Assembly (NCBI RefSeq): GCF_014842915.1
Contig: NZ_JACYXI010000007.1
Location: 62,001-126,000, forward strand
Direction of reading: 5' to 3'
From: Roseibium litorale
Lineage (GTDB): Bacteria; Pseudomonadota; Alphaproteobacteria; Rhizobiales; Stappiaceae
Length of the DNA: 64,000 nucleotides
Made by a program: the position numbers and the translations under genes. Of this stretch, positions 1-64,000 are shown one piece after another; positions within the stretch are counted from its first letter, which is position 1, and each line of letters begins with the position of its first letter. Under the pieces are notes generated by a model. The model worked only from the letters and a program-made list of their open reading frames with translations, made no database searches and had not been told where the DNA came from.

Positions 1-68
1 CAAATGACATTGTCAGTTCTGAGCGAGCCCCTATTCTCGAAGAAAATCACCAGAAACAGGGGACCGTT

Positions 69-1577
69 TTGACCAATCCAAAGTCTACTGATCCTGCCGA
101 TCTCGGCGCCGTCGAAGCCCGCAGTCTGATTGCCCGGAAGGCTCTTTCTCCCGTTGAACTGGCCGAGGCCTGCATCCGGCGGATCGAAGAGGTCAATCCG
201 GCCATCAACGCCATGGTTGCGCTCGATCTGGAGGGATTGCGCAAGGCAAGCCGGGTTGCCGAAGACGACGTCATGAGCGGCAAGCCGCTCGGCGCCCTGC
301 ACGGTCTGCCCATCGGCATCAAGGACATGGTCGATGTGAAGGGCCTGCCGACCACCTTTGGGTCCTTGATCTTCAAGAACAACATTGCAGCAGCCGATGA
401 TGCCTCCGTCACCGCACTGAGGGCAGCGGGCGGCATCCCTATGGGCAAGACCAACAATCCGGAATGGAGCGCCGGTGCCAATACGGTCAACCGTGTCTAT
501 GGCGCCACTGCCAATCCGCATGATCTGACCCGGTCAAGTGCTGGCTCTTCCGGCGGATCCGCGGCGGCTCTGGCTAGCGGCATGGTGCCCCTTGCCACCG
601 GTTCTGATCTCGGCGGCTCCCTTCGCAATCCCGCAGCCTTTTGCGGGGTCGTTGGTTTCCGCCCCAGCTTCGGCGTTGTCCCTGGCGGCACCAGGGCAGC
701 CGCCCTCTTCCCACTGGGGACAAGCGGACCGATGGCACGCTCCGTCGCCGATGCCGGACTGCTTCTCTCCGTCCAGGCCCAGCCGGACAACCGCGATCCC
801 TATACCGCCGTGGTTGGCGGCAAGACAGCTTGGAACCCGGAGCACTTTGCCCGGCTGCCGCGCAAGGATCTGTCCTCTCTTCGCATCGGTTTCACCGAAG
901 ACTATGGCTACGCGCCGACAGAAAAGATCATCCGCAATCATTTCGCCAGCGTCATCAAGGAACTTGCCCCACTCTTCGGCATGGCTGAGGAAGCCCATCC
1001 GGACTGCACGGGTGCGGACCGGATCTTCTCGGTTCTCCGCGCGGTCATGTTTGCCGGCACTCACGCCAAATATCTGGACGAGCAGCCCGAACTGGTTGGC
1101 GATAATGTCCGTGAGAACGTGCTGGAAGGCCGCCGCTACAGCGCTGAGGACGTTGGGCAAGCCCTGGTTCTGCATGGCACCTATCAGCAGGCCTGGCAGA
1201 GGTTTTTTGAAACGACGGATTTCATTCTGGCACCTGCCGTCACCATCAGCCCACGTGACTGGCATGAGCTTTATCCGACAGAGATCGATGGCAAGCCAAC
1301 CAAGAGCTACTATCACTGGCTCGGCATGGCCTACGCATCAACCCTGGCAGGCCACCCCTCTATCACGATCCCTTGCGGCAGGGACGCCAACGGCATGCCT
1401 TTCGGCCTGCAGATCATCGGCCGCAGGCATGACGACCTTGGTGTTCTTGCTGTCGCCGCAGAACTCGAGCGCGTCATCGCAGGAACGTCCGGCCTTGCTC
1501 TTCAAGGACCTGATATCGCAGCGCTGCGAAAGGCCCAGCCCTTGAGCGAAGCGCCTGGTTTTCTAACCACCGGCTGA
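69..1577 (+). CDS. Amidase signature family amidohydrolase
   Basis: A cytoplasmic hydrolase of carboxamides (substrate unknown), 502 aa, the usual length for the amidase signature family. The Ser-cisSer-Lys triad is visible: Lys85 in GIKD, the serine-rich loop SSAGSSGGS at about 157-164, and the nucleophile Ser184 in GSDLGGS. Family members more often have GTDIGGS; the D-to-S change next to it does not touch the triad. The start is a TTG, chosen because an AGGGGA ribosome site lies about six bases upstream and no ATG fits as well. It converges on the long leftward glycan operon, separated from it by that operon's terminator. It lacks the GatA partner genes, so it is not the Glu-tRNA amidotransferase. 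Family call is firm; substrate is not predictable. Confidence 0.9.
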   Translation: MTNPKSTDPADLGAVEARSLIARKALSPVELAEACIRRIEEVNPAINAMVALDLEGLRKASRVAEDDVMSGKPLGALHGLPIGIKDMVDVKGLPTTFGSLIFKNNIAAADDASVTALRAAGGIPMGKTNNPEWSAGANTVNRVYGATANPHDLTRSSAGSSGGSAAALASGMVPLATGSDLGGSLRNPAAFCGVVGFRPSFGVVPGGTRAAALFPLGTSGPMARSVADAGLLLSVQAQPDNRDPYTAVVGGKTAWNPEHFARLPRKDLSSLRIGFTEDYGYAPTEKIIRNHFASVIKELAPLFGMAEEAHPDCTGADRIFSVLRAVMFAGTHAKYLDEQPELVGDNVRENVLEGRRYSAEDVGQALVLHGTYQQAWQRFFETTDFILAPAVTISPRDWHELYPTEIDGKPTKSYYHWLGMAYASTLAGHPSITIPCGRDANGMPFGLQIIGRRHDDLGVLAVAAELERVIAGTSGLALQGPDIAALRKAQPLSEAPGFLTTG

Positions 1578-1587
1578 ATGCAAAAAC

Positions 1588-1611
1588 GGGTGCGTCCTTT
1601 CAGACGCACCC
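1588..1611 (-). terminator. Rho-independent terminator of the glycan operon
   Basis: Nine-base inverted repeat GGGTGCGTC/GACGCACCC with a six-base loop. Read on the minus strand it is followed by GTTTTTG, so it fits termination of the leftward operon that ends with the GH105 gene at 1677. The plus-strand side has no T run. Confidence 0.75.
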
Positions 1612-1676
1612 AGTTGGCCGCATTTGCAACCTTCACACCGACGCGGACCGCGGCTCAAAGACCGCGTGCCTCAGCT

Positions 1677-2792
1677 TCAAGCGTTGGCTGCCTTCTTTTG
1701 GGCCTTCTCGCCCGTCGGCTGAAGCCCGGAGAGGGTTTCGACCAGAAGCAGGATCACCAGAGCCTGGCCGTAGGGAGCCGGAACATTGGGAAGCTTGCGG
1801 TAGAAATCGAGGTCATGGCCCATCGGTGTGCCGTCAGACACTTCCAAGACGATCCCGTCCTCGCCAATCCGCTCGACAACGGCGTCATAAGCCTTGTCCG
1901 CAACAGAGCGGGCGCTTTCCGGCAAGATACCTTCTTCAATGCCGCGCAGAATGCCATAGGCAATACCGGCGGTGGCGGAGGTTTCCAGCGGAGAGTCCTT
2001 GTCGTCCAGCAAGGTCGAGAACATGCCGTTGTCATGCTGCAGACCAGCCAGTGCGCGTACCTGGGACTGCAGAGCACAGGTCAGGAAGCGCGCGTCGGAT
2101 GGCGCAATTGCATCTCCGACCAGACCGAAAAGTTCCGGAATGGCGACGGTGATCCAGGAGTTGCCACGGCCCCAGAAGGCCTTAGCGAAATTATGCCGCC
2201 CGTTGAAGTTCCAGCCGTGGTACCAGAGCCCCGTCACCGGATCAGCCAGATACCGGGTGTGCACAAGGAACTGATAGACGGACTCGTCGATCCAGTCCTT
2301 GCGCTTGAAGCGCTTGCCGGCCTGAGCCAGGAACAGACAGGTCATGAACAGGGTATCGTCCCACAGTTCACCGTCGTTCATGCGCTCCTTGACCACGTGC
2401 TGGAAGCCGCCGTCTTCCGTCTTGGCAAGATCATTCACCAGCCAGTCGGCCCAGTCCTGAACCAGAGCTTCCCAGTCCGGACGGTTGACGTGGTCGATCA
2501 GGATGGACAGGGCGAGCATCGGTGAGCTGGAGTTGACCTGGCGCGGCGGCAGTCCCCGGCCGATCTGCCAGTCATACCAGGCGGCGATGGACTCAATCAG
2601 CTCGCGGTCGCCCGAGGTTTCCGCATGACGAAGAAGGCCATAGATACCAACTCCGACTTCCCAGTCCCATTCATCGAACTGAAGGGAAAAGCCTTCGCTG
2701 GCCAGCGGCGCGGTTTCGTTCATTCCCTTGAGGCGTGCAAGCCCAACCGAAACGCTGGACAGCAGGCGGGAAATATCTTCGATGCTCTTCAT
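1677..2792 (-). CDS. GH105 unsaturated glycuronyl/rhamnogalacturonyl hydrolase
   Basis: A predicted YteR/YesR-like hydrolase that removes the 4,5-unsaturated uronic acid left at the non-reducing end of oligosaccharides by polysaccharide lyases. The 371-aa protein has the (alpha/alpha)6-barrel signature of GH105: the ELWDDTLFM segment with the catalytic-type aspartates, GLWYHGWNF, and FWGRGNSW. There is no signal peptide, so it acts in the cytoplasm on imported oligosaccharides. The ATG at 2792 has GAAAGAA upstream; a TTG at 2807 is also in frame and overlaps the previous stop. It is the last gene of the operon, 11 bases after the 844-aa gene. Family is clear. Whether the substrate is rhamnogalacturonan, ulvan or another uronate glycan is open. 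Confidence 0.9.
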   Translation of the reverse strand: MKSIEDISRLLSSVSVGLARLKGMNETAPLASEGFSLQFDEWDWEVGVGIYGLLRHAETSGDRELIESIAAWYDWQIGRGLPPRQVNSSSPMLALSILIDHVNRPDWEALVQDWADWLVNDLAKTEDGGFQHVVKERMNDGELWDDTLFMTCLFLAQAGKRFKRKDWIDESVYQFLVHTRYLADPVTGLWYHGWNFNGRHNFAKAFWGRGNSWITVAIPELFGLVGDAIAPSDARFLTCALQSQVRALAGLQHDNGMFSTLLDDKDSPLETSATAGIAYGILRGIEEGILPESARSVADKAYDAVVERIGEDGIVLEVSDGTPMGHDLDFYRKLPNVPAPYGQALVILLLVETLSGLQPTGEKAQKKAANA

Positions 2793-2803
2793 GGCAAATT
2801 CTT

Positions 2804-5338
2804 TCAAGAGTTATCCGTTGCGCCGGATCCCAGAACAGCGGCCTGGCCGAACGAGATCTTTGGTTCGAGTTCGGGATGGGGGAACGGATACGGCTTGCCG
2901 CCCGCAGTGAGCCCCTCCCGGTAGTTTAAGGTCAGGACCGGACGGCCGGGCCGCTTGAGCGAAAGCGTCATCTCTGATGGGTCAAATGACGTTTTCACCT
3001 CGTCCAGCAGGCTGCGAACAGCTTCGAGTCCCTGCCCCTCCGGCAGATCGCCGACCAGAACCACCCAGCCAGCCTTCCGGCCTTCGGCCCGGTATTCGCG
3101 GTTCTGCCCCGGGCCGCTCAAGACAGGTTCAAGAGCTTTGCAAGGGGTCATCGCTGCATAGCCCCGGCCCGACTGCAGAAGCAGCCAATCACCATGAAGC
3201 TCTGAGGCGTCAAAGGCATCCGCTGGCGCGTAAGCATGGGTGAAACCGATTCGATGCGTTTCGGGAATGTCGAACAGCATGAGTGCCGCGTCACCGAACT
3301 GGCCAACACGCGGCATGGTGCCGTTGCCTGCCCAGTAAGATGGGCGCTGGTGGCCCCAGGGGTCGTCTTCACCGGGATGGTTGACCCAGGCGCGGGCGAA
3401 GGCGTGACCAGCAAACCGGACGTCCAGAATATGCTGCTGATGCCCCTTGGAACCGGGCTCGCTGTCCACCGATGCAGAGAGCTGCACAGCGGCAGACTTG
3501 TAGAGCGCGAGCCGTCCGGCATGGCCGTAGCCCTGGACGTAATGTGCCTCAACACACTGCCCGTCTTCCGGAATGGCAATACGGGTCAGCTCCGCTGGCG
3601 GCTCGTAGTCACCCGCGCAGAACATCGGCAAAGCAGCAACGCCTTCATTCAGCCAGCCTTCGCCAAAGGCCACCGTTGCAAACGGAGCCAGTTCGGTGCA
3701 GGGGCCGGCCCGCAGTTCCTTGTCATAAGCTCGGCCCATGGAGCCTGCCGGAACACCTGCAAGCGTATGCAGGGAGATCATCTTGAAGAGGCGGGAGAGC
3801 AGTTGATCAGCTCTCTTGGCAATTTCATCCTTGCCCCAATGCTCGAGGGCAAGCAGGCCGATGAAGTCGATCGGGTAATAAGCGGCGGAGTTCCACTCGG
3901 CAAAGCCATGGCTTTCGACGGAATCGAACCACTTGCTAAGCCGTTCGGTGGCCAGGGCCAATTGCTCGCTGCCAAGCCGGCCCGAGGCCGTGAACCGCTC
4001 GCCAGGCATCAGCAGCCCGGCAAGATATTGGGAGACGTGGAAGCACAAGACGTGGTTCTCGCTCCAGAACCACATGGTGTCGTTGCCTGGCTCGTCCACC
4101 CAGTAGCGGTAGTTCAGGATCGATGCCTTGACCGTCGCCGCCAGATCCGCAGGCAGCTGGTCACGGTATGCGCCATAGAGCCAGAGCAGCGGCACCAGAA
4201 CAAAATCGGAGCAATCCCGCCGCTCATCGACAGACTCAAGCGTGTACTCAATCAGCTCACGGCAAAGACGCGTGCAACCATCTCCAGACGCCAGGATGGC
4301 GAAGGCACGGCCAATTCGCAGATCTCCGTGATCAGCAGCGTGACGAAGAGCTACGCGCTTGCGCTGTTTCAGGCCGCCGTTGTCGCGCGCCGGCTGCACA
4401 TCGTGCAGCAGGGCGAAGGCGATCTGACGGAAGACACGGGTCTCCCCAACCGAAAATGCCAGATTGAGCGGATGATAGGCTTCCGCCATGCAGTCCAGAC
4501 CATGTATCTCGACAGTCTTCTGACCAGCCTCCAGCACCGTCTTCGCGGAGAGGATCGGCGGTGTCCCGCGACGGTGGACGCTTGGCAGAACCTGAGCGGA
4601 AATCTCGACCGCAGAGACCGGCGCTTCATCGAAGGTCAGAACGAGCGGATTGCCGGTGCAAAACTCACCAACAGGACGCACATCGCGGGCCAATGCCATC
4701 AGTTCGCGGATCACTTCGGGATCCGCGGAACTCGGAATGGCGGACGTTACCAGCTGATCACCCAGCAGCGTCAGTTCCACGTACCAATTGGTATCGCGCT
4801 CAGCCATGTCCTCGGACAGCATGATGATCTCGCTGCCCGAGGACCTCAGCGGCAGCGTGATTTCTGCCTGCTGTTCCTTGTTGCGGGAATAGGGTTCGAA
4901 CTTCGCAGCCAGCTTTCCGTCTACCCAGATGTGAACGCCGCCGCATGTCGCCACGCGGAAAGGGACATCCCCATCCTGAGCGGGCTCCAGAACAGTCTTG
5001 CACCAGCGCTTCAGCCGCGTCGGTCTGTGCCAGAAGTCAGAAAACTCCAGCCGGCGGTTGAAGCCGGGAAGATTGATGCTCTCGACCTCCCAATCTGTTT
5101 CCAGCTCCACGGTACGCTCGGCAATGTCTTTCCAGACTGCCACGCGACAGGGCAAATCGCCCACATCAACAAACCCGTTGATGAAACGGTAGTTGACCCG
5201 GTCTTCAGCCAGCGCGACTTCGCCCGGATAATAGGTCTCCGAAATACCGGACAGCGCCCAGGCCGTCACCGTGTCTCCCGGAGCAACCGGGAAACGGGAC
5301 AATTGCCGCTCGGCTGTTTTGTGTGCAACTGCGCTCAT
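2804..5338 (-). CDS. Unclassified 844-aa protein, candidate glycan-active (alpha/alpha)-toroid enzyme
   Basis: I do not recognise a named family. Residues 1-300 look beta-rich, with a segment near 133-152 (GGVHIWVDGK...) typical of a sugar-binding or jelly-roll fold. From about 340 the protein is helical and rich in aromatic and acidic residues: WFWSENH at 423-429, then EWNSAAYYPID at 481-491, like the active-site helices of toroid glycosidases and lyases. A C-terminal beta-sandwich is likely after 650. There is no signal peptide or membrane segment. It is translationally coupled (ATGA overlap) to the 405-aa gene upstream and sits 11 bases before GH105, between transporter and hydrolase. A hydrolase or lyase of the imported glycan is the natural guess, but this is inference from context and motifs only. 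Confidence 0.55.
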   Translation of the reverse strand: MSAVAHKTAERQLSRFPVAPGDTVTAWALSGISETYYPGEVALAEDRVNYRFINGFVDVGDLPCRVAVWKDIAERTVELETDWEVESINLPGFNRRLEFSDFWHRPTRLKRWCKTVLEPAQDGDVPFRVATCGGVHIWVDGKLAAKFEPYSRNKEQQAEITLPLRSSGSEIIMLSEDMAERDTNWYVELTLLGDQLVTSAIPSSADPEVIRELMALARDVRPVGEFCTGNPLVLTFDEAPVSAVEISAQVLPSVHRRGTPPILSAKTVLEAGQKTVEIHGLDCMAEAYHPLNLAFSVGETRVFRQIAFALLHDVQPARDNGGLKQRKRVALRHAADHGDLRIGRAFAILASGDGCTRLCRELIEYTLESVDERRDCSDFVLVPLLWLYGAYRDQLPADLAATVKASILNYRYWVDEPGNDTMWFWSENHVLCFHVSQYLAGLLMPGERFTASGRLGSEQLALATERLSKWFDSVESHGFAEWNSAAYYPIDFIGLLALEHWGKDEIAKRADQLLSRLFKMISLHTLAGVPAGSMGRAYDKELRAGPCTELAPFATVAFGEGWLNEGVAALPMFCAGDYEPPAELTRIAIPEDGQCVEAHYVQGYGHAGRLALYKSAAVQLSASVDSEPGSKGHQQHILDVRFAGHAFARAWVNHPGEDDPWGHQRPSYWAGNGTMPRVGQFGDAALMLFDIPETHRIGFTHAYAPADAFDASELHGDWLLLQSGRGYAAMTPCKALEPVLSGPGQNREYRAEGRKAGWVVLVGDLPEGQGLEAVRSLLDEVKTSFDPSEMTLSLKRPGRPVLTLNYREGLTAGGKPYPFPHPELEPKISFGQAAVLGSGATDNS

Positions 5339-6552
5339 GCGCTCCTCACTGCAACTTGCGTACGTGCCGTCTCCGCCATCCGCTCCTCGAGCGGCTTCAG
5401 CTGAGACAGAAAATCGATAGGGGTCTCGGCCTGGAGCTCAGCGCCGGCCTGTGGAGCGCGATCAGCTTGCTTGTGCGTCCAGATCAGCTCAGCGGTGTGG
5501 ACGCCGCGCGCCTTCGCGGCGGCAACCGTTTCAGTGGAGCCACTGAGCACGAGGGTCCAAGAAGAAGGCAGATCGCTAAATTCTTCAGCTTCGAAGACTG
5601 ACCCGGCACCATCCGCCTTGATCAGGCTGTCGAATAGCTCGAAAAGTCCGGCGTCCTTCATGAGACCTGCTGCACCCTGCAGCATATCATCCGCTAGAAG
5701 CACGAGCCGGTAACCCGCATTCCGGAGACGGCGGAGCATGTCACCAAGGCCAGGAACCAGAGTTGTTCCGCAAACCAGATTGCGGCCACCTTGCAGAGTG
5801 CCATCAACGAGAATGGTGTTGATCCGGGGCATTCGCTGCCGAAGATCCGACATCAACAGGCGCACGCGCTCGGGAATCCAGCTGTCGAGCAATGGCCAGG
5901 GGACAAGCGCGATGCTGGAATCCACCGCCGGATAAAACCGGTAGACCGGAAGAAAGGCATCGGCTCTCATCTGCAACTTCGCCAGCCGGTGATCGAGACC
6001 TTCCGGCACGACCAGTCCGCTCTCGCAATAACGGTTGCCCAGATGCACACCCTCAAAAGCCGCCAGATCGCAGCACATGGCCGGAAGATAGGTTCCGGCC
6101 TTTGCCCGCATCTCTTCGCCATCGGCCCAATGCGCATGTTTCCCAGCTTCGGAATAGACGACCGCACGGCCTTCCCGCGACAGGAAGCGGCCACCTTCGG
6201 CTTGCATCGCCACCCGGTTGCCGTGCCGGGACGCATCCACACGAACCGGCTGCTCAGCTTTGTCCAGATAGACCCAGATGTGCTCCAGGTCGTACATGTG
6301 CTGGATATCCCAGTCGTACCAGATCGCGTATTCGATGACCGGGCCGCCTTGGGGAACAACCTGGAACTTCGAGGAGGGAGACTGTCCCGCCTCCACGAAA
6401 ACCGTGTAGCCCATGGCGAGCGGCGGATAGGGTTCCGCCTCATCCAGCATGATGACCGGTATGTGCCGGCGGGCCAGATCCCAATGGGATCCAGCCACAG
6501 CGGTTGCCCGCAGGTCTTCCAGATGACCCGAAAGACGCGAGACATCAGTCAT
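5335..6552 (-). CDS. Hypothetical two-domain protein with degenerate HAD-like C-terminal domain
   Basis: 405 aa, family not recognised. Residues about 30-220 form one domain with a dense aromatic/acidic stretch (EYAIWYDWDIQHMYDLEHIW, 74-93) followed by GKHAHW near 137-142; it could bind a sugar or a metal. Residues about 243-355 look like a haloacid-dehalogenase fold: ILVDGTL stands where DxDGT(L/V) is expected, LLADD at 285-289 resembles motif II, and VLSGSTETVAAAKARG matches the VGDSxxDxxAAxxAG end motif. The first nucleophile Asp is replaced (V-D-G-T rather than D-x-D-G-T), so classic phosphatase activity is doubtful. Both ends overlap neighbours by four bases (ATPase upstream, 844-aa gene downstream), implying tight co-expression. 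Function unknown. Confidence 0.6.
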   Translation of the reverse strand: MTDVSRLSGHLEDLRATAVAGSHWDLARRHIPVIMLDEAEPYPPLAMGYTVFVEAGQSPSSKFQVVPQGGPVIEYAIWYDWDIQHMYDLEHIWVYLDKAEQPVRVDASRHGNRVAMQAEGGRFLSREGRAVVYSEAGKHAHWADGEEMRAKAGTYLPAMCCDLAAFEGVHLGNRYCESGLVVPEGLDHRLAKLQMRADAFLPVYRFYPAVDSSIALVPWPLLDSWIPERVRLLMSDLRQRMPRINTILVDGTLQGGRNLVCGTTLVPGLGDMLRRLRNAGYRLVLLADDMLQGAAGLMKDAGLFELFDSLIKADGAGSVFEAEEFSDLPSSWTLVLSGSTETVAAAKARGVHTAELIWTHKQADRAPQAGAELQAETPIDFLSQLKPLEERMAETARTQVAVRSA

Positions 6553-7583
6553 TCACCGACACCTGTAAGGTTCAGTTCTTCGGCGTGGTGACAGCGGACC
6601 TGACGGCCTTTGATCTCGCGAAGTTCCGGAATCGCAACCCGGCACTTCTCGGTCGCATAGGGGCAGCGCGGGTTGAAGGCGCAGCCGGAAGGCGGATTTG
6701 CCGGATCAGCGATTTCCCCCTTCAGGATGATCCGCTTGCCTTCCTTGCGGCGGCGCGGGTCCGGCTGCGGAACTGCAGACAGGAGCGCTTCCGTATAGGG
6801 GTGCAGCGGTTTGCGGAAGATCTCGGCGGTGTCGCCCAGCTCCACAATACGGCCAACATACATGACCCCGATCCGGTCGGAGATATGTTCCACCATACCC
6901 AGGTCATGGGTGATGAACATGTAGGTCAGGCCGAGTTTTTCCTGCAGATCCTGCAACAGATTGATATTCTGAGCCGCCACCGACACGTCGAGCGCCGAAA
7001 CGGCTTCGTCAGCTGCGATGAAGCTGGGATTAAGGGCAAGGGCGCGGGCGATGCCGATACGCTGACGCTGACCGCCGGAGAACGCGTGCGGATAGCGCAT
7101 CACATATTCCGGACGCAGACCAACGAGACCCAGAAGCTCTTGAGCGCGATCACGGATTTCCGCTTTGGTGAGCTTGCCCTGAATGACCAGCGGCTCGCCG
7201 ATGAGATCAAGCAGACGCATGCGCGGATCCAGCGAGGAATACGGATCCTGGAAGATCATCTGCATTTCGCTGCGGATCGGACGCAGCTGCTTTTCATCCA
7301 GATGGGCGAGTTCCGTGACGCTCTCATCGGCCCGGCGGAAACGGATGGATCCGTCCGTCAGCGTATAGGCACGCAGGATCAGCCGCGCGACAGTCGACTT
7401 GCCGGAGCCGCTCTCGCCAACAAGGCCGAAAGTCTCGCCCTTCTTGATGTCGAAGGTCACGTCGTCTACGGCCTTGACCTCTCCGACCTGACGCTGAAGC
7501 CAGCCATGATTGATCGGGAAGTATTTCTTCAGGCCGGTGACGGACAAAAGAACGTCGTCGGGTACAGGTGTCATATCGGTCAT
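6549..7583 (-). CDS. Peptide/oligosaccharide-type ABC transporter ATPase, OppF-like
   Basis: One of the two ATPases of the importer encoded here. Walker A (GESGSGKST), the Q-loop region ([12 protein letters not shown]), the signature [10 protein letters not shown] and Walker B/D-loop ADEAVSALD are present, and the C-terminal oligopeptide/dipeptide extension carries the CxFxPRC pattern ([11 protein letters not shown], then C at KCRV) linked to iron-sulfur or structural cysteines in DppD/OppF proteins. In place of the usual ADEPVSALD the proline is alanine. The ATG at 7583 overlaps the OppD-like stop (TGATG) and follows a strong GGAGGAGG ribosome site; an in-frame GTG lies three bases upstream. 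Subfamily firm; transported molecule inferred from the operon. Confidence 0.93.
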
Positions 7584-8620
7584 CACGCAACCTCCTCCGG
7601 AAGCTTTCCGGCGAAGTGGCAGCGGGCCTGCTGGTCATCGGAGAAACGGACGAGAGGCGGCACCTCCACATTGCACGTTCCCTGAACGGCGAACTCGCAA
7701 CGCGGATTGAAGGAGCAGCCCTTGGGCACGTTGAAGGGATCGGGGACCATGCCCGGGATTGTCTTCAAACGGTGAACCGGCGCCTGGCCAAGCCGCGGCA
7801 CGGACTGCAAAAGGGCACGGGTGTAAGGGTGTTGCGGATTGTAGAAGATGTCATCGACCGTGCCGGTTTCCACAACCTGGCCGAGGTACATGACCGCCAC
7901 CCGGTCCGCGATATCTGCCACCACCCCGAAGTTGTGGGTGATGAAGATGATCGACATGCCGGTTTCAGCCTGCAGCTCACGCAGGAGATCCAGGATCTGG
8001 GCTTCCGTCGTCACATCCAGCGCAGTGGTCGGCTCGTCAGCGATGAGCAGAACCGGATCACAAGACAGAGCCAGCGCAATCATCGCACGCTGGCGCATGC
8101 CGCCGGAGAGCTGGTGCGGATAGTTGTCGACCAGTTGTTCCGGGCGCGGAAGCTGCACCTTGCGCAGAAGCTCGATGGCCCGCTCACGGGCTTCCTTCTT
8201 GCTGCAGTTCCGGTGCAGCAGGATGGTCCGCATGATCTGCGTACCGATGGTGTGAACCGGAGACAGAGCCGTCATCGGCTCCTGAAAGATCATGCCGATG
8301 GCATCACCGCGCAGCTCACGGATTTTCCGGGACTTGGATGGCAGGCCATCCAGCTGGATCTGTTTGCCCGCTTCCGGCTGGAACAGGATCGAACCGTCAT
8401 CGCGGGAGGTGTTCTTCGGCAGCAGCCGCATGATCGAACGGACGGTCACAGACTTACCGGACCCGCTCTCGCCGACGATGCCGAGCACTTCGCCGCGGTT
8501 CACGTGGTAGGAGACGCCATTGACGGCGCGCACGGTTCCTTCACGCAGCTCGAATTGAACATTGACGTCCTTGAGTTCGAGCAGCCGTTCAGGCGGCAGG
8601 GTTGTATTTGCGTTGGTCAT
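7583..8620 (-). CDS. Peptide/oligosaccharide-type ABC transporter ATPase, OppD-like
   Basis: Second ATPase of the importer, 345 aa. It shows Walker [12 protein letters not shown]-loop [12 protein letters not shown], signature [10 protein letters not shown], Walker [13 protein letters not shown], the switch histidine in FITHNFG, and the C-terminal oligopeptide-transporter domain with GCSFNPRC. Paired OppD/OppF ATPases form a heterodimer under the two permeases. The ATG at 8620 follows GGGGAGGAAA, an excellent ribosome site. It starts 12 bases after the OppC-like stop and overlaps the next gene by one base. Closest functional precedent in Rhizobiales is the Agp alpha-galactoside importer, also an Opp-type system that carries sugars, so a sugar cargo is plausible here. 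Confidence 0.94.
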
Positions 8621-8632
8621 TTTTCCTCCCCG

Positions 8633-9769
8633 TCAATGGCCGTAGGGATCGGCTGCGTCACGCAGGCCATCGCCGAGAAAATTGAAGGCCAGGACAACGA
8701 GCACGACCGCGATGCCGGGGCTCAGAAGCCAGGGGGCCAGTGAAATGGAGCGCAAGTTCTGAGCATCCTGAAGCAGCACGCCCCAGCTGACGACCGGCGG
8801 GCGCAGGCCCAGGCCGAGGAAGCTGAGGGCCGTCTCGCCGAGGATCATCTCAGGAACCGCAAGGGTCATGGCTGCGATGATGTAGCTCGTCATCGCCGGA
8901 AGCATGTGCTTGGTCACGATCCGGTACTCGGATGCACCGCACAGACGGCTGGCGAGGACATAATCTTCCGTACGCAAGGACAGGAAGCGGCCGCGGACGA
9001 CGCGTGCCAGATGCGTCCAGCCGATGAGTGACAGGATGATGGTGATCAGCACGTAGACGAAGAGAGGGTCCCAAGCCACCGGCAGAGCCGCGGCAAGGCC
9101 CATCCAGAGCGGAATGGTCGGAACGGAACGGATGAACTCCATCAGCCGCTGAATGCCCGAGTCCCACCAGCCGCCGTAATAACCGGCGATAGAGCCAAGG
9201 GCGAGGCCGAGGACGAAAGAGAAGGCCACGCCGATCAGACCGGCAGACAACGTAACCCGGGCCCCATAGAGCAGACGGGTGAAAAGGTCGCGGCCAAGCG
9301 AATCCGTTCCCAGCAGGTTGATTTCCTGCTTGCGGTCATTAACGCCAAAGAGATGGGTTTCCGTCTCAACAAGGCCAAGAAACTTATAGGGCTGCCCTTT
9401 CACGAAAAACTCGATCGGGAGAACCTTTTTCCTGTCTTCTTCATACAGAACACGGGCGGTTTCCGGGTCCCGCTTGCGCTTGACGGCATAAATGAACGGC
9501 CGCTGCAACTCACCATCATGGATGATGCGCACGATGCTCGGAGGAGCGAACGTGTTCAGCCGGTTGAAGCTGAAGGGCGTATACGGCGAAATGAAATCCG
9601 CAAAGATTGCCGTGATGGCCAGGATGATCATGAAAACCAGCGACGCTACGGCAAGCTTATGCTTGCGGAAGCGCCACCAGATCAGCGTCCATGGCTTTGC
9701 GGTGTAAAGATCCTCTTCGCGGCCTTTGACTTCCGGTTCGCCAGAGGCGGCGGTTGCTTCAAGTGTCAT
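8633..9769 (-). CDS. ABC transporter permease, OppC/DppC-like
   Basis: Inner-membrane permease subunit, 378 aa. A cytoplasmic N-terminus leads into a first membrane helix (about 34-55), followed by a long loop of about 90 residues, then the conserved GTDSLGRDLFTRLLYGAR segment and five further helices. The EAA-type coupling loop (ASRLCGASEYRIVTKHMLP) contacts the ATPases. The large loop after helix 1 makes it longer than DppC (about 300 aa) and is typical of the longer OppC-like permeases of sugar-linked Opp systems. Stop and start are 12 bases from the OppD-like gene and 10 from the OppB-like gene, so it is mid-operon. Confidence 0.93.
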   Translation of the reverse strand: MTLEATAASGEPEVKGREEDLYTAKPWTLIWWRFRKHKLAVASLVFMIILAITAIFADFISPYTPFSFNRLNTFAPPSIVRIIHDGELQRPFIYAVKRKRDPETARVLYEEDRKKVLPIEFFVKGQPYKFLGLVETETHLFGVNDRKQEINLLGTDSLGRDLFTRLLYGARVTLSAGLIGVAFSFVLGLALGSIAGYYGGWWDSGIQRLMEFIRSVPTIPLWMGLAAALPVAWDPLFVYVLITIILSLIGWTHLARVVRGRFLSLRTEDYVLASRLCGASEYRIVTKHMLPAMTSYIIAAMTLAVPEMILGETALSFLGLGLRPPVVSWGVLLQDAQNLRSISLAPWLLSPGIAVVLVVLAFNFLGDGLRDAADPYGH

Positions 9770-9779
9770 TGTCGCCTCC

Positions 9780-10766
9780 TCACGAATAGCGGATGCGCGG
9801 GTCGGACCACGCCAGAAGAATGTCGGATACGAGCGTACCGATGACGGTGAACACGCTCAGGATGAGAATGAAGCTGCCGGCCAGATACATGTCCTGCATC
9901 TTGAGAGCTTGCAGAAGCAGCGGACCAGTTGTCGGCAGGTTCAGAACCACCGCCGTGATCACGTCGCCGGAGAAGAGTGCGGGTAGTGCCCAGCCAACCG
10001 TGGAGATGAAGGGGTTCAGCGCTACACGAACAGGGTAGCGCCACACGACGGTGCGCTCGGAGAAACCCTGTGCATAGGCTGTTTCCACATAGGGCTTGCG
10101 CAGCTCATCCAGCATATTGGCGCGCATGACGCGGATCAGGCCCGCTGCCCCGCCGGTCGCCAGAACCACAAGCGGAATCCAGATATGCGAGAGCATGTTG
10201 ATGATCTTCGCGCTGTCCCATGGCTTGCCCTCAAACTGCGGCGAGATGAGCCCGCCAACGTCGAGATTCATCCAGATGAACGCCACCCACATCAGGATAA
10301 GAGCAAGCAGGAAGTCCGGAATGCCTTTTCCCAGGAACCCGAAGACCGTGAAGATATAGTCGAAGAACGAGTACTGGCGGGTCGCGGAATAGACGCCAAC
10401 CGGGATCGCGATGATCCAGGTAAAGACCATGCTGAGGGTCGAAATGATCAGGGTCAGAGCCAAACGGTCCCAGATCAGATCACTGACCGGCGCATTCCAC
10501 TCAAGCGAGCGCCCAAAGTCGCCATGGAAGATAATGGCGGAGATCCAACGCCAATATTGTACCAGCAGCGGGTCATTGAGACCGTACTGAGCCCGCATCA
10601 TCGCTTCTTCGATGTCAGTGACGTATTCGCCCCCGTTCCTCAACTGCGCCACATAAGCGGTCACGAAGTCGCCGGGCGGCAGTTGAATGATCACGAAAGA
10701 TATGAATGACACGAAGGCCAGTGTGGGGATTGCCCACAATGTGCGCCGGACAATAAAGCCTAGCAT
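9780..10766 (-). CDS. ABC transporter permease, OppB/DppB-like
   Basis: Partner permease, 328 aa from the chosen start. It opens with a typical OppB N-terminus (MLGFIVRRTLWAIPTL, first helix), has the periplasmic loop with QYGLNDPLLVQYWRW and the coupling motif RANMLDELRKPYVETAYAQGF-like region before the last helices. An open frame continues 40 codons further upstream, but the ATG at 10766 has GGGGGAGGAAC five bases before it and fits the family length. The gene follows the binding-protein gene with a 174-base gap containing a strong stem-loop at 10878-10910. Confidence 0.93.
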   Translation of the reverse strand: MLGFIVRRTLWAIPTLAFVSFISFVIIQLPPGDFVTAYVAQLRNGGEYVTDIEEAMMRAQYGLNDPLLVQYWRWISAIIFHGDFGRSLEWNAPVSDLIWDRLALTLIISTLSMVFTWIIAIPVGVYSATRQYSFFDYIFTVFGFLGKGIPDFLLALILMWVAFIWMNLDVGGLISPQFEGKPWDSAKIINMLSHIWIPLVVLATGGAAGLIRVMRANMLDELRKPYVETAYAQGFSERTVVWRYPVRVALNPFISTVGWALPALFSGDVITAVVLNLPTTGPLLLQALKMQDMYLAGSFILILSVFTVIGTLVSDILLAWSDPRIRYS

Positions 10767-10877
10767 TGTTCCTCCCCCTGTTTCGTTCCGGAGCAAACAT
10801 GCTCCCTGCTGATGCGTCAGACAAAGCCGTGCATCATCGGACGAAACCCAGGATTTACTGAAGTTACGAATGTCCCT

Positions 10878-10910
10878 GACCGCCACCCGTGAGCGTCACG
10901 GGCGGCGGTC
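10878..10910 (-). other. Stem-loop between binding-protein and permease genes
   Basis: Long GC-rich inverted repeat, roughly GACCGCC-x-CCCGTGA / TCACGGG-xx-GGCGGTC with a three-base loop. On the minus strand no T run follows, so it is better read as an mRNA-stabilising or attenuating element that lets the binding protein be made in excess over the membrane subunits, a common arrangement. Read on the plus strand it is followed by TTTT but no plus-strand gene ends here. Confidence 0.6.
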
Positions 10911-10940
10911 TTTTAAGGAACGAGGTTCAAAAAGCAGCTG

Positions 10941-12833
10941 TTACTGCTTCATCCACATCTGCTGGGTGACACCGATGCCAATCCCGCGCGTGATGTCGTC
11001 TTCGATCAGGCCATCGCGGAAGTTCTTGAAGTCGTTCTTCACGATCGAGATGGCCGGAACTTCACCAACCACACCGATCACGTAGCCTTCATCGACAAAG
11101 GTCTTGATCAGATCGTTGAGGGCAGCGTCCGCTTCAGCCCGGTTGCCCGCGCTGGCTGCCTTGTCCCAGTCCGCAAAGATCTTGCGGATCGGATGGTCGG
11201 CCGGCGGCTCGATACCGGAAGCGCCGTTGGTCGAATACCAGATGTAATACTGATGACCGTAGGTGTCGTTGCCCATCATGATACGCGGGTCAGCCGCAAC
11301 AACCGACAGGCGGTCAAACGGGAACCACTGCATCTGGAAGTCATTGTTGTCGCGGCTTGCGTCCCACTGAGTACGGTCGATCAGACGCGGCAGCAGTTCA
11401 ATGCCAACGTCGCGGTAGTTGTCAGCAATGATTTCCATGGTCTTCGGACCATTCTCATGCTGCATCTCCACGACAATGGACAGGCGCTTGCCGTCCGGAC
11501 GCAGACGGAAACCGTCACCATCGCGCTTGTCGAGGCCCAGGCCATCAAGCAGCTCGTTGGCCTTGTCCGGGTCGTACTCGGCCCAGTGGGTTTCGAGTTC
11601 CGGATCGAAGTTCGGGGAACCTGTGACCGGAGATGCTGAACGGGCTTCCGCCAGACCGGAGAACACCAGTTCGTTCACGGTTTCACGGTCAATCGCGATG
11701 CTCAGCGCTTCGCGGAAGTCAGCCTGGGCATAAAGGTCACGCAGACCTTCATCCTTGACGGTCAGGTTCGGAACCAGCGACCAGGTCTGGGCCTGGGTCC
11801 AGCGGCGGACCGTGTAGTCGCCCTTGGCTTCGTTTTCCTTGTAGAAGGTGAAGTCCTGCGGCTCGACATAACGCATCTGCATGTCGATCTGGCCCTGCAC
11901 GATCATCAGGTTGAAAGCTTCCTGATTGTCGAACAGCTTGTGGGCAATGTGATCGATATAGGGCAGCTGGTTACCGTCCTGGTCCACTGCCCAGTAGTAG
12001 GGGTTGCGGACCATGGTCACGACTTCACCCGGCGCCGGCTTTTCGATCTTCCACGCGGTGATCACCGGGAGATCCGGGTTCTGCCACCAGGCGGTTGCCG
12101 GACCCTTGGAGCCCCAAAGATCATCCCACTTCTCTACGCCAAACTTCTTGGCGGCAGCCTGCAGCTCTTCTTCGGAGGCGTAGTGGTTGTTGAACTGCTT
12201 GAGATAGTGCTTCGGGAACAGGAAGCTCGGACGGTCCAGGCTCGGGTTGCCGGTGGAGTCCTTAGCCAGAATGTCGAGGAAGTAGACATAAGGCTCTTCG
12301 AAGCTGACCTTGAAGGTCTGCTCGTCGATGATTTCCAGCTTCATCGGCTTGCCGCCCGGAGCGAGCGACTGGTCGATGGTGGGGAGAATGGCAGTGTTGA
12401 GGTAGACGTCGTCGTACCAGAATTTCACGTCTTCAGTCGTAACCGGCACGCCATCGGACCACTTGAGGCCCTTCAACAGGGTGAAGGTGTACTCACGGGA
12501 ATCGTCACTGACCTTGTAGTCGGAGATGTAGCCCTTGACGAGGCCAAGCTGGCCTTCCTCATCCTGCGACCACTTAAGAACACGCTCTTCCATAAGCTTG
12601 GTCGGGCCCCAGCGGTCGCCCGGACCTTTGTAGGCACGATGCCAAGTGCCACCATACTGGCCGACTTCAACCGCCTTGATCACCGTCGGATGTTCCGGCA
12701 GACGCTCGTCAACAGGCGGCAATTCGCCTTTCTTGACCATCTCGGTCAGCATCGGCGATTCTTGGAAGGCATATGCCGACGTGGATGCCAGCAGACCCAT
12801 AGCCAATGCTGCGAGTAACTTGGTTGCTTTCAT
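10941..12833 (-). CDS. Family-5 extracellular solute-binding protein (Opp/Agp type)
   Basis: Periplasmic binding protein, 630 aa, longer than typical dipeptide-binding proteins (about 530) and in the range of oligosaccharide-binding family-5 proteins of Rhizobiales. The first 22 residues are a classic Sec signal (MKATKLLAALAMGLLASTSA-YA, cleavage after AYA). The SBP_bac_5 core is visible: YTFTLLKGLKWSDG followed by VTTEDVKFWYDDV, and FREALSIAIDRETVNELV near 390. It is the first gene of the operon; GGAGGAG lies 13 bases before the ATG. The promoter region upstream holds both types of operator-like repeat found in this locus. Role as binding protein is firm; ligand (oligosaccharide versus peptide) is inferred from the enzymes downstream. 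Confidence 0.92.
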   Translation of the reverse strand: MKATKLLAALAMGLLASTSAYAFQESPMLTEMVKKGELPPVDERLPEHPTVIKAVEVGQYGGTWHRAYKGPGDRWGPTKLMEERVLKWSQDEEGQLGLVKGYISDYKVSDDSREYTFTLLKGLKWSDGVPVTTEDVKFWYDDVYLNTAILPTIDQSLAPGGKPMKLEIIDEQTFKVSFEEPYVYFLDILAKDSTGNPSLDRPSFLFPKHYLKQFNNHYASEEELQAAAKKFGVEKWDDLWGSKGPATAWWQNPDLPVITAWKIEKPAPGEVVTMVRNPYYWAVDQDGNQLPYIDHIAHKLFDNQEAFNLMIVQGQIDMQMRYVEPQDFTFYKENEAKGDYTVRRWTQAQTWSLVPNLTVKDEGLRDLYAQADFREALSIAIDRETVNELVFSGLAEARSASPVTGSPNFDPELETHWAEYDPDKANELLDGLGLDKRDGDGFRLRPDGKRLSIVVEMQHENGPKTMEIIADNYRDVGIELLPRLIDRTQWDASRDNNDFQMQWFPFDRLSVVAADPRIMMGNDTYGHQYYIWYSTNGASGIEPPADHPIRKIFADWDKAASAGNRAEADAALNDLIKTFVDEGYVIGVVGEVPAISIVKNDFKNFRDGLIEDDITRGIGIGVTQQMWMKQ

Positions 12834-12910
12834 TTCGCTATCACTCCTCCGTACTTCCTGCGGCCCGGGCTTTAGAGCCCTGTTGCCAACACCTCCCCCT
12901 ACAGGACGAT

Positions 12911-12926
12911 TGCAAAATATTTTTCA
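12911..12926. promoter_or_regulatory. LacI-type operator candidate 1 (transporter promoter)
   Basis: TGCAAAATATTTTTCA, an almost perfect palindrome that matches, with one extra base per side, the TGAAAATATTTTCA family repeated at six other places near GH38, lacI and this promoter. It lies 78 bases before the binding-protein start codon. Confidence 0.55.
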
Positions 12927-12944
12927 CAACCTGCCAGCAAGACG

Positions 12945-12970
12945 TAAAAATTTTTATGAAAATATTTTTA
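12945..12970. promoter_or_regulatory. LacI-type operator candidates 2a/2b in tandem
   Basis: Two adjoining palindromes: TAAAAATTTTTA (12945-12956) and TGAAAATATTTTTA (12957-12970). Together with flanking bases they form an inverted repeat, CGTAAAAAT at 12943-12951 and ATTTTTACG at 12964-12972. The 14-base unit at 12957 is identical to the one at 16616-16629 in front of GH38. Confidence 0.6.
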
Positions 12971-12992
12971 CGATCTTGCCCCTCATGAGAGG

Positions 12993-13017
12993 TTTATTAG
13001 ACAATTGCTCGAACTAA
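12993..13017. promoter_or_regulatory. ROK-type operator candidate (transporter promoter)
   Basis: TTTATTAG-N9-CGAACTAA. The right half and its flank (TCGAACTAATT) are identical over 11 bases to the site between GH28 and the ROK kinase; the left half is degenerate. The nine-base spacing is kept in all three copies in this locus. Confidence 0.5.
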
Positions 13018-13033
13018 TTCCGGAAAGCAACAA

Positions 13034-13046
13034 GAAAATTTTTTCA
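13034..13046. promoter_or_regulatory. LacI-type operator candidate 3 (weak)
   Basis: GAAAATTTTTTCA, a diverged copy of the TGAAAATATTTTCA palindrome, about 200 bases before the binding-protein start. Confidence 0.35.
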
Positions 13047-13062
13047 CACCTGCCGAATATGG

Positions 13063-13081
13063 AAATTTGCTCAGCAAATTT
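13063..13081. repeat. Perfect 19-base palindrome
   Basis: AAATTTGC-TCA-GCAAATTT, arms of nine bases around a single central base, overlapping a second imperfect inverted repeat centred on TTCATGAA at 13084-13091. Its sequence differs from both operator families above, so it may bind another regulator or be a diverged LacI site. Confidence 0.5.
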
Positions 13082-13319
13082 TTTCATGAAAATTTATGCT
13101 GCACAGCACCGTCAGCCGTCTGTTTTCTGAGCCGGAAAAGGATAGGGCCGAGCTGGACCCGGCACCATCTGCCCAAGATTCCGCTTCGTCAGAGACAGGC
13201 TTGCAGCAAGATTATTGACCTGCAGCAAGGCCCACTCTGGAACCGGGAAATGAGCCGCGGCTGTCACCGTCAGACTGATCTCAAAAATCCAAGCGCGGCA
13301 ATATTGCCCACCGCGAGCT

Positions 13320-13350
13320 GGGCAGGGGCGCGGATGCGCGTCCCTGCCCT
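13320..13350 (-). other. GC-rich stem-loop after the GH38 gene
   Basis: Inverted repeat GGGCAGGG-x-CGCG / CGCG-x-CCCTGCCC seven bases beyond the GH38 stop codon. No T run follows, so it is either a weak terminator or an mRNA 3-prime stabiliser separating GH38 from the transporter promoter. Confidence 0.5.
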
Positions 13351-13356
13351 TGCATG

Positions 13357-16300
13357 TTACATCTCGATCCTGAAGCTCCGGATCTGGAACGGACGGAACC
13401 TCAACTCCACGGAAGATCCGGAAATCTCGATCTGGCTTGGCGACCTCTCCAGGATGTCCACCTCCATTAGCCCCTTCGCTTCAGGCGGCAGGGCGAGACG
13501 AGTGGCCGTTTCCTGGCCATGGGTTTCCCAAAGACGCACGACGATACCGTCACCGTCCTCGGATTGCTTTACGCTCTCCACGGTGACCGTTCCGCCTTCC
13601 AGCTGCAAAAGCTGCGCACTTACAGCCGCCGCACCAGCCTGTGCCACACTTTCTGCGGGCAGAGCCGCCGGGCTAAGGCGCAGAGGATGATTGAAGGCCT
13701 CTGCTTTCGCCGGGATCCCCTCTCCCTCAAACAGGCCATGGTGAACAGCTAGAGCATAGCGGAACCGGTGCTCTCCCTGATCCGCGTCCGGCCACGGATA
13801 AGTCGGAGACCGCAAGATCGTCAGGCGGAGATCCGTACCCTTGGCATCATAGCCGTATTTGCAGTCATTCAGCAGGGCGAGACCAAAGCCCGGTTCCGAC
13901 AGATCCACCCAGCGATGCATCGCTGTTTCAAAGCGGGCCTGATCCCAGGACGTATTCCTGTGCGTCGGACGGCTGACATGACCGAACTGGATTTCGGCAA
14001 TGGTCTTGTCCGCCGCAACATTGACCGGAAACGCAGCCTTGATCATCGTGTTGTGCTCGTGCCAGTCGATGAAGCTATCGACTTCGATCTCCGCTGCCCC
14101 ATCCTGAAGCGAAACAACCTGCACGATCCGGGAGTTTTCATAGCGCCATTCAAACCGGATTGCGGCCCGGTAGGGACCGGTCTCAACCACCTCAGCTGAG
14201 ACCAGATCGTCGATCTCCCAAACCTGATCCTCGAAACTGTCGTCAATGTCCCAGGCATCAAATTGCGCCGGCATATCCCGGTACGCCTGAAGCCGGTTCC
14301 CGGTATGGCCCGGATGGATGACTTCCCGTCCCTTGCGCTTGTCGAACAGGGAAACGAGACGCCCCTTATCATCAAAACGCGCTGACAGAACAGCATTTTC
14401 CAGCCGGTCTTCCGACATAACCAGAGCCGGATTGCCTTCAACGGCCGGTCCATCGGCGACGGATACGCCCGTCAGACTGAGCGGGGCCAGATCTTTTAGA
14501 GGCGCCGCCTGCTCCAATGTGCCATCCGCCCTGTGGAGCGTCTGAGTGACCGCGGAGGTCTCCCCCCTCCGCAGTATCTTTGGAGTGTCTCCGGACAGGG
14601 AGACCAGACCGCTTCTCGGGCGGGCCAGCACATTGAGCACAGCGAGCCCTTCCCCACCCAGAACAGCACCGTTCAGTTCACTCCGCAGCTTTGCCGCGGA
14701 GGTGAAGAAGCCGGCATAGTCACGGTCGCTGTCATCGAACACCTGGCCAATAGACGATCCCGGAAGAATGTCATGGAACTGGTTCAGCATCACAATCCGC
14801 CAAAGCCTGTGCAGCTCGGCAGCCGGATAAACGTGCCCTCTCTGCCGGGCGAGAACCGCCAAGGCTTCCAACTCGCGGAGTTCCTGCTCGGCCTTGCGGT
14901 TGTTCCGCTTGTTCTTGGCGACCGATGTCAGCGTGCCGCGGTGGAATTCCAGATACAGCTCACCGACCCAGCTCGGGAATTTTCCGGGTTCGGCATTCAT
15001 CCGGCTAACAAGACCATCGAAGAACGGTGCCATCGGGCCATGGACGACAGCGGGGCACCCCGGAATGCCGCGTTCCATGCGGCGGATATTTTCCAGCATC
15101 TCGCGTGTCGGCCCGCCGCCACCGTCCCCATGACCATAGACCAGCCAAAGATCCCTGTTCAGATCCTGCTGCCCATGACGGCGCCAGGCCCCCATGACAT
15201 GGGTTGGCTTGAGGTTCGGACAGTAGGTCGTGCCAATGCTGGTCGAGGTATAGGGCTGGCAAGTCAGGAAGTAGGCAGGCACCTCCGTCCCATCGATCCC
15301 CTGCCACCAGAAGGTCTCGTTCGGCATCCGGTTGGTGTCGTTCCAGCTCATCTTGTGAGTGACGAACACCTCAATACCGGACAGACGCATGAGCTGGGGC
15401 AGAGCCGCAGCATAACCGAATGTGTCCGGAAGCCACATGATCTTCGGGCGCACGCCGAATGTCTGCTCATGATAGGCAACACCGTGCATGATGTGGCGGA
15501 TGAAGGACTCGCCGCTCGTGACATTGGCATCCGGCTCCAGCCAGAGCGCACCTTCGATCTCGAACTGCCCGCCAGCATGCTTCGCTTTCAGCCGCTCAAA
15601 AAGCTCCGGGTAGTCCTCATTTAGGTAATCGAGCAGCAAGCCCTGATTATACATGAAGGTGTAGTCGGGGTACTGGTCCATCAGGTTCAGCGCTGTCGCC
15701 ATGGAGCGGGCCATTTTCTGGCGCGTCTCGCGGATACGCCATAGCCAGGCAACATCGATATGCGTGTGACCGGTCACAGTGATAACCGGTTTTTCCGCAA
15801 AGTCCTGCGCCTCATAAATACTCGCAGCAATGGCCCGGGCTTGTTCCAGAGAGGCAGCAAAGCGGGCTGCATCTCCCGGCCGGAAGTCGATCACTTTCAA
15901 AGCTTCATCGACAGCGTTGACAATGAAGTGCCGGCGCGGATCATCCACTTGCAGAAGACGGGCCACCTCAAGCGGAACGCTCAGGTCGTAAAAGACCGTC
16001 TCAGCAAGGAGATCATGCACCTGCAGATGGCAGGAGAACCCCGCCTGGCGGCGGCTTTCGATCGTGCCGGCCTCGATGGCGATGTCGAAGGCTTCGCCTG
16101 CCTGAGCGTTCTCAGACAGCAAAAGCTCCCGGTGATTGCCGTCAACGCCCTGAGCAAGCTTGCCATTCACCCGGACAAGACATTGGGGATCGGAGCGGCC
16201 CATCACATTGCCGAATTGAGCCTCAACACGCAGATAAACGCGGCATCCATGGGCCTGCTCAGGTATTGCCGCAGTTCCGGCAAACCAGAAATAGGCCTCA

Positions 16301-16494
16301 GGCTCCCCCCAGATCAGATCCGCATTCACCTCGACCCAGTTTCCCCGCGGCTCTGTCGAGGCCTGGCCGCGCTCTTCCGGCAGGGCTCTGCGGAACCGCA
16401 AGGGCACATCGTCTCCGACGCGCGTGAAAATACGCTCCTTCAACTGAGCAAGGAGGTGGTCGAGCTTTTTAAAGCGCTGCATGATTGTACTCAT
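13357..16494 (-). CDS. GH38 alpha-mannosidase
   Basis: A 1045-aa retaining alpha-mannosidase, close in length to the cytosolic class (about 1000-1040 aa). The N-terminal 240 residues form the beta/helical cap domain; the zinc site starts with GHTHIDVAWLWR (His245, Asp247); the nucleophile/zinc ligand is Asp357 in WLPDTFGY; HDILPGSS gives the distal histidine/aspartate pair. The C-terminal third is the beta-rich mannosidase domain. There is no signal peptide, so it cleaves alpha-mannosyl residues from imported oligosaccharides. The ATG at 16494 has a poor ribosome site; an alternative ATG is four codons in. Two LacI-type palindromes lie in the 154 bases between this gene and lacI, making it a likely LacI target. 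Confidence 0.95.
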   Translation of the reverse strand: MSTIMQRFKKLDHLLAQLKERIFTRVGDDVPLRFRRALPEERGQASTEPRGNWVEVNADLIWGEPEAYFWFAGTAAIPEQAHGCRVYLRVEAQFGNVMGRSDPQCLVRVNGKLAQGVDGNHRELLLSENAQAGEAFDIAIEAGTIESRRQAGFSCHLQVHDLLAETVFYDLSVPLEVARLLQVDDPRRHFIVNAVDEALKVIDFRPGDAARFAASLEQARAIAASIYEAQDFAEKPVITVTGHTHIDVAWLWRIRETRQKMARSMATALNLMDQYPDYTFMYNQGLLLDYLNEDYPELFERLKAKHAGGQFEIEGALWLEPDANVTSGESFIRHIMHGVAYHEQTFGVRPKIMWLPDTFGYAAALPQLMRLSGIEVFVTHKMSWNDTNRMPNETFWWQGIDGTEVPAYFLTCQPYTSTSIGTTYCPNLKPTHVMGAWRRHGQQDLNRDLWLVYGHGDGGGGPTREMLENIRRMERGIPGCPAVVHGPMAPFFDGLVSRMNAEPGKFPSWVGELYLEFHRGTLTSVAKNKRNNRKAEQELRELEALAVLARQRGHVYPAAELHRLWRIVMLNQFHDILPGSSIGQVFDDSDRDYAGFFTSAAKLRSELNGAVLGGEGLAVLNVLARPRSGLVSLSGDTPKILRRGETSAVTQTLHRADGTLEQAAPLKDLAPLSLTGVSVADGPAVEGNPALVMSEDRLENAVLSARFDDKGRLVSLFDKRKGREVIHPGHTGNRLQAYRDMPAQFDAWDIDDSFEDQVWEIDDLVSAEVVETGPYRAAIRFEWRYENSRIVQVVSLQDGAAEIEVDSFIDWHEHNTMIKAAFPVNVAADKTIAEIQFGHVSRPTHRNTSWDQARFETAMHRWVDLSEPGFGLALLNDCKYGYDAKGTDLRLTILRSPTYPWPDADQGEHRFRYALAVHHGLFEGEGIPAKAEAFNHPLRLSPAALPAESVAQAGAAAVSAQLLQLEGGTVTVESVKQSEDGDGIVVRLWETHGQETATRLALPPEAKGLMEVDILERSPSQIEISGSSVELRFRPFQIRSFRIEM

Positions 16495-16539
16495 TGGCCG
16501 TCTGGAGACGGCCTCTTCCCTAAGTTTCAGCTGGCCTCA

Positions 16540-16553
16540 TGAATATATTTTCA
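16540..16553. promoter_or_regulatory. LacI-type operator candidate 4 (GH38 promoter)
   Basis: TGAATATATTTTCA, one mismatch from TGAAAATATTTTCA, 46 bases before the GH38 start codon. Confidence 0.6.
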
Positions 16554-16615
16554 CATCAGCCGCACAAGAAGTCGAATGCCTCTTGATTACAGGAGAGCCC
16601 GCAGCAGGTTCAATT

Positions 16616-16629
16616 TGAAAATATTTTTA
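16616..16629. promoter_or_regulatory. LacI-type operator candidate 5 (GH38 promoter)
   Basis: TGAAAATATTTTTA, identical to the unit at 12957-12970. It lies 76 bases (start to start) from the neighbouring site, a spacing that would allow DNA looping by a tetrameric or paired LacI-family repressor. Confidence 0.6.
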
Positions 16630-16648
16630 TGCGCGCACAGGCAACCAA

Positions 16649-17698
16649 TTACGGCAGAGTGGCGACGCTAGCTCTGTCGATGATGCTGCACCCCAGCTCG
16701 AGCCGGTGCGCGGCCCGGTCCCCATCCGCGGCAAGGATCCGCTGCTCCAGCAGGTTCAGTGCCGCGGGGCCCATCTGTTCCAGCGGCACCCTGACAGTGC
16801 TGAGCGGAGGGACCACCAGTTCGCCAAGAGCAACGCCATCGAACCCCATGACGGAGACATCACCTGGAACCTTGAGGCCAGCAGAGGCAAGACCCCGCAT
16901 GGCTCCGAAGGCGAGATTGTCCGAGGCACAGAACAACGCTGTCACGCCATCCATTCCGCCATGCTCGGATATCCATTGCCGGACCGCCCCCTCACCGAAG
17001 CGCGGCTCATACCCGCCCACCAGGAGCACTGGGGCATCTGTCATGGGCAACCCGCTGGCACGGAATGCATCGTGAAATCCGTCAAGGCGGCGATGAATGG
17101 TCGTGCGGCCCTCCCAGGTGATGTGCAAAATCTTGCGGTGTCCACGGGAAATCAGCCAGCTGGTCGCAAGCTGAGCTGCAAACCGGTTTCCAGGAGTGAC
17201 GCTGTCCACCTGCATACCCTGATCTTCGCCATTGATCAGAACGGCGGGCAGTCCACCGGCACGCACACCGTTCAGAAGGTTACGATTGTCATCATTGACG
17301 ATGATTACACCATCGGCCTGCACCTCTTCCGCTGCTGAGAGGACCATTTCGGCTGACAGATTCCCAGCCGCCGCATAAGGGGCAAGCCGGACACCCCTGC
17401 GCTCGCAATCGCGGCTAAGCGCGTTCAGGACGGTCCAGGAAAAGAGGTTCGTATCGTTTTCTGGCAAGGCATCGTCGTTCACCGCGAGCAGCACAGTGCG
17501 AAGCGCAGAAATCGTCGCCTTGACCTTCCGTTCCGCGAGATAGCCAAGTTCAGTCGCCGCATCCAGGACACGTGCCCGGACTTCAGGTGAAATCGACGCA
17601 GTCCCGTTGAGGACATGCGATACCGTTGAGTTGGCGACCTGCGCTACACGCGCCACGTCTTTAATGCCAACCTTTCGCCTGCCTGCTATTGCTCTCAC
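16649..17698 (-). CDS. LacI-family transcriptional repressor
   Basis: DNA-binding regulator with the family layout: N-terminal helix-turn-helix (VGIKDVARVAQVANSTVSHVLNG, where TVSHVLNG is the recognition-helix/hinge signature), then a periplasmic-binding-protein-like sugar-sensing domain to the C-terminus (for example VMGFDGVALGELVVPPLSTVRVP). The GTG at 17698 puts the HTH ten residues in, as usual for the family, but GTG at 17704 and TTG at 17740 are also open and no ribosome site settles it. The gene lies between GH28 and GH38 in the same direction. Palindromes TGAAAATCATTTCA and TTAAAATATTTTCA upstream suggest autoregulation, and further copies suggest control of GH38 and the transporter. 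The effector is probably a sugar of the pathway. Confidence 0.9.
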   Translation of the reverse strand: MRAIAGRRKVGIKDVARVAQVANSTVSHVLNGTASISPEVRARVLDAATELGYLAERKVKATISALRTVLLAVNDDALPENDTNLFSWTVLNALSRDCERRGVRLAPYAAAGNLSAEMVLSAAEEVQADGVIIVNDDNRNLLNGVRAGGLPAVLINGEDQGMQVDSVTPGNRFAAQLATSWLISRGHRKILHITWEGRTTIHRRLDGFHDAFRASGLPMTDAPVLLVGGYEPRFGEGAVRQWISEHGGMDGVTALFCASDNLAFGAMRGLASAGLKVPGDVSVMGFDGVALGELVVPPLSTVRVPLEQMGPAALNLLEQRILAADGDRAAHRLELGCSIIDRASVATLP

Positions 17699-17768
17699 TC
17701 CCACCCACGCACTGACGCGCCCACCAGCCACACAAACCAAAGATTTGGCAGCACCTCCGCAGTGTCAG

Positions 17769-17782
17769 TGAAAATCATTTCA
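17769..17782. promoter_or_regulatory. LacI-type operator candidate 6 (lacI promoter)
   Basis: TGAAAATCATTTCA, two mismatches from TGAAAATATTTTCA, about 70 bases before the chosen lacI start. Confidence 0.5.
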
Positions 17783-17887
17783 CCACCCTATCTAATTGCA
17801 GGGCCATTCTGTGAGATAACAGAACAAGAATGGCCAAAACACAACAGTTTTCTGAGAACTGAGCGTTTTGACCATTGATAGTTGTGA

Positions 17888-17901
17888 TTAAAATATTTTC
17901 A
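17888..17901. promoter_or_regulatory. LacI-type operator candidate 7 (lacI promoter)
   Basis: TTAAAATATTTTCA, one mismatch from the consensus, 119 bases from candidate 6 and just beyond the GH28 stop codon. Confidence 0.5.
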
Positions 17902-17916
17902 TTTGTCCGGACAGGT

Positions 17917-19260
17917 TCACGTCCAGCGGTTTGGCACTCCGCTCAGCACAACGATCTCGTCTGCGTGCCATCCGGCAGGCAGCGGCGCCGGACGGCTGAC
18001 CGACACTGAATTCAGCTCAAGGTTTTCGACGTTACTTGCAAAGACACCCGGCATGCCGTCCGGGTAGTCCACCAGCCCGATTACCTTCCCCTCTGCATCC
18101 TTGATCCAGGCATTCGCGCGCCCGGCAGCATCCGGTGACGGCTCTAAGTCGAAGCGGGTCGGACGCACATCGTAGCGCAGCCCATTGAAGCGGCTAGGCT
18201 CCTGCCGCACGGAAACCCGGCGCAAGGCAACATTGCGGATACCTGCCGGCGCGTCGGCAACCAGGTTGATCGCGCCTTCCATCCGCCCGGTAATGTCCTC
18301 AAAGACGAGGTTCTCAACCGTGCCAGCCGGATTGGTCTTGCGCCGGTCGATACAGTTGACGGTGATCGCCTCGCCAGATCCCCAGAACCCCTCGGGTGTT
18401 TCCTCACAATCGATGTCGATGCGCTGGAAAAGCACGTTCCGGACGGCCCCGCCATCGCGGGAAAAAATGCCAAGCGCCCTGTTCGAGCGAACAATCTTGC
18501 AGTCTACAAACTGGATGTTTTCGAAGTTGCCGAAGCTCTCGGTACCCAGTTTCAGCGCACAGCTGCGGCTTTCAATGACACAGTTGGAGGCAGTGATCGA
18601 GCGGCAGATGCCTGCTGGCTGGCCATCGCTCTTGGCGCTGGTTTTCAAAACCACGCCATCGTCCGCTGTCGCGATATTGCAGGCGTTGATCGTCACATTG
18701 GTGCAGGCGTCGATGACGATGCCATCGGTGTTCGGCATTTCGCGGTCATTATCGACATGCAGGCGCTGGATCGAGATTCGGTCGGATCCGATCAGATGGA
18801 TGGTCCACATCGGCGACTGGTGAACCGAGAAATCTTCCAAAGTGATGTCGGAGCAGTTTTCGAACACCAGTACGCGGGGCCGGAGAGCCGCAGGGACATG
18901 GGTGCCCATGTCCTCGATGTAACCAGTAATGAAGGCCGCGCCCTGTCCATCGATGAGCCCTTTGCCGCTGATGCGGATGCCGGAGGCATTTTGCGCCAGC
19001 AGAGCAGCCCGGTCCGAACTTTCGGCAATCACGTCCACCTTGTTGCTCTCATAGGCATCATAGGTGTCCGCGAGGCGGAGAATCGCGCCTTCCTCGAAAT
19101 GCAGGTGCAAACCGGAGGGCAGCTTGAGAGCACCACAATGGTGGACTCCTGGACCGAGAACCAGAGTGGTGCCAGCTTCCGCCGCTGCATTCAGCTCGGC
19201 TTGAAGCCCGGAGGTACAATCCCCCTCGCGGCAGGAAAACACAGTTTCACGATCACGCAT
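17917..19260 (-). CDS. GH28-family polygalacturonase-like hydrolase
   Basis: A right-handed beta-helix enzyme of the pectinase superfamily, 447 aa from the chosen start. The GH28 catalytic aspartates are in place: PNTDG at 176-180 and ADDGVVLK at 199-206. The GHG and RIK motifs of classical endopolygalacturonases are replaced by CALKLGTES and ALGIFSRDGG, features of a divergent bacterial branch whose substrates vary (galacturonides, rhamnogalacturonan, other uronides). No signal peptide, so cytoplasmic. The ATG at 19260 is preferred because GAAGGGAG precedes it; an open frame extends 38 codons upstream (with CPDC) into the divergent promoter. It is transcribed away from the ROK kinase across a shared control region. 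Confidence 0.82.
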   Translation of the reverse strand: MRDRETVFSCREGDCTSGLQAELNAAAEAGTTLVLGPGVHHCGALKLPSGLHLHFEEGAILRLADTYDAYESNKVDVIAESSDRAALLAQNASGIRISGKGLIDGQGAAFITGYIEDMGTHVPAALRPRVLVFENCSDITLEDFSVHQSPMWTIHLIGSDRISIQRLHVDNDREMPNTDGIVIDACTNVTINACNIATADDGVVLKTSAKSDGQPAGICRSITASNCVIESRSCALKLGTESFGNFENIQFVDCKIVRSNRALGIFSRDGGAVRNVLFQRIDIDCEETPEGFWGSGEAITVNCIDRRKTNPAGTVENLVFEDITGRMEGAINLVADAPAGIRNVALRRVSVRQEPSRFNGLRYDVRPTRFDLEPSPDAAGRANAWIKDAEGKVIGLVDYPDGMPGVFASNVENLELNSVSVSRPAPLPAGWHADEIVVLSGVPNRWT

Positions 19261-19370
19261 TGCGACGCTCCCTTCGCAGTCGGGGCAGTTGAAAGATGTC
19301 AGGACAATTCCGGCATGGGCAGACCGCCCACCGTCAGGTTTTCTTGACAGAGCAAGATTTAGCTGCCAAG

Positions 19371-19395
19371 TCAATTCGTCAGTTTATCGAACTAA
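19371..19395. promoter_or_regulatory. ROK-type operator candidate (GH28/ROK-kinase divergent promoter)
   Basis: TCAATTCG-N9-CGAACTAA in the 154-base region between the divergent GH28 and ROK-kinase genes. It shares AATTCGTCA with the nagB site and TCGAACTAATT with the transporter site. Confidence 0.6.
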
Positions 19396-19414
19396 TTATT
19401 CCCAGACCGTGATC

Positions 19415-20374
19415 ATGCCCAACGACAGATATCTGCCTCTCGAAAACGCGTTTCCCGCAACGAGTAAAAACGGCGGAAAACCAGGCTTATCGGTTGGCAT
19501 CGACCTGGGCGGCACCAAGATCAATGCCATGGTTGTGGACAATCACGGCAAAATCCTCGCCAGGGTCAACGAGCCAACCGCCCACGGCCCGGATGCGCCC
19601 GTCCTTGATCAGCTTTCGCGCGTCGTGACCAGTCTAGCAAACCAGGCTGGCGCTTCTTCTGAAGACGTCCGCACGGTGGCTATCGGAATACCTGCTGCCA
19701 TTTCCCCCCAGACGGGCCTGGCCTCCCTTTCCCCAAACCTCTACCTGCCGGAGGATATTCCACTCGCCGAACTTCTGGGCGAGAGGCTGCCGCTGACATG
19801 CATTCTCGTTGAGAACGACGTCAATCTTGCGGCCTATGGGGAAGCCAGTGCCATGGAGGCTCCCGATGGCGAGCCGGTTGTCTTCCTGTCTTTCGGAACA
19901 GGCGTCGGAATGGGGCTCGTGATAGGCAAGAACTTGATCCGCGGCGCTTTCGGACGAGGCGGCGAGATTGCCTATCTGCCTCTTGGCCCTTCTCCGCACG
20001 AAAAGGCTCCTGGGTCGCAGAATGGCATCTTCGAAGACATCGTCGGCACGCCTGGTATCCGCGCAACCTATTGCCGGGAAGGCGAAACCGTCGCCGATCT
20101 GTTTCAGCGGGCAGAAGCAGGTGAGGCTGACGCAGTTGCGGCGATCGACGGCGTGGCGCGCGAAGCCTCGGCAGGCGTTGGCGCCATTCAGAGTCTCTTA
20201 GACCCCATGGCTATCGTGATTGGCGGCGGAATCGGCAGCCAGCCGAGGTTTCAGAAGGCACTTGCCCGGCACGTGGACTCCCTGCTGCCCTTCCCCTGCG
20301 CGCTGCAGCCCAGCCGCTTTGGCGCAGAAGCCGGCGTGATCGGCGCAGCCCTGTTTGCCCTCCGGCACACCTGA
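19415..20374 (+). CDS. ROK-family sugar kinase
   Basis: A 319-aa ATP-dependent hexose or hexosamine kinase. Phosphate-1 loop GIDLGGTKINA at 28-38, catalytic base Asp135 in LVENDVN, and the adenosine region VIGGGIG near the C-terminus are clear. The zinc-binding ExGH plus Cys-rich motif of most ROK kinases is missing: the sequence reads RGGEIAYLPLG with Tyr where His is expected and no cysteine cluster. The ROK repressor downstream has the same variant (GELAYLPFG). Next to nagB, kinase action on N-acetylglucosamine, glucosamine or mannose is plausible. Start chosen at ATG 19415; the frame is open upstream but leaves the family pattern. Ribosome site weak. Confidence 0.88.
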   Translation: MPNDRYLPLENAFPATSKNGGKPGLSVGIDLGGTKINAMVVDNHGKILARVNEPTAHGPDAPVLDQLSRVVTSLANQAGASSEDVRTVAIGIPAAISPQTGLASLSPNLYLPEDIPLAELLGERLPLTCILVENDVNLAAYGEASAMEAPDGEPVVFLSFGTGVGMGLVIGKNLIRGAFGRGGEIAYLPLGPSPHEKAPGSQNGIFEDIVGTPGIRATYCREGETVADLFQRAEAGEADAVAAIDGVAREASAGVGAIQSLLDPMAIVIGGGIGSQPRFQKALARHVDSLLPFPCALQPSRFGAEAGVIGAALFALRHT

Positions 20375-20498
20375 AACCGCCTGTTCTTCATGAACGGAAG
20401 TTCAAAGTGAAAACTTTGGGAGCCAGTCAACGGCCGGGCCTTCTGACCGGAGCCGGTTCTGAATGGCTTGATGCGTCTGGTGCGCTCACGCCAGCTTA

Positions 20499-21275
20499 CT
20501 AGGCGAGAAGCTGAGCAGCGGCCCGGTCCAATACCCAATGGACGTGAGCGTGGCTCATCAGCGCCGAAGCCGGACAGGTGGCGTCAAAACACCCCGAAAG
20601 GGCCTTGGCCACCGCTTCTGCCTTAGCTTCGCCCGTCGCCAGGACGACGATCGTCCTGGCAGACAGAATAGTCGCGATCCCCATTGTCAGAGCTTGAGAA
20701 GGCACAGCCTCTCCACTGAAGAAACTCTTGTTTGCTTCCTGTGTCGACGGATGGAGATCCACCAGTCTGGTGCGGCTTTCCAAATCAGAACCCGGCTCGT
20801 TGAAACCGATGTGCCCGTTCCGGCCAATGCCCAGAAGCTGCAAGTCAACCGGGCCCCGTTCCGCAATCAGTGCCTCGTACCTGTCAGCTTCCGCGGTCAG
20901 ATCGGAAGCTGTGCCATCGGGAAGGAAGCAACGGTTCTTATCGATGTCCGTATGATCAAACAGAAGCGCATTCATGGTGCCGCGATAGGATCCCGGATGG
21001 CTGGCCGTCAGCCCGGCATATTCATCCAGGTTGAAAGTCGTGACTTGGGAAAGGCTGAGCGCTCCAGACCGGACAGAGCTGACCAGATCCGCATAGACCG
21101 ACTCCATGGTCGCCCCGGTTGCCAGCCCCAGAACGGAGCCAGGTTTGCTGCGCACTTGAGCCCGAACCAGCTCCGCCACATGGCCGGCAGCGGAGGCTGC
21201 GGTTTCATGCAAGCTGACGGGAACAGAGGAATTACCGGATACGGCTTCAGCCCGGATTGCTGACGTTTTGGCCAC
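20499..21275 (-). CDS. nagB: Glucosamine-6-phosphate deaminase
   Basis: Converts glucosamine 6-phosphate to fructose 6-phosphate and ammonia, the step that feeds amino sugars into glycolysis. At 258 aa it has the family length. The general base Asp84 lies in NLDEY and the active-site motif GIGRNGHIGFNEP ends near 161 with His155. Substrate-phosphate residues are expected in GLATGATM (50-57). It converges with the ROK kinase, 125 bases apart. No nagA deacetylase is visible in the window, so the pathway either receives glucosamine directly or uses a NagA encoded elsewhere. A ROK-type operator lies about 70 bases upstream of the start. Confidence 0.93.
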   Translation of the reverse strand: MAKTSAIRAEAVSGNSSVPVSLHETAASAAGHVAELVRAQVRSKPGSVLGLATGATMESVYADLVSSVRSGALSLSQVTTFNLDEYAGLTASHPGSYRGTMNALLFDHTDIDKNRCFLPDGTASDLTAEADRYEALIAERGPVDLQLLGIGRNGHIGFNEPGSDLESRTRLVDLHPSTQEANKSFFSGEAVPSQALTMGIATILSARTIVVLATGEAKAEAVAKALSGCFDATCPASALMSHAHVHWVLDRAAAQLLA

Positions 21276-21345
21276 TTCTCATTCCCCGCAGCATGTCCTC
21301 CGGCAACACAGCCGGTCATTCATCTGATGAGATAGAAGGAGAAAA

Positions 21346-21371
21346 TTAATTCGTCAAGTTTCCGAACTTAA
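21346..21371. promoter_or_regulatory. ROK-type operator candidate (nagB promoter)
   Basis: TTAATTCG-N9-CGAACTTAA, the most symmetrical of the three copies, 71 bases upstream of the nagB ATG and just beyond the ROK-repressor stop codon. Confidence 0.6.
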
Positions 21372-21435
21372 AGCATTTCAATAAGGGTCTTGCTTGCCGC
21401 TTCAGCCTTTCAACAGGCGGAGCACCTGGCCAGGA

Positions 21436-22638
21436 TCAATCGGCAGGGACGGGAGGCAGGCGCAGTTGACTGGGAAGATCTTGCGGAGAAAACAAGCGGT
21501 TGTGCATCAGGTTCAGGGCAACGGCCACAGCACCGATCAAGGGCGCTTTTAACTCGAGCTGGCTGCGTTCAAGATGGATCTGCCGCCGGGTGATTGAGGG
21601 CAAGAGCGCCTGGATCTGCTCCAGCAATCCGGGTACAAGACCGATGAAACCACCAAGCACGACCCGCTCCGGATCAAACAGCGCATCGATGGAAACCACA
21701 GAGAGCGCTGCAAGCCGGGCGGTTTCCTGAAGAACCTGGGCGGCGGCCCCGTCATCTTCGGCACGCCTCAGAATGTCGTCCGCGGCCAGTCCGCTCACTC
21801 CTCCAGCAAGTTCATCATACCGCTCGACGATCCCCCGGGCTCCCAGAACGCATTCGAGTGCGCCACGCTCCAGGCTTGCACTGGCCTCCGGATCGCCGCC
21901 AAACGGCAGGTAGGCCAGCTCTCCTGCGGCTCCATGCGCTCCGCGGATCAGACGGCCTCCCGCCATGAGGCCAAGCCCAATTCCGGTTCCCAGCGACACA
22001 AAGGCACATGTTTCCAGCCCGGCCGCGCACCCGCGCCAGGCCTCGCCCAGCATGGCGGCATTGATGTCGTTCTCGACACAGACCTCGCATCCGAGCACCT
22101 CCTGCAGACGCCCCGCGACATCAAGGCTTTCCGAAGGATCCATATCGGGCGCAAGGGTCAACCGTCCACTAACAGGGTCCGCAACGCCGGGCATTGCCAC
22201 GGCCGCCAGCAACAACCTCTCGCCCGGAATGCCCTCGCCGGCAAGGCAGCTGACGACGATCCGCCCTGCCCTTTCGACAAGATCTGCTCCCGAGCCCGCC
22301 GCAGCTTCCTCCCGCTCCAGGCGGATGGCGCCTGTCACATCCACAAGCGCAACCCGGATCAGCCCGCTGCCGATCTCAATTCCGGCGGCATAGCCGCGTT
22401 CGCCGGCAAATTCATAAGTGACCGCGCTCCGTCCCACGCGCCCGCTTTCAATGCCCTTGATCCGGACCCAGCCATCTTCTTCCAGAAGCCGGATGACTTC
22501 GGACATGGTCTGTTTGGAAAGGCCTGTCTTCTTCGCCAGCGTTGCCCGGGAGGTTGGCCCTTCCTGCAAGAGCACATCCACTGCGGCACGCACTGAAATC
22601 TGCCGGAGAACCGGATAGGGAGTGCCGGAAATTGTCAT
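21436..22638 (-). CDS. ROK-family transcriptional repressor (NagC/XylR type)
   Basis: A 400-aa regulator: residues about 8-65 are a MarR-like winged helix (RAAVDVLLQEGPTSRATLAKKTGLSK...) and the rest is a ROK sugar-binding domain with VENDINAAMLGEAWRG and SLGTGIGLGLM. The zinc motif is replaced by AAGELAYLPFG, matching the ROK kinase in this locus, which suggests both see a similar sugar. The ATG at 22638 gives the normal family length; the open frame continues 56 codons further. It lies directly upstream of nagB in the same direction with a TTCG-N9-CGAA-type site between them. It is the best candidate binder of the three such sites. Confidence 0.88.
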   Translation of the reverse strand: MTISGTPYPVLRQISVRAAVDVLLQEGPTSRATLAKKTGLSKQTMSEVIRLLEEDGWVRIKGIESGRVGRSAVTYEFAGERGYAAGIEIGSGLIRVALVDVTGAIRLEREEAAAGSGADLVERAGRIVVSCLAGEGIPGERLLLAAVAMPGVADPVSGRLTLAPDMDPSESLDVAGRLQEVLGCEVCVENDINAAMLGEAWRGCAAGLETCAFVSLGTGIGLGLMAGGRLIRGAHGAAGELAYLPFGGDPEASASLERGALECVLGARGIVERYDELAGGVSGLAADDILRRAEDDGAAAQVLQETARLAALSVVSIDALFDPERVVLGGFIGLVPGLLEQIQALLPSITRRQIHLERSQLELKAPLIGAVAVALNLMHNRLFSPQDLPSQLRLPPVPAD

Positions 22639-22916
22639 GCAGCCAACCTTTTGCGGACAGAGCGTTTTCCACTTGTCCGGAATCCAGGTTGTTCTTGCAA
22701 GCTCTGAACGCAAAAGCGCCGGGGGGCCGTAGCGGAAACCTGGGGGAAGACGCCTTGCCGGCAAAATCCAGCGCCCCCGTAAAGGCAGTGTCTTGGCGAT
22801 GCCCACGCAGCTTCAAGAGCCACACGCTTCGCAGACCTGCGTCAAAGCAAGTCTTTACGCCTGAAAGACAAAACCTGTCAGACATTACATTCTTTGAATT
22901 TACGTATGAAGATAAA

Positions 22917-22993
22917 TGGCGCGCCCGAAGAGATTCGAACTCCTGACCCCCAGATTCGTAGTCTGGTGCTCTATCCAGCTGAGCTACGGGCGC
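22917..22993 (-). tRNA. tRNA-Arg (ACG)
   Basis: Complete cloverleaf on the minus strand: 7-bp acceptor GCGCCCG/CGGGCGC, D arm GCTC/GAGC, anticodon stem CCAGA/TCTGG with loop CTACGAA (anticodon ACG, normally read as inosine), T arm AGGAG-TTCGAAT-CTCTT, discriminator G and an encoded CCA end. It would read CGT, CGC and CGA codons. Confidence 0.97.
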
Positions 22994-23249
22994 GCAATAC
23001 CTTGGCGGCAACCGCTTGAGACCATGTGATCTCTACGAAGATTGCCTGAGGCATCCGTGCGGGGCGCGTTGTTTGCACCCCCGGAATGGGCGCATCTCTA
23101 CTGCCCTCCCCGGACGATTGCAAGAGCGGTTTTCGTTTTTTTTGGCAAGAAAGCTCCGGAAGGTAAAAAACCCTAGAAAACAACGGCTTTCACGCCTGTT
23201 GATAACCACCGGCCCGCTGCTTGAGTTTTGTTTGCCGGAAAACAGCCCA

Positions 23250-24740
23250 TTAAACAGCCTCGCGGTCAGGCAGCTCGATGCGGAAGCAGGCACCGGCTCC
23301 CCCCTCCTCAAGCCGGATGCTGCCGCCATGCGCGCGCACGAGTTCGGCTGCGATCGCAAGACCGAGACCTGTGCCGCCTGTCTTGGAGCGGCTCTGGAAG
23401 GCCTTGAAAAGGGTCTTGCGCACCGCCGGGGGAATCCCAGGCCCCGTATCCGACACCCTCAACCAGACGCCCGAGGGGCCACGATCAGCTTCAAGGACAA
23501 TCCTGCGGACAAGCGTGCCATCCCGTTCGGCATCCAGCACCTGCATAGAGTTCCGGCACAAATTGAGCAGCACCCGGAAAAGCTGCTCCGGGTCCGCATC
23601 CACCTCCAGCCCCTCCGGGATCTGGTTATCGAACAGGATGGTGGCGTGTTCGTTGAGGCCAAGCACATCGCAAATGTCATCGCCGACACGCCGCAGGGCC
23701 AGCAGGCGGCGTTTGGGAGGCTCCTCGCTGGCCTTGCCATAGGCCATCACCGCCTGAGTGTAGGCAACGGCGCGGTCGAGTGTCGCAAGGATTTTCGGCG
23801 CCAGCCGGGTCACGGTGGGATCCGGCACATGTTCCAGACGTTCCAGGAACAGCTGCGCAGAAGCCAGCAGGTTCCGCAGGTCATGATTGATCTTCGAAAC
23901 AGCCAGCCCAAGATCCGCCAGGTGCTGCTTCTGCTGGAGTGCGCGGTTCAGCGCCAGCTGCATGGCCGCCAGCTGCGCTTCCGCGTCTCCCAGCTCATCA
24001 TTGCGCGGCGAGAGCCTGACGATGCGCGAGGCATCCTCCGGGTCTTCTGCGAAATGCACCATCGACCGGGTCAGCCGCTGTAACGGCCGGACAAAAAGCG
24101 CCCGGAGACTGAGGTAGACAAGCGATGCCGTGACGATGGAAATGACGAGCGACAATCCCAGAATGCGTACGGAAAAAGACAGCATGTCGCTTTTGAGAAG
24201 CCCGGCAGGCAGAACGATATCGACTTTCATCGAAGTTCCCATGGAGCCTGCTCCGATCACCCGCATCAGGGCATCCGGCGGCGCGAAAAGCGTCTCAAAG
24301 CTCTCCATGATTGCCCGCCAGGGCGTCATTTCCCCCATATCGACCACAAAGCTGATATCCGGAGGCTTCTCGCTCATGGCGATGAGCGACCGTCGGCTTC
24401 CCTGGTCGATAGAGATAGCGACTGCCCCGGTGGTGCGCAGAAGCTCCTCCTGCAGACGCGGAGCGATCGTGTTCGTTTCGCTGAGAACGGCGGCGGCAAC
24501 CCCTGCCGTGGTCAGTCTGTCCCTCAGCCAGTTGTTCCGGAAATTGGCGACCGACGGAACATAGATAAAAATCTCAGACAACATGATGAAGGCGATCGTG
24601 AGGAACAGCAGCTTTCCTGACAGGCCGCCCAATCGCCGTCCCTGTTTCTGGGCATGCCCGGGAGCAACCTGAGGCTCCAGATAGGCTTGCCCGGAGGCTG
24701 GAGAGTCACTCCCTCCGGTGGGAAGTTCAACATGCTTCAT
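23250..24740 (-). CDS. Sensor histidine kinase (orphan)
   Basis: Membrane two-component sensor, 496 aa. Helix 1 at about 41-60, a periplasmic sensing region of some 130 residues, helix 2 at about 190-212, then a HAMP-like linker and the kinase core: H box KINHDLRNLL (His286), N box LLNLCRNSMQVL, DTGPGIPP and GGTGLGLAIA. The H box has INHDLRN instead of the common SHELRT, typical of the HPK4/NtrB-like branch. No response regulator is adjacent. It starts 20 bases after the stop of the FAD oxidoreductase gene and is probably co-transcribed, hinting at a role in sensing redox or metal stress; the signal is unknown. Confidence 0.9.
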   Translation of the reverse strand: MKHVELPTGGSDSPASGQAYLEPQVAPGHAQKQGRRLGGLSGKLLFLTIAFIMLSEIFIYVPSVANFRNNWLRDRLTTAGVAAAVLSETNTIAPRLQEELLRTTGAVAISIDQGSRRSLIAMSEKPPDISFVVDMGEMTPWRAIMESFETLFAPPDALMRVIGAGSMGTSMKVDIVLPAGLLKSDMLSFSVRILGLSLVISIVTASLVYLSLRALFVRPLQRLTRSMVHFAEDPEDASRIVRLSPRNDELGDAEAQLAAMQLALNRALQQKQHLADLGLAVSKINHDLRNLLASAQLFLERLEHVPDPTVTRLAPKILATLDRAVAYTQAVMAYGKASEEPPKRRLLALRRVGDDICDVLGLNEHATILFDNQIPEGLEVDADPEQLFRVLLNLCRNSMQVLDAERDGTLVRRIVLEADRGPSGVWLRVSDTGPGIPPAVRKTLFKAFQSRSKTGGTGLGLAIAAELVRAHGGSIRLEEGGAGACFRIELPDREAV

Positions 24741-24760
24741 TCTGAATCACTTTCAGCCGG

Positions 24761-26152
24761 TCAGCCGAACAACCGTAAAAAGGCCAGCAAGCGCCGGACC
24801 CACAGACGCCGGGGAACATCCGCATAATAGGACAAGGCCGCGCGCCGGATCAGCTCGCCCAGCGTTGGATAAGGTGTCACGAACCCGGCCAGGTCCCGCA
24901 TTGTCATTTTTGCAAAAATCGCCAAAGAAAGCGAATTTATCAGCTCCCCAGCCTGCGCACCGGCAATTTCCGCCCCGATCAGCCGTCCACCAGGCCCCGC
25001 AATCAGCTTCAGACGCCCGGTGGTCAGGTTCTCCGTCACCGCACGGTCATTGCCGCTGTAGCTGGCAGAAACCACCCGGACACGCGCACCATACTTCTTG
25101 CGGGCTTCCTCCTCGCTGAGGCCGGCATGCCCCAGTTCGGGCGCAGTATAGAGAACCCTCGGCAGACCGGAAGAAGACGCCTTTACCGGCAGCCGGAACA
25201 GCGCCGAGCGGATGACAAGCCCCGCCTGATAGTTCGCCGCATGAGTGAATTGCGGCCCGCCCGTGACATCACCGATCGCATAGACCCGGCGGTTGGAGGT
25301 CCTCAGCCCGTCATCGATATGAATTCCACCCGGCCCATAACGGATACCCGCCTTCTCCAGCCCCAGGCCCTCCACCGAGGGACGGCGGCCGGTTGCGACG
25401 AGCAAATGGCTGCCTGACAGGGTTTCGACATCCCGACCGTCCTGCAGGAGGCTGACGGCGATCTCCACGCCGGAGGAGGTCACACCGGTCACACAGGTGT
25501 TCTCGCGAATAACCACCCCTTCCTTGCGCAGCGCATCCAGCACGATGGCAGCCATCTCCGGATCTTCCCGGCCCAGGGCCTTGCCCGCCTCAAGGACTGT
25601 AACGCGGCTCCCGAGGCGCCGGTGAGCCTGCGCCATCTCGATGCCAATGGCCCCACCACCCAGAACGATCAAATGATCCGGCAGGCGATCGAGGCCGAAC
25701 AGGGTCTCATTTGTCACGTAGGGAACGCTCTCCAGCCCGGGAATAGCCGGGATGGCAGGTCTTGAGCCGGTTGCGATTACGAACCGTCTGGCGCGAATGT
25801 CCACATCACCGGCTCTGACGCAGTGTGCCGACACAAACTCCGCCGCGCTCCGCAGCACGGTCACGCCAAGCTCCTCAAACCGGCTGGCGGAATCATGCGG
25901 CGCAATCGCCTCGATCGCCCGGCGGACATTCTTCTGCGCTTCTGAAAAGGCAACTGGCCGCAAAACGGCCTCCCTGGCCGCGGACAAGAGGGCCTTTGAG
26001 GGCACACAACCGTGGTTCAGGCAGTCGCCCCCCATCTCACCCTTTTCGATCAGGACAACTTCAACGCCAAATGCTGCGGCTGCGGCAGCAACCGAAAGCC
26101 CTGCACTGCCTGCTCCTATGACGCATATATCTGGTGTGACGGTTCCTGACAT
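24761..26152 (-). CDS. FAD/NAD(P) disulfide oxidoreductase, mercuric-reductase/LPD-like
   Basis: Flavoprotein of the class I pyridine nucleotide-disulfide oxidoreductases, 463 aa. FAD-binding CVIGAGSAGLSVA at the N-terminus, redox-active cysteines in GGDCLNHGCVPSK, NAD-binding VLGGGAIGIEMA, and the second FAD motif YAIGDVTGG. The C-terminal dimer domain has VTPYPTLGE, so the His-Glu pair of true lipoamide dehydrogenases (HxHPTxxE) is not present; mercuric-reductase NmerA and C-terminal cysteines are also absent. This is the branch usually linked to TVP38 membrane proteins, and such a gene is immediately upstream here. The ATG at 26152 starts the FAD domain; the longer frame upstream has no family similarity. 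Substrate unknown. Confidence 0.9.
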   Translation of the reverse strand: MSGTVTPDICVIGAGSAGLSVAAAAAAFGVEVVLIEKGEMGGDCLNHGCVPSKALLSAAREAVLRPVAFSEAQKNVRRAIEAIAPHDSASRFEELGVTVLRSAAEFVSAHCVRAGDVDIRARRFVIATGSRPAIPAIPGLESVPYVTNETLFGLDRLPDHLIVLGGGAIGIEMAQAHRRLGSRVTVLEAGKALGREDPEMAAIVLDALRKEGVVIRENTCVTGVTSSGVEIAVSLLQDGRDVETLSGSHLLVATGRRPSVEGLGLEKAGIRYGPGGIHIDDGLRTSNRRVYAIGDVTGGPQFTHAANYQAGLVIRSALFRLPVKASSSGLPRVLYTAPELGHAGLSEEEARKKYGARVRVVSASYSGNDRAVTENLTTGRLKLIAGPGGRLIGAEIAGAQAGELINSLSLAIFAKMTMRDLAGFVTPYPTLGELIRRAALSYYADVPRRLWVRRLLAFLRLFG

Positions 26153-26199
26153 GATGGACCTATGACGATGGCGTCTCTGAGAAATAACTGGGAGTGGCG

Positions 26200-26994
26200 T
26201 CAGGCTTTCTGACGGCTCTTGCGGCGCAAGAACCGGACAAGGATAGGGATCAGCGCCGCAATCCCCAGAGCAAAGAACGCCGCCAGAAGCTGCGGCGTGA
26301 TGAGCGCTTCCAGCTCCACCGTACAAGCGCCTGACACTGTGCAGCCGGGACTGGCCAATTCCTGAGCCTCGATCACACTGCCAAGACCGGAGCCGATCAC
26401 CGAGAAGGCAAACGTGCCGGGCAGAATTCCGAGGATGGTCGTCCACAGGTAGACATTAAAACGGATGCCGAGAAGAGCGGGCGCGATGTTCACCAGCCAG
26501 AAGGGAAAGACGGGCGTCAGCCTCAGAAACAGGAGGTAACTCGCTGCACTTTCCCGGAAACCACCCGCAAGCCGCGTGAGAAACGGACCTGCCCGGCGCG
26601 CGAACACGGCGCCAAGAGAACTGCGTGCAACCAGAAAAACGGCGAGAGCGCCGAATGTCGCCCCCAAAAGGGCCGCAAGCCCTCCCCAGATCCAGCCAAA
26701 AAGAAACCCTCCGGTAATCGTCAAGATCGAAGCGCCCGGAATCGAAAGCGCGACAATCAGCGTGTAGAGAATCATATAGCCGGACAGCATCGCCGCCCAA
26801 TGTTCAGAGACATAAGTCTGCAGCTGGTTCTGCCGTTGGATCACCCAGGCAAGCTCCAGGTAGCGGTTCAAGCCAAACGCCCAGAAGGCAACTGCCACGA
26901 GGACAAGAAGACCTGCCGGAATCCAGCGTTTCCGACCACTCCTGCCGCTCAACTCCGGTTCCCTGAATTCAGACTGGAGAGACGTATTTTCCAC
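26200..26994 (-). CDS. TVP38/TMEM64 (VTT/SNARE-associated) family membrane protein
   Basis: Integral membrane protein with about five to six helices and the VTT-domain pattern: LSIPGASILTITGGFLFG followed by a glycine-rich GATFGALAVFL segment, RLTPVFPFWLVN, and ILPGTFAFSVIGSGLG. Family members are thought to act in phospholipid scrambling or small-molecule transport. The chosen GTG at 26994 has AGGA before it and gives 264 aa; a GTG at 27132 would add 46 residues that do not resemble the family. It precedes the FAD oxidoreductase by 47 bases, a pairing seen widely in proteobacteria. Start uncertain, family firm. Confidence 0.85.
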   Translation of the reverse strand: MENTSLQSEFREPELSGRSGRKRWIPAGLLVLVAVAFWAFGLNRYLELAWVIQRQNQLQTYVSEHWAAMLSGYMILYTLIVALSIPGASILTITGGFLFGWIWGGLAALLGATFGALAVFLVARSSLGAVFARRAGPFLTRLAGGFRESAASYLLFLRLTPVFPFWLVNIAPALLGIRFNVYLWTTILGILPGTFAFSVIGSGLGSVIEAQELASPGCTVSGACTVELEALITPQLLAAFFALGIAALIPILVRFLRRKSRQKA

Positions 26995-27202
26995 TGATCC
27001 TGCCAGCCTTTTCTTGTGCGCCTTGGCGCGATCCAACCTCCGGATTGGAGGTTCAGCAACACGCCCACCGGTTCCGATGAGTGGCTCTATAAAGCCAGCT
27101 AAGGCCAGACAGCTGTCACAGACAAGTGACACTTCGGTGAGATAAACCGTGTTCAGGCCTGTGATTGAGCGCAGAGAATGTACTTAATTGCAGCGCTGCG
27201 CG

Positions 27203-27231
27203 TTGACTTGCTCCGGACTCATCCGTATAAG
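27203..27231 (+). promoter_or_regulatory. Sigma-70-type promoter for rpmH-rnpA-yidC
   Basis: TTGACT (27203-27208), a 17-base spacer and TATAAG (27226-27231): a near-consensus vegetative promoter. It would give a leader of about 118 bases before rpmH, within which CCGCGC-tgtt-GCGCGG-like bases can pair just upstream of the ribosome site. The rest of the 360-base gap between 26995 and 27355 shows nothing else I can name. Confidence 0.65.
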
Positions 27232-27355
27232 CGCCTCCGACTGGGACATGCATTCGGAACAACGCTCCTGTCTTGGGCGCGCCACATGGCGCTTCGAGTG
27301 CTTCCTCCAAGAACATTGAAAAACAAGGGCCGCGCTGTTCGCGCGGGGAAGAACA

Positions 27356-27490
27356 ATGAAGCGTACGTATCAACCGAGCCGTCTTGTCCGCAAGCGCCGT
27401 CACGGCTTCCGTTCGCGCATGGCGACGAAGAATGGCCGTCTGGTTCTCGCTCGCCGCCGGGCAAAGGGCCGCAAGCGCCTGAGCGCCTAA
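27356..27490 (+). CDS. rpmH: 50S ribosomal protein L34
   Basis: The 44-aa L34, among the most conserved small ribosomal proteins: [20 protein letters not shown] at the N-terminus, then TKNGR and an Arg/Lys-rich tail ending [10 protein letters not shown]. It binds 23S rRNA domain III in the large subunit. A GGGGAAG ribosome site sits six bases before the ATG. The order rpmH-rnpA-yidC is conserved across bacteria; rnpA starts about 30 bases after its stop. The gene is small and lies inside a longer open frame of another phase, so it is easily missed. Confidence 0.98.
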
Positions 27491-27519
27491 GCGGGCCAGC
27501 GCATGCGGCTTTGTCGGTG

Positions 27520-27963
27520 ATGACTGTCAAGGACACCCAGCAAACGCCGCCGCACATGAACACTCTTAAAAAGCGCTCCGAGTTCCTAGCCGTCGCCAAA
27601 GGTGGACGGGTGGGCCGGTGCGCTTTTGTGTTACAGGGGCTGAAGCGTGATGGCAGCGAGCCGCCGCGCATTGGCTTCACGGTCACAAAGAAGACCGGGA
27701 ATTCGGCTGTGCGCAGCCGGATCAAGCGCCGGCTTCGGGCAGCCGTTGCCGCCCTTGCCCCAGAAGACATCCCGATCCAGGCAGATTTTGTTCTCGTGGC
27801 CCGCGAAGCCGCGTTGACTGCACCCTTTGAAAATCTGATATCGGACCTTAAATCCGGACTTCCGCTCTCGCTCGACCCGAAGTCCGCACAGCGCCACAGG
27901 TCTTCACGCAAGCCGAAAGGCACGCGCGGAGGCGGACACGCGCCGAGCAGAAAACAGGGGTAA
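27520..27963 (+). CDS. rnpA: Ribonuclease P protein component
   Basis: Protein cofactor of RNase P, which trims the 5-prime leaders of tRNA precursors. The hallmark RNR-type helix reads GNSAVRSRIKRRLRAA, followed by the hydrophobic DFVLVARE strand; LKKRSEFLAV opens the fold. Length is 147 aa from the ATG at 27520 or 135 aa from the ATG at 27556; neither has a strong ribosome site. A basic, low-complexity tail of about 25 residues (RSSRKPKGTRGGGHAPSRK) extends beyond the usual fold. It lies between rpmH and yidC, with yidC starting six bases after its stop. Confidence 0.93.
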   Translation: MTVKDTQQTPPHMNTLKKRSEFLAVAKGGRVGRCAFVLQGLKRDGSEPPRIGFTVTKKTGNSAVRSRIKRRLRAAVAALAPEDIPIQADFVLVAREAALTAPFENLISDLKSGLPLSLDPKSAQRHRSSRKPKGTRGGGHAPSRKQG

Positions 27964-27968
27964 TCCAG

Positions 27969-29777
27969 TTGTTCTCGGAAAATCGCAATATGATCCTGGC
28001 GATCGTCCTGTCCCTGGCAGTTCTGCTAGGCTGGCAATATTTCGTTGCCAAGCCACAGCTCGAACGCCAGCAGGCCGAATTGCAGGCCCAGCAGCAAACA
28101 GCTCAGCAGACAGCCGATGCGACAGTGCCGTCGCCTGCGGGCACACCGGCAGCTCCCGGCAATACTTCCGCGCCGGCAGCAGTAGCCGCAGCTGTGACGC
28201 TGACCCGCGACCAGGCCATTGCCGCAAGCCCGCGCATCACCATCGACACACCGCGTGTTGTCGGCTCTCTCAACCTGACCGGCGGCCGCATCGACGACCT
28301 GCGCCTCAAGGATTACAGGGAGACCGTGGAGAAGGACAGCCCGCTCGTCGAGCTGCTGTCGCCCAAAGGCAGCCCCCATCCCTACTATGCCGACTACGGC
28401 TGGGTTGCGGATCCGGGCGCCAAGGTGGCTCTTCCGGATGGCAACACGGTCTGGACGGTGGATGGCAACGACAAGCTGACCCCGGAGACCCCTGTCGTTC
28501 TGAGTTTCGACAACGGTGAAGGCCTGACCTTCAAGCGGACCATCTCGATCGACAAGGACTACATGTTCACGGTCGAGCAGTCTGTCGACAACAGCACCGG
28601 GACCCCGGTCACGCTCTATCCCTACGGCCTGATCGCCCGCACCGGCATGCCGGATCACAAGAGCTTCTATATTCTGCATGAAGGTCTGCTCGGCGTCTTC
28701 GGTGAAGCTGGCCTGCAGGAAGTGAAGTACAAGGATTTGGAAAAGGAAAAGCAGATCCGCCCGGCACGGGTTGATCAGGGCTGGCTCGGCATCACCGACA
28801 AGTACTGGGCCACCACGCTGATCCCGGCTCCAGGAACCAGCTTCCAGCCAAGCTTCTCCTATTCGGATGCCTCGAAGAACTTCCAGGCCGATTATCTTGG
28901 TGACGCGGTTGAAGTGCCCGCCAACGGTTCCGGCAAGGCTTCGTCCTATCTCTTTGCCGGCGCGAAGCAGAAGGCCGTTCTCGACCATTACGAAGAAACC
29001 ATCGGCGTCCAGAAGTTCAACCTGCTTATTGACTGGGGCTGGTTCTACTTCCTGACCAAGCCGATGTTCTGGACCATTGATCACCTGTATCACCTGGTCG
29101 GCAACTTCGGCATCGCCATCCTGCTGGTGACCGTCCTCGTGAAGGCCATCTTCTTCCCGCTGGCCAACAAGTCCTACGTCTCCATGAGCAAGATGAAGCT
29201 TGTGCAGCCGCAGATGACGGAAATCCGCGAGCGCTATGCGGATGACCGGGCCAAGCAGCAGCAGGCCCTGATGGAGCTCTACAAGAAGGAAAAGATCAAT
29301 CCGCTGGCAGGCTGTCTGCCGGTCGTGGTCCAGATCCCGGTCTTCTTCTCGCTCTACAAGGTTCTGTTCGTCACCATCGAAATGCGGCACGCACCGTTCT
29401 TCGGCTGGATCCACGACCTTAGTGCCCCGGATCCCACGACGATCTTCAACCTCTTCGGCCTGATCCCCTGGGATCCGCCGCAGATGCTGATGCTCGGCGT
29501 CTGGCCGCTGATCATGGGTGTGACCATGTTCGTGCAGATGAAGATGAACCCGGCTCCGCCGGATCCGACCCAGCAGATGATCTTCACCTGGATGCCCGTG
29601 ATCTTCACCTTCATGCTGGCGTCGTTCCCGGCAGGTCTCGTGATCTACTGGGCCTGGAACAACACCCTCTCGGTGACCCAGCAGTACATCATCATGCGCC
29701 GCCAGGGCGTGAAGGTGGAGCTGCTGGACAACCTGAAAGCCACATTCAAGCGAAAGCCCGCCGAAGCCGGCAAATAA
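27969..29777 (+). CDS. yidC: Membrane protein insertase YidC
   Basis: Inserts and folds inner-membrane proteins, alone or with SecYEG. The 602-aa length and layout are standard for Gram-negative YidC: N-terminal helix (NRNMILAIVLSLAVLLGWQYF), a Gln/Ala-rich linker, the large periplasmic beta-supersandwich (about 70-340), then the five-helix core with GNFGIAILLVTVLVKAIFFPL, the cytoplasmic charged hairpin (about 400-440) and the conserved Arg region KINPLAGCLPVVVQIPVF. A TTG start at 27969 is chosen because MFSENRN matches the alphaproteobacterial N-terminus and CAGGGG lies upstream; the ATG at 27990 is the alternative. A terminator follows. Confidence 0.96.
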   Translation: MFSENRNMILAIVLSLAVLLGWQYFVAKPQLERQQAELQAQQQTAQQTADATVPSPAGTPAAPGNTSAPAAVAAAVTLTRDQAIAASPRITIDTPRVVGSLNLTGGRIDDLRLKDYRETVEKDSPLVELLSPKGSPHPYYADYGWVADPGAKVALPDGNTVWTVDGNDKLTPETPVVLSFDNGEGLTFKRTISIDKDYMFTVEQSVDNSTGTPVTLYPYGLIARTGMPDHKSFYILHEGLLGVFGEAGLQEVKYKDLEKEKQIRPARVDQGWLGITDKYWATTLIPAPGTSFQPSFSYSDASKNFQADYLGDAVEVPANGSGKASSYLFAGAKQKAVLDHYEETIGVQKFNLLIDWGWFYFLTKPMFWTIDHLYHLVGNFGIAILLVTVLVKAIFFPLANKSYVSMSKMKLVQPQMTEIRERYADDRAKQQQALMELYKKEKINPLAGCLPVVVQIPVFFSLYKVLFVTIEMRHAPFFGWIHDLSAPDPTTIFNLFGLIPWDPPQMLMLGVWPLIMGVTMFVQMKMNPAPPDPTQQMIFTWMPVIFTFMLASFPAGLVIYWAWNNTLSVTQQYIIMRRQGVKVELLDNLKATFKRKPAEAGK

Positions 29778-29810
29778 CGGCTGAAGCGCAAGGCAAACGC
29801 TGCTAAAAGA

Positions 29811-29839
29811 AAAGGGCTCCCGATGACGGAGCCCTTTTT
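29811..29839 (+). terminator. Rho-independent terminator after yidC
   Basis: AAGGGCTCC, seven-base loop, GGAGCCCTT, then a T run; 33 bases after the yidC stop. Confidence 0.9.
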
Positions 29840-29977
29840 GCATTCCCCGGCACAGGAACCGCAGGCCAATGATCCACTAAGCTCAGCCCCGTTCAGCAAG
29901 GTGACACCACCCGCTACGGGTCGTCAGCGCAACGGCGCTGCCCCTCCCCCTTGCAACATCTGATCTTAGGAGGCCCC

Positions 29978-30628
29978 ATGCACGGCCCGGACCCGAATGC
30001 GCGCTACCCGTTTCCAGGCGCGGCGCACACCGTCTTCATCAAAAACGTGATCACCGGACCCAATATCGAGGCTGGAGATTACAGCTATTTCCATGACTTC
30101 GAAGAGGCGGACAGATTTCAGGAAAAATGTGTCCGCTATCATTTCGACTTCATTGGTGACAGGCTCATCATCGGAAAGTTCTGCGCCATCGCCTCCGGGG
30201 TGCAGTTCATCATGAACGGCGCCAATCACGCGATGGACGGGGTGAGCACCTACCCCTTCAGCATCTTCCAGAACGGCTGGGAAAAAGGCTTCGACCCCGC
30301 GAGTTTCTCCAAGGCAATTCGTGGCGACACTATCGTCGGCAACGACGTTTGGATCGGCAATGGCGCGACCATCCTGCCAGGCATCCGGATCGGCCATGGG
30401 GCGATCATCGGGGCAAAGTCCGTTGTCGCCACGGATGTGCCCGATTATGCGGTTGTTGGAGGCAATCCTGCCAAGCAGATCCGGTCAAGGTTCGCTCCGG
30501 ATGAGGTTAAACGGCTTCTGGAGCTTGCCTGGTGGGACTGGCCAGCGGACAAGATAACCCGTGCTCTGCCGGCTCTTCGCGGCGGCGGCATCGACGCTCT
30601 TGAGGAAATCGCTGCCAGAGAGCCATGA
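29978..30628 (+). CDS. CatB/Vat-type hexapeptide-repeat acetyltransferase
   Basis: Left-handed beta-helix acetyl-CoA-dependent O-acetyltransferase of the xenobiotic (XAT) group, 216 aa. The helix coils run from about 65 to 165 ([21 protein letters not shown], then [49 protein letters not shown]); NGANHAMDG supplies the catalytic histidine loop of CatB. Members acetylate chloramphenicol or streptogramins, but chromosomal copies often have other or unknown targets, so resistance should not be assumed. The ATG at 29978 has a perfect TAGGAGG. It lies between the yidC terminator and engB. Confidence 0.9.
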
Positions 30629-30692
30629 AACCAGGCCGTCCGGTACCTGCTGCTACTCGACGGGAGCGTTTTTGCCCGCTAGAAGTCCTCCC

Positions 30693-31340
30693 ATGAGCGA
30701 CGATGCAAAATTCTCCGCGGAACAGCTGGAAGCCGGACGGCTGCTGTTCGCAAAGCCCTGGACCTTCCGCACAAGCGTAGCGGACATGGCCAACCTGCCT
30801 GCGATCGGCAACACCGAAATCGCCTTCGCGGGACGGTCCAACGTGGGCAAGTCCAGCCTGATCAACGCCCTGACCGGGCGCAAGGATCTGGCGCGCACAT
30901 CCAGCACCCCTGGCCGGACCCAGATGCTGAATTTCTTTGCGGCCGACGACACGCCCCTGACCATCGTCGACATGCCCGGCTACGGCTATGCGCAGGCGCC
31001 CAAGGAACTGGTCGACTCGTGGACAAAGCTCGTCTTCTCCTACCTGCGCGGCCGCCCGACACTGCGCCGTGTCTTCCTGCTGATCGACAGCCGCCATGGT
31101 CTGAAGGCCAATGATCTGGAAGCCATGGCGCTTCTGGACAAGGCCGCTGTGATCTATCAGGTGGTGCTCACCAAGTCCGACAAGATCAAGCCGCCTGCTC
31201 TGGTCAAGCTGATGGATGAAACCGCCGCAAAGCTGATCAAACGCCCGGCTGCCTATCCCGAGATTCTCGCCACGTCCTCCGAAAAGGGACACGGCATGGC
31301 CGAGCTGAAAGCTGAAATTCATCAGCTCGTCACCAACTGA
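30693..31340 (+). CDS. engB: Ribosome biogenesis GTP-binding protein EngB/YihA/YsxC
   Basis: Essential TrmE-Era-type GTPase that helps assemble the 50S subunit. All G motifs are visible: G1 [10 protein letters not shown]2 [10 protein letters not shown]3 DMPGYGYA, G4 TKSDK and a G5-like TSS near the end. Length 215 aa from the ATG at 30693, typical for the family; an open frame continues upstream but overlaps the acetyltransferase. Its place between yidC and argB is the standard Rhizobiales order. Confidence 0.96.
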
Positions 31341-31429
31341 CGATACGCAGCCGCCGATTGAGTGCCGCTTCAAAACCGGCTATCAAGCGAAACTCTGTTT
31401 ACTCCAGTCACAGCGAGTTCACCTGCCCC

Positions 31430-32317
31430 ATGACCACGACTGAAGAACTCAACCGCGCCCACATCATTGCCCAGGCCCTGCCCTACATGCAGCGCTACGA
31501 CAACCGGACCGTGGTGGTGAAATACGGCGGTCATGCAATGGGCGATCCGGAACTGGGTAAGGCTTTCGCGCGGGACATCACCCTGCTGCGCCAGTCCGGT
31601 GTCCAGCCGGTGGTGGTTCATGGTGGCGGCCCGCAGATTGGCAGCATGCTGACCCGTCTCGGCATCGTGAGCGAGTTCCAGGGCGGCCTGCGCGTGACCG
31701 ACAAGGCCACCGTTGAGATTGTCGAGATGGTTTTGGCCGGATCGATCAACAAGGAAATCGTCCAGACGATCAACGCCGAAGGCGGCCGTGCGGTCGGCCT
31801 GTGCGGCAAGGACGGCAACATGGTGACAGCTGAGAAGCTGCGCCGCACGTCCATTGATCCGGATTCCAACATCGAGAAGGTCATCGATCTCGGCTTCGTC
31901 GGCGAACCTGCAACGGTCAACCCAACCGTTCTGAAGCTGGTGCTCAAGGAAGACCTGATTCCGGTCATAGCACCGGTTGCCCCAGGTGTTGACGGCGAGA
32001 CCTACAACGTCAATGCCGACACCTTCGCTGGCGCCATTGCCGGATCGCTCAATGCAAAGCGTCTTCTGTTCCTCACGGACGTTCCGGGTGTTCTGGACAA
32101 GGATGGCAAGCTGATCAAGCAGCTGACCGTTGCCCGCGCCAAGGAGCTGATCAACGACGGCACCATCTCCGGCGGCATGATCCCGAAGGTGGAAACCTGC
32201 TTCGAGGCTCTGGAGCAAGGTGTCGAGGGCGTCGTCATCCTGAACGGCAAGGTGCCTCACGCGGTGCTTCTCGAACTGTTCACCGACGGTGGCGCGGGGA
32301 CGTTGATCAGACCGTGA
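31430..32317 (+). CDS. argB: Acetylglutamate kinase
   Basis: Second step of arginine synthesis: phosphorylates N-acetylglutamate. 295 aa. The amino-acid-kinase motifs are present: VVKYGGHAM (glycine-rich loop with the catalytic Lys), VVHGGGPQI, and [13 protein letters not shown], plus the K in GMIPKVE. An N-terminal helix before the first strand ([17 protein letters not shown]) is characteristic of hexameric, arginine-inhibited enzymes, so feedback inhibition is likely (inference). The next gene starts within its stop codon. Confidence 0.97.
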
Positions 32318-33072
32318 CAGGCAAGAAAACTCTTCCGGCAGAAGGTCAGCACGCTCACCGCCGGGACCTGCGTGTCTTTCATGGGGTCGAAGCCTGGGTC
32401 TTCGACCTCGACAACACCCTCTATCCGGCAGACGCGGATCTTTTCACGCAGATCAATGACCAGATCGCGTCCTATGTGGCACGTCTGCTCGGCATTGGGC
32501 ATGACGAAGCCCAGATCCGCCAGAAAGCCTACTATCATGAGTATGGCACCACGCTGCGCGGGCTGATGGTCGAACACAAGATCGACCCGGACGAGTTTCT
32601 CCGCCACGCCCATGACATCGACTATTCGGCATTGAAGCCGAATCCGGAACTGCGTGAGGCCATTGCAGCCTTGCCGGGCAAGAAGTTCATCTTCACCAAC
32701 GGTGACCGCCCCCACGCGGAACGCACAGCTGAAGCGCTCGGCATCACTGGAGAATTCGAGGATATCTTCGACATCGTCGCGGCCGATCTTCTGCCCAAGC
32801 CGAACCTTGCAACCTATGAGCTATTCGTTCAACGCACCGGTATCTCCCCGGTCCGGGCCGCCATGTTCGAGGATCTTCCGAAAAACCTGGATGCACCGCA
32901 CAAGCTCGGCATGCAAACCGTCCTGATCGTGCCGCCCGGCACACGTGACGTCTTCCGCGAAGAGTGGGACCTGGAGGCCGACGGCACCAAGCATGTGGAC
33001 TTCGTGACCGAGGATCTGGCCGGTTTCCTGAAGGCGGTTGGTGGAGCACTCCGCAATCTCGACGCCCATTAA
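32314..33072 (+). CDS. HAD-family pyrimidine 5-prime-nucleotidase
   Basis: Haloacid-dehalogenase phosphatase of the Sdt1/PHM8-like pyrimidine nucleotidase type, 252 aa. Motif [10 protein letters not shown] carries the nucleophile Asp, motif II is IFTNGD, motif III the Lys in LLPKPN, motif [17 protein letters not shown]. In yeast and bacteria such enzymes dephosphorylate UMP/CMP or related molecules; the exact substrate here is not shown. It starts with GTG overlapping the argB stop by four bases, so it is translationally coupled to argB, an arrangement conserved in Rhizobiales. Confidence 0.9.
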
Positions 33073-33090
33073 CGGAGGCGCTGCCGCGGG

Positions 33091-34002
33091 ATGATCAAGA
33101 TGAATCCGATCATTCAACGGCTGGGCCGCCCTGCCCATGCGGCTTCCCGGACCGAGCGCCTGTTGCATGCCAGCCTTCCGCGCGTCTACCGCATGCTCGG
33201 CAAGGGTCTTCTTGCCCGGGCTGTCGCTGAGTTCCTGGCCTTCGGCGTCAAACAGGCCTATGCCTGCATCTACGGCGGCCTGCTTCTCGCGTTGATTCTT
33301 GGCACCCGGTTCCTGTATCCCGCCGACGCCTTCCTCACCCGTTACGACTTCCTGTTCCTCTCAGCCGTCGGCATCCAGATCTGGCTGCTGGCGGCGAAGT
33401 TCGAGACACTGGACGAGGCGAAGGTGATTATCATCTTCCACATCGTCGGCACCGCGATGGAGGTCTTCAAGACACACGCCGGGTCCTGGGTTTACCCGGA
33501 AGACAGCTTCTTCCGTATTGGCGGTGTCCCGCTCTTCACAGGCTTCATGTATGCCGCAGTCGGCAGTTATCTTGCCCGCGTCAGCCGCATCTTCGATTTC
33601 GGTTACACACGATATCCACCGCTCTGGAGCACCTGGCTCTTCGCAGCAGCCATCTATGTGAATTTCTTCTCCCATCACTTCATCATCGATCTCCGGATCG
33701 GACTGTTCGCGCTGCTGTTCCTGCTCTATGGCCGGACCTGGGTTCATTATTCGGTCTACCGCTACCGGCACCGGATGCCCCTGGTTCTGGGTTTCTTCCT
33801 GGTCGGGCTGTTCATCTGGCTGGCGGAGAACATCGGCACCTTCGCAAATGCCTGGCGCTATCCCGGCCAGGAGCATGGCTGGCAACTGGTGTCGCTCGCA
33901 AAACTCAATGCCTGGGTTCTGCTGATGATCATTTCCTTCGTGCTGGTCACCCTGGTCAGCCCACCGGAAAACGAGGCCAAACGGCAGAAGAACAAAGCGT
34001 GA
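33091..34002 (+). CDS. DUF817 family integral membrane protein
   Basis: 303 aa with about eight predicted membrane helices and a short cytoplasmic N-terminus. Conserved-looking polar positions lie in HIVGTAMEVFKTHAGSWVYPE and FSHHFIIDLR; the E/H/W cluster suggests a bound cofactor or metal, but no function is known for the family. It follows the nucleotidase by 18 bases and is probably in the same transcript. I recognise the family from its overall pattern. Confidence 0.82.
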   Translation: MIKMNPIIQRLGRPAHAASRTERLLHASLPRVYRMLGKGLLARAVAEFLAFGVKQAYACIYGGLLLALILGTRFLYPADAFLTRYDFLFLSAVGIQIWLLAAKFETLDEAKVIIIFHIVGTAMEVFKTHAGSWVYPEDSFFRIGGVPLFTGFMYAAVGSYLARVSRIFDFGYTRYPPLWSTWLFAAAIYVNFFSHHFIIDLRIGLFALLFLLYGRTWVHYSVYRYRHRMPLVLGFFLVGLFIWLAENIGTFANAWRYPGQEHGWQLVSLAKLNAWVLLMIISFVLVTLVSPPENEAKRQKNKA

Positions 34003-34074
34003 GCCGCCGCCCGCTCTGGACGGGCGCCAAGCTTGGATCTATTGATTGAAACTCAACTGTTTCAAGAGATCCTC

Positions 34075-34953
34075 ATGGCTTCCCTGCGTGCCCTTCATGC
34101 CTTTTCCCTGCTGGCCCGCCATGGCCGCGCGGCTCAGGCAGCCGAAGAGCTTGGCGTCTCTCCATCCGCCCTCTCCCATCTGATGCGCAAGCTGGAGAGC
34201 GAGCTGGGCACCACGCTTGTCCTGCGCGATGGCCGAGGTCTGACCCTGACCGAAGAAGGACAACGGCTTGCCATCGGGATTGGCGATGCCTTCGAGCGGA
34301 TCGATGATGCGGTGGACAGTTTCCGCCGCAGAGGCCGCACAGAGCTGCGCATCAGCACAGTGTCCACCTTCGCCACCCGCTGGCTGATCCCGCGCCTGCC
34401 TGAATTTCAGGCCCGCCAGCCGGATGTCGAGATCCTTTTGTCCGCCTCAACCCGCGTGATTGATCTGGAGCGGGAGAACTACGACTGCGCCATCCGGCTC
34501 GGCAAAGGCAACTGGACGGGTGTTGACCGGTCTTTGCTGTGGCAGGAGCATCTTGCCGTCGCCCTTGCCCCCAAGCTGCTGCCGGACAGCGGAGGCGATG
34601 TCCAGCCCGCCCTGTCACGTCTGCGCTTGCTGCATAGTGCCAGCCGCCGTGGCGACTGGCCGCTCTGGCTGCAGAAGACCGGCCTCACCCATGCGGATGC
34701 GGCTTCCGGCACCGTTCTGGAAAGCCGCGACCTTGCCATTCAGGCGGCAGTTGCCGGAATGGGCGCCTTGGTGATTGACCGGCGCTTTGTCGAAAAGGAA
34801 ATCGGTGCGGGCCATCTGGTCATGCCGGACTGGCCGGTGCTGGAGCTGGAAACCGGCTACTGGTTTGTCCGCTCGCCCAACCGGCCCATTTCCCGGCCCG
34901 TCGCCGCCTTCCGTGACTGGCTGCAGGAGACCGCCGCTAGCCCCATAGAATGA
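34075..34953 (+). CDS. LysR-family transcriptional regulator (GcvA-like)
   Basis: 292-aa regulator. N-terminal winged helix: LRALHAFSLLARHGRAAQAA with the recognition helix SPSALSHLMRKLE, starting right after the initiator as in GcvA/AmpR relatives; the C-terminal two-lobed effector domain follows from about residue 90 (ELRISTVSTFATRWLIPRLPEF). The ATG at 34075 is preferred over TTG 34033 as it brings the HTH to the usual position. It converges with and overlaps by 17 bases the downstream transporter gene on the other strand. Target genes are not evident. Confidence 0.92.
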   Translation: MASLRALHAFSLLARHGRAAQAAEELGVSPSALSHLMRKLESELGTTLVLRDGRGLTLTEEGQRLAIGIGDAFERIDDAVDSFRRRGRTELRISTVSTFATRWLIPRLPEFQARQPDVEILLSASTRVIDLERENYDCAIRLGKGNWTGVDRSLLWQEHLAVALAPKLLPDSGGDVQPALSRLRLLHSASRRGDWPLWLQKTGLTHADAASGTVLESRDLAIQAAVAGMGALVIDRRFVEKEIGAGHLVMPDWPVLELETGYWFVRSPNRPISRPVAAFRDWLQETAASPIE

Positions 34954-35842
34954 GGCTTAGGACGGCACCGATGATCAGAACACAGCCAGCAACCTCCGTG
35001 CGGGAGACATGTTCGCGGAAATAGAGCCAGGAGGCTGCGAAGGTGAAGACCAGCTCAATTTGGGCAAGCGCACGGACATAGGCCACCTGCTGCAAGGTCA
35101 TGGCGGTGAACCAGCCGACGGACCCGGCGATACCTGCAAGACCAATCCAGACCGCAACACGCCAGTGCCGGACACAGGCCAAAAGCTGATCAGGCGTCCT
35201 CAGCCCCATCCAGAGCGCCATGACGAGGGTCTGGAACAGGGTGACGCAGGCAAGGGCAAAACCGGCCCGCATGGCAACCGCTCCGCCATCAAGCGACAGG
35301 GTTGCCGCCCGGTAGAAAGCGGCAGATCCTCCAAACAAGGCAGCGGATGCCAGACCTATCAGAGCAGGCCTGCCGATCAGGGCTGCCCCCACGGCCTTAG
35401 CAGTCAAAGGCGTACGCGCGACCGAGATCACAATCACGCCGATCACACCCACCAGAATCGATAGACCTGCAACGACACTCAAGTGCTCCCCCAGAATGAG
35501 GAAACCGAACAGGGCCGCCTGCACAGGCTCTGTCTTGGAATAGGCCGTTCCAACCGCGAAGTTCCGGTAGGAAAAGAGGTGAACCAGCAGGAAGGTCGCT
35601 GCAATCTGGGCCAGACCACCAACCGCGCCATTCAGAGCCGCAGCCAAGCTCAAGCCGGGAAAAGCCAGGCCAAAACCGAAATGCAGCACAGCCACATAGA
35701 TCACCGCAAAGGGAAAACCATAGCTGAACCGGACAAAGGTTGCCGCGGTCGTGCCGAAGGCGCCCTTCATCTTGTTCTGCATCGCAGAGCGGAGATTCTG
35801 GCAGAAGGCCGCAAAAAGCGTGATCGGGATCCAAAGTTCCAT
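34937..35842 (-). CDS. EamA-family (DMT superfamily) transporter
   Basis: Ten-helix drug/metabolite transporter, 301 aa, made of two five-helix repeats (about 1-145 and 155-301), each an EamA unit; the second ends GCVLIIGAVLSLI. Family members export amino acids, metabolites or other small molecules. The ATG at 35842 has GGAGG six bases upstream; four extra codons are open before it. Its 3-prime end overlaps the convergent LysR gene, so antisense effects between them are possible. Confidence 0.88.
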   Translation of the reverse strand: MELWIPITLFAAFCQNLRSAMQNKMKGAFGTTAATFVRFSYGFPFAVIYVAVLHFGFGLAFPGLSLAAALNGAVGGLAQIAATFLLVHLFSYRNFAVGTAYSKTEPVQAALFGFLILGEHLSVVAGLSILVGVIGVIVISVARTPLTAKAVGAALIGRPALIGLASAALFGGSAAFYRAATLSLDGGAVAMRAGFALACVTLFQTLVMALWMGLRTPDQLLACVRHWRVAVWIGLAGIAGSVGWFTAMTLQQVAYVRALAQIELVFTFAASWLYFREHVSRTEVAGCVLIIGAVLSLILWG

Positions 35843-36038
35843 CAAGGCCTCCACTCTGCCTCACGCGGATATCTCAAGCGTTCCTTGCCCGATACCACGG
35901 GGGAGCGGGCAGCAGGCGGGACATAAACTCAACGATGCTTGACGTTGCCACTGAAGGTTGGCTTGACAGCGAAGCGCGCGGACGCTTAGGTCCGGTCCAC
36001 ATTCATGCCAACAAGCCTCGCAGGAGACTTTCCCGTCC

Positions 36039-36887
36039 ATGACCACAGACCTCGCTCAACTGGCCTCGACCATCGACGCCGCCTTTGACGACCGCGCAAA
36101 CATCGACATCAATACCCAGGGCGACGTTCGTGATGCCGTTGAAAAAGCGCTGACCCTCATGGATGAGGGCACCCTGCGCGTTGCGGAAAAGAAAGACGGT
36201 GACTGGGTCGTCAATCAATGGGCCAAGAAAGCAGTTCTGCTGTCGTTCCGCCTGAACGACATGGAGGTGGTGAAGGGCGGTCCGGGTGCTTCTACATGGT
36301 GGGACAAGGTGCCGTCCAAGTTCGAAGGCTGGGGCGAAAACCAGTTCCGTGCAGCAGGCTTCCGCGCTGTTCCGAACGCCGTTGTCCGGCGCTCCGCCTT
36401 CATCTCCAAGGGCGCCGTGCTGATGCCGTCCTTCGTCAATCTTGGTGCCTATGTCGGCGAAAACACCATGGTCGACACCTGGGCAACTGTCGGATCCTGT
36501 GCGCAGATCGGCGCGAATGTGCATCTGTCCGGCGGCGTCGGCATCGGCGGCGTTCTGGAGCCGCTTCAGGCTGGCCCGACCATCATTGAAGACAACTGCT
36601 TCATCGGTGCCCGCTCGGAAGTCGTGGAAGGCTGCATCGTGCGCGAAGGCGCCGTTCTCGGCATGGGCGTCTTCATCGGCAAGTCCACGAAGATCGTTGA
36701 CCGGGCAACCGGCGAGATCATGTATGGCGAAGTTCCGCCCTACTCCGTGGTGGTTGCAGGCACTCTTCCGGGCAAGCCTCTGCCGAACGGCGAACCGGGC
36801 CCGAGCCTCTATTGCGCTGTCATCGTCAAGCGCGTCGATGCCCAGACACGCTCCAAGACCGGCATAAACGAGCTGCTGCGCGACTGA
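36039..36887 (+). CDS. dapD: 2,3,4,5-tetrahydropyridine-2,6-dicarboxylate N-succinyltransferase
   Basis: Succinylase step of diaminopimelate/lysine synthesis. 282 aa, the standard length. An N-terminal helical domain (1-100) precedes the left-handed beta-helix of hexapeptide repeats (about 105-220: [46 protein letters not shown]) and the C-terminal substrate-binding tail ([12 protein letters not shown]-like end). AGGAGA lies 11 bases before the ATG. dapE, acting in the same pathway, is close by on the opposite strand. A bidirectional terminator follows. Confidence 0.97.
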
Positions 36888-36910
36888 TCCAAACCAATCC
36901 GTCAGATCGG

Positions 36911-36945
36911 AAAAGCCCGCCACGAAACATCGTGGTGGGCTTTTT
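36911..36945. terminator. Bidirectional terminator between dapD and the membrane protein gene
   Basis: AAAGCCCGCCACG, six-base loop, CGTGGTGGGCTTTTT; T-rich on both strands, placed between convergent genes. Confidence 0.9.
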
Positions 36946-36981
36946 CTTCATCAGCGCTGGCGGAAAAAACTCTCCGGGTCC

Positions 36982-37578
36982 TTAAAAGCCCAGCAGACGG
37001 CCTGAAAGCTCACTGATCAGCAGCGAGAGCACGAAGTCCAGAATTACAATTCCGGTGGCCGCGCTGACGGTTGCGCCGAGCGCAATCCTGGCAACGCGGA
37101 AATGATACCAGGCCACAACCATCAGGCCTGCCAGCGAAAACAGAACCATGATCCCGGCCGGAATGGCGCCTGTTACATATAACAGGGCGGCCAGGGCATA
37201 GGGAGCCGTCGAGATCAGGCTCGCCCAGTTCCTTGCGATGATGAACGGAACAAAGGTCCGGGAATAACCGAGATGCCCCGCAAGCAAGGCGAACAGGAAC
37301 GGGAATGTCACCCAGTCGATGCCGAAATTGAGCGACTGCGCCAGCCAATAGGCTTCGGCTGGCAGATCTTCTGCGGCAAGACCTGTCTCGGCAAGAATGA
37401 GCTGCCACTCAGCAATCGAGGTGATGAAAAAGGCGGGCAGCAGGAAAACCACCACGCCAAAAGATCTCCAGAAGCCGGGGAGAGACAGGTCGAAATAAGA
37501 CATGCCCTCCGGCCTGTTGAACAGCAGCAGCCAGGCGCCTTTGAGAGACAGCCGCAACTCTTGACCGGATGGCAGCAT
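36982..37578 (-). CDS. Hypothetical integral membrane protein downstream of dapE
   Basis: 198 aa with four to five membrane helices (about 35-58, 85-105, 118-135, 138-158, 170-190). No enzymatic motif recognised. The N-terminal cytoplasmic segment carries NRPEGMSYFDLSLPGFWRSF, then the first helix. Homologues next to dapE are common in Rhizobiales as far as I recall. It starts nine bases after the dapE stop, so it is co-transcribed; a role in cell-wall precursor supply is only a guess from position. Confidence 0.75.
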   Translation of the reverse strand: MLPSGQELRLSLKGAWLLLFNRPEGMSYFDLSLPGFWRSFGVVVFLLPAFFITSIAEWQLILAETGLAAEDLPAEAYWLAQSLNFGIDWVTFPFLFALLAGHLGYSRTFVPFIIARNWASLISTAPYALAALLYVTGAIPAGIMVLFSLAGLMVVAWYHFRVARIALGATVSAATGIVILDFVLSLLISELSGRLLGF

Positions 37579-37587
37579 ATCGCCCCC

Positions 37588-38763
37588 CTACGCCTTTGCG
37601 GCGAAATAGGCGTCGAGGAAAACCCGGTAGATCTTCGCCAGATCGTCGAGATCCACCACCTTGGTGCATTCATCGACCTTGTGCATGGTCTGGCCGACAA
37701 GACCGAATTCCACCACCGGGCAGTAGTTCTTGATGAACCGGGCATCGGAGGTGCCCCCGCCAGTGGAAAGTTCCGGACGGCGGCCCGTGCTCGCCTCCAC
37801 TGCATCGCTGAGCGCGCCGATCAGCGTGTCGTCCCTGGTGAGGAAGGATTCGCTGCAATCCGGGCGGAACTCAAGGGCCCAGTTCAGCCCTTCGTCCGCG
37901 GCCTCTTCCAGCGTGGCTGAGATCTTCGCTTTCAGACTGTCCAATGTCCATTCATCGTTGAAACGGATGTTGAACCGGGCCTGAGCGCGGGCCGGGATGA
38001 CGTTGAACGCCGGGTTGGCGACGTCAAAGGTGACGATTTCCAGATTGGATGGCTCGAACCGCTCGTTGCCGCGGTCAAACTCGACCGCATCAAGCGCAGA
38101 CATCAGACGGAGCAGACCAGGTATAGGGTTGTCCGCGAGATGCGGATAGGCGGCGTGTCCCTGAACACCATTCACGGTGACGATGCCCGACAGAGACCCG
38201 CGGCGCCCGACCTTGATGGCATCGCCCAGGGCATTCGGATTGGTCGGCTCACCGACGATGCAAGCGTCGAAAACATGACCCTGCTTCTGAGCCCACTCGA
38301 GCAGCTTTACCGTGCCGTTGACCGCCGGCCCCTCTTCATCTCCGGTGATCAGGAATGAGATCGCGCCGCCGAAGTCCGCACCTTTTTCTTCAATGAACGC
38401 GAGCGCTGCAGCGGCGAAAGAGGCAATGCCCCCTTTCATGTCCACCGCGCCCCGGCCATAGAGAACGCCATCAGCGACCTCGCCCTCAAAAGGGCCGTGC
38501 CGCCAGTCGTCTGCGTTGCCCGCTGGAACCACATCGGTATGGCCCGCGAAGACAAAATGCGGCTTCCCCGAGCCTATTGTGGCAAAGAGGTTTTCGACAT
38601 CCGGCGTGTCCTTGTCCTGGAAGGTCACGCGATCAACCGTGAACCCCGCCTTGCCGAAAAGCTGCTCCAGAAATGCCAGTGCGCCGCCCTCGGATGGCGT
38701 GACGGACGGACAACGGATCAGGTCGCGGGCAATGACAGCAGCGTGCGGAAGCTCTGTAGACAT
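37588..38763 (-). CDS. dapE: Succinyl-diaminopimelate desuccinylase
   Basis: Zinc-dependent M20 hydrolase that releases LL-diaminopimelate, two steps after DapD. 391 aa with FAGHTDVVP (metal His and the Asp), GRGAVDMKGG (bridging Asp), GDEEGPAVNGT (catalytic Glu pair) and the dimerisation domain at about 180-295; the last metal His falls in VGQTMHKVDE. The operon is the DUF805 gene, dapE, then a membrane protein. Confidence 0.96.
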   Translation of the reverse strand: MSTELPHAAVIARDLIRCPSVTPSEGGALAFLEQLFGKAGFTVDRVTFQDKDTPDVENLFATIGSGKPHFVFAGHTDVVPAGNADDWRHGPFEGEVADGVLYGRGAVDMKGGIASFAAAALAFIEEKGADFGGAISFLITGDEEGPAVNGTVKLLEWAQKQGHVFDACIVGEPTNPNALGDAIKVGRRGSLSGIVTVNGVQGHAAYPHLADNPIPGLLRLMSALDAVEFDRGNERFEPSNLEIVTFDVANPAFNVIPARAQARFNIRFNDEWTLDSLKAKISATLEEAADEGLNWALEFRPDCSESFLTRDDTLIGALSDAVEASTGRRPELSTGGGTSDARFIKNYCPVVEFGLVGQTMHKVDECTKVVDLDDLAKIYRVFLDAYFAAKA

Positions 38764-38793
38764 GGAAACCTCGGATAGACGGACGGCTGCGGC

Positions 38794-39225
38794 TCAGGCG
38801 GCCGGTTTGCGATAATAGCTGTTCGGCATTGGGCCATAGCGGTTCGCGCTTTGCTGACTGGGCACAAAACCCATCACCGCAACGAAAAGCACATTCACGA
38901 AGGGTACGAGAACCAGCATGGCGGCAAAACCCGGAAATCCCGCGTCCTGGCACCGCTTCATCACCAGGGCCAGTTCGATCCACTGCAGAACGATAAAGAG
39001 AACCGGGAACAGCGGGTTGGATTGAACAAACGTGGAAATATCGATCTGCTCCAGCGGATGGCTGGCATCAAGCGAGTTCAACCACATGCTGATCGCGACG
39101 CCAATGATGAGCCAGCTGAAAATCATGCCAAGCCAATAGGGTTCGCGGGAGAGGCGCCCGATAGGGCTAGCGAATAGCCACCCGAGGCCGGGCGTCAAGT
39201 TGGCAGGTACGTTTTGGAACGACAT
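38794..39225 (-). CDS. DUF805 family membrane protein
   Basis: 143 aa with three to four helices and the DUF805 pattern: WLFASPIGRLSREPYWLGM (amphipathic start before helix 1) and MKRCQDAGFPGFAAMLVLVPFVN, matching the family's conserved [KR]RxxDxG(x)xG motif. Function of the family is unknown. Thirty bases separate it from dapE, and it may be co-transcribed. Confidence 0.82.
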   Translation of the reverse strand: MSFQNVPANLTPGLGWLFASPIGRLSREPYWLGMIFSWLIIGVAISMWLNSLDASHPLEQIDISTFVQSNPLFPVLFIVLQWIELALVMKRCQDAGFPGFAAMLVLVPFVNVLFVAVMGFVPSQQSANRYGPMPNSYYRKPAA

Positions 39226-39393
39226 CAGAAACCCGGTCGGTTTTGTATTTGCTGTCTAGCAGTTAGTTGGAACTCTGCCGCGGATCAAGTGCGCCCGGTG
39301 CCGCATCGCGTTTTACTGCTTTCTTCCCATTGGCAATCTGCACTGGGAACGGCATTGTGAAAGAGTCCTGGGAGGGGCGCAAGGGAGGAAGTC

Positions 39394-40227
39394 ATGACAG
39401 AAAACTCACAACTGCCCGCAGATGGCGCAGACTCTCAATACCGTCCCATGCCCGTTGTGCGGCCCATCACCACATCCGACGTGCTGGACGCCTTGGCCTC
39501 AGGTCTCCGGGATTTCCGCAAGGCCCCCATCTATGGGCTGGGGATCGGCGCTTTTTTCGCAGCCGGCGGCCTGTTTATCGTCCTAAGTGCGTCAGCGCTC
39601 GGCATGAGCTATCTCAGCTACCCTCTCGCGGCGGGCTTTGCCTTGATCGGGCCCTTTGCCGCTGTCGGCCTCTATGAAGTCAGCAGGCGGCAGGAGATTG
39701 GTGCCCCACTCAGCTGGCATGCGATCCTTGGCACCATGTGGGCGCAGAAAAGCCGTGAACTGTCGTGGATGGCTTTCGTGGTTCTCTTCGTGCAGATCAT
39801 GTGGATGTATCAGGTGCGGCTTCTGCTCGCGGTCTTCCTCGGTTTCCAATCCTTCACCTCTTTCCAAGACTTCATTTCAGAAATCGTGAGCACACCTGAG
39901 GGGCTCATGTTCCTGGCTGTCGGCCATGTGGTGGGAGCCATCCTGTCGGTCGTTCTGTTTTCCCTGACCGTGATCTCGTTTCCGCTGCTGCTGGAGGAAG
40001 ACCGGGACTTCATCACCGCCATGATCACCAGTGTGAAAGCGGTTGCCGTTTCACCCGTGCCCATGATCGGTTGGGCAGGCATCGTAACTGTGACGCTGAT
40101 GCTCTCCATGGCACCGGCATTTCTCGGTTTGATCGTCACTCTGCCGGTGCTTGGCCATACAACATGGCATCTCTACCGCAAATGCGTCGAGCCGGAAGCA
40201 GCTGCCGCAACCGGCAGCCCCGTCTGA
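39394..40227 (+). CDS. DUF2189 family integral membrane protein
   Basis: 277 aa with six predicted membrane helices. The N-terminal pattern VRPITTSDVLDALASGLRDFRKAPIYGLGIGAFF-like region, and GPFAAVGLYEVSRRQEIG, are typical of DUF2189 proteins, for which no function is established. A clean GGAGGAAG ribosome site precedes the ATG. It converges with truA, 18 bases apart. Confidence 0.85.
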   Translation: MTENSQLPADGADSQYRPMPVVRPITTSDVLDALASGLRDFRKAPIYGLGIGAFFAAGGLFIVLSASALGMSYLSYPLAAGFALIGPFAAVGLYEVSRRQEIGAPLSWHAILGTMWAQKSRELSWMAFVVLFVQIMWMYQVRLLLAVFLGFQSFTSFQDFISEIVSTPEGLMFLAVGHVVGAILSVVLFSLTVISFPLLLEEDRDFITAMITSVKAVAVSPVPMIGWAGIVTVTLMLSMAPAFLGLIVTLPVLGHTTWHLYRKCVEPEAAAATGSPV

Positions 40228-40245
40228 CAACGGTCTTTGCTGCGG

Positions 40246-41088
40246 TCAGGCTTCGCCGTCGTCGTCAGCGGAAGCGTGTGTCTGACCGTTTAGCAGGTCC
40301 GCCTTCTCGGCCTGCCAGGCTGCCTCAGCTTCAAGATCCGCTTCAACGGAGCGGTAGTCGACGCGCGTCAGATAAAGACCGTCAGCTGGAGCAACCGGGC
40401 CGCAAGCGATGCGGTCCCGCGCCGCAAGCGCCTTGGTGATGTCGCCCAGCTGCCACTTACCCTCGCCGACAAGCCGCAAGGTGCCCACCATGGAGCGGAC
40501 CTGATTGTGGAGGAAGGAGCGGGAGGAACACTCCGCAATGATCATCTGCCCCTCGCGGCGCACGGAGAAATGCTCAAGCGTCTTCACCGGGCTTTTGGCC
40601 TGGCAGCGGGTGTGACGGAAGGTCGTGAAGTCGTGATGGCCAACGAACTCCTGCGCGGCCTCGTTCATGATTTCCGCGTCCAGGTCCGCTTTCACATGCC
40701 AGGCGAGGCCCCGTTCGTGTGTGAGCGGCGGAATACGGTTGAAAATGCGATAACGGTAGGACCGGCGGATTGCGGAAAATCTCGAGTCCCACCCGTCATG
40801 CATCTTCTCGCAATCGAGAATGACGACGGGATCCGGCTGGCAATGAAAGTTCATTGCCGCCATGACGGTTTCCGCAGGCCAGTCCTTGGTCAGATCCGCA
40901 TGGGCGACCTGCCCGGTCGCGTGAACGCCAGTGTCCGTCCGCCCTGCTCCGCCAACGGCGATATCCTCTCCGCAGAAGGACTTGATGGCGCGCTCCAGCA
41001 CGGCCTGAACGGAAGGACCGTTCGCCTGGCGCTGCCAGCCGCAAAAGGGCCTGCCATCATATTCCACGGTCAGTTTGTAACGGGGCAT
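40246..41088 (-). CDS. truA: tRNA pseudouridine(38-40) synthase
   Basis: Modifies uridines 38-40 in the anticodon arm. 280 aa. The catalytic Asp is in GAGRTDTGVHATGQVAH; YDGRPFCGWQRQ opens the fold and SFLHNQVRSMVG marks the C-terminal half. A short acidic tail (HASADDDGEA) extends past the usual end. Last gene of the def-marC-fmt-acetyltransferase-truA series, eight bases after the acetyltransferase stop. Confidence 0.96.
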   Translation of the reverse strand: MPRYKLTVEYDGRPFCGWQRQANGPSVQAVLERAIKSFCGEDIAVGGAGRTDTGVHATGQVAHADLTKDWPAETVMAAMNFHCQPDPVVILDCEKMHDGWDSRFSAIRRSYRYRIFNRIPPLTHERGLAWHVKADLDAEIMNEAAQEFVGHHDFTTFRHTRCQAKSPVKTLEHFSVRREGQMIIAECSSRSFLHNQVRSMVGTLRLVGEGKWQLGDITKALAARDRIACGPVAPADGLYLTRVDYRSVEADLEAEAAWQAEKADLLNGQTHASADDDGEA

Positions 41089-41096
41089 GAGAGCTC

Positions 41097-41636
41097 TTAG
41101 TCAAAATCCTGGAAGGGCGTCGCGAAAGTGACCTCAACCGGCAGGTTCCGGTGGCCATCCTCAGTCAATGCCAAAGCCATGAACGCGTTGCCGGCATAAG
41201 GTGCCTTCACCTTGCGCGCCAGCTCCGCGTCAAAGCCGAAACGGGGATAGTAGGAGGGCCACCCCAGAACCAGGATCAGATCCTCCCCCAACTCTTTCAT
41301 CCGCGAAATACCCTCTTCAATCATCGCAGCGCCAATGCCCTGATGTTGAAATTCCGGCCACACGGAAACAGGTGCCATGCAGGTTACAAGAAGAGACTGC
41401 CCCGGCCCGACGTCGGCTGGCGTCACCCGGCTGAAGCCGATGTGACCGAGAAGGCGCCCGTGCTCTGAGGTTGCAACAAGCTCCAGAACGAATGCCCCGC
41501 AATGACGCAGGCGGTGTGTCAACCGGGCTTCCGTTTCCTGCCCGAAAGCCGCCGTTACCAGTTCCTTGATGCCAGTCTCATCCGCAGCCGTTACAGGACG
41601 GATCTGCACAGATATCTCCTCGCGCTCATCACTCAT
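41097..41636 (-). CDS. GNAT-family N-acetyltransferase (YhbS-like)
   Basis: 179-aa acetyl-CoA transferase. The GNAT core is visible: LLGHIGFSRV strand, then VWPEFQHQGIGAAMIEEGI, the QxxGxG/A CoA-pyrophosphate loop, and VLGWPSYYPRFGF, the G-x-x-x-YYxRFGF end typical of the YhbS/COG3153 group. The ATG at 41636 follows AGGAGAG; the open frame extends upstream into fmt but without family similarity. It lies between fmt and truA. Substrate unknown. Confidence 0.88.
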   Translation of the reverse strand: MSDEREEISVQIRPVTAADETGIKELVTAAFGQETEARLTHRLRHCGAFVLELVATSEHGRLLGHIGFSRVTPADVGPGQSLLVTCMAPVSVWPEFQHQGIGAAMIEEGISRMKELGEDLILVLGWPSYYPRFGFDAELARKVKAPYAGNAFMALALTEDGHRNLPVEVTFATPFQDFD

Positions 41637-41653
41637 CGGAAGCTCTCCTGATA

Positions 41654-42595
41654 TCAGCTCAGATCTTGTCCCTCGGAGAGCTTTGCGCCGCGCTGAAACT
41701 CCTCGCCAGACATAGGCTTTTTGCCTGCCCGCTGAACCTGCACCAGCCGGACAGCGCCGCTGCCGCAAGCAATCACCGGCCCAGCGCCCTCAACGGACAG
41801 AACGGTGCCGGGGGCTGCCGTGCCTTCCGCCAGCAGGCTGCGCAAGATCTTCACCCGCTCCGGCTTGCCGGACAGGTTCATCTCGCACCATGCGCCGGGA
41901 AACGGCGAAAGACCACGGATATGATCATGAACCTGTTTGGCCTCCTGCGACCAGTCGATCCGCGTCTCGTCCTTGGAGAGCTTGCGGGCATAGGTCACGC
42001 CCTCTTCCGCCTGGGGCGTCTCGGTCAGGGCACCGCGCGACAGGGCCGCAAGCGCGCGCACCATCAGGTCACCGCCCAGCGCCGACAGACGGTCGTGCAG
42101 ATCACCGGCGGTCATCGTCTCGCTGATCGGCAGGGTTTCGGACATGCAGACGGCACCTGTGTCCAGGCCCTCTTCCATGCGCATCACCTGAACCGCTGTC
42201 TCGCGGTCCCCGGCCATGATCGCCCGGTTGATCGGAGCTGCCCCACGCCAGCGCGGCAGAATGGACGCATGAAGATTGAGGCAGCCTTCACGCGGCGCCT
42301 CGAGAACCGCCTTGGGCAGCAGCAGGCCATAGGCGACCACCACGGCCACATCCGCATCGAGATCCGCAAATTTCTGCTGCTCTTCCGGATCCTTCAGGGA
42401 AACCGGTGTAAAGACCGGAATGCCAAAGGACTCCGCAGCCTCATGCACCGGAGATTTCTTCAGCTCCATGCCGCGGCCTGCCGGGCGCGGCGGCTGGGAA
42501 TAACAGGCGACGACATCATGCCCCTGGCCGACAATTTCCATCAGGGTTGGCACGGAAAAGTCCGGGGTTCCCATGAAGACGATGCGCAAGGACAT
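41654..42595 (-). CDS. fmt: Methionyl-tRNA formyltransferase
   Basis: Formylates the initiator Met-tRNA using 10-formyl-tetrahydrofolate. 313 aa. N-terminal formyltransferase fold with [14 protein letters not shown], the catalytic region [21 protein letters not shown]-type motif (Asn/His/Asp set) and the C-terminal OB-fold domain from about 205. It pairs with def, encoded two genes upstream in the same direction: Fmt adds and Def removes the formyl group. Confidence 0.97.
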
Positions 42596-42641
42596 GATGG
42601 TTCCAGATGTTGTGACGACAGTAGGTGCCCTTATGGCGCAA

Positions 42642-43274
42642 TCAGGCGAGGCCGGGCAACAGGGCTTTGAGGCTCAATGTCATCATTTCCATCGCAATCG
42701 CGGCCAAAATCATCCCCATGAGACGGCTCATGATGCTTGTCGCCGTCTGTCCGAGTTTGTGCCCAAGCCAGGGCGCGGCCAGAAACGTCACGCCCAAAAG
42801 CGCGACAGAGGCGGCAACTGCCGCTGCATAGGCGGTCATCTGTTCAGCACCATGAGTCTGCTGACGGAAGATGATCAAGGTCGAGATGGTGCCAGGCCCG
42901 AGCAGAAGCGGAACGGTGAGCGGATAGATGCCCGGATTGTCCAGGGTCTCGTGATGCTCTTTTTCCTGGTCGGTACCGCTGTGGGACTTGCTCTGCTCGC
43001 CCGAGACCATCTTCAGGGCGATGAGAAGAATGAGCAGACCGCCGGCAAGGCGGAAGCTGTCGACCGAGAGGCCAAAGAGATTGAGAATCGCCTCGCCCGC
43101 CAGCGCCACAAGCACGGTGCCGACGGCAAGGCCAGCAATCACGGTCAGCGCGATCGCACGCTGACCCGCAGTGTCCCGGCCGGCCGTCAGGGACAGAAAG
43201 ACCGGCAGATTGGCGACCGGGTTCATGATTGCAAACAGAGCGGCAAAGAGTTTCAGGAAGAAGGCAACGTCCAT
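42642..43274 (-). CDS. MarC family integral membrane protein
   Basis: 210 aa with six helices and the MarC/UPF0056 pattern: [17 protein letters not shown] at the start, [15 protein letters not shown] and [14 protein letters not shown] later. Once thought to be linked to multiple antibiotic resistance, the family has no proven function. It sits between def and fmt (44 and 46 bases gaps). The acidic/His-rich cytoplasmic loop ([16 protein letters not shown]) is longer than in E. coli MarC. Confidence 0.88.
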
Positions 43275-43318
43275 TTCCTGTCTCCTTTCGCTCCGCCGGC
43301 CAGGCTCTGCGGCAAGTC

Positions 43319-43837
43319 TCAGCCTTTGCCGGTCAGCTTAGACTGTTTGATGAATTTTTTCATCACCCGGTCCCGTTTCAGCTTGGACAGGTAATCGATG
43401 AAAAGGACACCGTTGAGATGATCGAGTTCATGCTGGATGCACGTGGCCAGAAGCCCGTCGGCCTCGATCTCGTTATTCTTGCCTGTCAGATCCTGGAAGC
43501 TGACGCGGATCTGCGCCGGGCGCTCCACATCCTCATAATAGTCGGGAATGGAGAGGCACCCCTCCTGATACACCGAAAGCTCTTCGCTTTCCCAGGTGAT
43601 CTCGGGATTGATGAACACCATCGGCTCCTTGGGAGCATCTTCCTTGGCCACATCCAGAACGAAGAGGCGCTTGAGCACACCAATCTGGCTCGCGGCCAGG
43701 CCGATACCAGGCGCTTCATACATGGTTTCAAGCATATCATCCGCCAAAGCACGGATACTGTCATCCACGGTTGCGACCGGCGCGCAGACCTGACGCAGAA
43801 GCGGATCGGGAATGATGATGATGTCACGTTTTGTCAT
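43319..43837 (-). CDS. def: Peptide deformylase
   Basis: Removes the N-formyl group from new proteins; metal enzyme, 172 aa. Motif 1 [10 protein letters not shown], motif 2 EGCLSIP (metal Cys), motif 3 QHELDHLNG (HExxH with metal histidines and catalytic Glu) are intact. ATG 43837 is chosen; ATG 43843 is two codons earlier, and the open frame extends further. First gene of the leftward series; rmuC is divergent, 91 bases away. Confidence 0.96.
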
Positions 43838-43928
43838 GCGCATCACATAGGCAAAGCGGCCGCGCCGGTCAACGCGTTTGAACACGGATCTGACTGCAAT
43901 CAGGCCCGAATCGTTCTATGTTTGTTTC

Positions 43929-45101
43929 ATGCAGGATATTCTCTTCGTCATTGGCGGACGGGCGGTCACCGTTCTGGAGGCATCTGTCGCCGCCGGCTTC
44001 ATGCTGTTGGGTCTCATCCTGATGGTGGCCTGGTCCGCCTTGCGCCAGATCCGGTACCGCTCCGACGAGGAGAGTGCCGCTGCCGAGCGCATTCACGAAC
44101 TGGAACAGCACCTCTCCACACTACTGCGCTCCCAAGGCGAAATGTCCGGGCGTATGCAGACCATGGCCGAGATCTTTGGCTCGCGCCAGTCGGATATGAT
44201 GCGGGCAGTCAACGAACGTCTTGATAGCATGGGGCACAAGCTCGGCCTCTCCATGGCAAATACGACCAAACAAACGCACGAGGGCCTTCAGCAACTGCAT
44301 GAAAGGCTCGCCGTCATTGATAGAGCCCAGCGCACCATCACCGATCTGTCAGGTCAGGTGGTCGAACTGCAGTCGATCCTTTCCAACAAGCAGACACGAG
44401 GCGCTTTCGGTCAGGGACGGATGGAAGCGATCATCCAGGATCAGCTCCCTTCCTCTGCTTATACGTTTCAGGCCACGCTCTCGACCGGCTCGCGGCCCGA
44501 CTGTCTGGTGCATATGCCAAATGGCGCCCCATCTCTTGCGATCGACGCAAAGTTCCCGCTGGAAGGCTTCAATCTCCTACGCAAGGCCCTGAACGAAGAT
44601 CATCTGAAGCAGGCTCAAGCCCAGTTCCGCAGGGATCTCTCCAAGCACATTCAGGACATTCACGAGAAATATCTGGTCCCGGGAGAAACCCAGGACACGG
44701 CGTTTCTGTTCGTGCCGTCCGAGAGCATCTTCGCGGAGTTGAACGAAAGCTTCGAGGACCTGATCCAGAAAGCGCACCGCTCACGGATCGTGATCGTCTC
44801 GCCATCATTGTTGATGCTGTCGATCCAGGTCATTCAGGCCGTGCTGAGGGATGCCAAGATGCGTGAGCAGGCGCATCTGATCCAGGCAGAGGTCGCACAT
44901 CTGACCGATGATGTCGGCCGTCTGAATGACCGGGTCACCAAGCTGCAGACCCATTTCGGACAGGCAAACAGGGATATCGAGCAGATCCTGATTTCGACCG
45001 ACAAGATCACGCGGCGCAGCCGCAAGATCGAAGAGCTGGACCTGGGTGATCTGCCATCAGCCAATCTTGAAGCAGGACAGCGGCTGCCTGCCTCCAGCTA
45101 A
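43929..45101 (+). CDS. rmuC: DNA recombination protein RmuC
   Basis: RmuC-family protein, 390 aa: N-terminal membrane anchor (about 12-34), a long coiled coil (about 45-150), then the PD-(D/E)XK-like nuclease-type domain with AIDAKFPLEGFN and DTAFLFVPSESIFAEL. RmuC limits inversions at short repeats; the biochemical activity is not settled. ATG 43929 starts the anchor; the frame is open 17 codons upstream. Neighbour of def in Rhizobiales generally. Confidence 0.92.
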   Translation: MQDILFVIGGRAVTVLEASVAAGFMLLGLILMVAWSALRQIRYRSDEESAAAERIHELEQHLSTLLRSQGEMSGRMQTMAEIFGSRQSDMMRAVNERLDSMGHKLGLSMANTTKQTHEGLQQLHERLAVIDRAQRTITDLSGQVVELQSILSNKQTRGAFGQGRMEAIIQDQLPSSAYTFQATLSTGSRPDCLVHMPNGAPSLAIDAKFPLEGFNLLRKALNEDHLKQAQAQFRRDLSKHIQDIHEKYLVPGETQDTAFLFVPSESIFAELNESFEDLIQKAHRSRIVIVSPSLLMLSIQVIQAVLRDAKMREQAHLIQAEVAHLTDDVGRLNDRVTKLQTHFGQANRDIEQILISTDKITRRSRKIEELDLGDLPSANLEAGQRLPASS

Positions 45102-45128
45102 TCCCGCAGCAAGTCAGAACCCGCCCTG

Positions 45129-46010
45129 TCAACCGAGACGGCGGACCCCCGTCACCACGCCCCACTCGGTTGCCGCAATCCGCTTGATTGCTGCCTCCAG
45201 AGGTTCAACCGCAACCGTCATAGTGTAGCCGTTGGCATGGAGAAGACTGTCGGGTGAACGGACAATTGCCACGTGACCCCGCCAGAATATCAAGTCACCG
45301 CGCTTCAGGCCTGACAGATCCTCATGGGGGATTGCATCGCCAGCCTCTGCCGCCTGCATGTCGCTGTCACGGGGCAATGCATGGCCACCAAAGCTGGCGG
45401 CAATCTGGGACAGAGCCGAGCAATCCAAGCCAAGGCTTGATCTGCCACCCCACAGATAAGGCGTTCCGATCAGTTCTTCGGCAACAGCCACCCAGTCGTT
45501 TTCAAAGTGGCCAACGGGCACCAGGTGCCGGGCCACAACGGCGGAACCATCGCTGAGGAGGGCATATTCCAGCCCGCGCGTAACCGTGTATCCCGTGACA
45601 GAAACCATCGCCCCAAGGCTGATGAGGCCAAGCGGCGGGAACTTCAGATCAGCACCCGGATAGCGGAAAGTCCGCAAGGCCCTGACCCGATGGGTTGGAG
45701 CAATGGAATCTGCCAGCCCTGAGGTGCGGACCCAGCCGACATAGCCATCCGTACCGAGCTGCCCCCAGGACCAGCCATCCGGTGTTTCTTCGAACACCTG
45801 AAACGCTTCGCCGTAAACGGCCTGAGTATCGATGCCCTTCTCAAGCTGGGCGGCAGGGCGCAGGTCCAGCACATCCGCACGAACGCTGCGGCGGAAGCCT
45901 TCGACGAAAGAAGCCGCTTCCACCTTTCCCTTGTAGGACGCTGCGGCAAGATCCAGCCGGACCGGATGACGGCGCCGGTCAAGTGAGACGGGAGATGCAT
46001 ATGTCGACAT
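45129..46010 (-). CDS. NlpC/P60 family cell-wall peptidase
   Basis: Predicted gamma-D-glutamyl-diaminopimelate peptidase or related hydrolase, 293 aa. Two SH3b-like domains (about 40-165) precede the papain-like NlpC/P60 domain (about 170-293) with GLDCSALSQ (nucleophile Cys), RGHVAIV (His) and LLHANGYT. No signal peptide is seen, which suggests a cytoplasmic role in recycling murein peptides like the YkfC/dipeptidyl-peptidase VI group; that class also has N-terminal SH3b domains. Follows the MarR gene and an M17 aminopeptidase in the same direction, consistent with peptide turnover. Confidence 0.88.
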   Translation of the reverse strand: MSTYASPVSLDRRRHPVRLDLAAASYKGKVEAASFVEGFRRSVRADVLDLRPAAQLEKGIDTQAVYGEAFQVFEETPDGWSWGQLGTDGYVGWVRTSGLADSIAPTHRVRALRTFRYPGADLKFPPLGLISLGAMVSVTGYTVTRGLEYALLSDGSAVVARHLVPVGHFENDWVAVAEELIGTPYLWGGRSSLGLDCSALSQIAASFGGHALPRDSDMQAAEAGDAIPHEDLSGLKRGDLIFWRGHVAIVRSPDSLLHANGYTMTVAVEPLEAAIKRIAATEWGVVTGVRRLG

Positions 46011-46054
46011 GTTGCTCCTGGCGCAGCCCGGACCGGGACTGCCTTGCCTTTCCG

Positions 46055-46405
46055 CTAACGCGGCAATTCACGTGCTTTTTCGACCACCAGGTCGCCAAGC
46101 GTATCAAGATAAAGTGCACCTTCAACCGTGCGGGTGATAATCACATTCCGGCGGTCCGCCTCGTCGCGCTTGCGTGACAGAAGCCTCATTCCACCCAAAG
46201 TGTCCAGCGCCCGCGTGATTGCGGGCTTGGTCACATTGAGCTTGGCAGCCAATCCACGCACCGTGTGGGGCGGCGGCTCAAGATAAACCGTGAGCAATAT
46301 CGTGAGCTGGCGCGCGGAGAGATCCTGTTCCCCATCGCGCACCAGCGCAAGATTGACTTCATGCATCAGCTTCAGCGCCTGTGAAGCGCGAATGTCTACT
46401 GCCAT
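46055..46405 (-). CDS. MarR-family winged-helix regulator
   Basis: A short 116-aa MarR-type protein: LSARQLTILLTVYLEPPPHTVRGLAAKLNVTKPAITRALDTL contains the winged helix-turn-helix, and LLSRKRDEADRRNVII is the wing with the DxRxx signature. It is shorter than typical MarR (about 140 aa), with an abbreviated N-terminal dimerisation helix. ATG 46405 is chosen; ATG 46444 would add 13 residues. Lies between the aminopeptidase and NlpC/P60 genes; likely regulates one or both (inference). Confidence 0.85.
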   Translation of the reverse strand: MAVDIRASQALKLMHEVNLALVRDGEQDLSARQLTILLTVYLEPPPHTVRGLAAKLNVTKPAITRALDTLGGMRLLSRKRDEADRRNVIITRTVEGALYLDTLGDLVVEKARELPR

Positions 46406-46471
46406 TGTGCCTGGCAAACCCCATCCGGTGACTGTCTGGCACACTTAAACACGGAATTCGTTTCGGAGCCG

Positions 46472-47878
46472 TTATTTAGTGACAGGATATCTCTCGCTCA
46501 GAAGATCAAACAGGCACCGGATGCCCTGGGCCTCTCCACCGGCAGGCTTGCCAGCGCGCTCGATCGGCGTCCAGCCAAAGATATCGAAATGCACCCAGCT
46601 ACCGGCATTCTCGACAAAACGCGACAGGAACAGGGCTGCCGTGATGGATCCGGCAAAGCCTGCGCCGGAGGTGTTGACGTGGTTGATGTCGGCGATCTTG
46701 CTGTCGAGATACTTCATATATGGCTGCCAGAGCGGCAGACGCCACAGCGGATCGGCGCTTGCTTCCGACACAAGCGCGATCTCTTCCGCCAGATCCTCGT
46801 CATGGGTGTAGAACGGCGGCAGGTCGGGCCCGAGAGCCACACGGGCAGCACCTGTCAGCGTCGCCATGTCGATCAGCAGCTCCGGGCTTTCCTCGTCTGC
46901 CAGTGCCAGCGCATCGCCCAGAACCAGACGGCCTTCGGCATCGGTGTTGCCAATTTCCACGGTGATCCCCTTGCGGCTTGGGAGAATGTCACCCGGACGG
47001 AAGGCATTGCCAGAGATCGCATTTTCGACGCAAGGCACAATGACGCGCAGACGAACCGGCAGCTTGGCAGCCATGATCATGGAGGCGAGGCCCAGCACAT
47101 TGGCAGCGCCACCCATGTCCTTCTTCATCAGGAGCATGGAGCTGGAGGGCTTGATGTCGAGACCACCCGTATCAAAAACCACGCCCTTGCCGACGAGCGT
47201 CACCTTCGGAGCGTTTTCATCGCCCCAGGTGAAGTCAGCCAGACGCGGTGCGCGGTCACTGGCGCGTCCGACAGCGTGCACCATCGGGAATCCTTGGGCG
47301 AGCAGATCGTCCCCGGCAATCACAGACCCCTTGCCGCCATTGGCTTCAAAGACCTTGCTGATCGCGGCGGCCAGTTCTTCCGGCCCCATGTCGTTCGATG
47401 GCGTGTTGATCAGATCCCGGGCGATGGCAACGCCATCCAGAATCGTGTGGATCCGGTCGATATCGACATCATCCGGGACAACTAGGCGGGACTGTGCAGC
47501 CGAGTTCGCACGGTAGCGGGTGAACCGGTAGGACGAGAGGGCAAAGCCGAGAAGAGCCTGTTCCGGATCAGGGAAAGGCTGTGCGAGCTCATAGTCCCCC
47601 GCAGGCAGGCTGCCTGCCAGCCCCCCCAGTGCGAAGGCGTGAGGCAAAGCTCCGGCAGAGGTTCCGAAAAGAACAGCTGCCTGTCCGCCCTCCCCGGCCG
47701 GAACAATGATCGAAGCGCCTTCTGCAGCAGAATAGCCGTTGAGGCTGATCCAGCTTTTTGCCGCCGCCCCAAGCTTTTCAAGGACAGTGTCCAGAGTTTC
47801 CGGGGTGACCGGATGGATCTGGATGGTCTGGCCGGCTTCGGATTTCCGGATCAGGGAATTGCGCAAGGTGAACTCCAT
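46472..47878 (-). CDS. Leucyl aminopeptidase family (M17) metallopeptidase
   Basis: Two-metal aminopeptidase, 468 aa. Metal and active-site motifs: GKGVVFDTGGLDIKPSS (Lys and Asp ligands), MLLMKKDMGGAA, and the signature NTDAEGRLVLGDAL. The N-terminal domain (1-150) is divergent, as in the alphaproteobacterial PepB/M17 subgroup. It trims N-terminal residues from peptides in the cytoplasm. First gene of the aminopeptidase-MarR-NlpC/P60 group. Confidence 0.95.
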   Translation of the reverse strand: MEFTLRNSLIRKSEAGQTIQIHPVTPETLDTVLEKLGAAAKSWISLNGYSAAEGASIIVPAGEGGQAAVLFGTSAGALPHAFALGGLAGSLPAGDYELAQPFPDPEQALLGFALSSYRFTRYRANSAAQSRLVVPDDVDIDRIHTILDGVAIARDLINTPSNDMGPEELAAAISKVFEANGGKGSVIAGDDLLAQGFPMVHAVGRASDRAPRLADFTWGDENAPKVTLVGKGVVFDTGGLDIKPSSSMLLMKKDMGGAANVLGLASMIMAAKLPVRLRVIVPCVENAISGNAFRPGDILPSRKGITVEIGNTDAEGRLVLGDALALADEESPELLIDMATLTGAARVALGPDLPPFYTHDEDLAEEIALVSEASADPLWRLPLWQPYMKYLDSKIADINHVNTSGAGFAGSITAALFLSRFVENAGSWVHFDIFGWTPIERAGKPAGGEAQGIRCLFDLLSERYPVTK

Positions 47879-47998
47879 TCTGGCAGGTGCCCAAGCTCAG
47901 CGGGCATTTCTCTAGCAGAGTTAAGCGCCTCAAAAGCGCTTGGCAACCGGCAGCTACCGAAATCATTCTCGACCGGATGCACATGCAAAATGCACAGT

Positions 47999-48013
47999 TT
48001 AAGAAAGCGTTAG
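47999..48013 (+). promoter_or_regulatory. CtrA-like box upstream of tadD (weak)
   Basis: TTAA-GAAAGCG-TTAG: one mismatch from the alphaproteobacterial CtrA consensus TTAA-N7-TTAA, 65 bases before tadD, followed by GGTTAAC. CtrA controls pilus genes in some relatives, but a single near-match is weak evidence. Confidence 0.3.
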
Positions 48014-48077
48014 GGTTAACAAGGTATTTCAGAGGCAGGCGCTATCGCGCATCCAATTTCATTTGGAGAGAGAGAAC

Positions 48078-48860
48078 ATGGCTATTGCTGCTCACCGCCA
48101 GCCCTTGAAGCGGCACCGGCTGCAGATCGTTGCAGCCATGACCGCGGTTGCCCTGCTTGCAGGTGGCTGCGCTTCCTCCAAGCAGAGCGCGGTCGGAAGT
48201 CACGCACACGCCTCTTCCCAGCCTTATGCTGCCCCCGGTTCGGCTGCCGCCCGGAACGCGGTGTCTTCCTGGGCTAACAGCTACAAGAACAACCCCAAGG
48301 AAAAGAGTGCTATCCTTGGCTACTCAAATGCGCTCAGCCAGAATGAGCAGATTCCGCAAGCAACCGCTATTTTGCGCAGTGCGGTCATTGCCAATCCTGG
48401 CGACAGGGATATCGCGTCAGCCTATGGCAAGATCCTGGCGATGAACGGCCAGTTCCCGGAGGCTCTGAATGTCCTCCAGGGGGCACAAACACCCCAGATG
48501 CCGGATTGGCGTCTCCTGTCCGCGGAAGGGGCCGTCCACGATCAGATGGGCAATCACGACCGCGCACGGTCGCTGTATCATCAGGCCCTCAAGATCCATC
48601 CGGATGAGCCTTCCCTGCTGAACAATCTGGCTCTTTCGCACTTGCTTTCCAACGAGCTTCCGGAAGCCGAGTATAATCTCCGCCGGGCAGCTGCTTTGCC
48701 AGGGTCAGATAGCCGCATCCGGCAAAACCTGGCGCTTGTGCTTGGTCTGCAGGGAAAATTCGGCGAGGCCGAACAGGTCGCTACCGCGGAACTCAGCCCA
48801 GCAGAGGCTGCCGAGAACGTGGCCTACTTACGCAAGATGCTCAGCCAAAGCCGCGGGTAA
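48078..48860 (+). CDS. tadD: Tad pilus lipoprotein with TPR repeats, TadD
   Basis: 260-aa outer-membrane-type lipoprotein: signal with lipobox LLAGGC (Cys about 35), a short linker, then TPR units from about 65 to 235 (for example DRDIASAYGKILAMNGQFPEALNVL and DEPSLLNNLALSHLLSNELPEAEYNLRRA). TadD is the pilotin-like/assembly factor of Tad systems. GGAGAGAG precedes the ATG at 48078. It stands apart from and convergent with the leftward tad operon, with a strong terminator between them. Confidence 0.9.
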   Translation: MAIAAHRQPLKRHRLQIVAAMTAVALLAGGCASSKQSAVGSHAHASSQPYAAPGSAAARNAVSSWANSYKNNPKEKSAILGYSNALSQNEQIPQATAILRSAVIANPGDRDIASAYGKILAMNGQFPEALNVLQGAQTPQMPDWRLLSAEGAVHDQMGNHDRARSLYHQALKIHPDEPSLLNNLALSHLLSNELPEAEYNLRRAAALPGSDSRIRQNLALVLGLQGKFGEAEQVATAELSPAEAAENVAYLRKMLSQSRG

Positions 48861-48886
48861 GAGCAAAACACTTCCCCAGACAAGTC

Positions 48887-48923
48887 AAAACGCCGGAACC
48901 ATCGCTGGTTTCCGGCGTTTTTT
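48887..48923. terminator. Bidirectional terminator between tadD and tadC
   Basis: AAAACGCCGGAAACC-type stem (CGCCGGAA/TTCCGGCG) with a loop of about ten bases, flanked by A and T runs on both sides. Confidence 0.9.
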
Positions 48924-48957
48924 GTTTCGAAGTGGTCGCTTTACCGCAGAAATTTGA

Positions 48958-49938
48958 TTACTTGAACGTGTCCATGACCTGCATAACCGCAGGGCCCAGG
49001 ATGACGAAAAACAGCACAGGCAGGAAGAAAACAATCATCGGAACCGTCAGCTTCGGCGGCAGGGATGCGGCTTTCTTTTCAGCTTCCTGCATACGCGCTT
49101 CGCGGTTGTCATCCGCCATGACGCGGATCGCATTGCCAACTGGCGTGCCATAACGCTCCGCCTGAATAAGCGCCATCATCACGTTCTTGACCCCGTCGAC
49201 ACCTGTCCGCTTGGCTAGGTTTTCATAGGCCTGACGGCGCTCACTCAAGAACGATAGCTCCGCATTGGTCAGCGTCAACTCTTCGGCGAGCGGTATCGAT
49301 TGAGAGCCAATCTCCTCGGCCACACGGCCAAAGGCCGCTTCGATCGACATACCGGACTCAACGCAGATCAGCATAAGATCGAGCGCATCGGGCCAAGCGC
49401 GGCGGATAGATAGCTGCCGGTTTGTGATTTTGTTTTTAACATAGATGTTGGGAAGAAAGACGCCCAAGCCGCTCACGATAATCGTACCGCCCAGCTTCGA
49501 CATCGTTGGGACCGTGTCTGGCATGACGACAAAGGCGTAGAATGCCGCGATCACAAACAGCACAAGGGGCAAGGCGACACGAGCGAACAAGAACGTATAA
49601 AGCGGCCGGCTGCCCCGGAAGCCCGCCATTCGCAACTTATCCTGTGTCTGTTCGTCCGATAGTTTTGCCTTAAGATTCAGCTGATCAACGATCTTTTTAA
49701 CCTGAGCCTTCGGCTCTGACCGCAAAGAGGCCCTTGGTGTTGATTTTTCCGCAGCAATCCTGGCCCGCTCCCGCGCCCGGATTTTCTCGCGCTCCAAGGC
49801 CACAGACTTCATTCGCGACTTCAATCCATCGCGCTCGAACAATGGCAAGAGCAGCGTGAACATGGTCCCTGCAACAGCAATCAGAGCAAGAGCGGCCAGT
49901 AGAAACTGACTATCAGCCAGCTTATCAATATTGAACAT
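48958..49938 (-). CDS. tadC: Tad pilus inner-membrane platform protein TadC
   Basis: 326-aa T2SSF-domain protein. One N-terminal helix (about 10-30), a basic cytoplasmic stretch with KIRARERARIAAEK, two helices near 118-160, the F domain (about 180-290: AWPDALDLMLICVESGMSIEAAFGRVAEEI) and a final helix. With TadB it forms the platform turned by the TadA ATPase. Last gene of the leftward operon, 11 bases after tadB. Confidence 0.95.
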   Translation of the reverse strand: MFNIDKLADSQFLLAALALIAVAGTMFTLLLPLFERDGLKSRMKSVALEREKIRARERARIAAEKSTPRASLRSEPKAQVKKIVDQLNLKAKLSDEQTQDKLRMAGFRGSRPLYTFLFARVALPLVLFVIAAFYAFVVMPDTVPTMSKLGGTIIVSGLGVFLPNIYVKNKITNRQLSIRRAWPDALDLMLICVESGMSIEAAFGRVAEEIGSQSIPLAEELTLTNAELSFLSERRQAYENLAKRTGVDGVKNVMMALIQAERYGTPVGNAIRVMADDNREARMQEAEKKAASLPPKLTVPMIVFFLPVLFFVILGPAVMQVMDTFK

Positions 49939-49949
49939 GCCCCGCCCCT

Positions 49950-50972
49950 CTAGAAATCAAAATTGATCATCTGCCGCATCACCATGATGCCACAGAACAT
50001 CCAGAACAGTCCCCCGCCGATAATAATGTTCCCCGTAGTCGTCGTGAATAGAAGACCAATATAATCAGGTGCAGTTAGTCCAAGGATCCCTGTCACAATA
50101 ATTGGCAGAGAACCAATAATCGCCGCGGAAGACTTTGCTTCGGAGCTAAGAGCCTTGATTTTCCGGTTCAGCGTCTTCCGGCCACGAAGAACTTTTGACA
50201 AGTTTCCGAGAGCTTCGGCCAAGCCACCACCCGCCTTTTGCTGAATGGCGACAACGATCGCGAAGAAATTGGCTTCGGCTAGGGGCACTCGATCAGGAAG
50301 ACGCGCAACGGCATCGGCCAGCGAAATTCCCATAACCTGCGTTTCCACGATCTTTCCAAACTCGCTTGCGACAGGCTCGTTCGCCTCACGGGCGACAATC
50401 TTGATGCAGTCACCCAGCGGCAGCCCGGCCTTTACCCCGCGCACAATGATATCGACGGCAGACGGCAGCTCATCCAGAAACTTGTTAAAGCGCCGCTTGC
50501 GCTTGTAGTTCACGTACCAGCGCGGAAATCCCAGCCCCCCTGCGAAAGTCAACCCAAGCGCTACCCAAATGTTGGGACTAACCAGAAGCCCCAGAACGAG
50601 GCACACCACGGCACTGGCAATACTGAAATAGATGAAATGCCGCCTCTCCCACTGGAGCCCTGCCTGCTCAATCCGCGTGTTGAGGGAGGGGTTGTTGCGC
50701 CGGTTCTGTTTGTTTTTCTGCCGCTCTTCAAAATCCTTCAGTTGATCCTGGACAGAGCGCCGCCGGCGGTCACCATCTTTTGCCTGGCGCCGTTTCTCAA
50801 TCGACTGAGGCCGGGCCGCAATCACATTCAAACGGGCATCCCGCCGCTTGGAGCCTGAGAGCGCCGGCTGAAAGACGGCGTAAATCACACCACCAAGGCA
50901 GAGAGCAAAAAGCAGTGCGACTGCAAGTGTGGAGACCACTGGAGGCAGGGTTTCAATCATGGCGGCGCTCAA
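49950..50972 (-). CDS. tadB: Tad pilus inner-membrane platform protein TadB
   Basis: 340-aa partner of TadC, with an N-terminal helix, a long basic cytoplasmic stretch (about 40-105), paired helices near 115-155, the T2SSF domain (about 170-290, LDELPSAVDIIVRGVKAGLPLGDC and QQKAGGGLAEALGNLSKVL) and a C-terminal helix. Its start overlaps the tadA stop by four bases, indicating coupled translation. Confidence 0.95.
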   Translation of the reverse strand: MSAAMIETLPPVVSTLAVALLFALCLGGVIYAVFQPALSGSKRRDARLNVIAARPQSIEKRRQAKDGDRRRRSVQDQLKDFEERQKNKQNRRNNPSLNTRIEQAGLQWERRHFIYFSIASAVVCLVLGLLVSPNIWVALGLTFAGGLGFPRWYVNYKRKRRFNKFLDELPSAVDIIVRGVKAGLPLGDCIKIVAREANEPVASEFGKIVETQVMGISLADAVARLPDRVPLAEANFFAIVVAIQQKAGGGLAEALGNLSKVLRGRKTLNRKIKALSSEAKSSAAIIGSLPIIVTGILGLTAPDYIGLLFTTTTGNIIIGGGLFWMFCGIMVMRQMINFDF

Positions 50973-52459
50973 TCATTGATGTATTCCGGCATTTCAGAAG
51001 CATCCAAAGCAGCAGCCAGTCTCTGCTCTTCTCCGTAGTATCGCGCACGCTCCCAGAACTTCGGCCGCCCGATACCTGTAGACCGGTGCCGCCCGATGAT
51101 CTTGCCGTTCGCATCTTCCCCGATCATGTCGTAAAGGAAGACATCCTGGGTAATGATCACATCTCCTTCCATGCCGACCACTTCGGTGACATGGGTAATG
51201 CGGCGCGAGCCGTCACGCAGGCGGGCTGCCTGAACCACCACGTCGATGGATGACACAATCATTTCCCGCAAGGTTCTGGACGGAAGAGAGAAGCCGCCCA
51301 TCGTGATCATGGATTCAAGCCGGGAGAGTGCCTCACGCGGGGAGTTTGCGTGCAAGGTTCCCATGGAACCGTCGTGGCCGGTGTTCATGGCCTGGAGCAG
51401 GTCGAATGCTTCCGGGCCACGCACTTCGCCGACGATGATGCGCTCAGGGCGCATGCGCAGACAGTTTTTCACAAGATCACGCATGGTGATCTCGCCTTCC
51501 CCTTCCAGGTTGGGTGGTCTTGTTTCAAGGCGCACGACATGCGGCTGCTGCAGTTGCAGTTCGGCAGAGTCTTCGCAGGTGATGATGCGCTCGGTGCTTT
51601 CAATGTAACCCGTCAGACAGTTCAGCAAGGTCGTCTTGCCCGAACCGGTTCCCCCGGAGATCAGAACATTACAACGGGATCGGCCGATAATCTGAAGAAT
51701 AGTCGCACCGTCGGGAGTAATCGATCCATAGCGGACAAGCTGGTCGAGCGTGAGCTTGTCTTTCTTGAACTTACGGATCGTGAGTGCGGGGCCGTCGATC
51801 GCCAGCGGCGGGGCAATGACGTTCACACGCGAGCCATCCGGCAACCGGGCATCACAGATCGGACTGGAGTCGTCCACCCGCCTGCCGACCTGGCTAACGA
51901 TACGCTGGCAAATATTCATCAGTTGCGCGTTGTCGCGGAAGCTGATGTTTGTCTGCTCCATCTTGCCCTGGGTTTCGATGTAAACCGTATGAGCGCCATT
52001 GACCATGATATCGGCAATATCATCGCGCGCCAGCAGCGGCTCAAGTGGGCCATATCCCAAGACGTCATTGCAAATGTCGTCGAGCAGGTCCTCCTGCTCG
52101 GCGATCGACATGACCACATTCTTGAGGGATATGATGTCGTTGACCACATCCCGGATTTCATCCCTTGCGTCCTCGGCCCCAAGGCGGATCAGCTGCGAGA
52201 GGTCGATTGCCTCGACCAGGGAATTGAAGATCTGGCTTTTGGTCTCGTAATAGTCGTTGGTTTTTCGTCGGCGCGTGTCTTCCGAGGCCCGAGGAGACTC
52301 TAACGGCGCAGGAGTTGAGGGTTTAACAGGCGCAACTGCAGCAGGCGCGGGCATTGGTTCAGCCGCTGGAGCCGGAACAGGCGTGGCAACGGGCTCTACA
52401 GGCACCTGAACGCGTACCGGTGCCGGGCTTTGTGGTGATGTGCCGCGTCTTCCGAACAT
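50969..52459 (-). CDS. tadA: Tad pilus assembly/retraction ATPase TadA (CpaF)
   Basis: Secretion-type hexameric ATPase that powers Flp pilus extension and, in Caulobacter, retraction. 496 aa. A Pro/Ala-rich N-terminus of about 60 residues, an N-terminal domain, then Walker A GGTGSGKTTLLN, Asp box, Walker B RIIVGEVRGPEAFDLL and the His box with GSMGTLHAN. C-terminal segment RITHVTEVVGMEGD is typical for CpaF. Sits between tadZ and tadB. Confidence 0.97.
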   Translation of the reverse strand: MFGRRGTSPQSPAPVRVQVPVEPVATPVPAPAAEPMPAPAAVAPVKPSTPAPLESPRASEDTRRRKTNDYYETKSQIFNSLVEAIDLSQLIRLGAEDARDEIRDVVNDIISLKNVVMSIAEQEDLLDDICNDVLGYGPLEPLLARDDIADIMVNGAHTVYIETQGKMEQTNISFRDNAQLMNICQRIVSQVGRRVDDSSPICDARLPDGSRVNVIAPPLAIDGPALTIRKFKKDKLTLDQLVRYGSITPDGATILQIIGRSRCNVLISGGTGSGKTTLLNCLTGYIESTERIITCEDSAELQLQQPHVVRLETRPPNLEGEGEITMRDLVKNCLRMRPERIIVGEVRGPEAFDLLQAMNTGHDGSMGTLHANSPREALSRLESMITMGGFSLPSRTLREMIVSSIDVVVQAARLRDGSRRITHVTEVVGMEGDVIITQDVFLYDMIGEDANGKIIGRHRSTGIGRPKFWERARYYGEEQRLAAALDASEMPEYIND

Positions 52460-52489
52460 GACGACTATCGCACTCCCTCTTCGAGCCTA

Positions 52490-53800
52490 TCAGGCCGACT
52501 TGCGCTTCAGTCTGGACAACAGTGAGTTGATTGCAGACCGTTTGATCTTGTTGCCGTCGCTTCTACCGGACACAACTTGGGCGATGGCCGCGAACATGTC
52601 ACTGACCGCATGCCGTCCGTCCACTTCCCCAACCATCTGGCCATTGTTTGCCGCCGTGCCAAACAGCTGCGGTTCAAACGGGATAGCGCACTGGGCGTTC
52701 AAACCCAGAGCCGTCGCGAACTCCTCCGGCTTGATCTCCGGCCGTTTGGGGACATTCACCCGGTTCATGACAAGCATGGGTGGATTGTCGTTCGGTCTGA
52801 GCTGCTTCAGGGTGTCGATGACGTTCTTGGCGTTTCGCAAGTTCGCAAGATCCGGCTCAGCAACGATAACGACCTGATCGGAGCTGACCAGAACCTTACG
52901 GACCCAAGCGTTCCATGCATGCGGCACATCCAGAATGATGGAGGGTGTGCTGCTCCGCATCGTATCAAGAAGCCCGTCAAAAGAAGCTTCAGAATAATCA
53001 TAGGTCCGTTCAAGGGACGCTGGAGCGGCCAGAAGACTCAGATGATCGGAGCACTTGGAGAGAATTCTGTCGAGAAGTGTCTCATCAAGCCGCTCGGGAG
53101 CTGAAACAGCCTCGTAGACACCCTGCAAGGGATCCTGGTTAAAATCGAGTCCAGCAGTGCCGAAAGGCAGATCCAGATCCGCGACAGTCACTTCGTTGCG
53201 GTAGCTCCTTGCCAGCGACCAGGCAACATTGTGCGCAACCGTAGAGGCTCCGCACCCGCCCTTCACGCCAAAAAAAGCTATGGTACGGCCAAGCGGCTCT
53301 GTCGCGGGATCTGAATATTGCGACCCGATCGCTCCGATAAGCTGATAAATATCAACCGGGGCGACAAGATATTCGCTTACGCCGCGATGCATGAGCTCAC
53401 GGTAAAAGGCGACATCATTGATCTGGCCGATGATAACGACTTTCGTCCCGGAATCGCAATATTCTGCCAGCTGATCGAGATCGCTCAGGAGCTTCTGTGC
53501 ATCATTGCCGACCTCGAGGACCATCAGGTTGGGGGTCGGCGCCTGCGCATAGAACTCTATTGCCGCCGGGATGCCACCCATGTGCACTTTTACATGCGCC
53601 TTCGCCATCCGCCGGTCTTCGGCAGCAGACTCGGCCACTTTTGCCGTCTGATCGTTCAGGCAAAATGCCTGAACCGAGATACGTGGCACGGGCCGCAAGC
53701 TTGCCGTATCAATTACAGCCGGAACGGCATCAAGCCAATCCGAAGCATGGTCCTGATCGCCGTTTTGCGCTGGCATGATCTGATCGAGGTCTGTCATCAC
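52490..53800 (-). CDS. tadZ: Tad pilus localisation protein TadZ (CpaE)
   Basis: 436 aa. An N-terminal receiver-like domain (about 50-160, lacking a clear phospho-acceptor set) is followed by a MinD/ParA-like ATPase domain (about 165-410) with a deviant Walker A, FFGVKGGCGASTVAHNVA. TadZ marks the pole or site where the pilus machine assembles. Overlaps the cpaD stop by four bases upstream; tadA starts 30 bases downstream. Confidence 0.94.
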   Translation of the reverse strand: MMTDLDQIMPAQNGDQDHASDWLDAVPAVIDTASLRPVPRISVQAFCLNDQTAKVAESAAEDRRMAKAHVKVHMGGIPAAIEFYAQAPTPNLMVLEVGNDAQKLLSDLDQLAEYCDSGTKVVIIGQINDVAFYRELMHRGVSEYLVAPVDIYQLIGAIGSQYSDPATEPLGRTIAFFGVKGGCGASTVAHNVAWSLARSYRNEVTVADLDLPFGTAGLDFNQDPLQGVYEAVSAPERLDETLLDRILSKCSDHLSLLAAPASLERTYDYSEASFDGLLDTMRSSTPSIILDVPHAWNAWVRKVLVSSDQVVIVAEPDLANLRNAKNVIDTLKQLRPNDNPPMLVMNRVNVPKRPEIKPEEFATALGLNAQCAIPFEPQLFGTAANNGQMVGEVDGRHAVSDMFAAIAQVVSGRSDGNKIKRSAINSLLSRLKRKSA

Positions 53801-54510
53801 TTGGTATCCGTCAGAGAGCTTCCGCTTTCAGAGCTGAGCTTGATCTCACCACTGCGATATTGCTTGAATGTTTCTGCACGCCGCTGCTGGTCCACAGGCG
53901 TGCTTGCACGAGGCCTTAGCAAATCGGATGGATTTTCGACCATTGCGGCAAGATTGGCCTGTGTCGCGCACCCGTAGTTCTCGTAGTCAACATTGCTGTT
54001 GAACTTGCCATCGATACTGCTTGGCCAGGTTCCGCAAGGTCCGGCACTTGCCTTAACCCGCATGTAGGACAAGCGGATAGGAGCTTCAGAACCTGGATCA
54101 GTCACCGCGTAAGAACGGGTGGTTACAGCAGAGCGGGACAGGCCACCTGCATGGAGCGCCTTACGGACTTCCGGAGTGACGGAGTGAATAGCAGCTTCGT
54201 TGATACCTCCGGAAGGCACCAGGATTTCGACACGGCCGTTGCCCCGCCGGCGGGATTCAGCTGCAAACTCCATGACACTGTCCGCAAGTTGCGGGCCGAG
54301 GTGACGCGTTTGTGCCCCCACCGGCATGTCAAAGGTTTCTGGCTGCTCCGACACGACGATCGGATGACGAATACCATAGTCACTCAGCGCCAGTTGAGAC
54401 ACTTGACTGTCCTGCTGCTGGCTCTGGCATGCAGCGAGGACCGTCAGCAAGAGACCGCAAGCCGCAGCCTTCGTGACGACACTGGCAAGATGGATACGAC
54501 TGGTGCTCAT
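53797..54510 (-). CDS. cpaD: Tad pilus assembly lipoprotein CpaD
   Basis: 237-aa lipoprotein: hydrophobic signal with VLAAC lipobox (Cys about 28), then the CpaD/RcpB domain, including VEILVPSGGINEAAIH and NYGCATQANLAAMVENPSDLLRPR, the family's conserved end motif. It associates with the secretin in the outer membrane. Coupled to tadZ by a four-base overlap. Confidence 0.93.
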   Translation of the reverse strand: MSTSRIHLASVVTKAAACGLLLTVLAACQSQQQDSQVSQLALSDYGIRHPIVVSEQPETFDMPVGAQTRHLGPQLADSVMEFAAESRRRGNGRVEILVPSGGINEAAIHSVTPEVRKALHAGGLSRSAVTTRSYAVTDPGSEAPIRLSYMRVKASAGPCGTWPSSIDGKFNSNVDYENYGCATQANLAAMVENPSDLLRPRASTPVDQQRRAETFKQYRSGEIKLSSESGSSLTDTK

Positions 54511-54519
54511 CTTCCACCC

Positions 54520-55986
54520 TCACTTATAAATAAAGCCAACTTGGCCATGATAGGATTCCTGCGGCGCCACATCGATGGAAGGCCGGAAGATCTTGTTGAG
54601 ACGGTTCAGAAAAACGGTTTCAGCGTCAGATGCGAGCATCAGATTCTGATCGGGCCGCTGGATCTGGCTGGCTGCGACCGGCGCCACCACGTAGGGTGTT
54701 ACGAAAACCACCAGTTCAGTTTGCTGACGCAGGAAGTCACGGCTTTTGAAAAGTGATCCGAGCACCGGAAGCTGCATGAGACCAGGAACACCGTTGATCG
54801 ACTGCTTATAAGACTCTTTCAACAGGCCGGCCATCACCAGCGTACCGCCAGATGGCAGCTCAAGGGTCGACTCCGCCCGCCGCACCTTCAAAGCCGGTAT
54901 CGTAATACTGCTGAGCTGCACCGCGCCGTCGGTGGTTAGCTCACTTACTTCAGTCTTTATCTTCAGGCTGATACGGCCACCGGACAGGACAACAGGGGTA
55001 AAATCCAGTCCAACACCGAATTTCTTGAATTCAATGGTAACCTTGTTGCTGTCGTTGTCATAGCCAACCGGAATGGGGAATTCGCCACCCGCCAGGAAAT
55101 TCGCGTTCTCGCCTGAAATGGCAGTCAGCGTTGGTTCGGCAAGCGTCCGGATCACCCCATCGCGCTGCAGCGCCTCAATGTTGGCCGCAAGGGATGTGTT
55201 CCCCGCGACGAAAGTTCCGGCTAAAGATGCCTGACTGACGACGTTGGAATTCACGTTGTAGGAGGCAGGCATGTTGAAGCCGGCGGTATAGTTGCCAATC
55301 CCAACCGAACCGCCCATCTCGACGCCGAGACGCTTTATGATCGAGCGCTCCACTTCGGCAACGGTCACTTTGAGGTGAACCTGATCCTTCTCGTCAACCG
55401 CAATCATGTTCAGAACAGACGGTGTACCGGATTCCGGCGCACCGCCAGTGCCCATAAAACGCGACGCAATGTCACCAGCAGCCTGGGCATCCGCTGCCGA
55501 CGCCGCAGATCCTGTCAGAATGACACTTCCATTAAGGGTCTCGACCGCAATTCGAGTGCGCGGCAGCAAACGTTTGATCAGGGACTCCAGATCTGACGAA
55601 TCCGCCTCGACACGCAGGTTGAAGCTTGCCAATTCCCGGCCGCTGGACGCGAACAGAACCAAGTTTGCTTGGCCAAGCTTGTTACCCAATACAAAGACGC
55701 GATTCTGTGTCTTAACGACTGCATCGGCGATGGCGGGATTCGAGACAAGGACATCCGCAACCGGTTCAGCCAGATCGATGACGACCGACCGACCGACACC
55801 TACACGCAGCATTCGTCCCTGTGTGCGCTCACCGGAAGCAATGTGGATCTGTTTAGGGAAGCTTGCATCCGCAAATGCCGCAGCTTTCGGCTGGAAAACC
55901 GTACAGGCGGAAAAAGCCAGGAGGACGGCGATGAGTTGAAAGCGCCTGCCGCCCGCTAAGATTGCCTTTTGAAAAACTTCAATCAT
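54520..55986 (-). CDS. cpaC: Tad pilus outer-membrane secretin RcpA (CpaC)
   Basis: 488-aa secretin that forms the outer-membrane pore. After an N-terminal signal region, the pilus N-domain (about 55-130: VVIDLAEPVADVLVSNPAIADAVV) and a BON-like domain precede the secretin core (about 230-430) with the FLAGGEFPIPV and LPSGGTLVMAGLL signatures. Overlaps the cpaB stop by four bases. A stand-alone paralogue of its N-domain is encoded at 58347-58829. Confidence 0.95.
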   Translation of the reverse strand: MIEVFQKAILAGGRRFQLIAVLLAFSACTVFQPKAAAFADASFPKQIHIASGERTQGRMLRVGVGRSVVIDLAEPVADVLVSNPAIADAVVKTQNRVFVLGNKLGQANLVLFASSGRELASFNLRVEADSSDLESLIKRLLPRTRIAVETLNGSVILTGSAASAADAQAAGDIASRFMGTGGAPESGTPSVLNMIAVDEKDQVHLKVTVAEVERSIIKRLGVEMGGSVGIGNYTAGFNMPASYNVNSNVVSQASLAGTFVAGNTSLAANIEALQRDGVIRTLAEPTLTAISGENANFLAGGEFPIPVGYDNDSNKVTIEFKKFGVGLDFTPVVLSGGRISLKIKTEVSELTTDGAVQLSSITIPALKVRRAESTLELPSGGTLVMAGLLKESYKQSINGVPGLMQLPVLGSLFKSRDFLRQQTELVVFVTPYVVAPVAASQIQRPDQNLMLASDAETVFLNRLNKIFRPSIDVAPQESYHGQVGFIYK

Positions 55987-56765
55987 TTTGCCGCTGCCTG
56001 ACTGGAAATGCCGTATTTCACGAAGTTGACCCCACCGCGATTGCGCCGGACTTCCTCTTGAGCGTCATCGGAAGAGTCCTGAGCACTTCGCAACGCCAGC
56101 GAAATTGTGCCTGCTTGCTGCGCCTGGGCGACGATCTCAGCTTCCTCGGGTGTCAGCTCAAGTGTTGCGGTTCTTTTGGGATCCAGGTTTTTTTCGTCCT
56201 GTTCACCCGCAGTGGTCGTGTCGATTGCCAGAACCCGGACGTTTTCCAGAATTGTCTCACTGGTCGGACCGGATTGCTGGTTTTCACGCCCTTTGGTCAG
56301 GATCAGGTCGACCTTGTCTCCTGGCAGAATAAAACCGCCTGCTGTCGTTTCAGCTTCGACCCGGACAGCAATCGCGCGCTTGCCCTTGGGCAAGATGGCA
56401 GCCATGAACCCGCGATCAGTGTTCACAAGACGCTGTGGCCTGATTGGCTCGCCTTCATAAATGGGAGACTTGGCAATCTGACCGGCATAAGTCTCCATCG
56501 CGCCAGGTTCAGCTGCCTTGCTGATCACGCCTTTGGGCATGGAGTCTTTTGGCCAATTGCTCCAGGAAAGGTCTGAGGGATTCAGCTTGCCCCCCAGATT
56601 AATGTCCCGCGAGGCAACCAGAACCTCTTCTGTTTCTGTGGCAACTGCTTCTGGAGCAGGCATCGGAAGCGGCTCGGGCGTGCTTCTGGTCATGACCATG
56701 CGGGCAGCCAATAGTCCGGCGCCCAAAGCCACTCCCAACACCAGAAGGCGTGCATGTTTCATCAC
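55983..56765 (-). CDS. cpaB: Tad pilus assembly protein CpaB (RcpC)
   Basis: 260-aa protein with an N-terminal membrane anchor (about 6-22), then a SAF domain (about 45-110: EVLVASRDINLGGKLNPSDLSW and YEGEPIRPQRLV) and an RcpC/CpaB domain (GDKVDLILTKG). Associates with the secretin. First gene of the leftward seven-gene operon; upstream lies a 215-base AT-rich gap with TTTAAC repeats. Confidence 0.94.
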   Translation of the reverse strand: MMKHARLLVLGVALGAGLLAARMVMTRSTPEPLPMPAPEAVATETEEVLVASRDINLGGKLNPSDLSWSNWPKDSMPKGVISKAAEPGAMETYAGQIAKSPIYEGEPIRPQRLVNTDRGFMAAILPKGKRAIAVRVEAETTAGGFILPGDKVDLILTKGRENQQSGPTSETILENVRVLAIDTTTAGEQDEKNLDPKRTATLELTPEEAEIVAQAQQAGTISLALRSAQDSSDDAQEEVRRNRGGVNFVKYGISSQAAAK

Positions 56766-56860
56766 AAATATCCCATCGAATCCGGTAGGAAGCCCTACCC
56801 TTTCACTCAGTTTGGGACAGAATTCGTCAAAACATGGTTAAATATCTGTGAGAATAGATA

Positions 56861-56890
56861 GTTAATATTATTTAACTAAGTTTAACAAAA
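56861..56890. repeat. Ten-base-phased TTAA repeats upstream of cpaB
   Basis: GTTAATATTA, TTTAACTAAG and TTTAACAAAA follow each other directly, placing TTAA motifs at 56862, 56872 and 56882, one helical turn apart, in the AT-rich region between cpaB and cpaA. May be a regulator-binding array or part of the promoter; could also be chance in AT-rich DNA. Confidence 0.35.
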
Positions 56891-56980
56891 TATTATTTTT
56901 CGCATTCAGCTATAATATTAACGATTCAATAACCATAATCAGAAGCCAACCAACTTCACTCTCAGGAAGGTCATGTCCTT

Positions 56981-57487
56981 TTAGAGAGCTAATTCCATCC
57001 ACTGGGTGGTGCCGTAAACCTGAAGTGCAGCAGCGGCGATCGCTATTCCGTAGGGGATACCTGTCTTCGGGTGGTGCAACCGGAACAGCCAATCCTGACG
57101 TGCAAGTGCATTTGGCAAAACCGGAATCTGTCTGAAGGCAAGCAAGCCACCTGTCAGCACCATGCCATAAATGGCCGTAAAAAGAACAAAGGCGAGCAAG
57201 TCAGGACCAAATCCGAACCATAACGCAACGGCGCTTGCTATCTTGGCATCCCCACCGCCCATCCATCCCAATGAGAACATCACCAGACAAGGGAAAAAAA
57301 CCACCGCTCCACCGAGCGCGTGTGTTCCCCATTCAGAAAGTGGCATACCGCTGGCGAGTGCCAACAACGGAAAGGCAGAGATGAGGAGAATGGACACCCT
57401 GTTCGGGATGGTCATCGTAAAGAGATCTGAGCAGCCAGAATAGGCAACGAGTATTGGGAAAACGACAAGCACAGCTGCTTCGAGCAT
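56981..57487 (-). CDS. cpaA: Flp prepilin peptidase CpaA/TadV
   Basis: Short A24-family aspartic protease that cleaves the Flp prepilin leader; 168 aa with five to six helices. The two catalytic aspartates lie in YSGCSDLFTMTIPN and MGGGDAKIASA (GGGDAK is the GxGD-type motif). The N-terminal methylase domain of classical PilD is absent, as usual in TadV. The ATG at 57487 has GGAGAG before it; an ATG five codons upstream is also open. Lies downstream of flp, separated by a terminator. Confidence 0.94.
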   Translation of the reverse strand: MLEAAVLVVFPILVAYSGCSDLFTMTIPNRVSILLISAFPLLALASGMPLSEWGTHALGGAVVFFPCLVMFSLGWMGGGDAKIASAVALWFGFGPDLLAFVLFTAIYGMVLTGGLLAFRQIPVLPNALARQDWLFRLHHPKTGIPYGIAIAAAALQVYGTTQWMELAL

Positions 57488-57562
57488 GCAATCACTCTCC
57501 ATTCATGCGCGACTGGCAAGAAATTAGCAGATAAATCTGGATGTTTCGTTACCTGAAAAGAA

Positions 57563-57591
57563 GAAAGCGGGCAAAATGATCGCCCGCTTTC
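57563..57591 (-). terminator. Terminator/stem-loop after flp
   Basis: Perfect ten-base stem GAAAGCGGGC/GCCCGCTTTC with a nine-base loop, followed on the minus strand by TTCTTTTC. Between flp and cpaA it would reduce read-through, letting the major pilin be made in large excess. Confidence 0.75.
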
Positions 57592-57661
57592 ATGTAGCAT
57601 AGATATGGCTTAGATCTTCAACCAAAGGCAAAGATTACGCCAGATACTTGCCGTAAATAAC

Positions 57662-57835
57662 TTACTTCACGTTACCCAGAGCCGTCTGGATCTTGGTGAA
57701 TACGCCATTCAAAGAAGTCGAGGTCGTTCCGAGCACGGTCACCAACGCGATGGAGATCAGACCGGCGATCAGGCCATATTCAATAGCAGTTGCGCCAGAT
57801 TCATCCTTGGCGAAGCGTGCGAAAAGGTTCTTCAT
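57662..57835 (-). CDS. flp: Flp-type type IVb major pilin
   Basis: 57-aa prepilin. Leader MKNLFARFAKDESG ends in Gly14; cleavage yields a mature pilin starting ATAIEYGLIAGLIS, with the Glu5-Tyr6 pair that defines Flp pilins and a single hydrophobic helix. TAGGAGC lies seven bases before the ATG. It is the major subunit of the Tad pilus, used for surface attachment and biofilm. The frame stays open 60 codons upstream but without pilin features. Confidence 0.96.
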   Translation of the reverse strand: MKNLFARFAKDESGATAIEYGLIAGLISIALVTVLGTTSTSLNGVFTKIQTALGNVK

Positions 57836-58346
57836 AAGTTTGCTCCTAGTTACCACATATTGACAGCTCAAGTTCGCCAGCCCGTTGACCAGCCGTTCGA
57901 ACATGAGGACAACATAGTGCCCATCACTTTCCATAGAGTTAAATTTACTGCCTCTTCGAATAAAAATCACTCCGCGCCGAATTATAGTTAACAAAACTAT
58001 CAGATAATTCCTCAAAATTATATAATAACATCAAATAGTAAGAATTTTATTATTAATAAATTTTAACTTTCAATGTATTAATTCAATATATAATTTTAAA
58101 AACTATCTAAAATTATTATTTTCTACGAATCCGAAGTATCACGGAAACGTAATGTTTAAAAATCAGAACAGATAAAATCTGCACAAGGAAAAATATCTTA
58201 TTCCCGGTCGCAACCTTGGGAATAACGCATCCGATGAAATCATCCATCGTCCTGAAAAGACGGCACAAGACGACTCGTTAGGGCTTCCTTCACCATAGTC
58301 TCGGTAAATGCAGATAAACTGATTTTGACGTGGAGTAGGCTTGGCT
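57836..58346. promoter_or_regulatory. AT-rich region between flp and the divergent pilus genes
   Basis: About 510 bases without a gene. From 57935 to 58200 it is extremely AT-rich compared with the rest of the window, with an inverted repeat ATAGTT-N5-AACTAT at 57984-58000 and TTAA pairs ten bases apart (58053, 58063). It should hold the flp promoter (leftward) and the promoter of the 58347 gene (rightward). I cannot single out a convincing -35/-10 pair. Confidence 0.6.
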
Positions 58347-58829
58347 ATGCGTACCGATTTCAAAAAACTGATCGGAATGGCTTCCCTTTTGGCTGCCGCG
58401 CCCTGCGCTCAGGCAGCAGCAGGCGAAGGCGTTCATGTGGTGATGGACCACGCCAAAGTTTTCAGGATTGAAGAACCCGCATCCTCCGTCATTGTCGGCA
58501 ACCCGCTGATTGCAGATGTTGTCATGCAGGACAGATATACGGTTGTGGTGACCGGCAAGTTGTACGGCAGCACCAACCTGGTGATTCTCGATGCCAAGAA
58601 CGAGCCGATCATTGACGAGGTCGTCACCGTTGGAAGCCCAACCGCAAATACTGTTGTCGTGACCCGGAACGCCGTACAAGACACCTATTCCTGCTCTCCT
58701 CAATGCGATCCGACCCTGAAGGTCGGAAACTCCGAGACCGGTTTCAAAGTCCTCGCCGAACAGGCATCGTCGCGAAACGACCTCTCGCTCGGCGCCGCGA
58801 CCGGTAGCGCTGCCCCATCCTCCAACTGA
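58347..58829 (+). CDS. Stand-alone pilus assembly N-terminal-domain protein
   Basis: 160-aa predicted periplasmic protein: signal peptide (MRTDFKKLIGMASLLAAAPC..AQA), then a domain like the N-terminus of the secretin CpaC, FRIEEPASSVIVGNPLIADVVMQDR and KLYGSTNLVILDAKNEP, followed by a tail with two cysteines (SCSPQC) that may form a disulfide. No secretin core is present. It is probably an accessory periplasmic part of the Tad machine. ATG 58347 is used; a TTG two codons upstream has better ribosome-site spacing. Divergent from flp, followed by two TadE-type genes. Confidence 0.88.
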   Translation: MRTDFKKLIGMASLLAAAPCAQAAAGEGVHVVMDHAKVFRIEEPASSVIVGNPLIADVVMQDRYTVVVTGKLYGSTNLVILDAKNEPIIDEVVTVGSPTANTVVVTRNAVQDTYSCSPQCDPTLKVGNSETGFKVLAEQASSRNDLSLGAATGSAAPSSN

Positions 58830-58878
58830 ACGGCTCAACATGCTTTTCCGCCCTCTTCAGATCCGGAAGAAAGAAGCA

Positions 58879-59427
58879 ATGAAGGGTACCAGGCAAAGAG
58901 CTGGACTAATCCGGCTTTTCCGCGGATTTAAGCGGGATCAAAGAGGCGTCACTGCAATCGAGTTCGCAGCGGTAGGCATTCCCTTTTTCATGCTGCTCTT
59001 CGGCCTTATCGAATTCGGCCTCGCCTTTTTCGTCAATCAGGCTCTGGATCACGCCACATTTGAATCTTCCCGCCTTTTAAGAACAGGCCAGGCGAGAAAC
59101 TTCAGCAAAGATCAGTTTGCGACAGATCTGTGCGAGAATCTGAGTGTCCTTTGTGTTGCAACCCGCATTGAAATCGACGTCCGTTCCTTTGAGGATTTTG
59201 CTGCGCTTGCGGACCCTGACAGCTTGCCTGACATGACCGACGCAAGTGGAAAGTCGACGGGAACCAGTTCCTATACGCCTGGAAAAGCCAGCTCGATTAT
59301 GGTTGTCAGAGTACTCTACCGGTGGCCCATGTTCACCTCGTTCACCCGAATGGATGCCGGGGATACCGGCAACATGGAACGGCTGCTCTACTCAACTGCG
59401 GTCTTCCGCAATGAACCGTATATCTAG
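58879..59427 (+). CDS. tadE: TadE-type pseudopilin
   Basis: 182-aa protein with a basic N-terminus and the TadE prepilin-like segment RGVTAIEFAAVGIPFFMLLFGLIEFGL-type helix at about 27-55 (G-V-T-A-I-E-F is the processing region with the conserved Glu). The C-terminal periplasmic part is mixed. Processed by the same prepilin peptidase as Flp, it is a minor pseudopilin. The ATG at 58879 is chosen; ATG 58840 would add 13 residues. Nine bases separate it from the next gene's ATG region. Confidence 0.88.
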   Translation: MKGTRQRAGLIRLFRGFKRDQRGVTAIEFAAVGIPFFMLLFGLIEFGLAFFVNQALDHATFESSRLLRTGQARNFSKDQFATDLCENLSVLCVATRIEIDVRSFEDFAALADPDSLPDMTDASGKSTGTSSYTPGKASSIMVVRVLYRWPMFTSFTRMDAGDTGNMERLLYSTAVFRNEPYI

Positions 59428-59438
59428 GGATTGATGTG

Positions 59439-60005
59439 ATGAGGACCAACCGCGTCTCCCTTTTTATCCGGCTGCAAAAAAACACCCGCGGTGTGGCAGC
59501 TGTTGAGTTTGCACTGATCCTGCCGTTTTTGATCATCTTGCTCATAGGCATGGCGGAAGCCACCACGGGCTTGAACCAGAACCGGAAGGTCGCCCAGGTT
59601 GCCAGCTCTATCGGCGATATGGTCGCCCGTGCCACCTCCGTCAGTTCCACCAGCCTTGCGGACTTGATGAAGGCCCGCACCTACATCATGGAGCCTTACG
59701 ACGCGAGCAATATGACTGTTATTGTGGCCAGCGTCTCCTTCGACAAGGACAAGAAAGCAACAGTGGACTGGAGTGCCGACCAGTCGGGTGGAACGCCATG
59801 GGCAAAAGACCAAGCTCCACCAATAACCATCCCGGATGGGGCAATCGCAGCCAACAAGTCAATCATCGTGTGCCAGACCAAATACACCTACGTCCCGATG
59901 TTCGCATCACTGGCACAGAACATTTTCCCTCGCGCCACTTCCATCGATATGTCCGGAGTTGTGTTCCTCCGCCCGCGCCTGACGACCAAAGTAACTAAGA
60001 CCTGA
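59439..60005 (+). CDS. TadE/TadG-family pseudopilin
   Basis: 188 aa with the same layout as the preceding gene: short basic start, RGVAAVEFALILPFLIILLIGMAE (processing site and hydrophobic helix, about 18-41), then a periplasmic domain with VAQVASSIGDMVARATSVSS typical of TadE-like proteins. Too short to be the usual long TadG (400-600 aa, vWA domain), which is not in this window. Start is ATG 59439; a GTG is directly before it. Twelve bases after the tadE stop, so co-transcribed. Confidence 0.88.
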   Translation: MRTNRVSLFIRLQKNTRGVAAVEFALILPFLIILLIGMAEATTGLNQNRKVAQVASSIGDMVARATSVSSTSLADLMKARTYIMEPYDASNMTVIVASVSFDKDKKATVDWSADQSGGTPWAKDQAPPITIPDGAIAANKSIIVCQTKYTYVPMFASLAQNIFPRATSIDMSGVVFLRPRLTTKVTKT

Positions 60006-60134
60006 GAAAACTTAACGTTACGCGATAGCGACTTGTCCTGACTTGATTGCCCATCAGCGATGGCTAGTTTCCCGGTATGCTGCGCCGCAGCGTCACAGAC
60101 CGGCTCGGCCACACGCCAGATAAAGGGGCTCATC

Positions 60135-61544
60135 ATGGCGACCAACAAGACTTACGATCAGATCGCAGTAGGCGATGTGGCGGAGATCACCAAGGTTTGC
60201 TCCACGAATGATCTGCTGATCTTCGCCCACGCTTCGGGAAACCGGAACCCGCTGCACCTTCCCGACACCGATTGGACGGGCGACGGCAAGAACGACAAGC
60301 CATTCGCGCCGGCAATGTGGATTGGCGGGCTGATCTCCGCCGTTCTCGGTAACATCCTGCCTGGCCCTGGGACGGTCTACCGGTCCCAGACACTGGCATT
60401 CCGCAAGCAGGCTGATCTTGGCGATGCCCTAACGGTGCGCATTGAGGTCACGGAAAAACTGCCTGACAACATGGTCCGTCTGACCACGCGCGTTCTTCTG
60501 CCCGACGACACGGTCGTCGCCGATGGTGTGGCGGAGGTTTCAGCGCCGACGCGGCAGATCGAATTCGACGGATCTCAGATCCCTGCCCTCCTGATTGAGC
60601 GTCACCGGCATTTCAACCGCCTGATTTCGCTGGCCCGAACCCTGCCCCGCCTGCCGACGGCAGTTGTGGCACCCGAGGACAGCTCATCTCTTCAGGGAGC
60701 CCTTGACGCCGCTCACAAGGGACTGATCTTGCCGATCCTTATCGGCGACAGTGCGAAAATCGAGGAAACCGCTCACGAAATTGGCGCGGATCTCTCCGGC
60801 CTGATGATCGTCCACGCCGGGAATGACGATGCAGCGGCGGCCCGTGCGGTGGCCATGGTGCACGAAGGCCGGGCGGCAGCGGTGATGAAGGGCCGTCTTC
60901 ATTCCGACGACCTGCTTCGCCACGTGGTCAAGCGGGAGGGCGGCCTGCGCACCCGCAAGCGCATCAGCCATGTCTTCATTATGGACATTCCCGGGCGGGC
61001 AACGCCAGTGCTGATTTCCGATGCGGCGATCAATATCTCCCCGGACCTGGACGCCAAAGTCGACATCACCCAGAACGCCATCAATGTTGCCCTGTCTCTC
61101 GGCATGGAGATGCCGAAAGTCGGCATCCTCTCCGCCATCGAGACCGTCAATCCGGCGATTCCTTCAAGCCTGGATGCTGCTATTCTCTCCAAGATGGCGG
61201 ATCGTGGCCAGATCCGGGGCGGCGTTGTTGACGGCCCGCTGGCGATGGACAATGCGATCGATCTTCAAGCCGCCCGCACCAAGGGCATCAAGTCGCTTGT
61301 CGCCGGTCATGCGGAAGTCCTGATCGTTCCAAACCTTGAGTCCGGCAACATGCTGGCGAAAGAATTGACCTTCATCGCCCATGCGGAAGCCGCAGGGCTA
61401 GTGGTCGGCGCGAAAGTGCCGGTCATCCTGACCTCCCGAGCGGACGATGCCCGCTCCCGCATGGCGTCCTGTGCGCTCGCCCTGCTCTACCATCACTGGC
61501 AGGAGACGGGGACGGCGGTCGCTCCTTTCGCGGCTGCGGAGTGA
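60135..61544 (+). CDS. MaoC-like hydratase / phosphate acetyltransferase fusion protein
   Basis: 469 aa, two domains. Residues about 1-145 are a MaoC-type hot-dog fold with HASGNRNPLH, where the catalytic SGDxNPxH of enoyl-CoA hydratases has Asn in place of Asp. Residues about 160-469 are a phosphotransacetylase/phosphotransbutyrylase domain (DAAINISPDLDAKVDI, VDGPLAMDNAI, VAGHAEVLIVPNLESGNML). It interconverts an acyl-CoA and acyl phosphate, and ackA, which uses acyl phosphates, is coupled directly downstream. The database name for this fold pair is usually bifunctional enoyl-CoA hydratase/phosphate acetyltransferase; hydratase activity is uncertain given the substitution. AAGGGG precedes the ATG. 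Confidence 0.9.
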   Translation: MATNKTYDQIAVGDVAEITKVCSTNDLLIFAHASGNRNPLHLPDTDWTGDGKNDKPFAPAMWIGGLISAVLGNILPGPGTVYRSQTLAFRKQADLGDALTVRIEVTEKLPDNMVRLTTRVLLPDDTVVADGVAEVSAPTRQIEFDGSQIPALLIERHRHFNRLISLARTLPRLPTAVVAPEDSSSLQGALDAAHKGLILPILIGDSAKIEETAHEIGADLSGLMIVHAGNDDAAAARAVAMVHEGRAAAVMKGRLHSDDLLRHVVKREGGLRTRKRISHVFIMDIPGRATPVLISDAAINISPDLDAKVDITQNAINVALSLGMEMPKVGILSAIETVNPAIPSSLDAAILSKMADRGQIRGGVVDGPLAMDNAIDLQAARTKGIKSLVAGHAEVLIVPNLESGNMLAKELTFIAHAEAAGLVVGAKVPVILTSRADDARSRMASCALALLYHHWQETGTAVAPFAAAE

Positions 61545-61549
61545 CCATC

Positions 61550-62725
61550 ATGAGCCCAAACATCACGACGCTTGTTCTCAACTGCGGCTCCTCTTCTATC
61601 AAGTTCACCCTCTATGAAGGAGCGAACGGCAGGCTGCACGGACAGGTCTCAGGCCTCGGCACAAGTCCCAGGATCGAACTCAAGGACGCCCGGTCCGGCA
61701 AGAAGCTGGACGACGCCCTGTCCGCCGCGGACGGCCAGGATCACCGCCATGCCCTTCAGGCAGTTCTGGCTGCCATCAGCGCAACTTGCGGCGACCTGAA
61801 GGTCGATGCGGTCGGTCATCGGGTGGTCCATGGCGGGCACCCTTTTGTGGCACCTGTTGCGGTTGATGACAGCGTGATCCTTGATCTGGAAGCCCTGATC
61901 CCGCTTGCGCCGCTGCACCAGCCGCACAATGTTGCGGGCATTCTCGCCGCACGGCAGGCCTTCCCGGACGCCTTTCAGGCGGCCTGTTTCGACACCGCCT
62001 TTCACCGGGACCACCCTTGGGTCAACGACACCTTCGCACTTCCCCGGGAGCTTTATGAGGAAGGTGTTCGGCGCTACGGCTTCCACGGGCTGTCCTACGA
62101 ATATATTGCGTCCCACCTCGCGGATCAGCATCCGGACCTGTTCAGGGGCCGTGTCGTTGTCGCCCACCTGGGCAACGGAGCCTCCATGTGCGCCCTGCAA
62201 GCAGGGCGAAGCATCGACTCCACCATGGGCTTCACCGCCCTTGACGGATTGCCGATGGGCACAAGAACCGGTCAGCTGGACCCGGGCGTCGTTCTCTATC
62301 TCCTGACGACCAAGGGCATGACCGGGGCGGAAATCTCGGATCTTCTCTACAAGAAATCAGGACTGCTCGGGCTCTCAGGGATCAGTTCCGACATGAGAAC
62401 CCTTTCGGAAAGCCCCAGCGCTGAGGCCCGCAAGGCCATCGACTATTTTGTTTTCCGCATCCGCCGGGAAATCGGCGCAATGGCCTCTGTCCTGGGCGGC
62501 TTGGATGCCGTCGTCTTTACCGGCGGTATTGGAGAGCATTCAGCCCTCGTGCGGTCAGAGGTCTGTGCCAATCAGGACTGGCTGGGCATGGAAATCGACA
62601 CAGCCCTGAATGCTTCTGCTGAAGCGGTCATTTCCAAGCACACGTCCCGGGTCAAGATCCTGGTGGTGCCGACAAATGAAGAAGAAATGATCCGCCGGCA
62701 CACGCTTTCGCTTCTACAGGCGTAG
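61550..62725 (+). CDS. ackA: Acetate kinase
   Basis: Converts acyl phosphate plus ADP to acetate and ATP, or the reverse. 391 aa. ASKHA motifs: LVLNCGSSSIKF, DTAFH, HLGNGASMCAL, DSTMGFTALDGLPMGTRTG and FTGGIGEHS. The ATG at 61550 follows GGAG in the end of the previous gene; a GTG at 61541 overlaps the previous stop and would add three residues. Together with the transacetylase it forms a Pta-AckA module for overflow metabolism or acetate/propionate use. Confidence 0.96.
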   Translation: MSPNITTLVLNCGSSSIKFTLYEGANGRLHGQVSGLGTSPRIELKDARSGKKLDDALSAADGQDHRHALQAVLAAISATCGDLKVDAVGHRVVHGGHPFVAPVAVDDSVILDLEALIPLAPLHQPHNVAGILAARQAFPDAFQAACFDTAFHRDHPWVNDTFALPRELYEEGVRRYGFHGLSYEYIASHLADQHPDLFRGRVVVAHLGNGASMCALQAGRSIDSTMGFTALDGLPMGTRTGQLDPGVVLYLLTTKGMTGAEISDLLYKKSGLLGLSGISSDMRTLSESPSAEARKAIDYFVFRIRREIGAMASVLGGLDAVVFTGGIGEHSALVRSEVCANQDWLGMEIDTALNASAEAVISKHTSRVKILVVPTNEEEMIRRHTLSLLQA

Positions 62726-62733
62726 GATGTGGC

Positions 62734-63654
62734 CTATTGCTGGGGACGCTCGAGAACCTTCCGGGCGTCCTCGCCAAACGTCACCTTGAAGGCCTCATAA
62801 TCGGTTTCCTTCACACTCAGGAACCCGCCCGGCAAGTCAGGCTCAATGGCCAGATAGACATCCGGAGCCTGAGCCAGAAGCTGCAGCAGCCCGTCCTTCA
62901 GCCGCGTCTTGAGATCGTCCGGCAGATTTGCTCTCACCGCATGCGCATCATAGGGCAGCGGGGCAGACGCCCAGGCGACCGTAAGCTTGTCGAGCCCTCT
63001 CGCGCCACTCAGAAAATAGTCATTCAGCGTCCCCGCGGTGTAACCTGTTTGAGGACTCCCGCTCAGTGTGGACCAGCCCAGGCTGGCATCTGCCCGGCCA
63101 TCCATGATGGCCAGAAGACCGTCTACTCCGCTTTCAACGCGAAGCAGCGTGCGGAAATGCTCGCGGACATCGATCCCTTGCTTCTCAAGATTGGCGAGCG
63201 GTATCCGATAGCCTGTCGTGGAACCACTGTCCTGAACCGCCAGTCGCTTGCCTGCGAGATCCGCCATTGTCAGCGGACGCCGGGAAATCACGACCGCATG
63301 ATAGCGCCCGTTGCCCACTTCGGGTCTTGCGCTGACCAAGGGCTCCACGCAGCCGCAAAAGGCAGAGGCTGCACTATAGGCGGAGCCGGACAGGACCGCA
63401 TAATCCACATCGCCATTGACGAGGGCAGTAGTCAGTTCATCAAGGGTCGGAATGAGAAACAGATCAACCGGTCTGTTCAGCACCTCTTCCAAATACAGCC
63501 TGAAGGGTTCGATCCGCTCGCGGATCTCTTCATCCGTCCCAACGGCGACACCAAATTTGAACCGTGAGAACGATTGCGCTGACGCGGAACCGGTCAGGCC
63601 CGGCACCATCAGAGTGCAGACGCAGGCCAGGATGCCAAGAATTCTCACGACCAT
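62734..63654 (-). CDS. PhnD-like phosphate/phosphonate-type ABC binding protein
   Basis: 306-aa periplasmic binding protein with a Sec signal (MVVRILGILACVCTLMVPGL..ASA). The fold is of the PhnD/phosphite family: FGVAVGTDEEIRERIEPFRLYLEEVLNRPVDLFL, VDYAVLSGSAY, and LAVQDSGSTTGYRIPLANLEKQG, where the Ser-Thr-Thr-Gly-Tyr run usually binds the phospho-group. No permease or ATPase genes adjoin it, so it is an orphan or serves a distant transporter or a sensor. It converges on ackA, eight bases apart. Confidence 0.85.
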   Translation of the reverse strand: MVVRILGILACVCTLMVPGLTGSASAQSFSRFKFGVAVGTDEEIRERIEPFRLYLEEVLNRPVDLFLIPTLDELTTALVNGDVDYAVLSGSAYSAASAFCGCVEPLVSARPEVGNGRYHAVVISRRPLTMADLAGKRLAVQDSGSTTGYRIPLANLEKQGIDVREHFRTLLRVESGVDGLLAIMDGRADASLGWSTLSGSPQTGYTAGTLNDYFLSGARGLDKLTVAWASAPLPYDAHAVRANLPDDLKTRLKDGLLQLLAQAPDVYLAIEPDLPGGFLSVKETDYEAFKVTFGEDARKVLERPQQ

Positions 63655-63769
63655 TTTTCTGCCATTTCAGATAGGCTTCCTTCCATCTGGAGCGAGTCGC
63701 TCACCTGAATTTACCAGTTTGACCTGCCTATTTCATGCGGCACATTCAGCCGCAACATTTGAGGATCCC

Positions 63770-64000
63770 ATGACCGCAAAAGCAACCACCGTCGTCTTTG
63801 ACATCGGCAATGTCCTGATCGAGTGGGACCCGAACCATCTCTATCAGCACCTTCTGCCCGATCCGGCGGAGCGGAAGCATTTTCTGACGGAGATTTGCAG
63901 CTACGACTGGAACCTTGAGCAGGACCGGGGCCGCAGCTGGGATGAAGCCGTGGACCTGCTGGTCGCGGAGTATCCGGAAAAGCGCGACCTGATCACCGCT
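63770..64000 (+). CDS. HAD-superfamily hydrolase, N-terminal part (cut by window end)
   Basis: The first 77 codons of a HAD subfamily IA hydrolase: motif I VVFDIGNVLIEWDPNHLY, in which D-I-G-N-V-L matches the YihX/haloacid-dehalogenase variant (DxGxV/TL), followed by the start of the helical cap. GAGG lies seven bases before the ATG. The rest lies beyond the window, so the substrate class cannot be judged. Confidence 0.85.
   Translation, partial: MTAKATTVVFDIGNVLIEWDPNHLYQHLLPDPAERKHFLTEICSYDWNLEQDRGRSWDEAVDLLVAEYPEKRDLITA

Follow-up and report, generated by a model that had tools for sequence, protein, structure and literature searches.

A LacI-type operator regulon in Roseibium litorale and its unclassified 844-aa protein, a probable uronic-acid eliminase feeding GH105

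Introduction

In the Roseibium litorale window analysed here (the whole stretch of DNA, 64 kb long), an Opp-type importer stands beside glycan-degrading enzymes and two proteins, of 405 and 844 aa, for which the first-pass annotation recognised no family. The locus raises the question of whether these genes serve a single pathway, what the 844-aa protein contributes to it, and which glycan is taken up. We propose that the genes form a module under LacI control which takes up an acidic oligosaccharide and degrades it in the cytoplasm via an eliminase, GH105 and GH38, an explanation that, taken as a whole, we believe somewhat more than we doubt. What is chiefly new in it is the 844-aa family, whose probable role, read from sequence and a structure model, is to eliminate at a uronic acid and so feed GH105.

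Gene Organisation of the Locus

The features of the locus are as follows.

1677..2807, minus strand: GH105 (Glyco_hydro_88 domain), predicted unsaturated glycuronyl hydrolase (Pfam PF07470, 302 bits)
2804..5338, minus strand: 844-aa unclassified protein, predicted beta-eliminating enzyme, polysaccharide lyase-like (model fold, invariant residues)
5335..6552, minus strand: 405-aa protein with an unassigned N-terminal domain (about 1-240) and a HAD-type domain (about 241-391) whose HAD motifs are lost
6549..7586, minus strand: OppF-type ATPase (Pfam ABC_tran and oligo_HPY)
7583..8620, minus strand: OppD-type ATPase (Pfam ABC_tran and oligo_HPY)
8633..9769, minus strand: OppC-type permease (Pfam BPD_transp_1 and OppC_N)
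9780..10886, minus strand: OppB-type permease (Pfam BPD_transp_1)
10941..12833, minus strand: family 5 solute-binding protein (SBP) with an N-terminal hydrophobic stretch (SBP_bac_5; PDB 5ipw 361 bits, SPH1118 287 bits)
12957-12970 and 13033-13046, strand not applicable: two LacI-type operators before the SBP operon (pattern search; position kept in relatives)
13357..16494, minus strand: GH38, predicted alpha-mannosidase (four GH38 domains in Pfam)
16540-16553 and 16616-16629: two operators before GH38 (pattern search)
16649..17740, minus strand: LacI-family regulator (profile match)
17769-17782 and 17888-17901: two operators before LacI (pattern search)
17917..19374, minus strand: GH28 (PglB-type), a recurrent neighbour (Pfam 74.5 bits; NF051861 693 bits, cut-off 600)
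19289..20374, plus strand: ROK sugar kinase, true start probably downstream (kept in R. suaedae)
20499..21275, minus strand: NagB-type deaminase, not conserved with the unit (profile match)
21436..22806, minus strand: ROK-type repressor (kept in R. suaedae)

All genes named by the first-pass annotation lie where it had placed them, as checked by ORF, Pfam and NCBIfam searches. On the minus strand the genes run in the order SBP, OppB, OppC, OppD, OppF, 405-aa, 844-aa and GH105 and form a single compact operon; facing its end, on the plus strand, is an amidase gene (69-1577). From OppD to GH105 each neighbouring pair of ORFs overlaps by 4 bases, so the direct coupling of the importer to the 405-aa protein, the 844-aa protein and GH105, as claimed earlier, is real. 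By a crude analysis of N-terminal hydropathy, the SBP has a signal-like stretch that the 844-aa protein, the 405-aa protein, GH105 and GH38 lack, which agrees with a cytoplasmic location of the enzymes.

The GH105 assignment is backed by the family profile and by solved relatives, the best PDB matches being 3pmm, 3qwt and 4xuv. The gene also matches NCBIfam NF051900 (554 bits, cut-off 420), labelled 'beta-galactosidase BglB', a label that misfits the GH105 fold and the lyase-linked position of 1677-2807. PglB and BglB were reportedly the subject of Mathews 2019. In GH38, the catalytic N-terminal, middle and C-terminal domains are all present (Pfam). At the far edge of the cluster lies a tRNA-Arg(acg) gene (22917-22993), a possible insertion boundary; elsewhere, at window positions 56001-60000, the GC content is about 0.50, compared with about 0.60 over most of the window.

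The Operator and Its Regulon

The palindrome TGAAAATATTTTCA, with at most two mismatches allowed, occurs at six sites in the 64-kb window, paired before SBP, GH38 and LacI; shuffled controls over the same window gave a mean of 0.10 sites and a maximum of 1. As operator sites lie before GH38 just as before SBP and LacI, GH38 belongs to the regulon. No such operator was found, at the same tolerance and within the window, before the GH28, NagB or ROK genes. Gene position and conservation point to the LacI-family protein as the likely binder of the operator. A CG-centred LacI operator was also looked for before SBP and was not found, the AT-centred palindrome being found instead.

Among the best 80 of the 532 GTDB coding stretches that match the 844-aa protein, 76 loci carry the operator before SBP, the 844-aa gene or GH38, across two transporter types. 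SBP is present in 30 of these 80 loci, and in 27 of the 30 the operator lies between -400 and +120 of the SBP ORF start; the remaining three (L049, L051, L092) lack it there, and no site was found elsewhere in the 30. Of the 50 loci devoid of SBP, 49 have the operator, 47 of them just before the 844-aa gene and the other two, both from Devosia (L054, L075), 32 bases before GH38. The operator being common to both kinds of locus, a single operator governs Opp-type and UgpC/GH28-type loci alike.

In the whole genome the pattern (at most two mismatches) is found at 20 places, including the six in the window, and a reversed control pattern at 4. In the same genome a methyl-accepting chemotaxis receptor ORF has a double copy at its start (G000:C31:78600-78654, L172), and the regulon may include chemotaxis. 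The other operator places among the four stretches inspected, the chemotaxis one included, adjoin genes for a GGDEF protein, pyruvate kinase and prolyl oligopeptidase.

Conservation of the Gene Neighbourhood

Relatives of the 844-aa protein were found in 11 of 101 related genomes, representing 6 of 47 genera; a sample of 398 genomes of the phylum contained 9 with a relative (E 1e-20). Many of the 532 coding stretches retrieved from GTDB belong to plant-nodulating Rhizobium and to Agrobacterium. The best 80 loci include 31 of the Opp type. GH105 adjoins the 844-aa gene in 68 of the 80, GH28 adjoins both in 46 (none of them Opp-type as extracted), and the 405-aa gene is a neighbour in 24, all Opp-type, although merged ORFs may hide some. 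The loci were extracted only to 10 kb upstream, and GH38 was therefore counted separately in 47 genomes chosen from the 80. Of these genomes, 28 have a full-length GH38 (at least 1290 bits) no more than 16 kb from the 844-aa gene, comprising 26 of 30 with an Opp-type locus and 2 of 17 others; the XylA control is within this distance in none of the 47, its nearest occurrence being 66 kb away. Among the related genomes, GH38 is present in 8 of the 11 with the 844-aa gene versus 4 of the 90 without it (Fisher 3.6e-7, kinship ignored); of these eight, G042 and G083 do not have it near that gene.

The single-pathway idea of the first-pass annotation depended on the neighbourhood being kept as a unit, and LacI, GH38, SBP, OppBCDF, the 405-aa protein, the 844-aa protein and GH105 are indeed conserved. 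Identical gene order in other genera makes this block more than chance, and together with the shared operator the recurring order supports the view of a conserved, co-regulated uptake-and-degradation unit acting on a uronide. GH28 adjoins GH38 in Pannonibacter and in a second genome, G017. The R. suaedae cluster keeps the ROK genes, GH28, LacI and GH38, but NagB has no match in this otherwise matching cluster; on that account, and given the lack of an operator before NagB in the window, NagB and glucosamine, which had been counted into the target chemistry, were dropped from it.

Other neighbourhoods differ in their transporter. A Pannonibacter plasmid holds LacI, GH105, KduI, the 844-aa gene and an ABC importer together; Pseudosulfitobacter plasmids from diatom cultures carry GH105, TRAP, KduD, LacI, KduI and the 844-aa gene; in Catenovulum, LacI, the 844-aa gene, GH105, MFS and an epimerase are grouped. 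KduD and KduI, verified in L021 and otherwise assigned by similarity, occur in 13 and 11 of the 113 loci compared, respectively. Across these neighbourhoods the transporter thus varies (four kinds), while GH105 and the 4-deoxy-5-keto-uronate steps recur. A CehA/McbA family (PHP-type) metallohydrolase was also noticed beside LacI or GH38 in 18 loci (L029, L033-L040, L042-L045, L047, L048, L051, L105 and L139; verified in L139, the rest by similarity).

The 844-aa Protein

Neither Pfam nor NCBIfam matches the 844-aa protein at the limits used, and no PDB sequence does so up to E=1, so the earlier statement that it falls into no recognised family holds. In plasmid records listed with annotation its family appears as 'hypothetical protein', and the literature searched, in which coverage of subscription papers was thin, gave no description of it by title or abstract. 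The structure model (pLDDT 85.8) resembles, modestly, the (alpha/alpha)-toroid polysaccharide lyases (Foldseek), and appears to combine a helical toroid with an antiparallel beta-sheet domain, as do the toroid lyases of PL8, PL12, PL15, PL17, PL21, PL35 and PL39. N428, H429 and Y487 are invariant in all 112 rows of the family alignment and H654 is kept in 110; the spacing of these four residues along the sequence is roughly like that of the Asn/His, Tyr and His residues of known lyases. The predicted fold and the residues suggest that the protein is lyase-like. It differs from the toroid lyases in that no sequence or profile match to them was found, in an extra N-terminal GH2-type sandwich and in the lack of a signal-like N-terminus.

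The best reading of these features, drawn from sequence and model, is that the 844-aa protein beta-eliminates at a uronic acid, as a lyase or a dehydratase, and that GH105 removes the resulting unsaturated residue. This reading would give the family a function that experiments can probe and would name its residues, partner enzyme, regulator and operator. If it is true, the 844-aa proteins are candidates for a new family of polysaccharide lyases (or oligosaccharide dehydratases), and the reading predicts which uronic oligosaccharide rhizobia and marine Stappiaceae import.

Membership in the Heparinase II/III-like family (PF07940) was considered and rejected, as there was no Pfam match and the hhalign probability was 0.1; nor did the Heparinase II/III-like housekeeping proteins of 25 relatives give a profile match that would mark them as ancestors. 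In two iol-linked relatives (L036, L038) Gln replaces H654. A second gene of the 844-aa type (31% identity) is found in the same genome at G000:C32:106888-109194 (L014, L027), where it adjoins GH105, LacI and a UgpC-type importer. In G626 (L039), G638 (L051) and G643:C14 the match of the 844-aa type is either split into two pieces or interrupted by an internal stop.

The 405-aa Protein

Searched alone, the 405-aa protein matched HAD profiles only below threshold and in its C-terminal half (Pfam, NCBIfam). Once relatives are included, the HAD family, and with it the HAD fold, is clear for this half, so that the earlier statement of no recognised family is true only for the N-terminal half. The HAD motif I and motif IV residues (DCGDT, GNNLxR) are present in 21 of 25 relatives and absent from the protein of the window, whose HAD domain is, judged by its sequence, degenerate.

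For the N-terminal half, Vps62 was tried and is kept as tentative, since it fell below shuffled sequences in one of two tests. The order of the Vps62 motifs is suggestive. A Vps62-like profile reached 1 of 25 members, at E 0.059. In hmmsearch, Vps62 ranked first at 7.3 bits, above 4000 shuffles (best 6.3), but in hhalign its score of 21.0 was exceeded by the best of 50 shuffles (22.2). VIA, which calls this half barely tested, lists no Vps62-fold member for it.

Proposed Pathway and Target Glycan

From the operon, the operators, their conservation, the fold resemblance, the invariant residues and the neighbours, all established by computation, we infer the activity, the order of steps, the ligand and the polymer. 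The LacI-controlled SBP5-OppBCDF importer would bring in an acidic oligosaccharide for breakdown in the cytoplasm; that it carries sugars is predicted from the closest solved relatives of the SBP. The 844-aa protein would abstract the C5 proton of a uronic acid and expel the C4 substituent, with N428/H429 holding the carboxylate and H654 and Y487 serving as base and acid, and would leave a 4,5-unsaturated uronosyl end. GH105 would release this unsaturated residue, which KduI/KduD-type enzymes could take over, and GH38 would remove alpha-mannose.

As target, a uronate-mannose oligosaccharide of the xanthan type or a glucuronomannan appears slightly best, supported by the presence of GH38 in the regulon and by the xanthan precedent. 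The earlier remark that no polymer has all of the implied residues was overstated, as uronate and alpha-mannose are ordinary in xanthan-type and glucuronomannan glycans. In published accounts, the xanthan route runs from a lyase through an unsaturated glucuronyl hydrolase to GH38, and a lyase (PL8), hydrolase (GH88), GH38 and ABC importer occur together in Bacillus GL1, Microbacterium XT11 and R.UCG13. The unit of the window has GH105, GH38 and the importer, and the lyase is predicted. It differs from the routes so described in its Opp-type importer, in GH105 replacing GH88 and in the unclassified lyase-like protein, and neither an endo-xanthanase nor a beta-glucosidase was seen in the unit.

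Alternative Interpretations

A possible though not a probable reading is that of a pectin module, in which the importer takes up oligosaccharides of galacturonan or rhamnogalacturonan, the 844-aa protein works in the cytoplasm as an oligogalacturonide or rhamnogalacturonan lyase, GH105 acts as an unsaturated galacturonyl hydrolase and GH28 trims saturated ends. The closest solved relatives of the SBP with a known ligand include SPH1118, a family 5 protein that binds polygalacturonan and assimilates pectin, and the match extends over nearly its full length. Its ligand residues are only partly kept: among five compared by eye, two Arg are retained, and Arg57 is replaced by Lys, Arg438 by His and Asn53 by Trp. 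The GH28 of the window passes the PglB cut-off, and PglB of Agrobacterium is said, in a review, to act in polygalacturonate degradation; GH105 members include rhamnogalacturonyl hydrolases. The Agrobacterium and Rhizobium pglB-type loci (GH28, GH105, UgpC-type importer) have the 844-aa family, GH105, GH28 and the operator in common with the window, and differ in the transporter, in having no 405-aa protein and in usually lacking GH38 nearby. The 46 loci with GH28 beside the 844-aa gene and GH105 share the operator, and its position before the 844-aa gene in GH28-type loci brings the pectin and uronate-mannose readings closer. Against pectin stands GH38, which has no role in its degradation, yet is in the regulon and close to the 844-aa gene in most Opp-type genomes.

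More tentatively, and in our view rather unlikely, the 844-aa protein may be an oligosaccharide dehydratase that takes water off a terminal saturated uronic acid for GH105, after GH38 has exposed that acid by cutting away mannose. Such an enzyme, P29_PDnc, is known in ulvan breakdown, where it supplies the unsaturated uronosyl end for GH105 by a lyase-like mechanism (PMC8511951). This order of steps would remove the redundancy between GH38 and the lyase and suit small imported oligosaccharides. The known enzyme is reported to use Asp248 and Lys303, however, whereas the residues of the 844-aa protein look lyase-like.

It is improbable, but worth setting out, that the module takes up and degrades the inositol-phosphate head group of sphingolipids from plants (Man- or GlcN(Ac)-GlcA-inositol-P). 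Man-GlcA-inositol-P occurs naturally (PMC11496612; PMC9113257), and such glycans are released in nature (PMC11496612). Of 47 genomes, 8 have IolD no more than 16 kb from the 844-aa gene, with at least three different arrangements, and none has XylA that close; 0.28 of 47 would be expected for IolD if genomes were independent, which they are not. The iol genes were verified in L036. The intact HAD motifs in most relatives of the 405-aa protein, the PHP-type metallohydrolase adjoining LacI in 17 of 80 loci, and the Catenovulum 844-aa and GH105 genes near those of a phosphoinositide phospholipase C, a metallophosphoesterase and an inositol oxygenase also speak for it. Conversely, 39 of the 47 genomes have no close IolD, the genome of the window has its iol genes on another contig, its HAD domain is degenerate, H654 is lost in two of the IolD-linked loci (L036, L038), and the idea was formed after the fact. 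Still less credible is its extension, in which the 844-aa family would be a new intracellular class of uronic-acid eliminases, from Rhizobiales to Gammaproteobacteria, Clostridia and haloarchaea, whose importer-linked branch opens the Man-GlcA-inositol-phosphate heads of plant sphingolipids. The 405-aa/HAD and PHP-type proteins would then deal with phosphate, GH38 with mannose, the eliminase and GH105 with glucuronic acid and a neighbouring iol operon with inositol; if true, this would be the first bacterial pathway for such glycans.

We regard it as quite unlikely that the 844-aa protein performs no elimination and instead acts, with its similar helical barrel, as a glycoside hydrolase or phosphorylase. 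GH2-type domains do match its N-terminal sandwich, and the Foldseek matches include a GH78 rhamnosidase, but the GH105, KduI and KduD neighbours and the N-H-Y-H set favour elimination. A peptide carrier outside any single pathway, a reading suggested by Opp-type families being named mostly for peptides, is very improbable for an importer that shares one operon, one operator and a conserved order with the enzymes.
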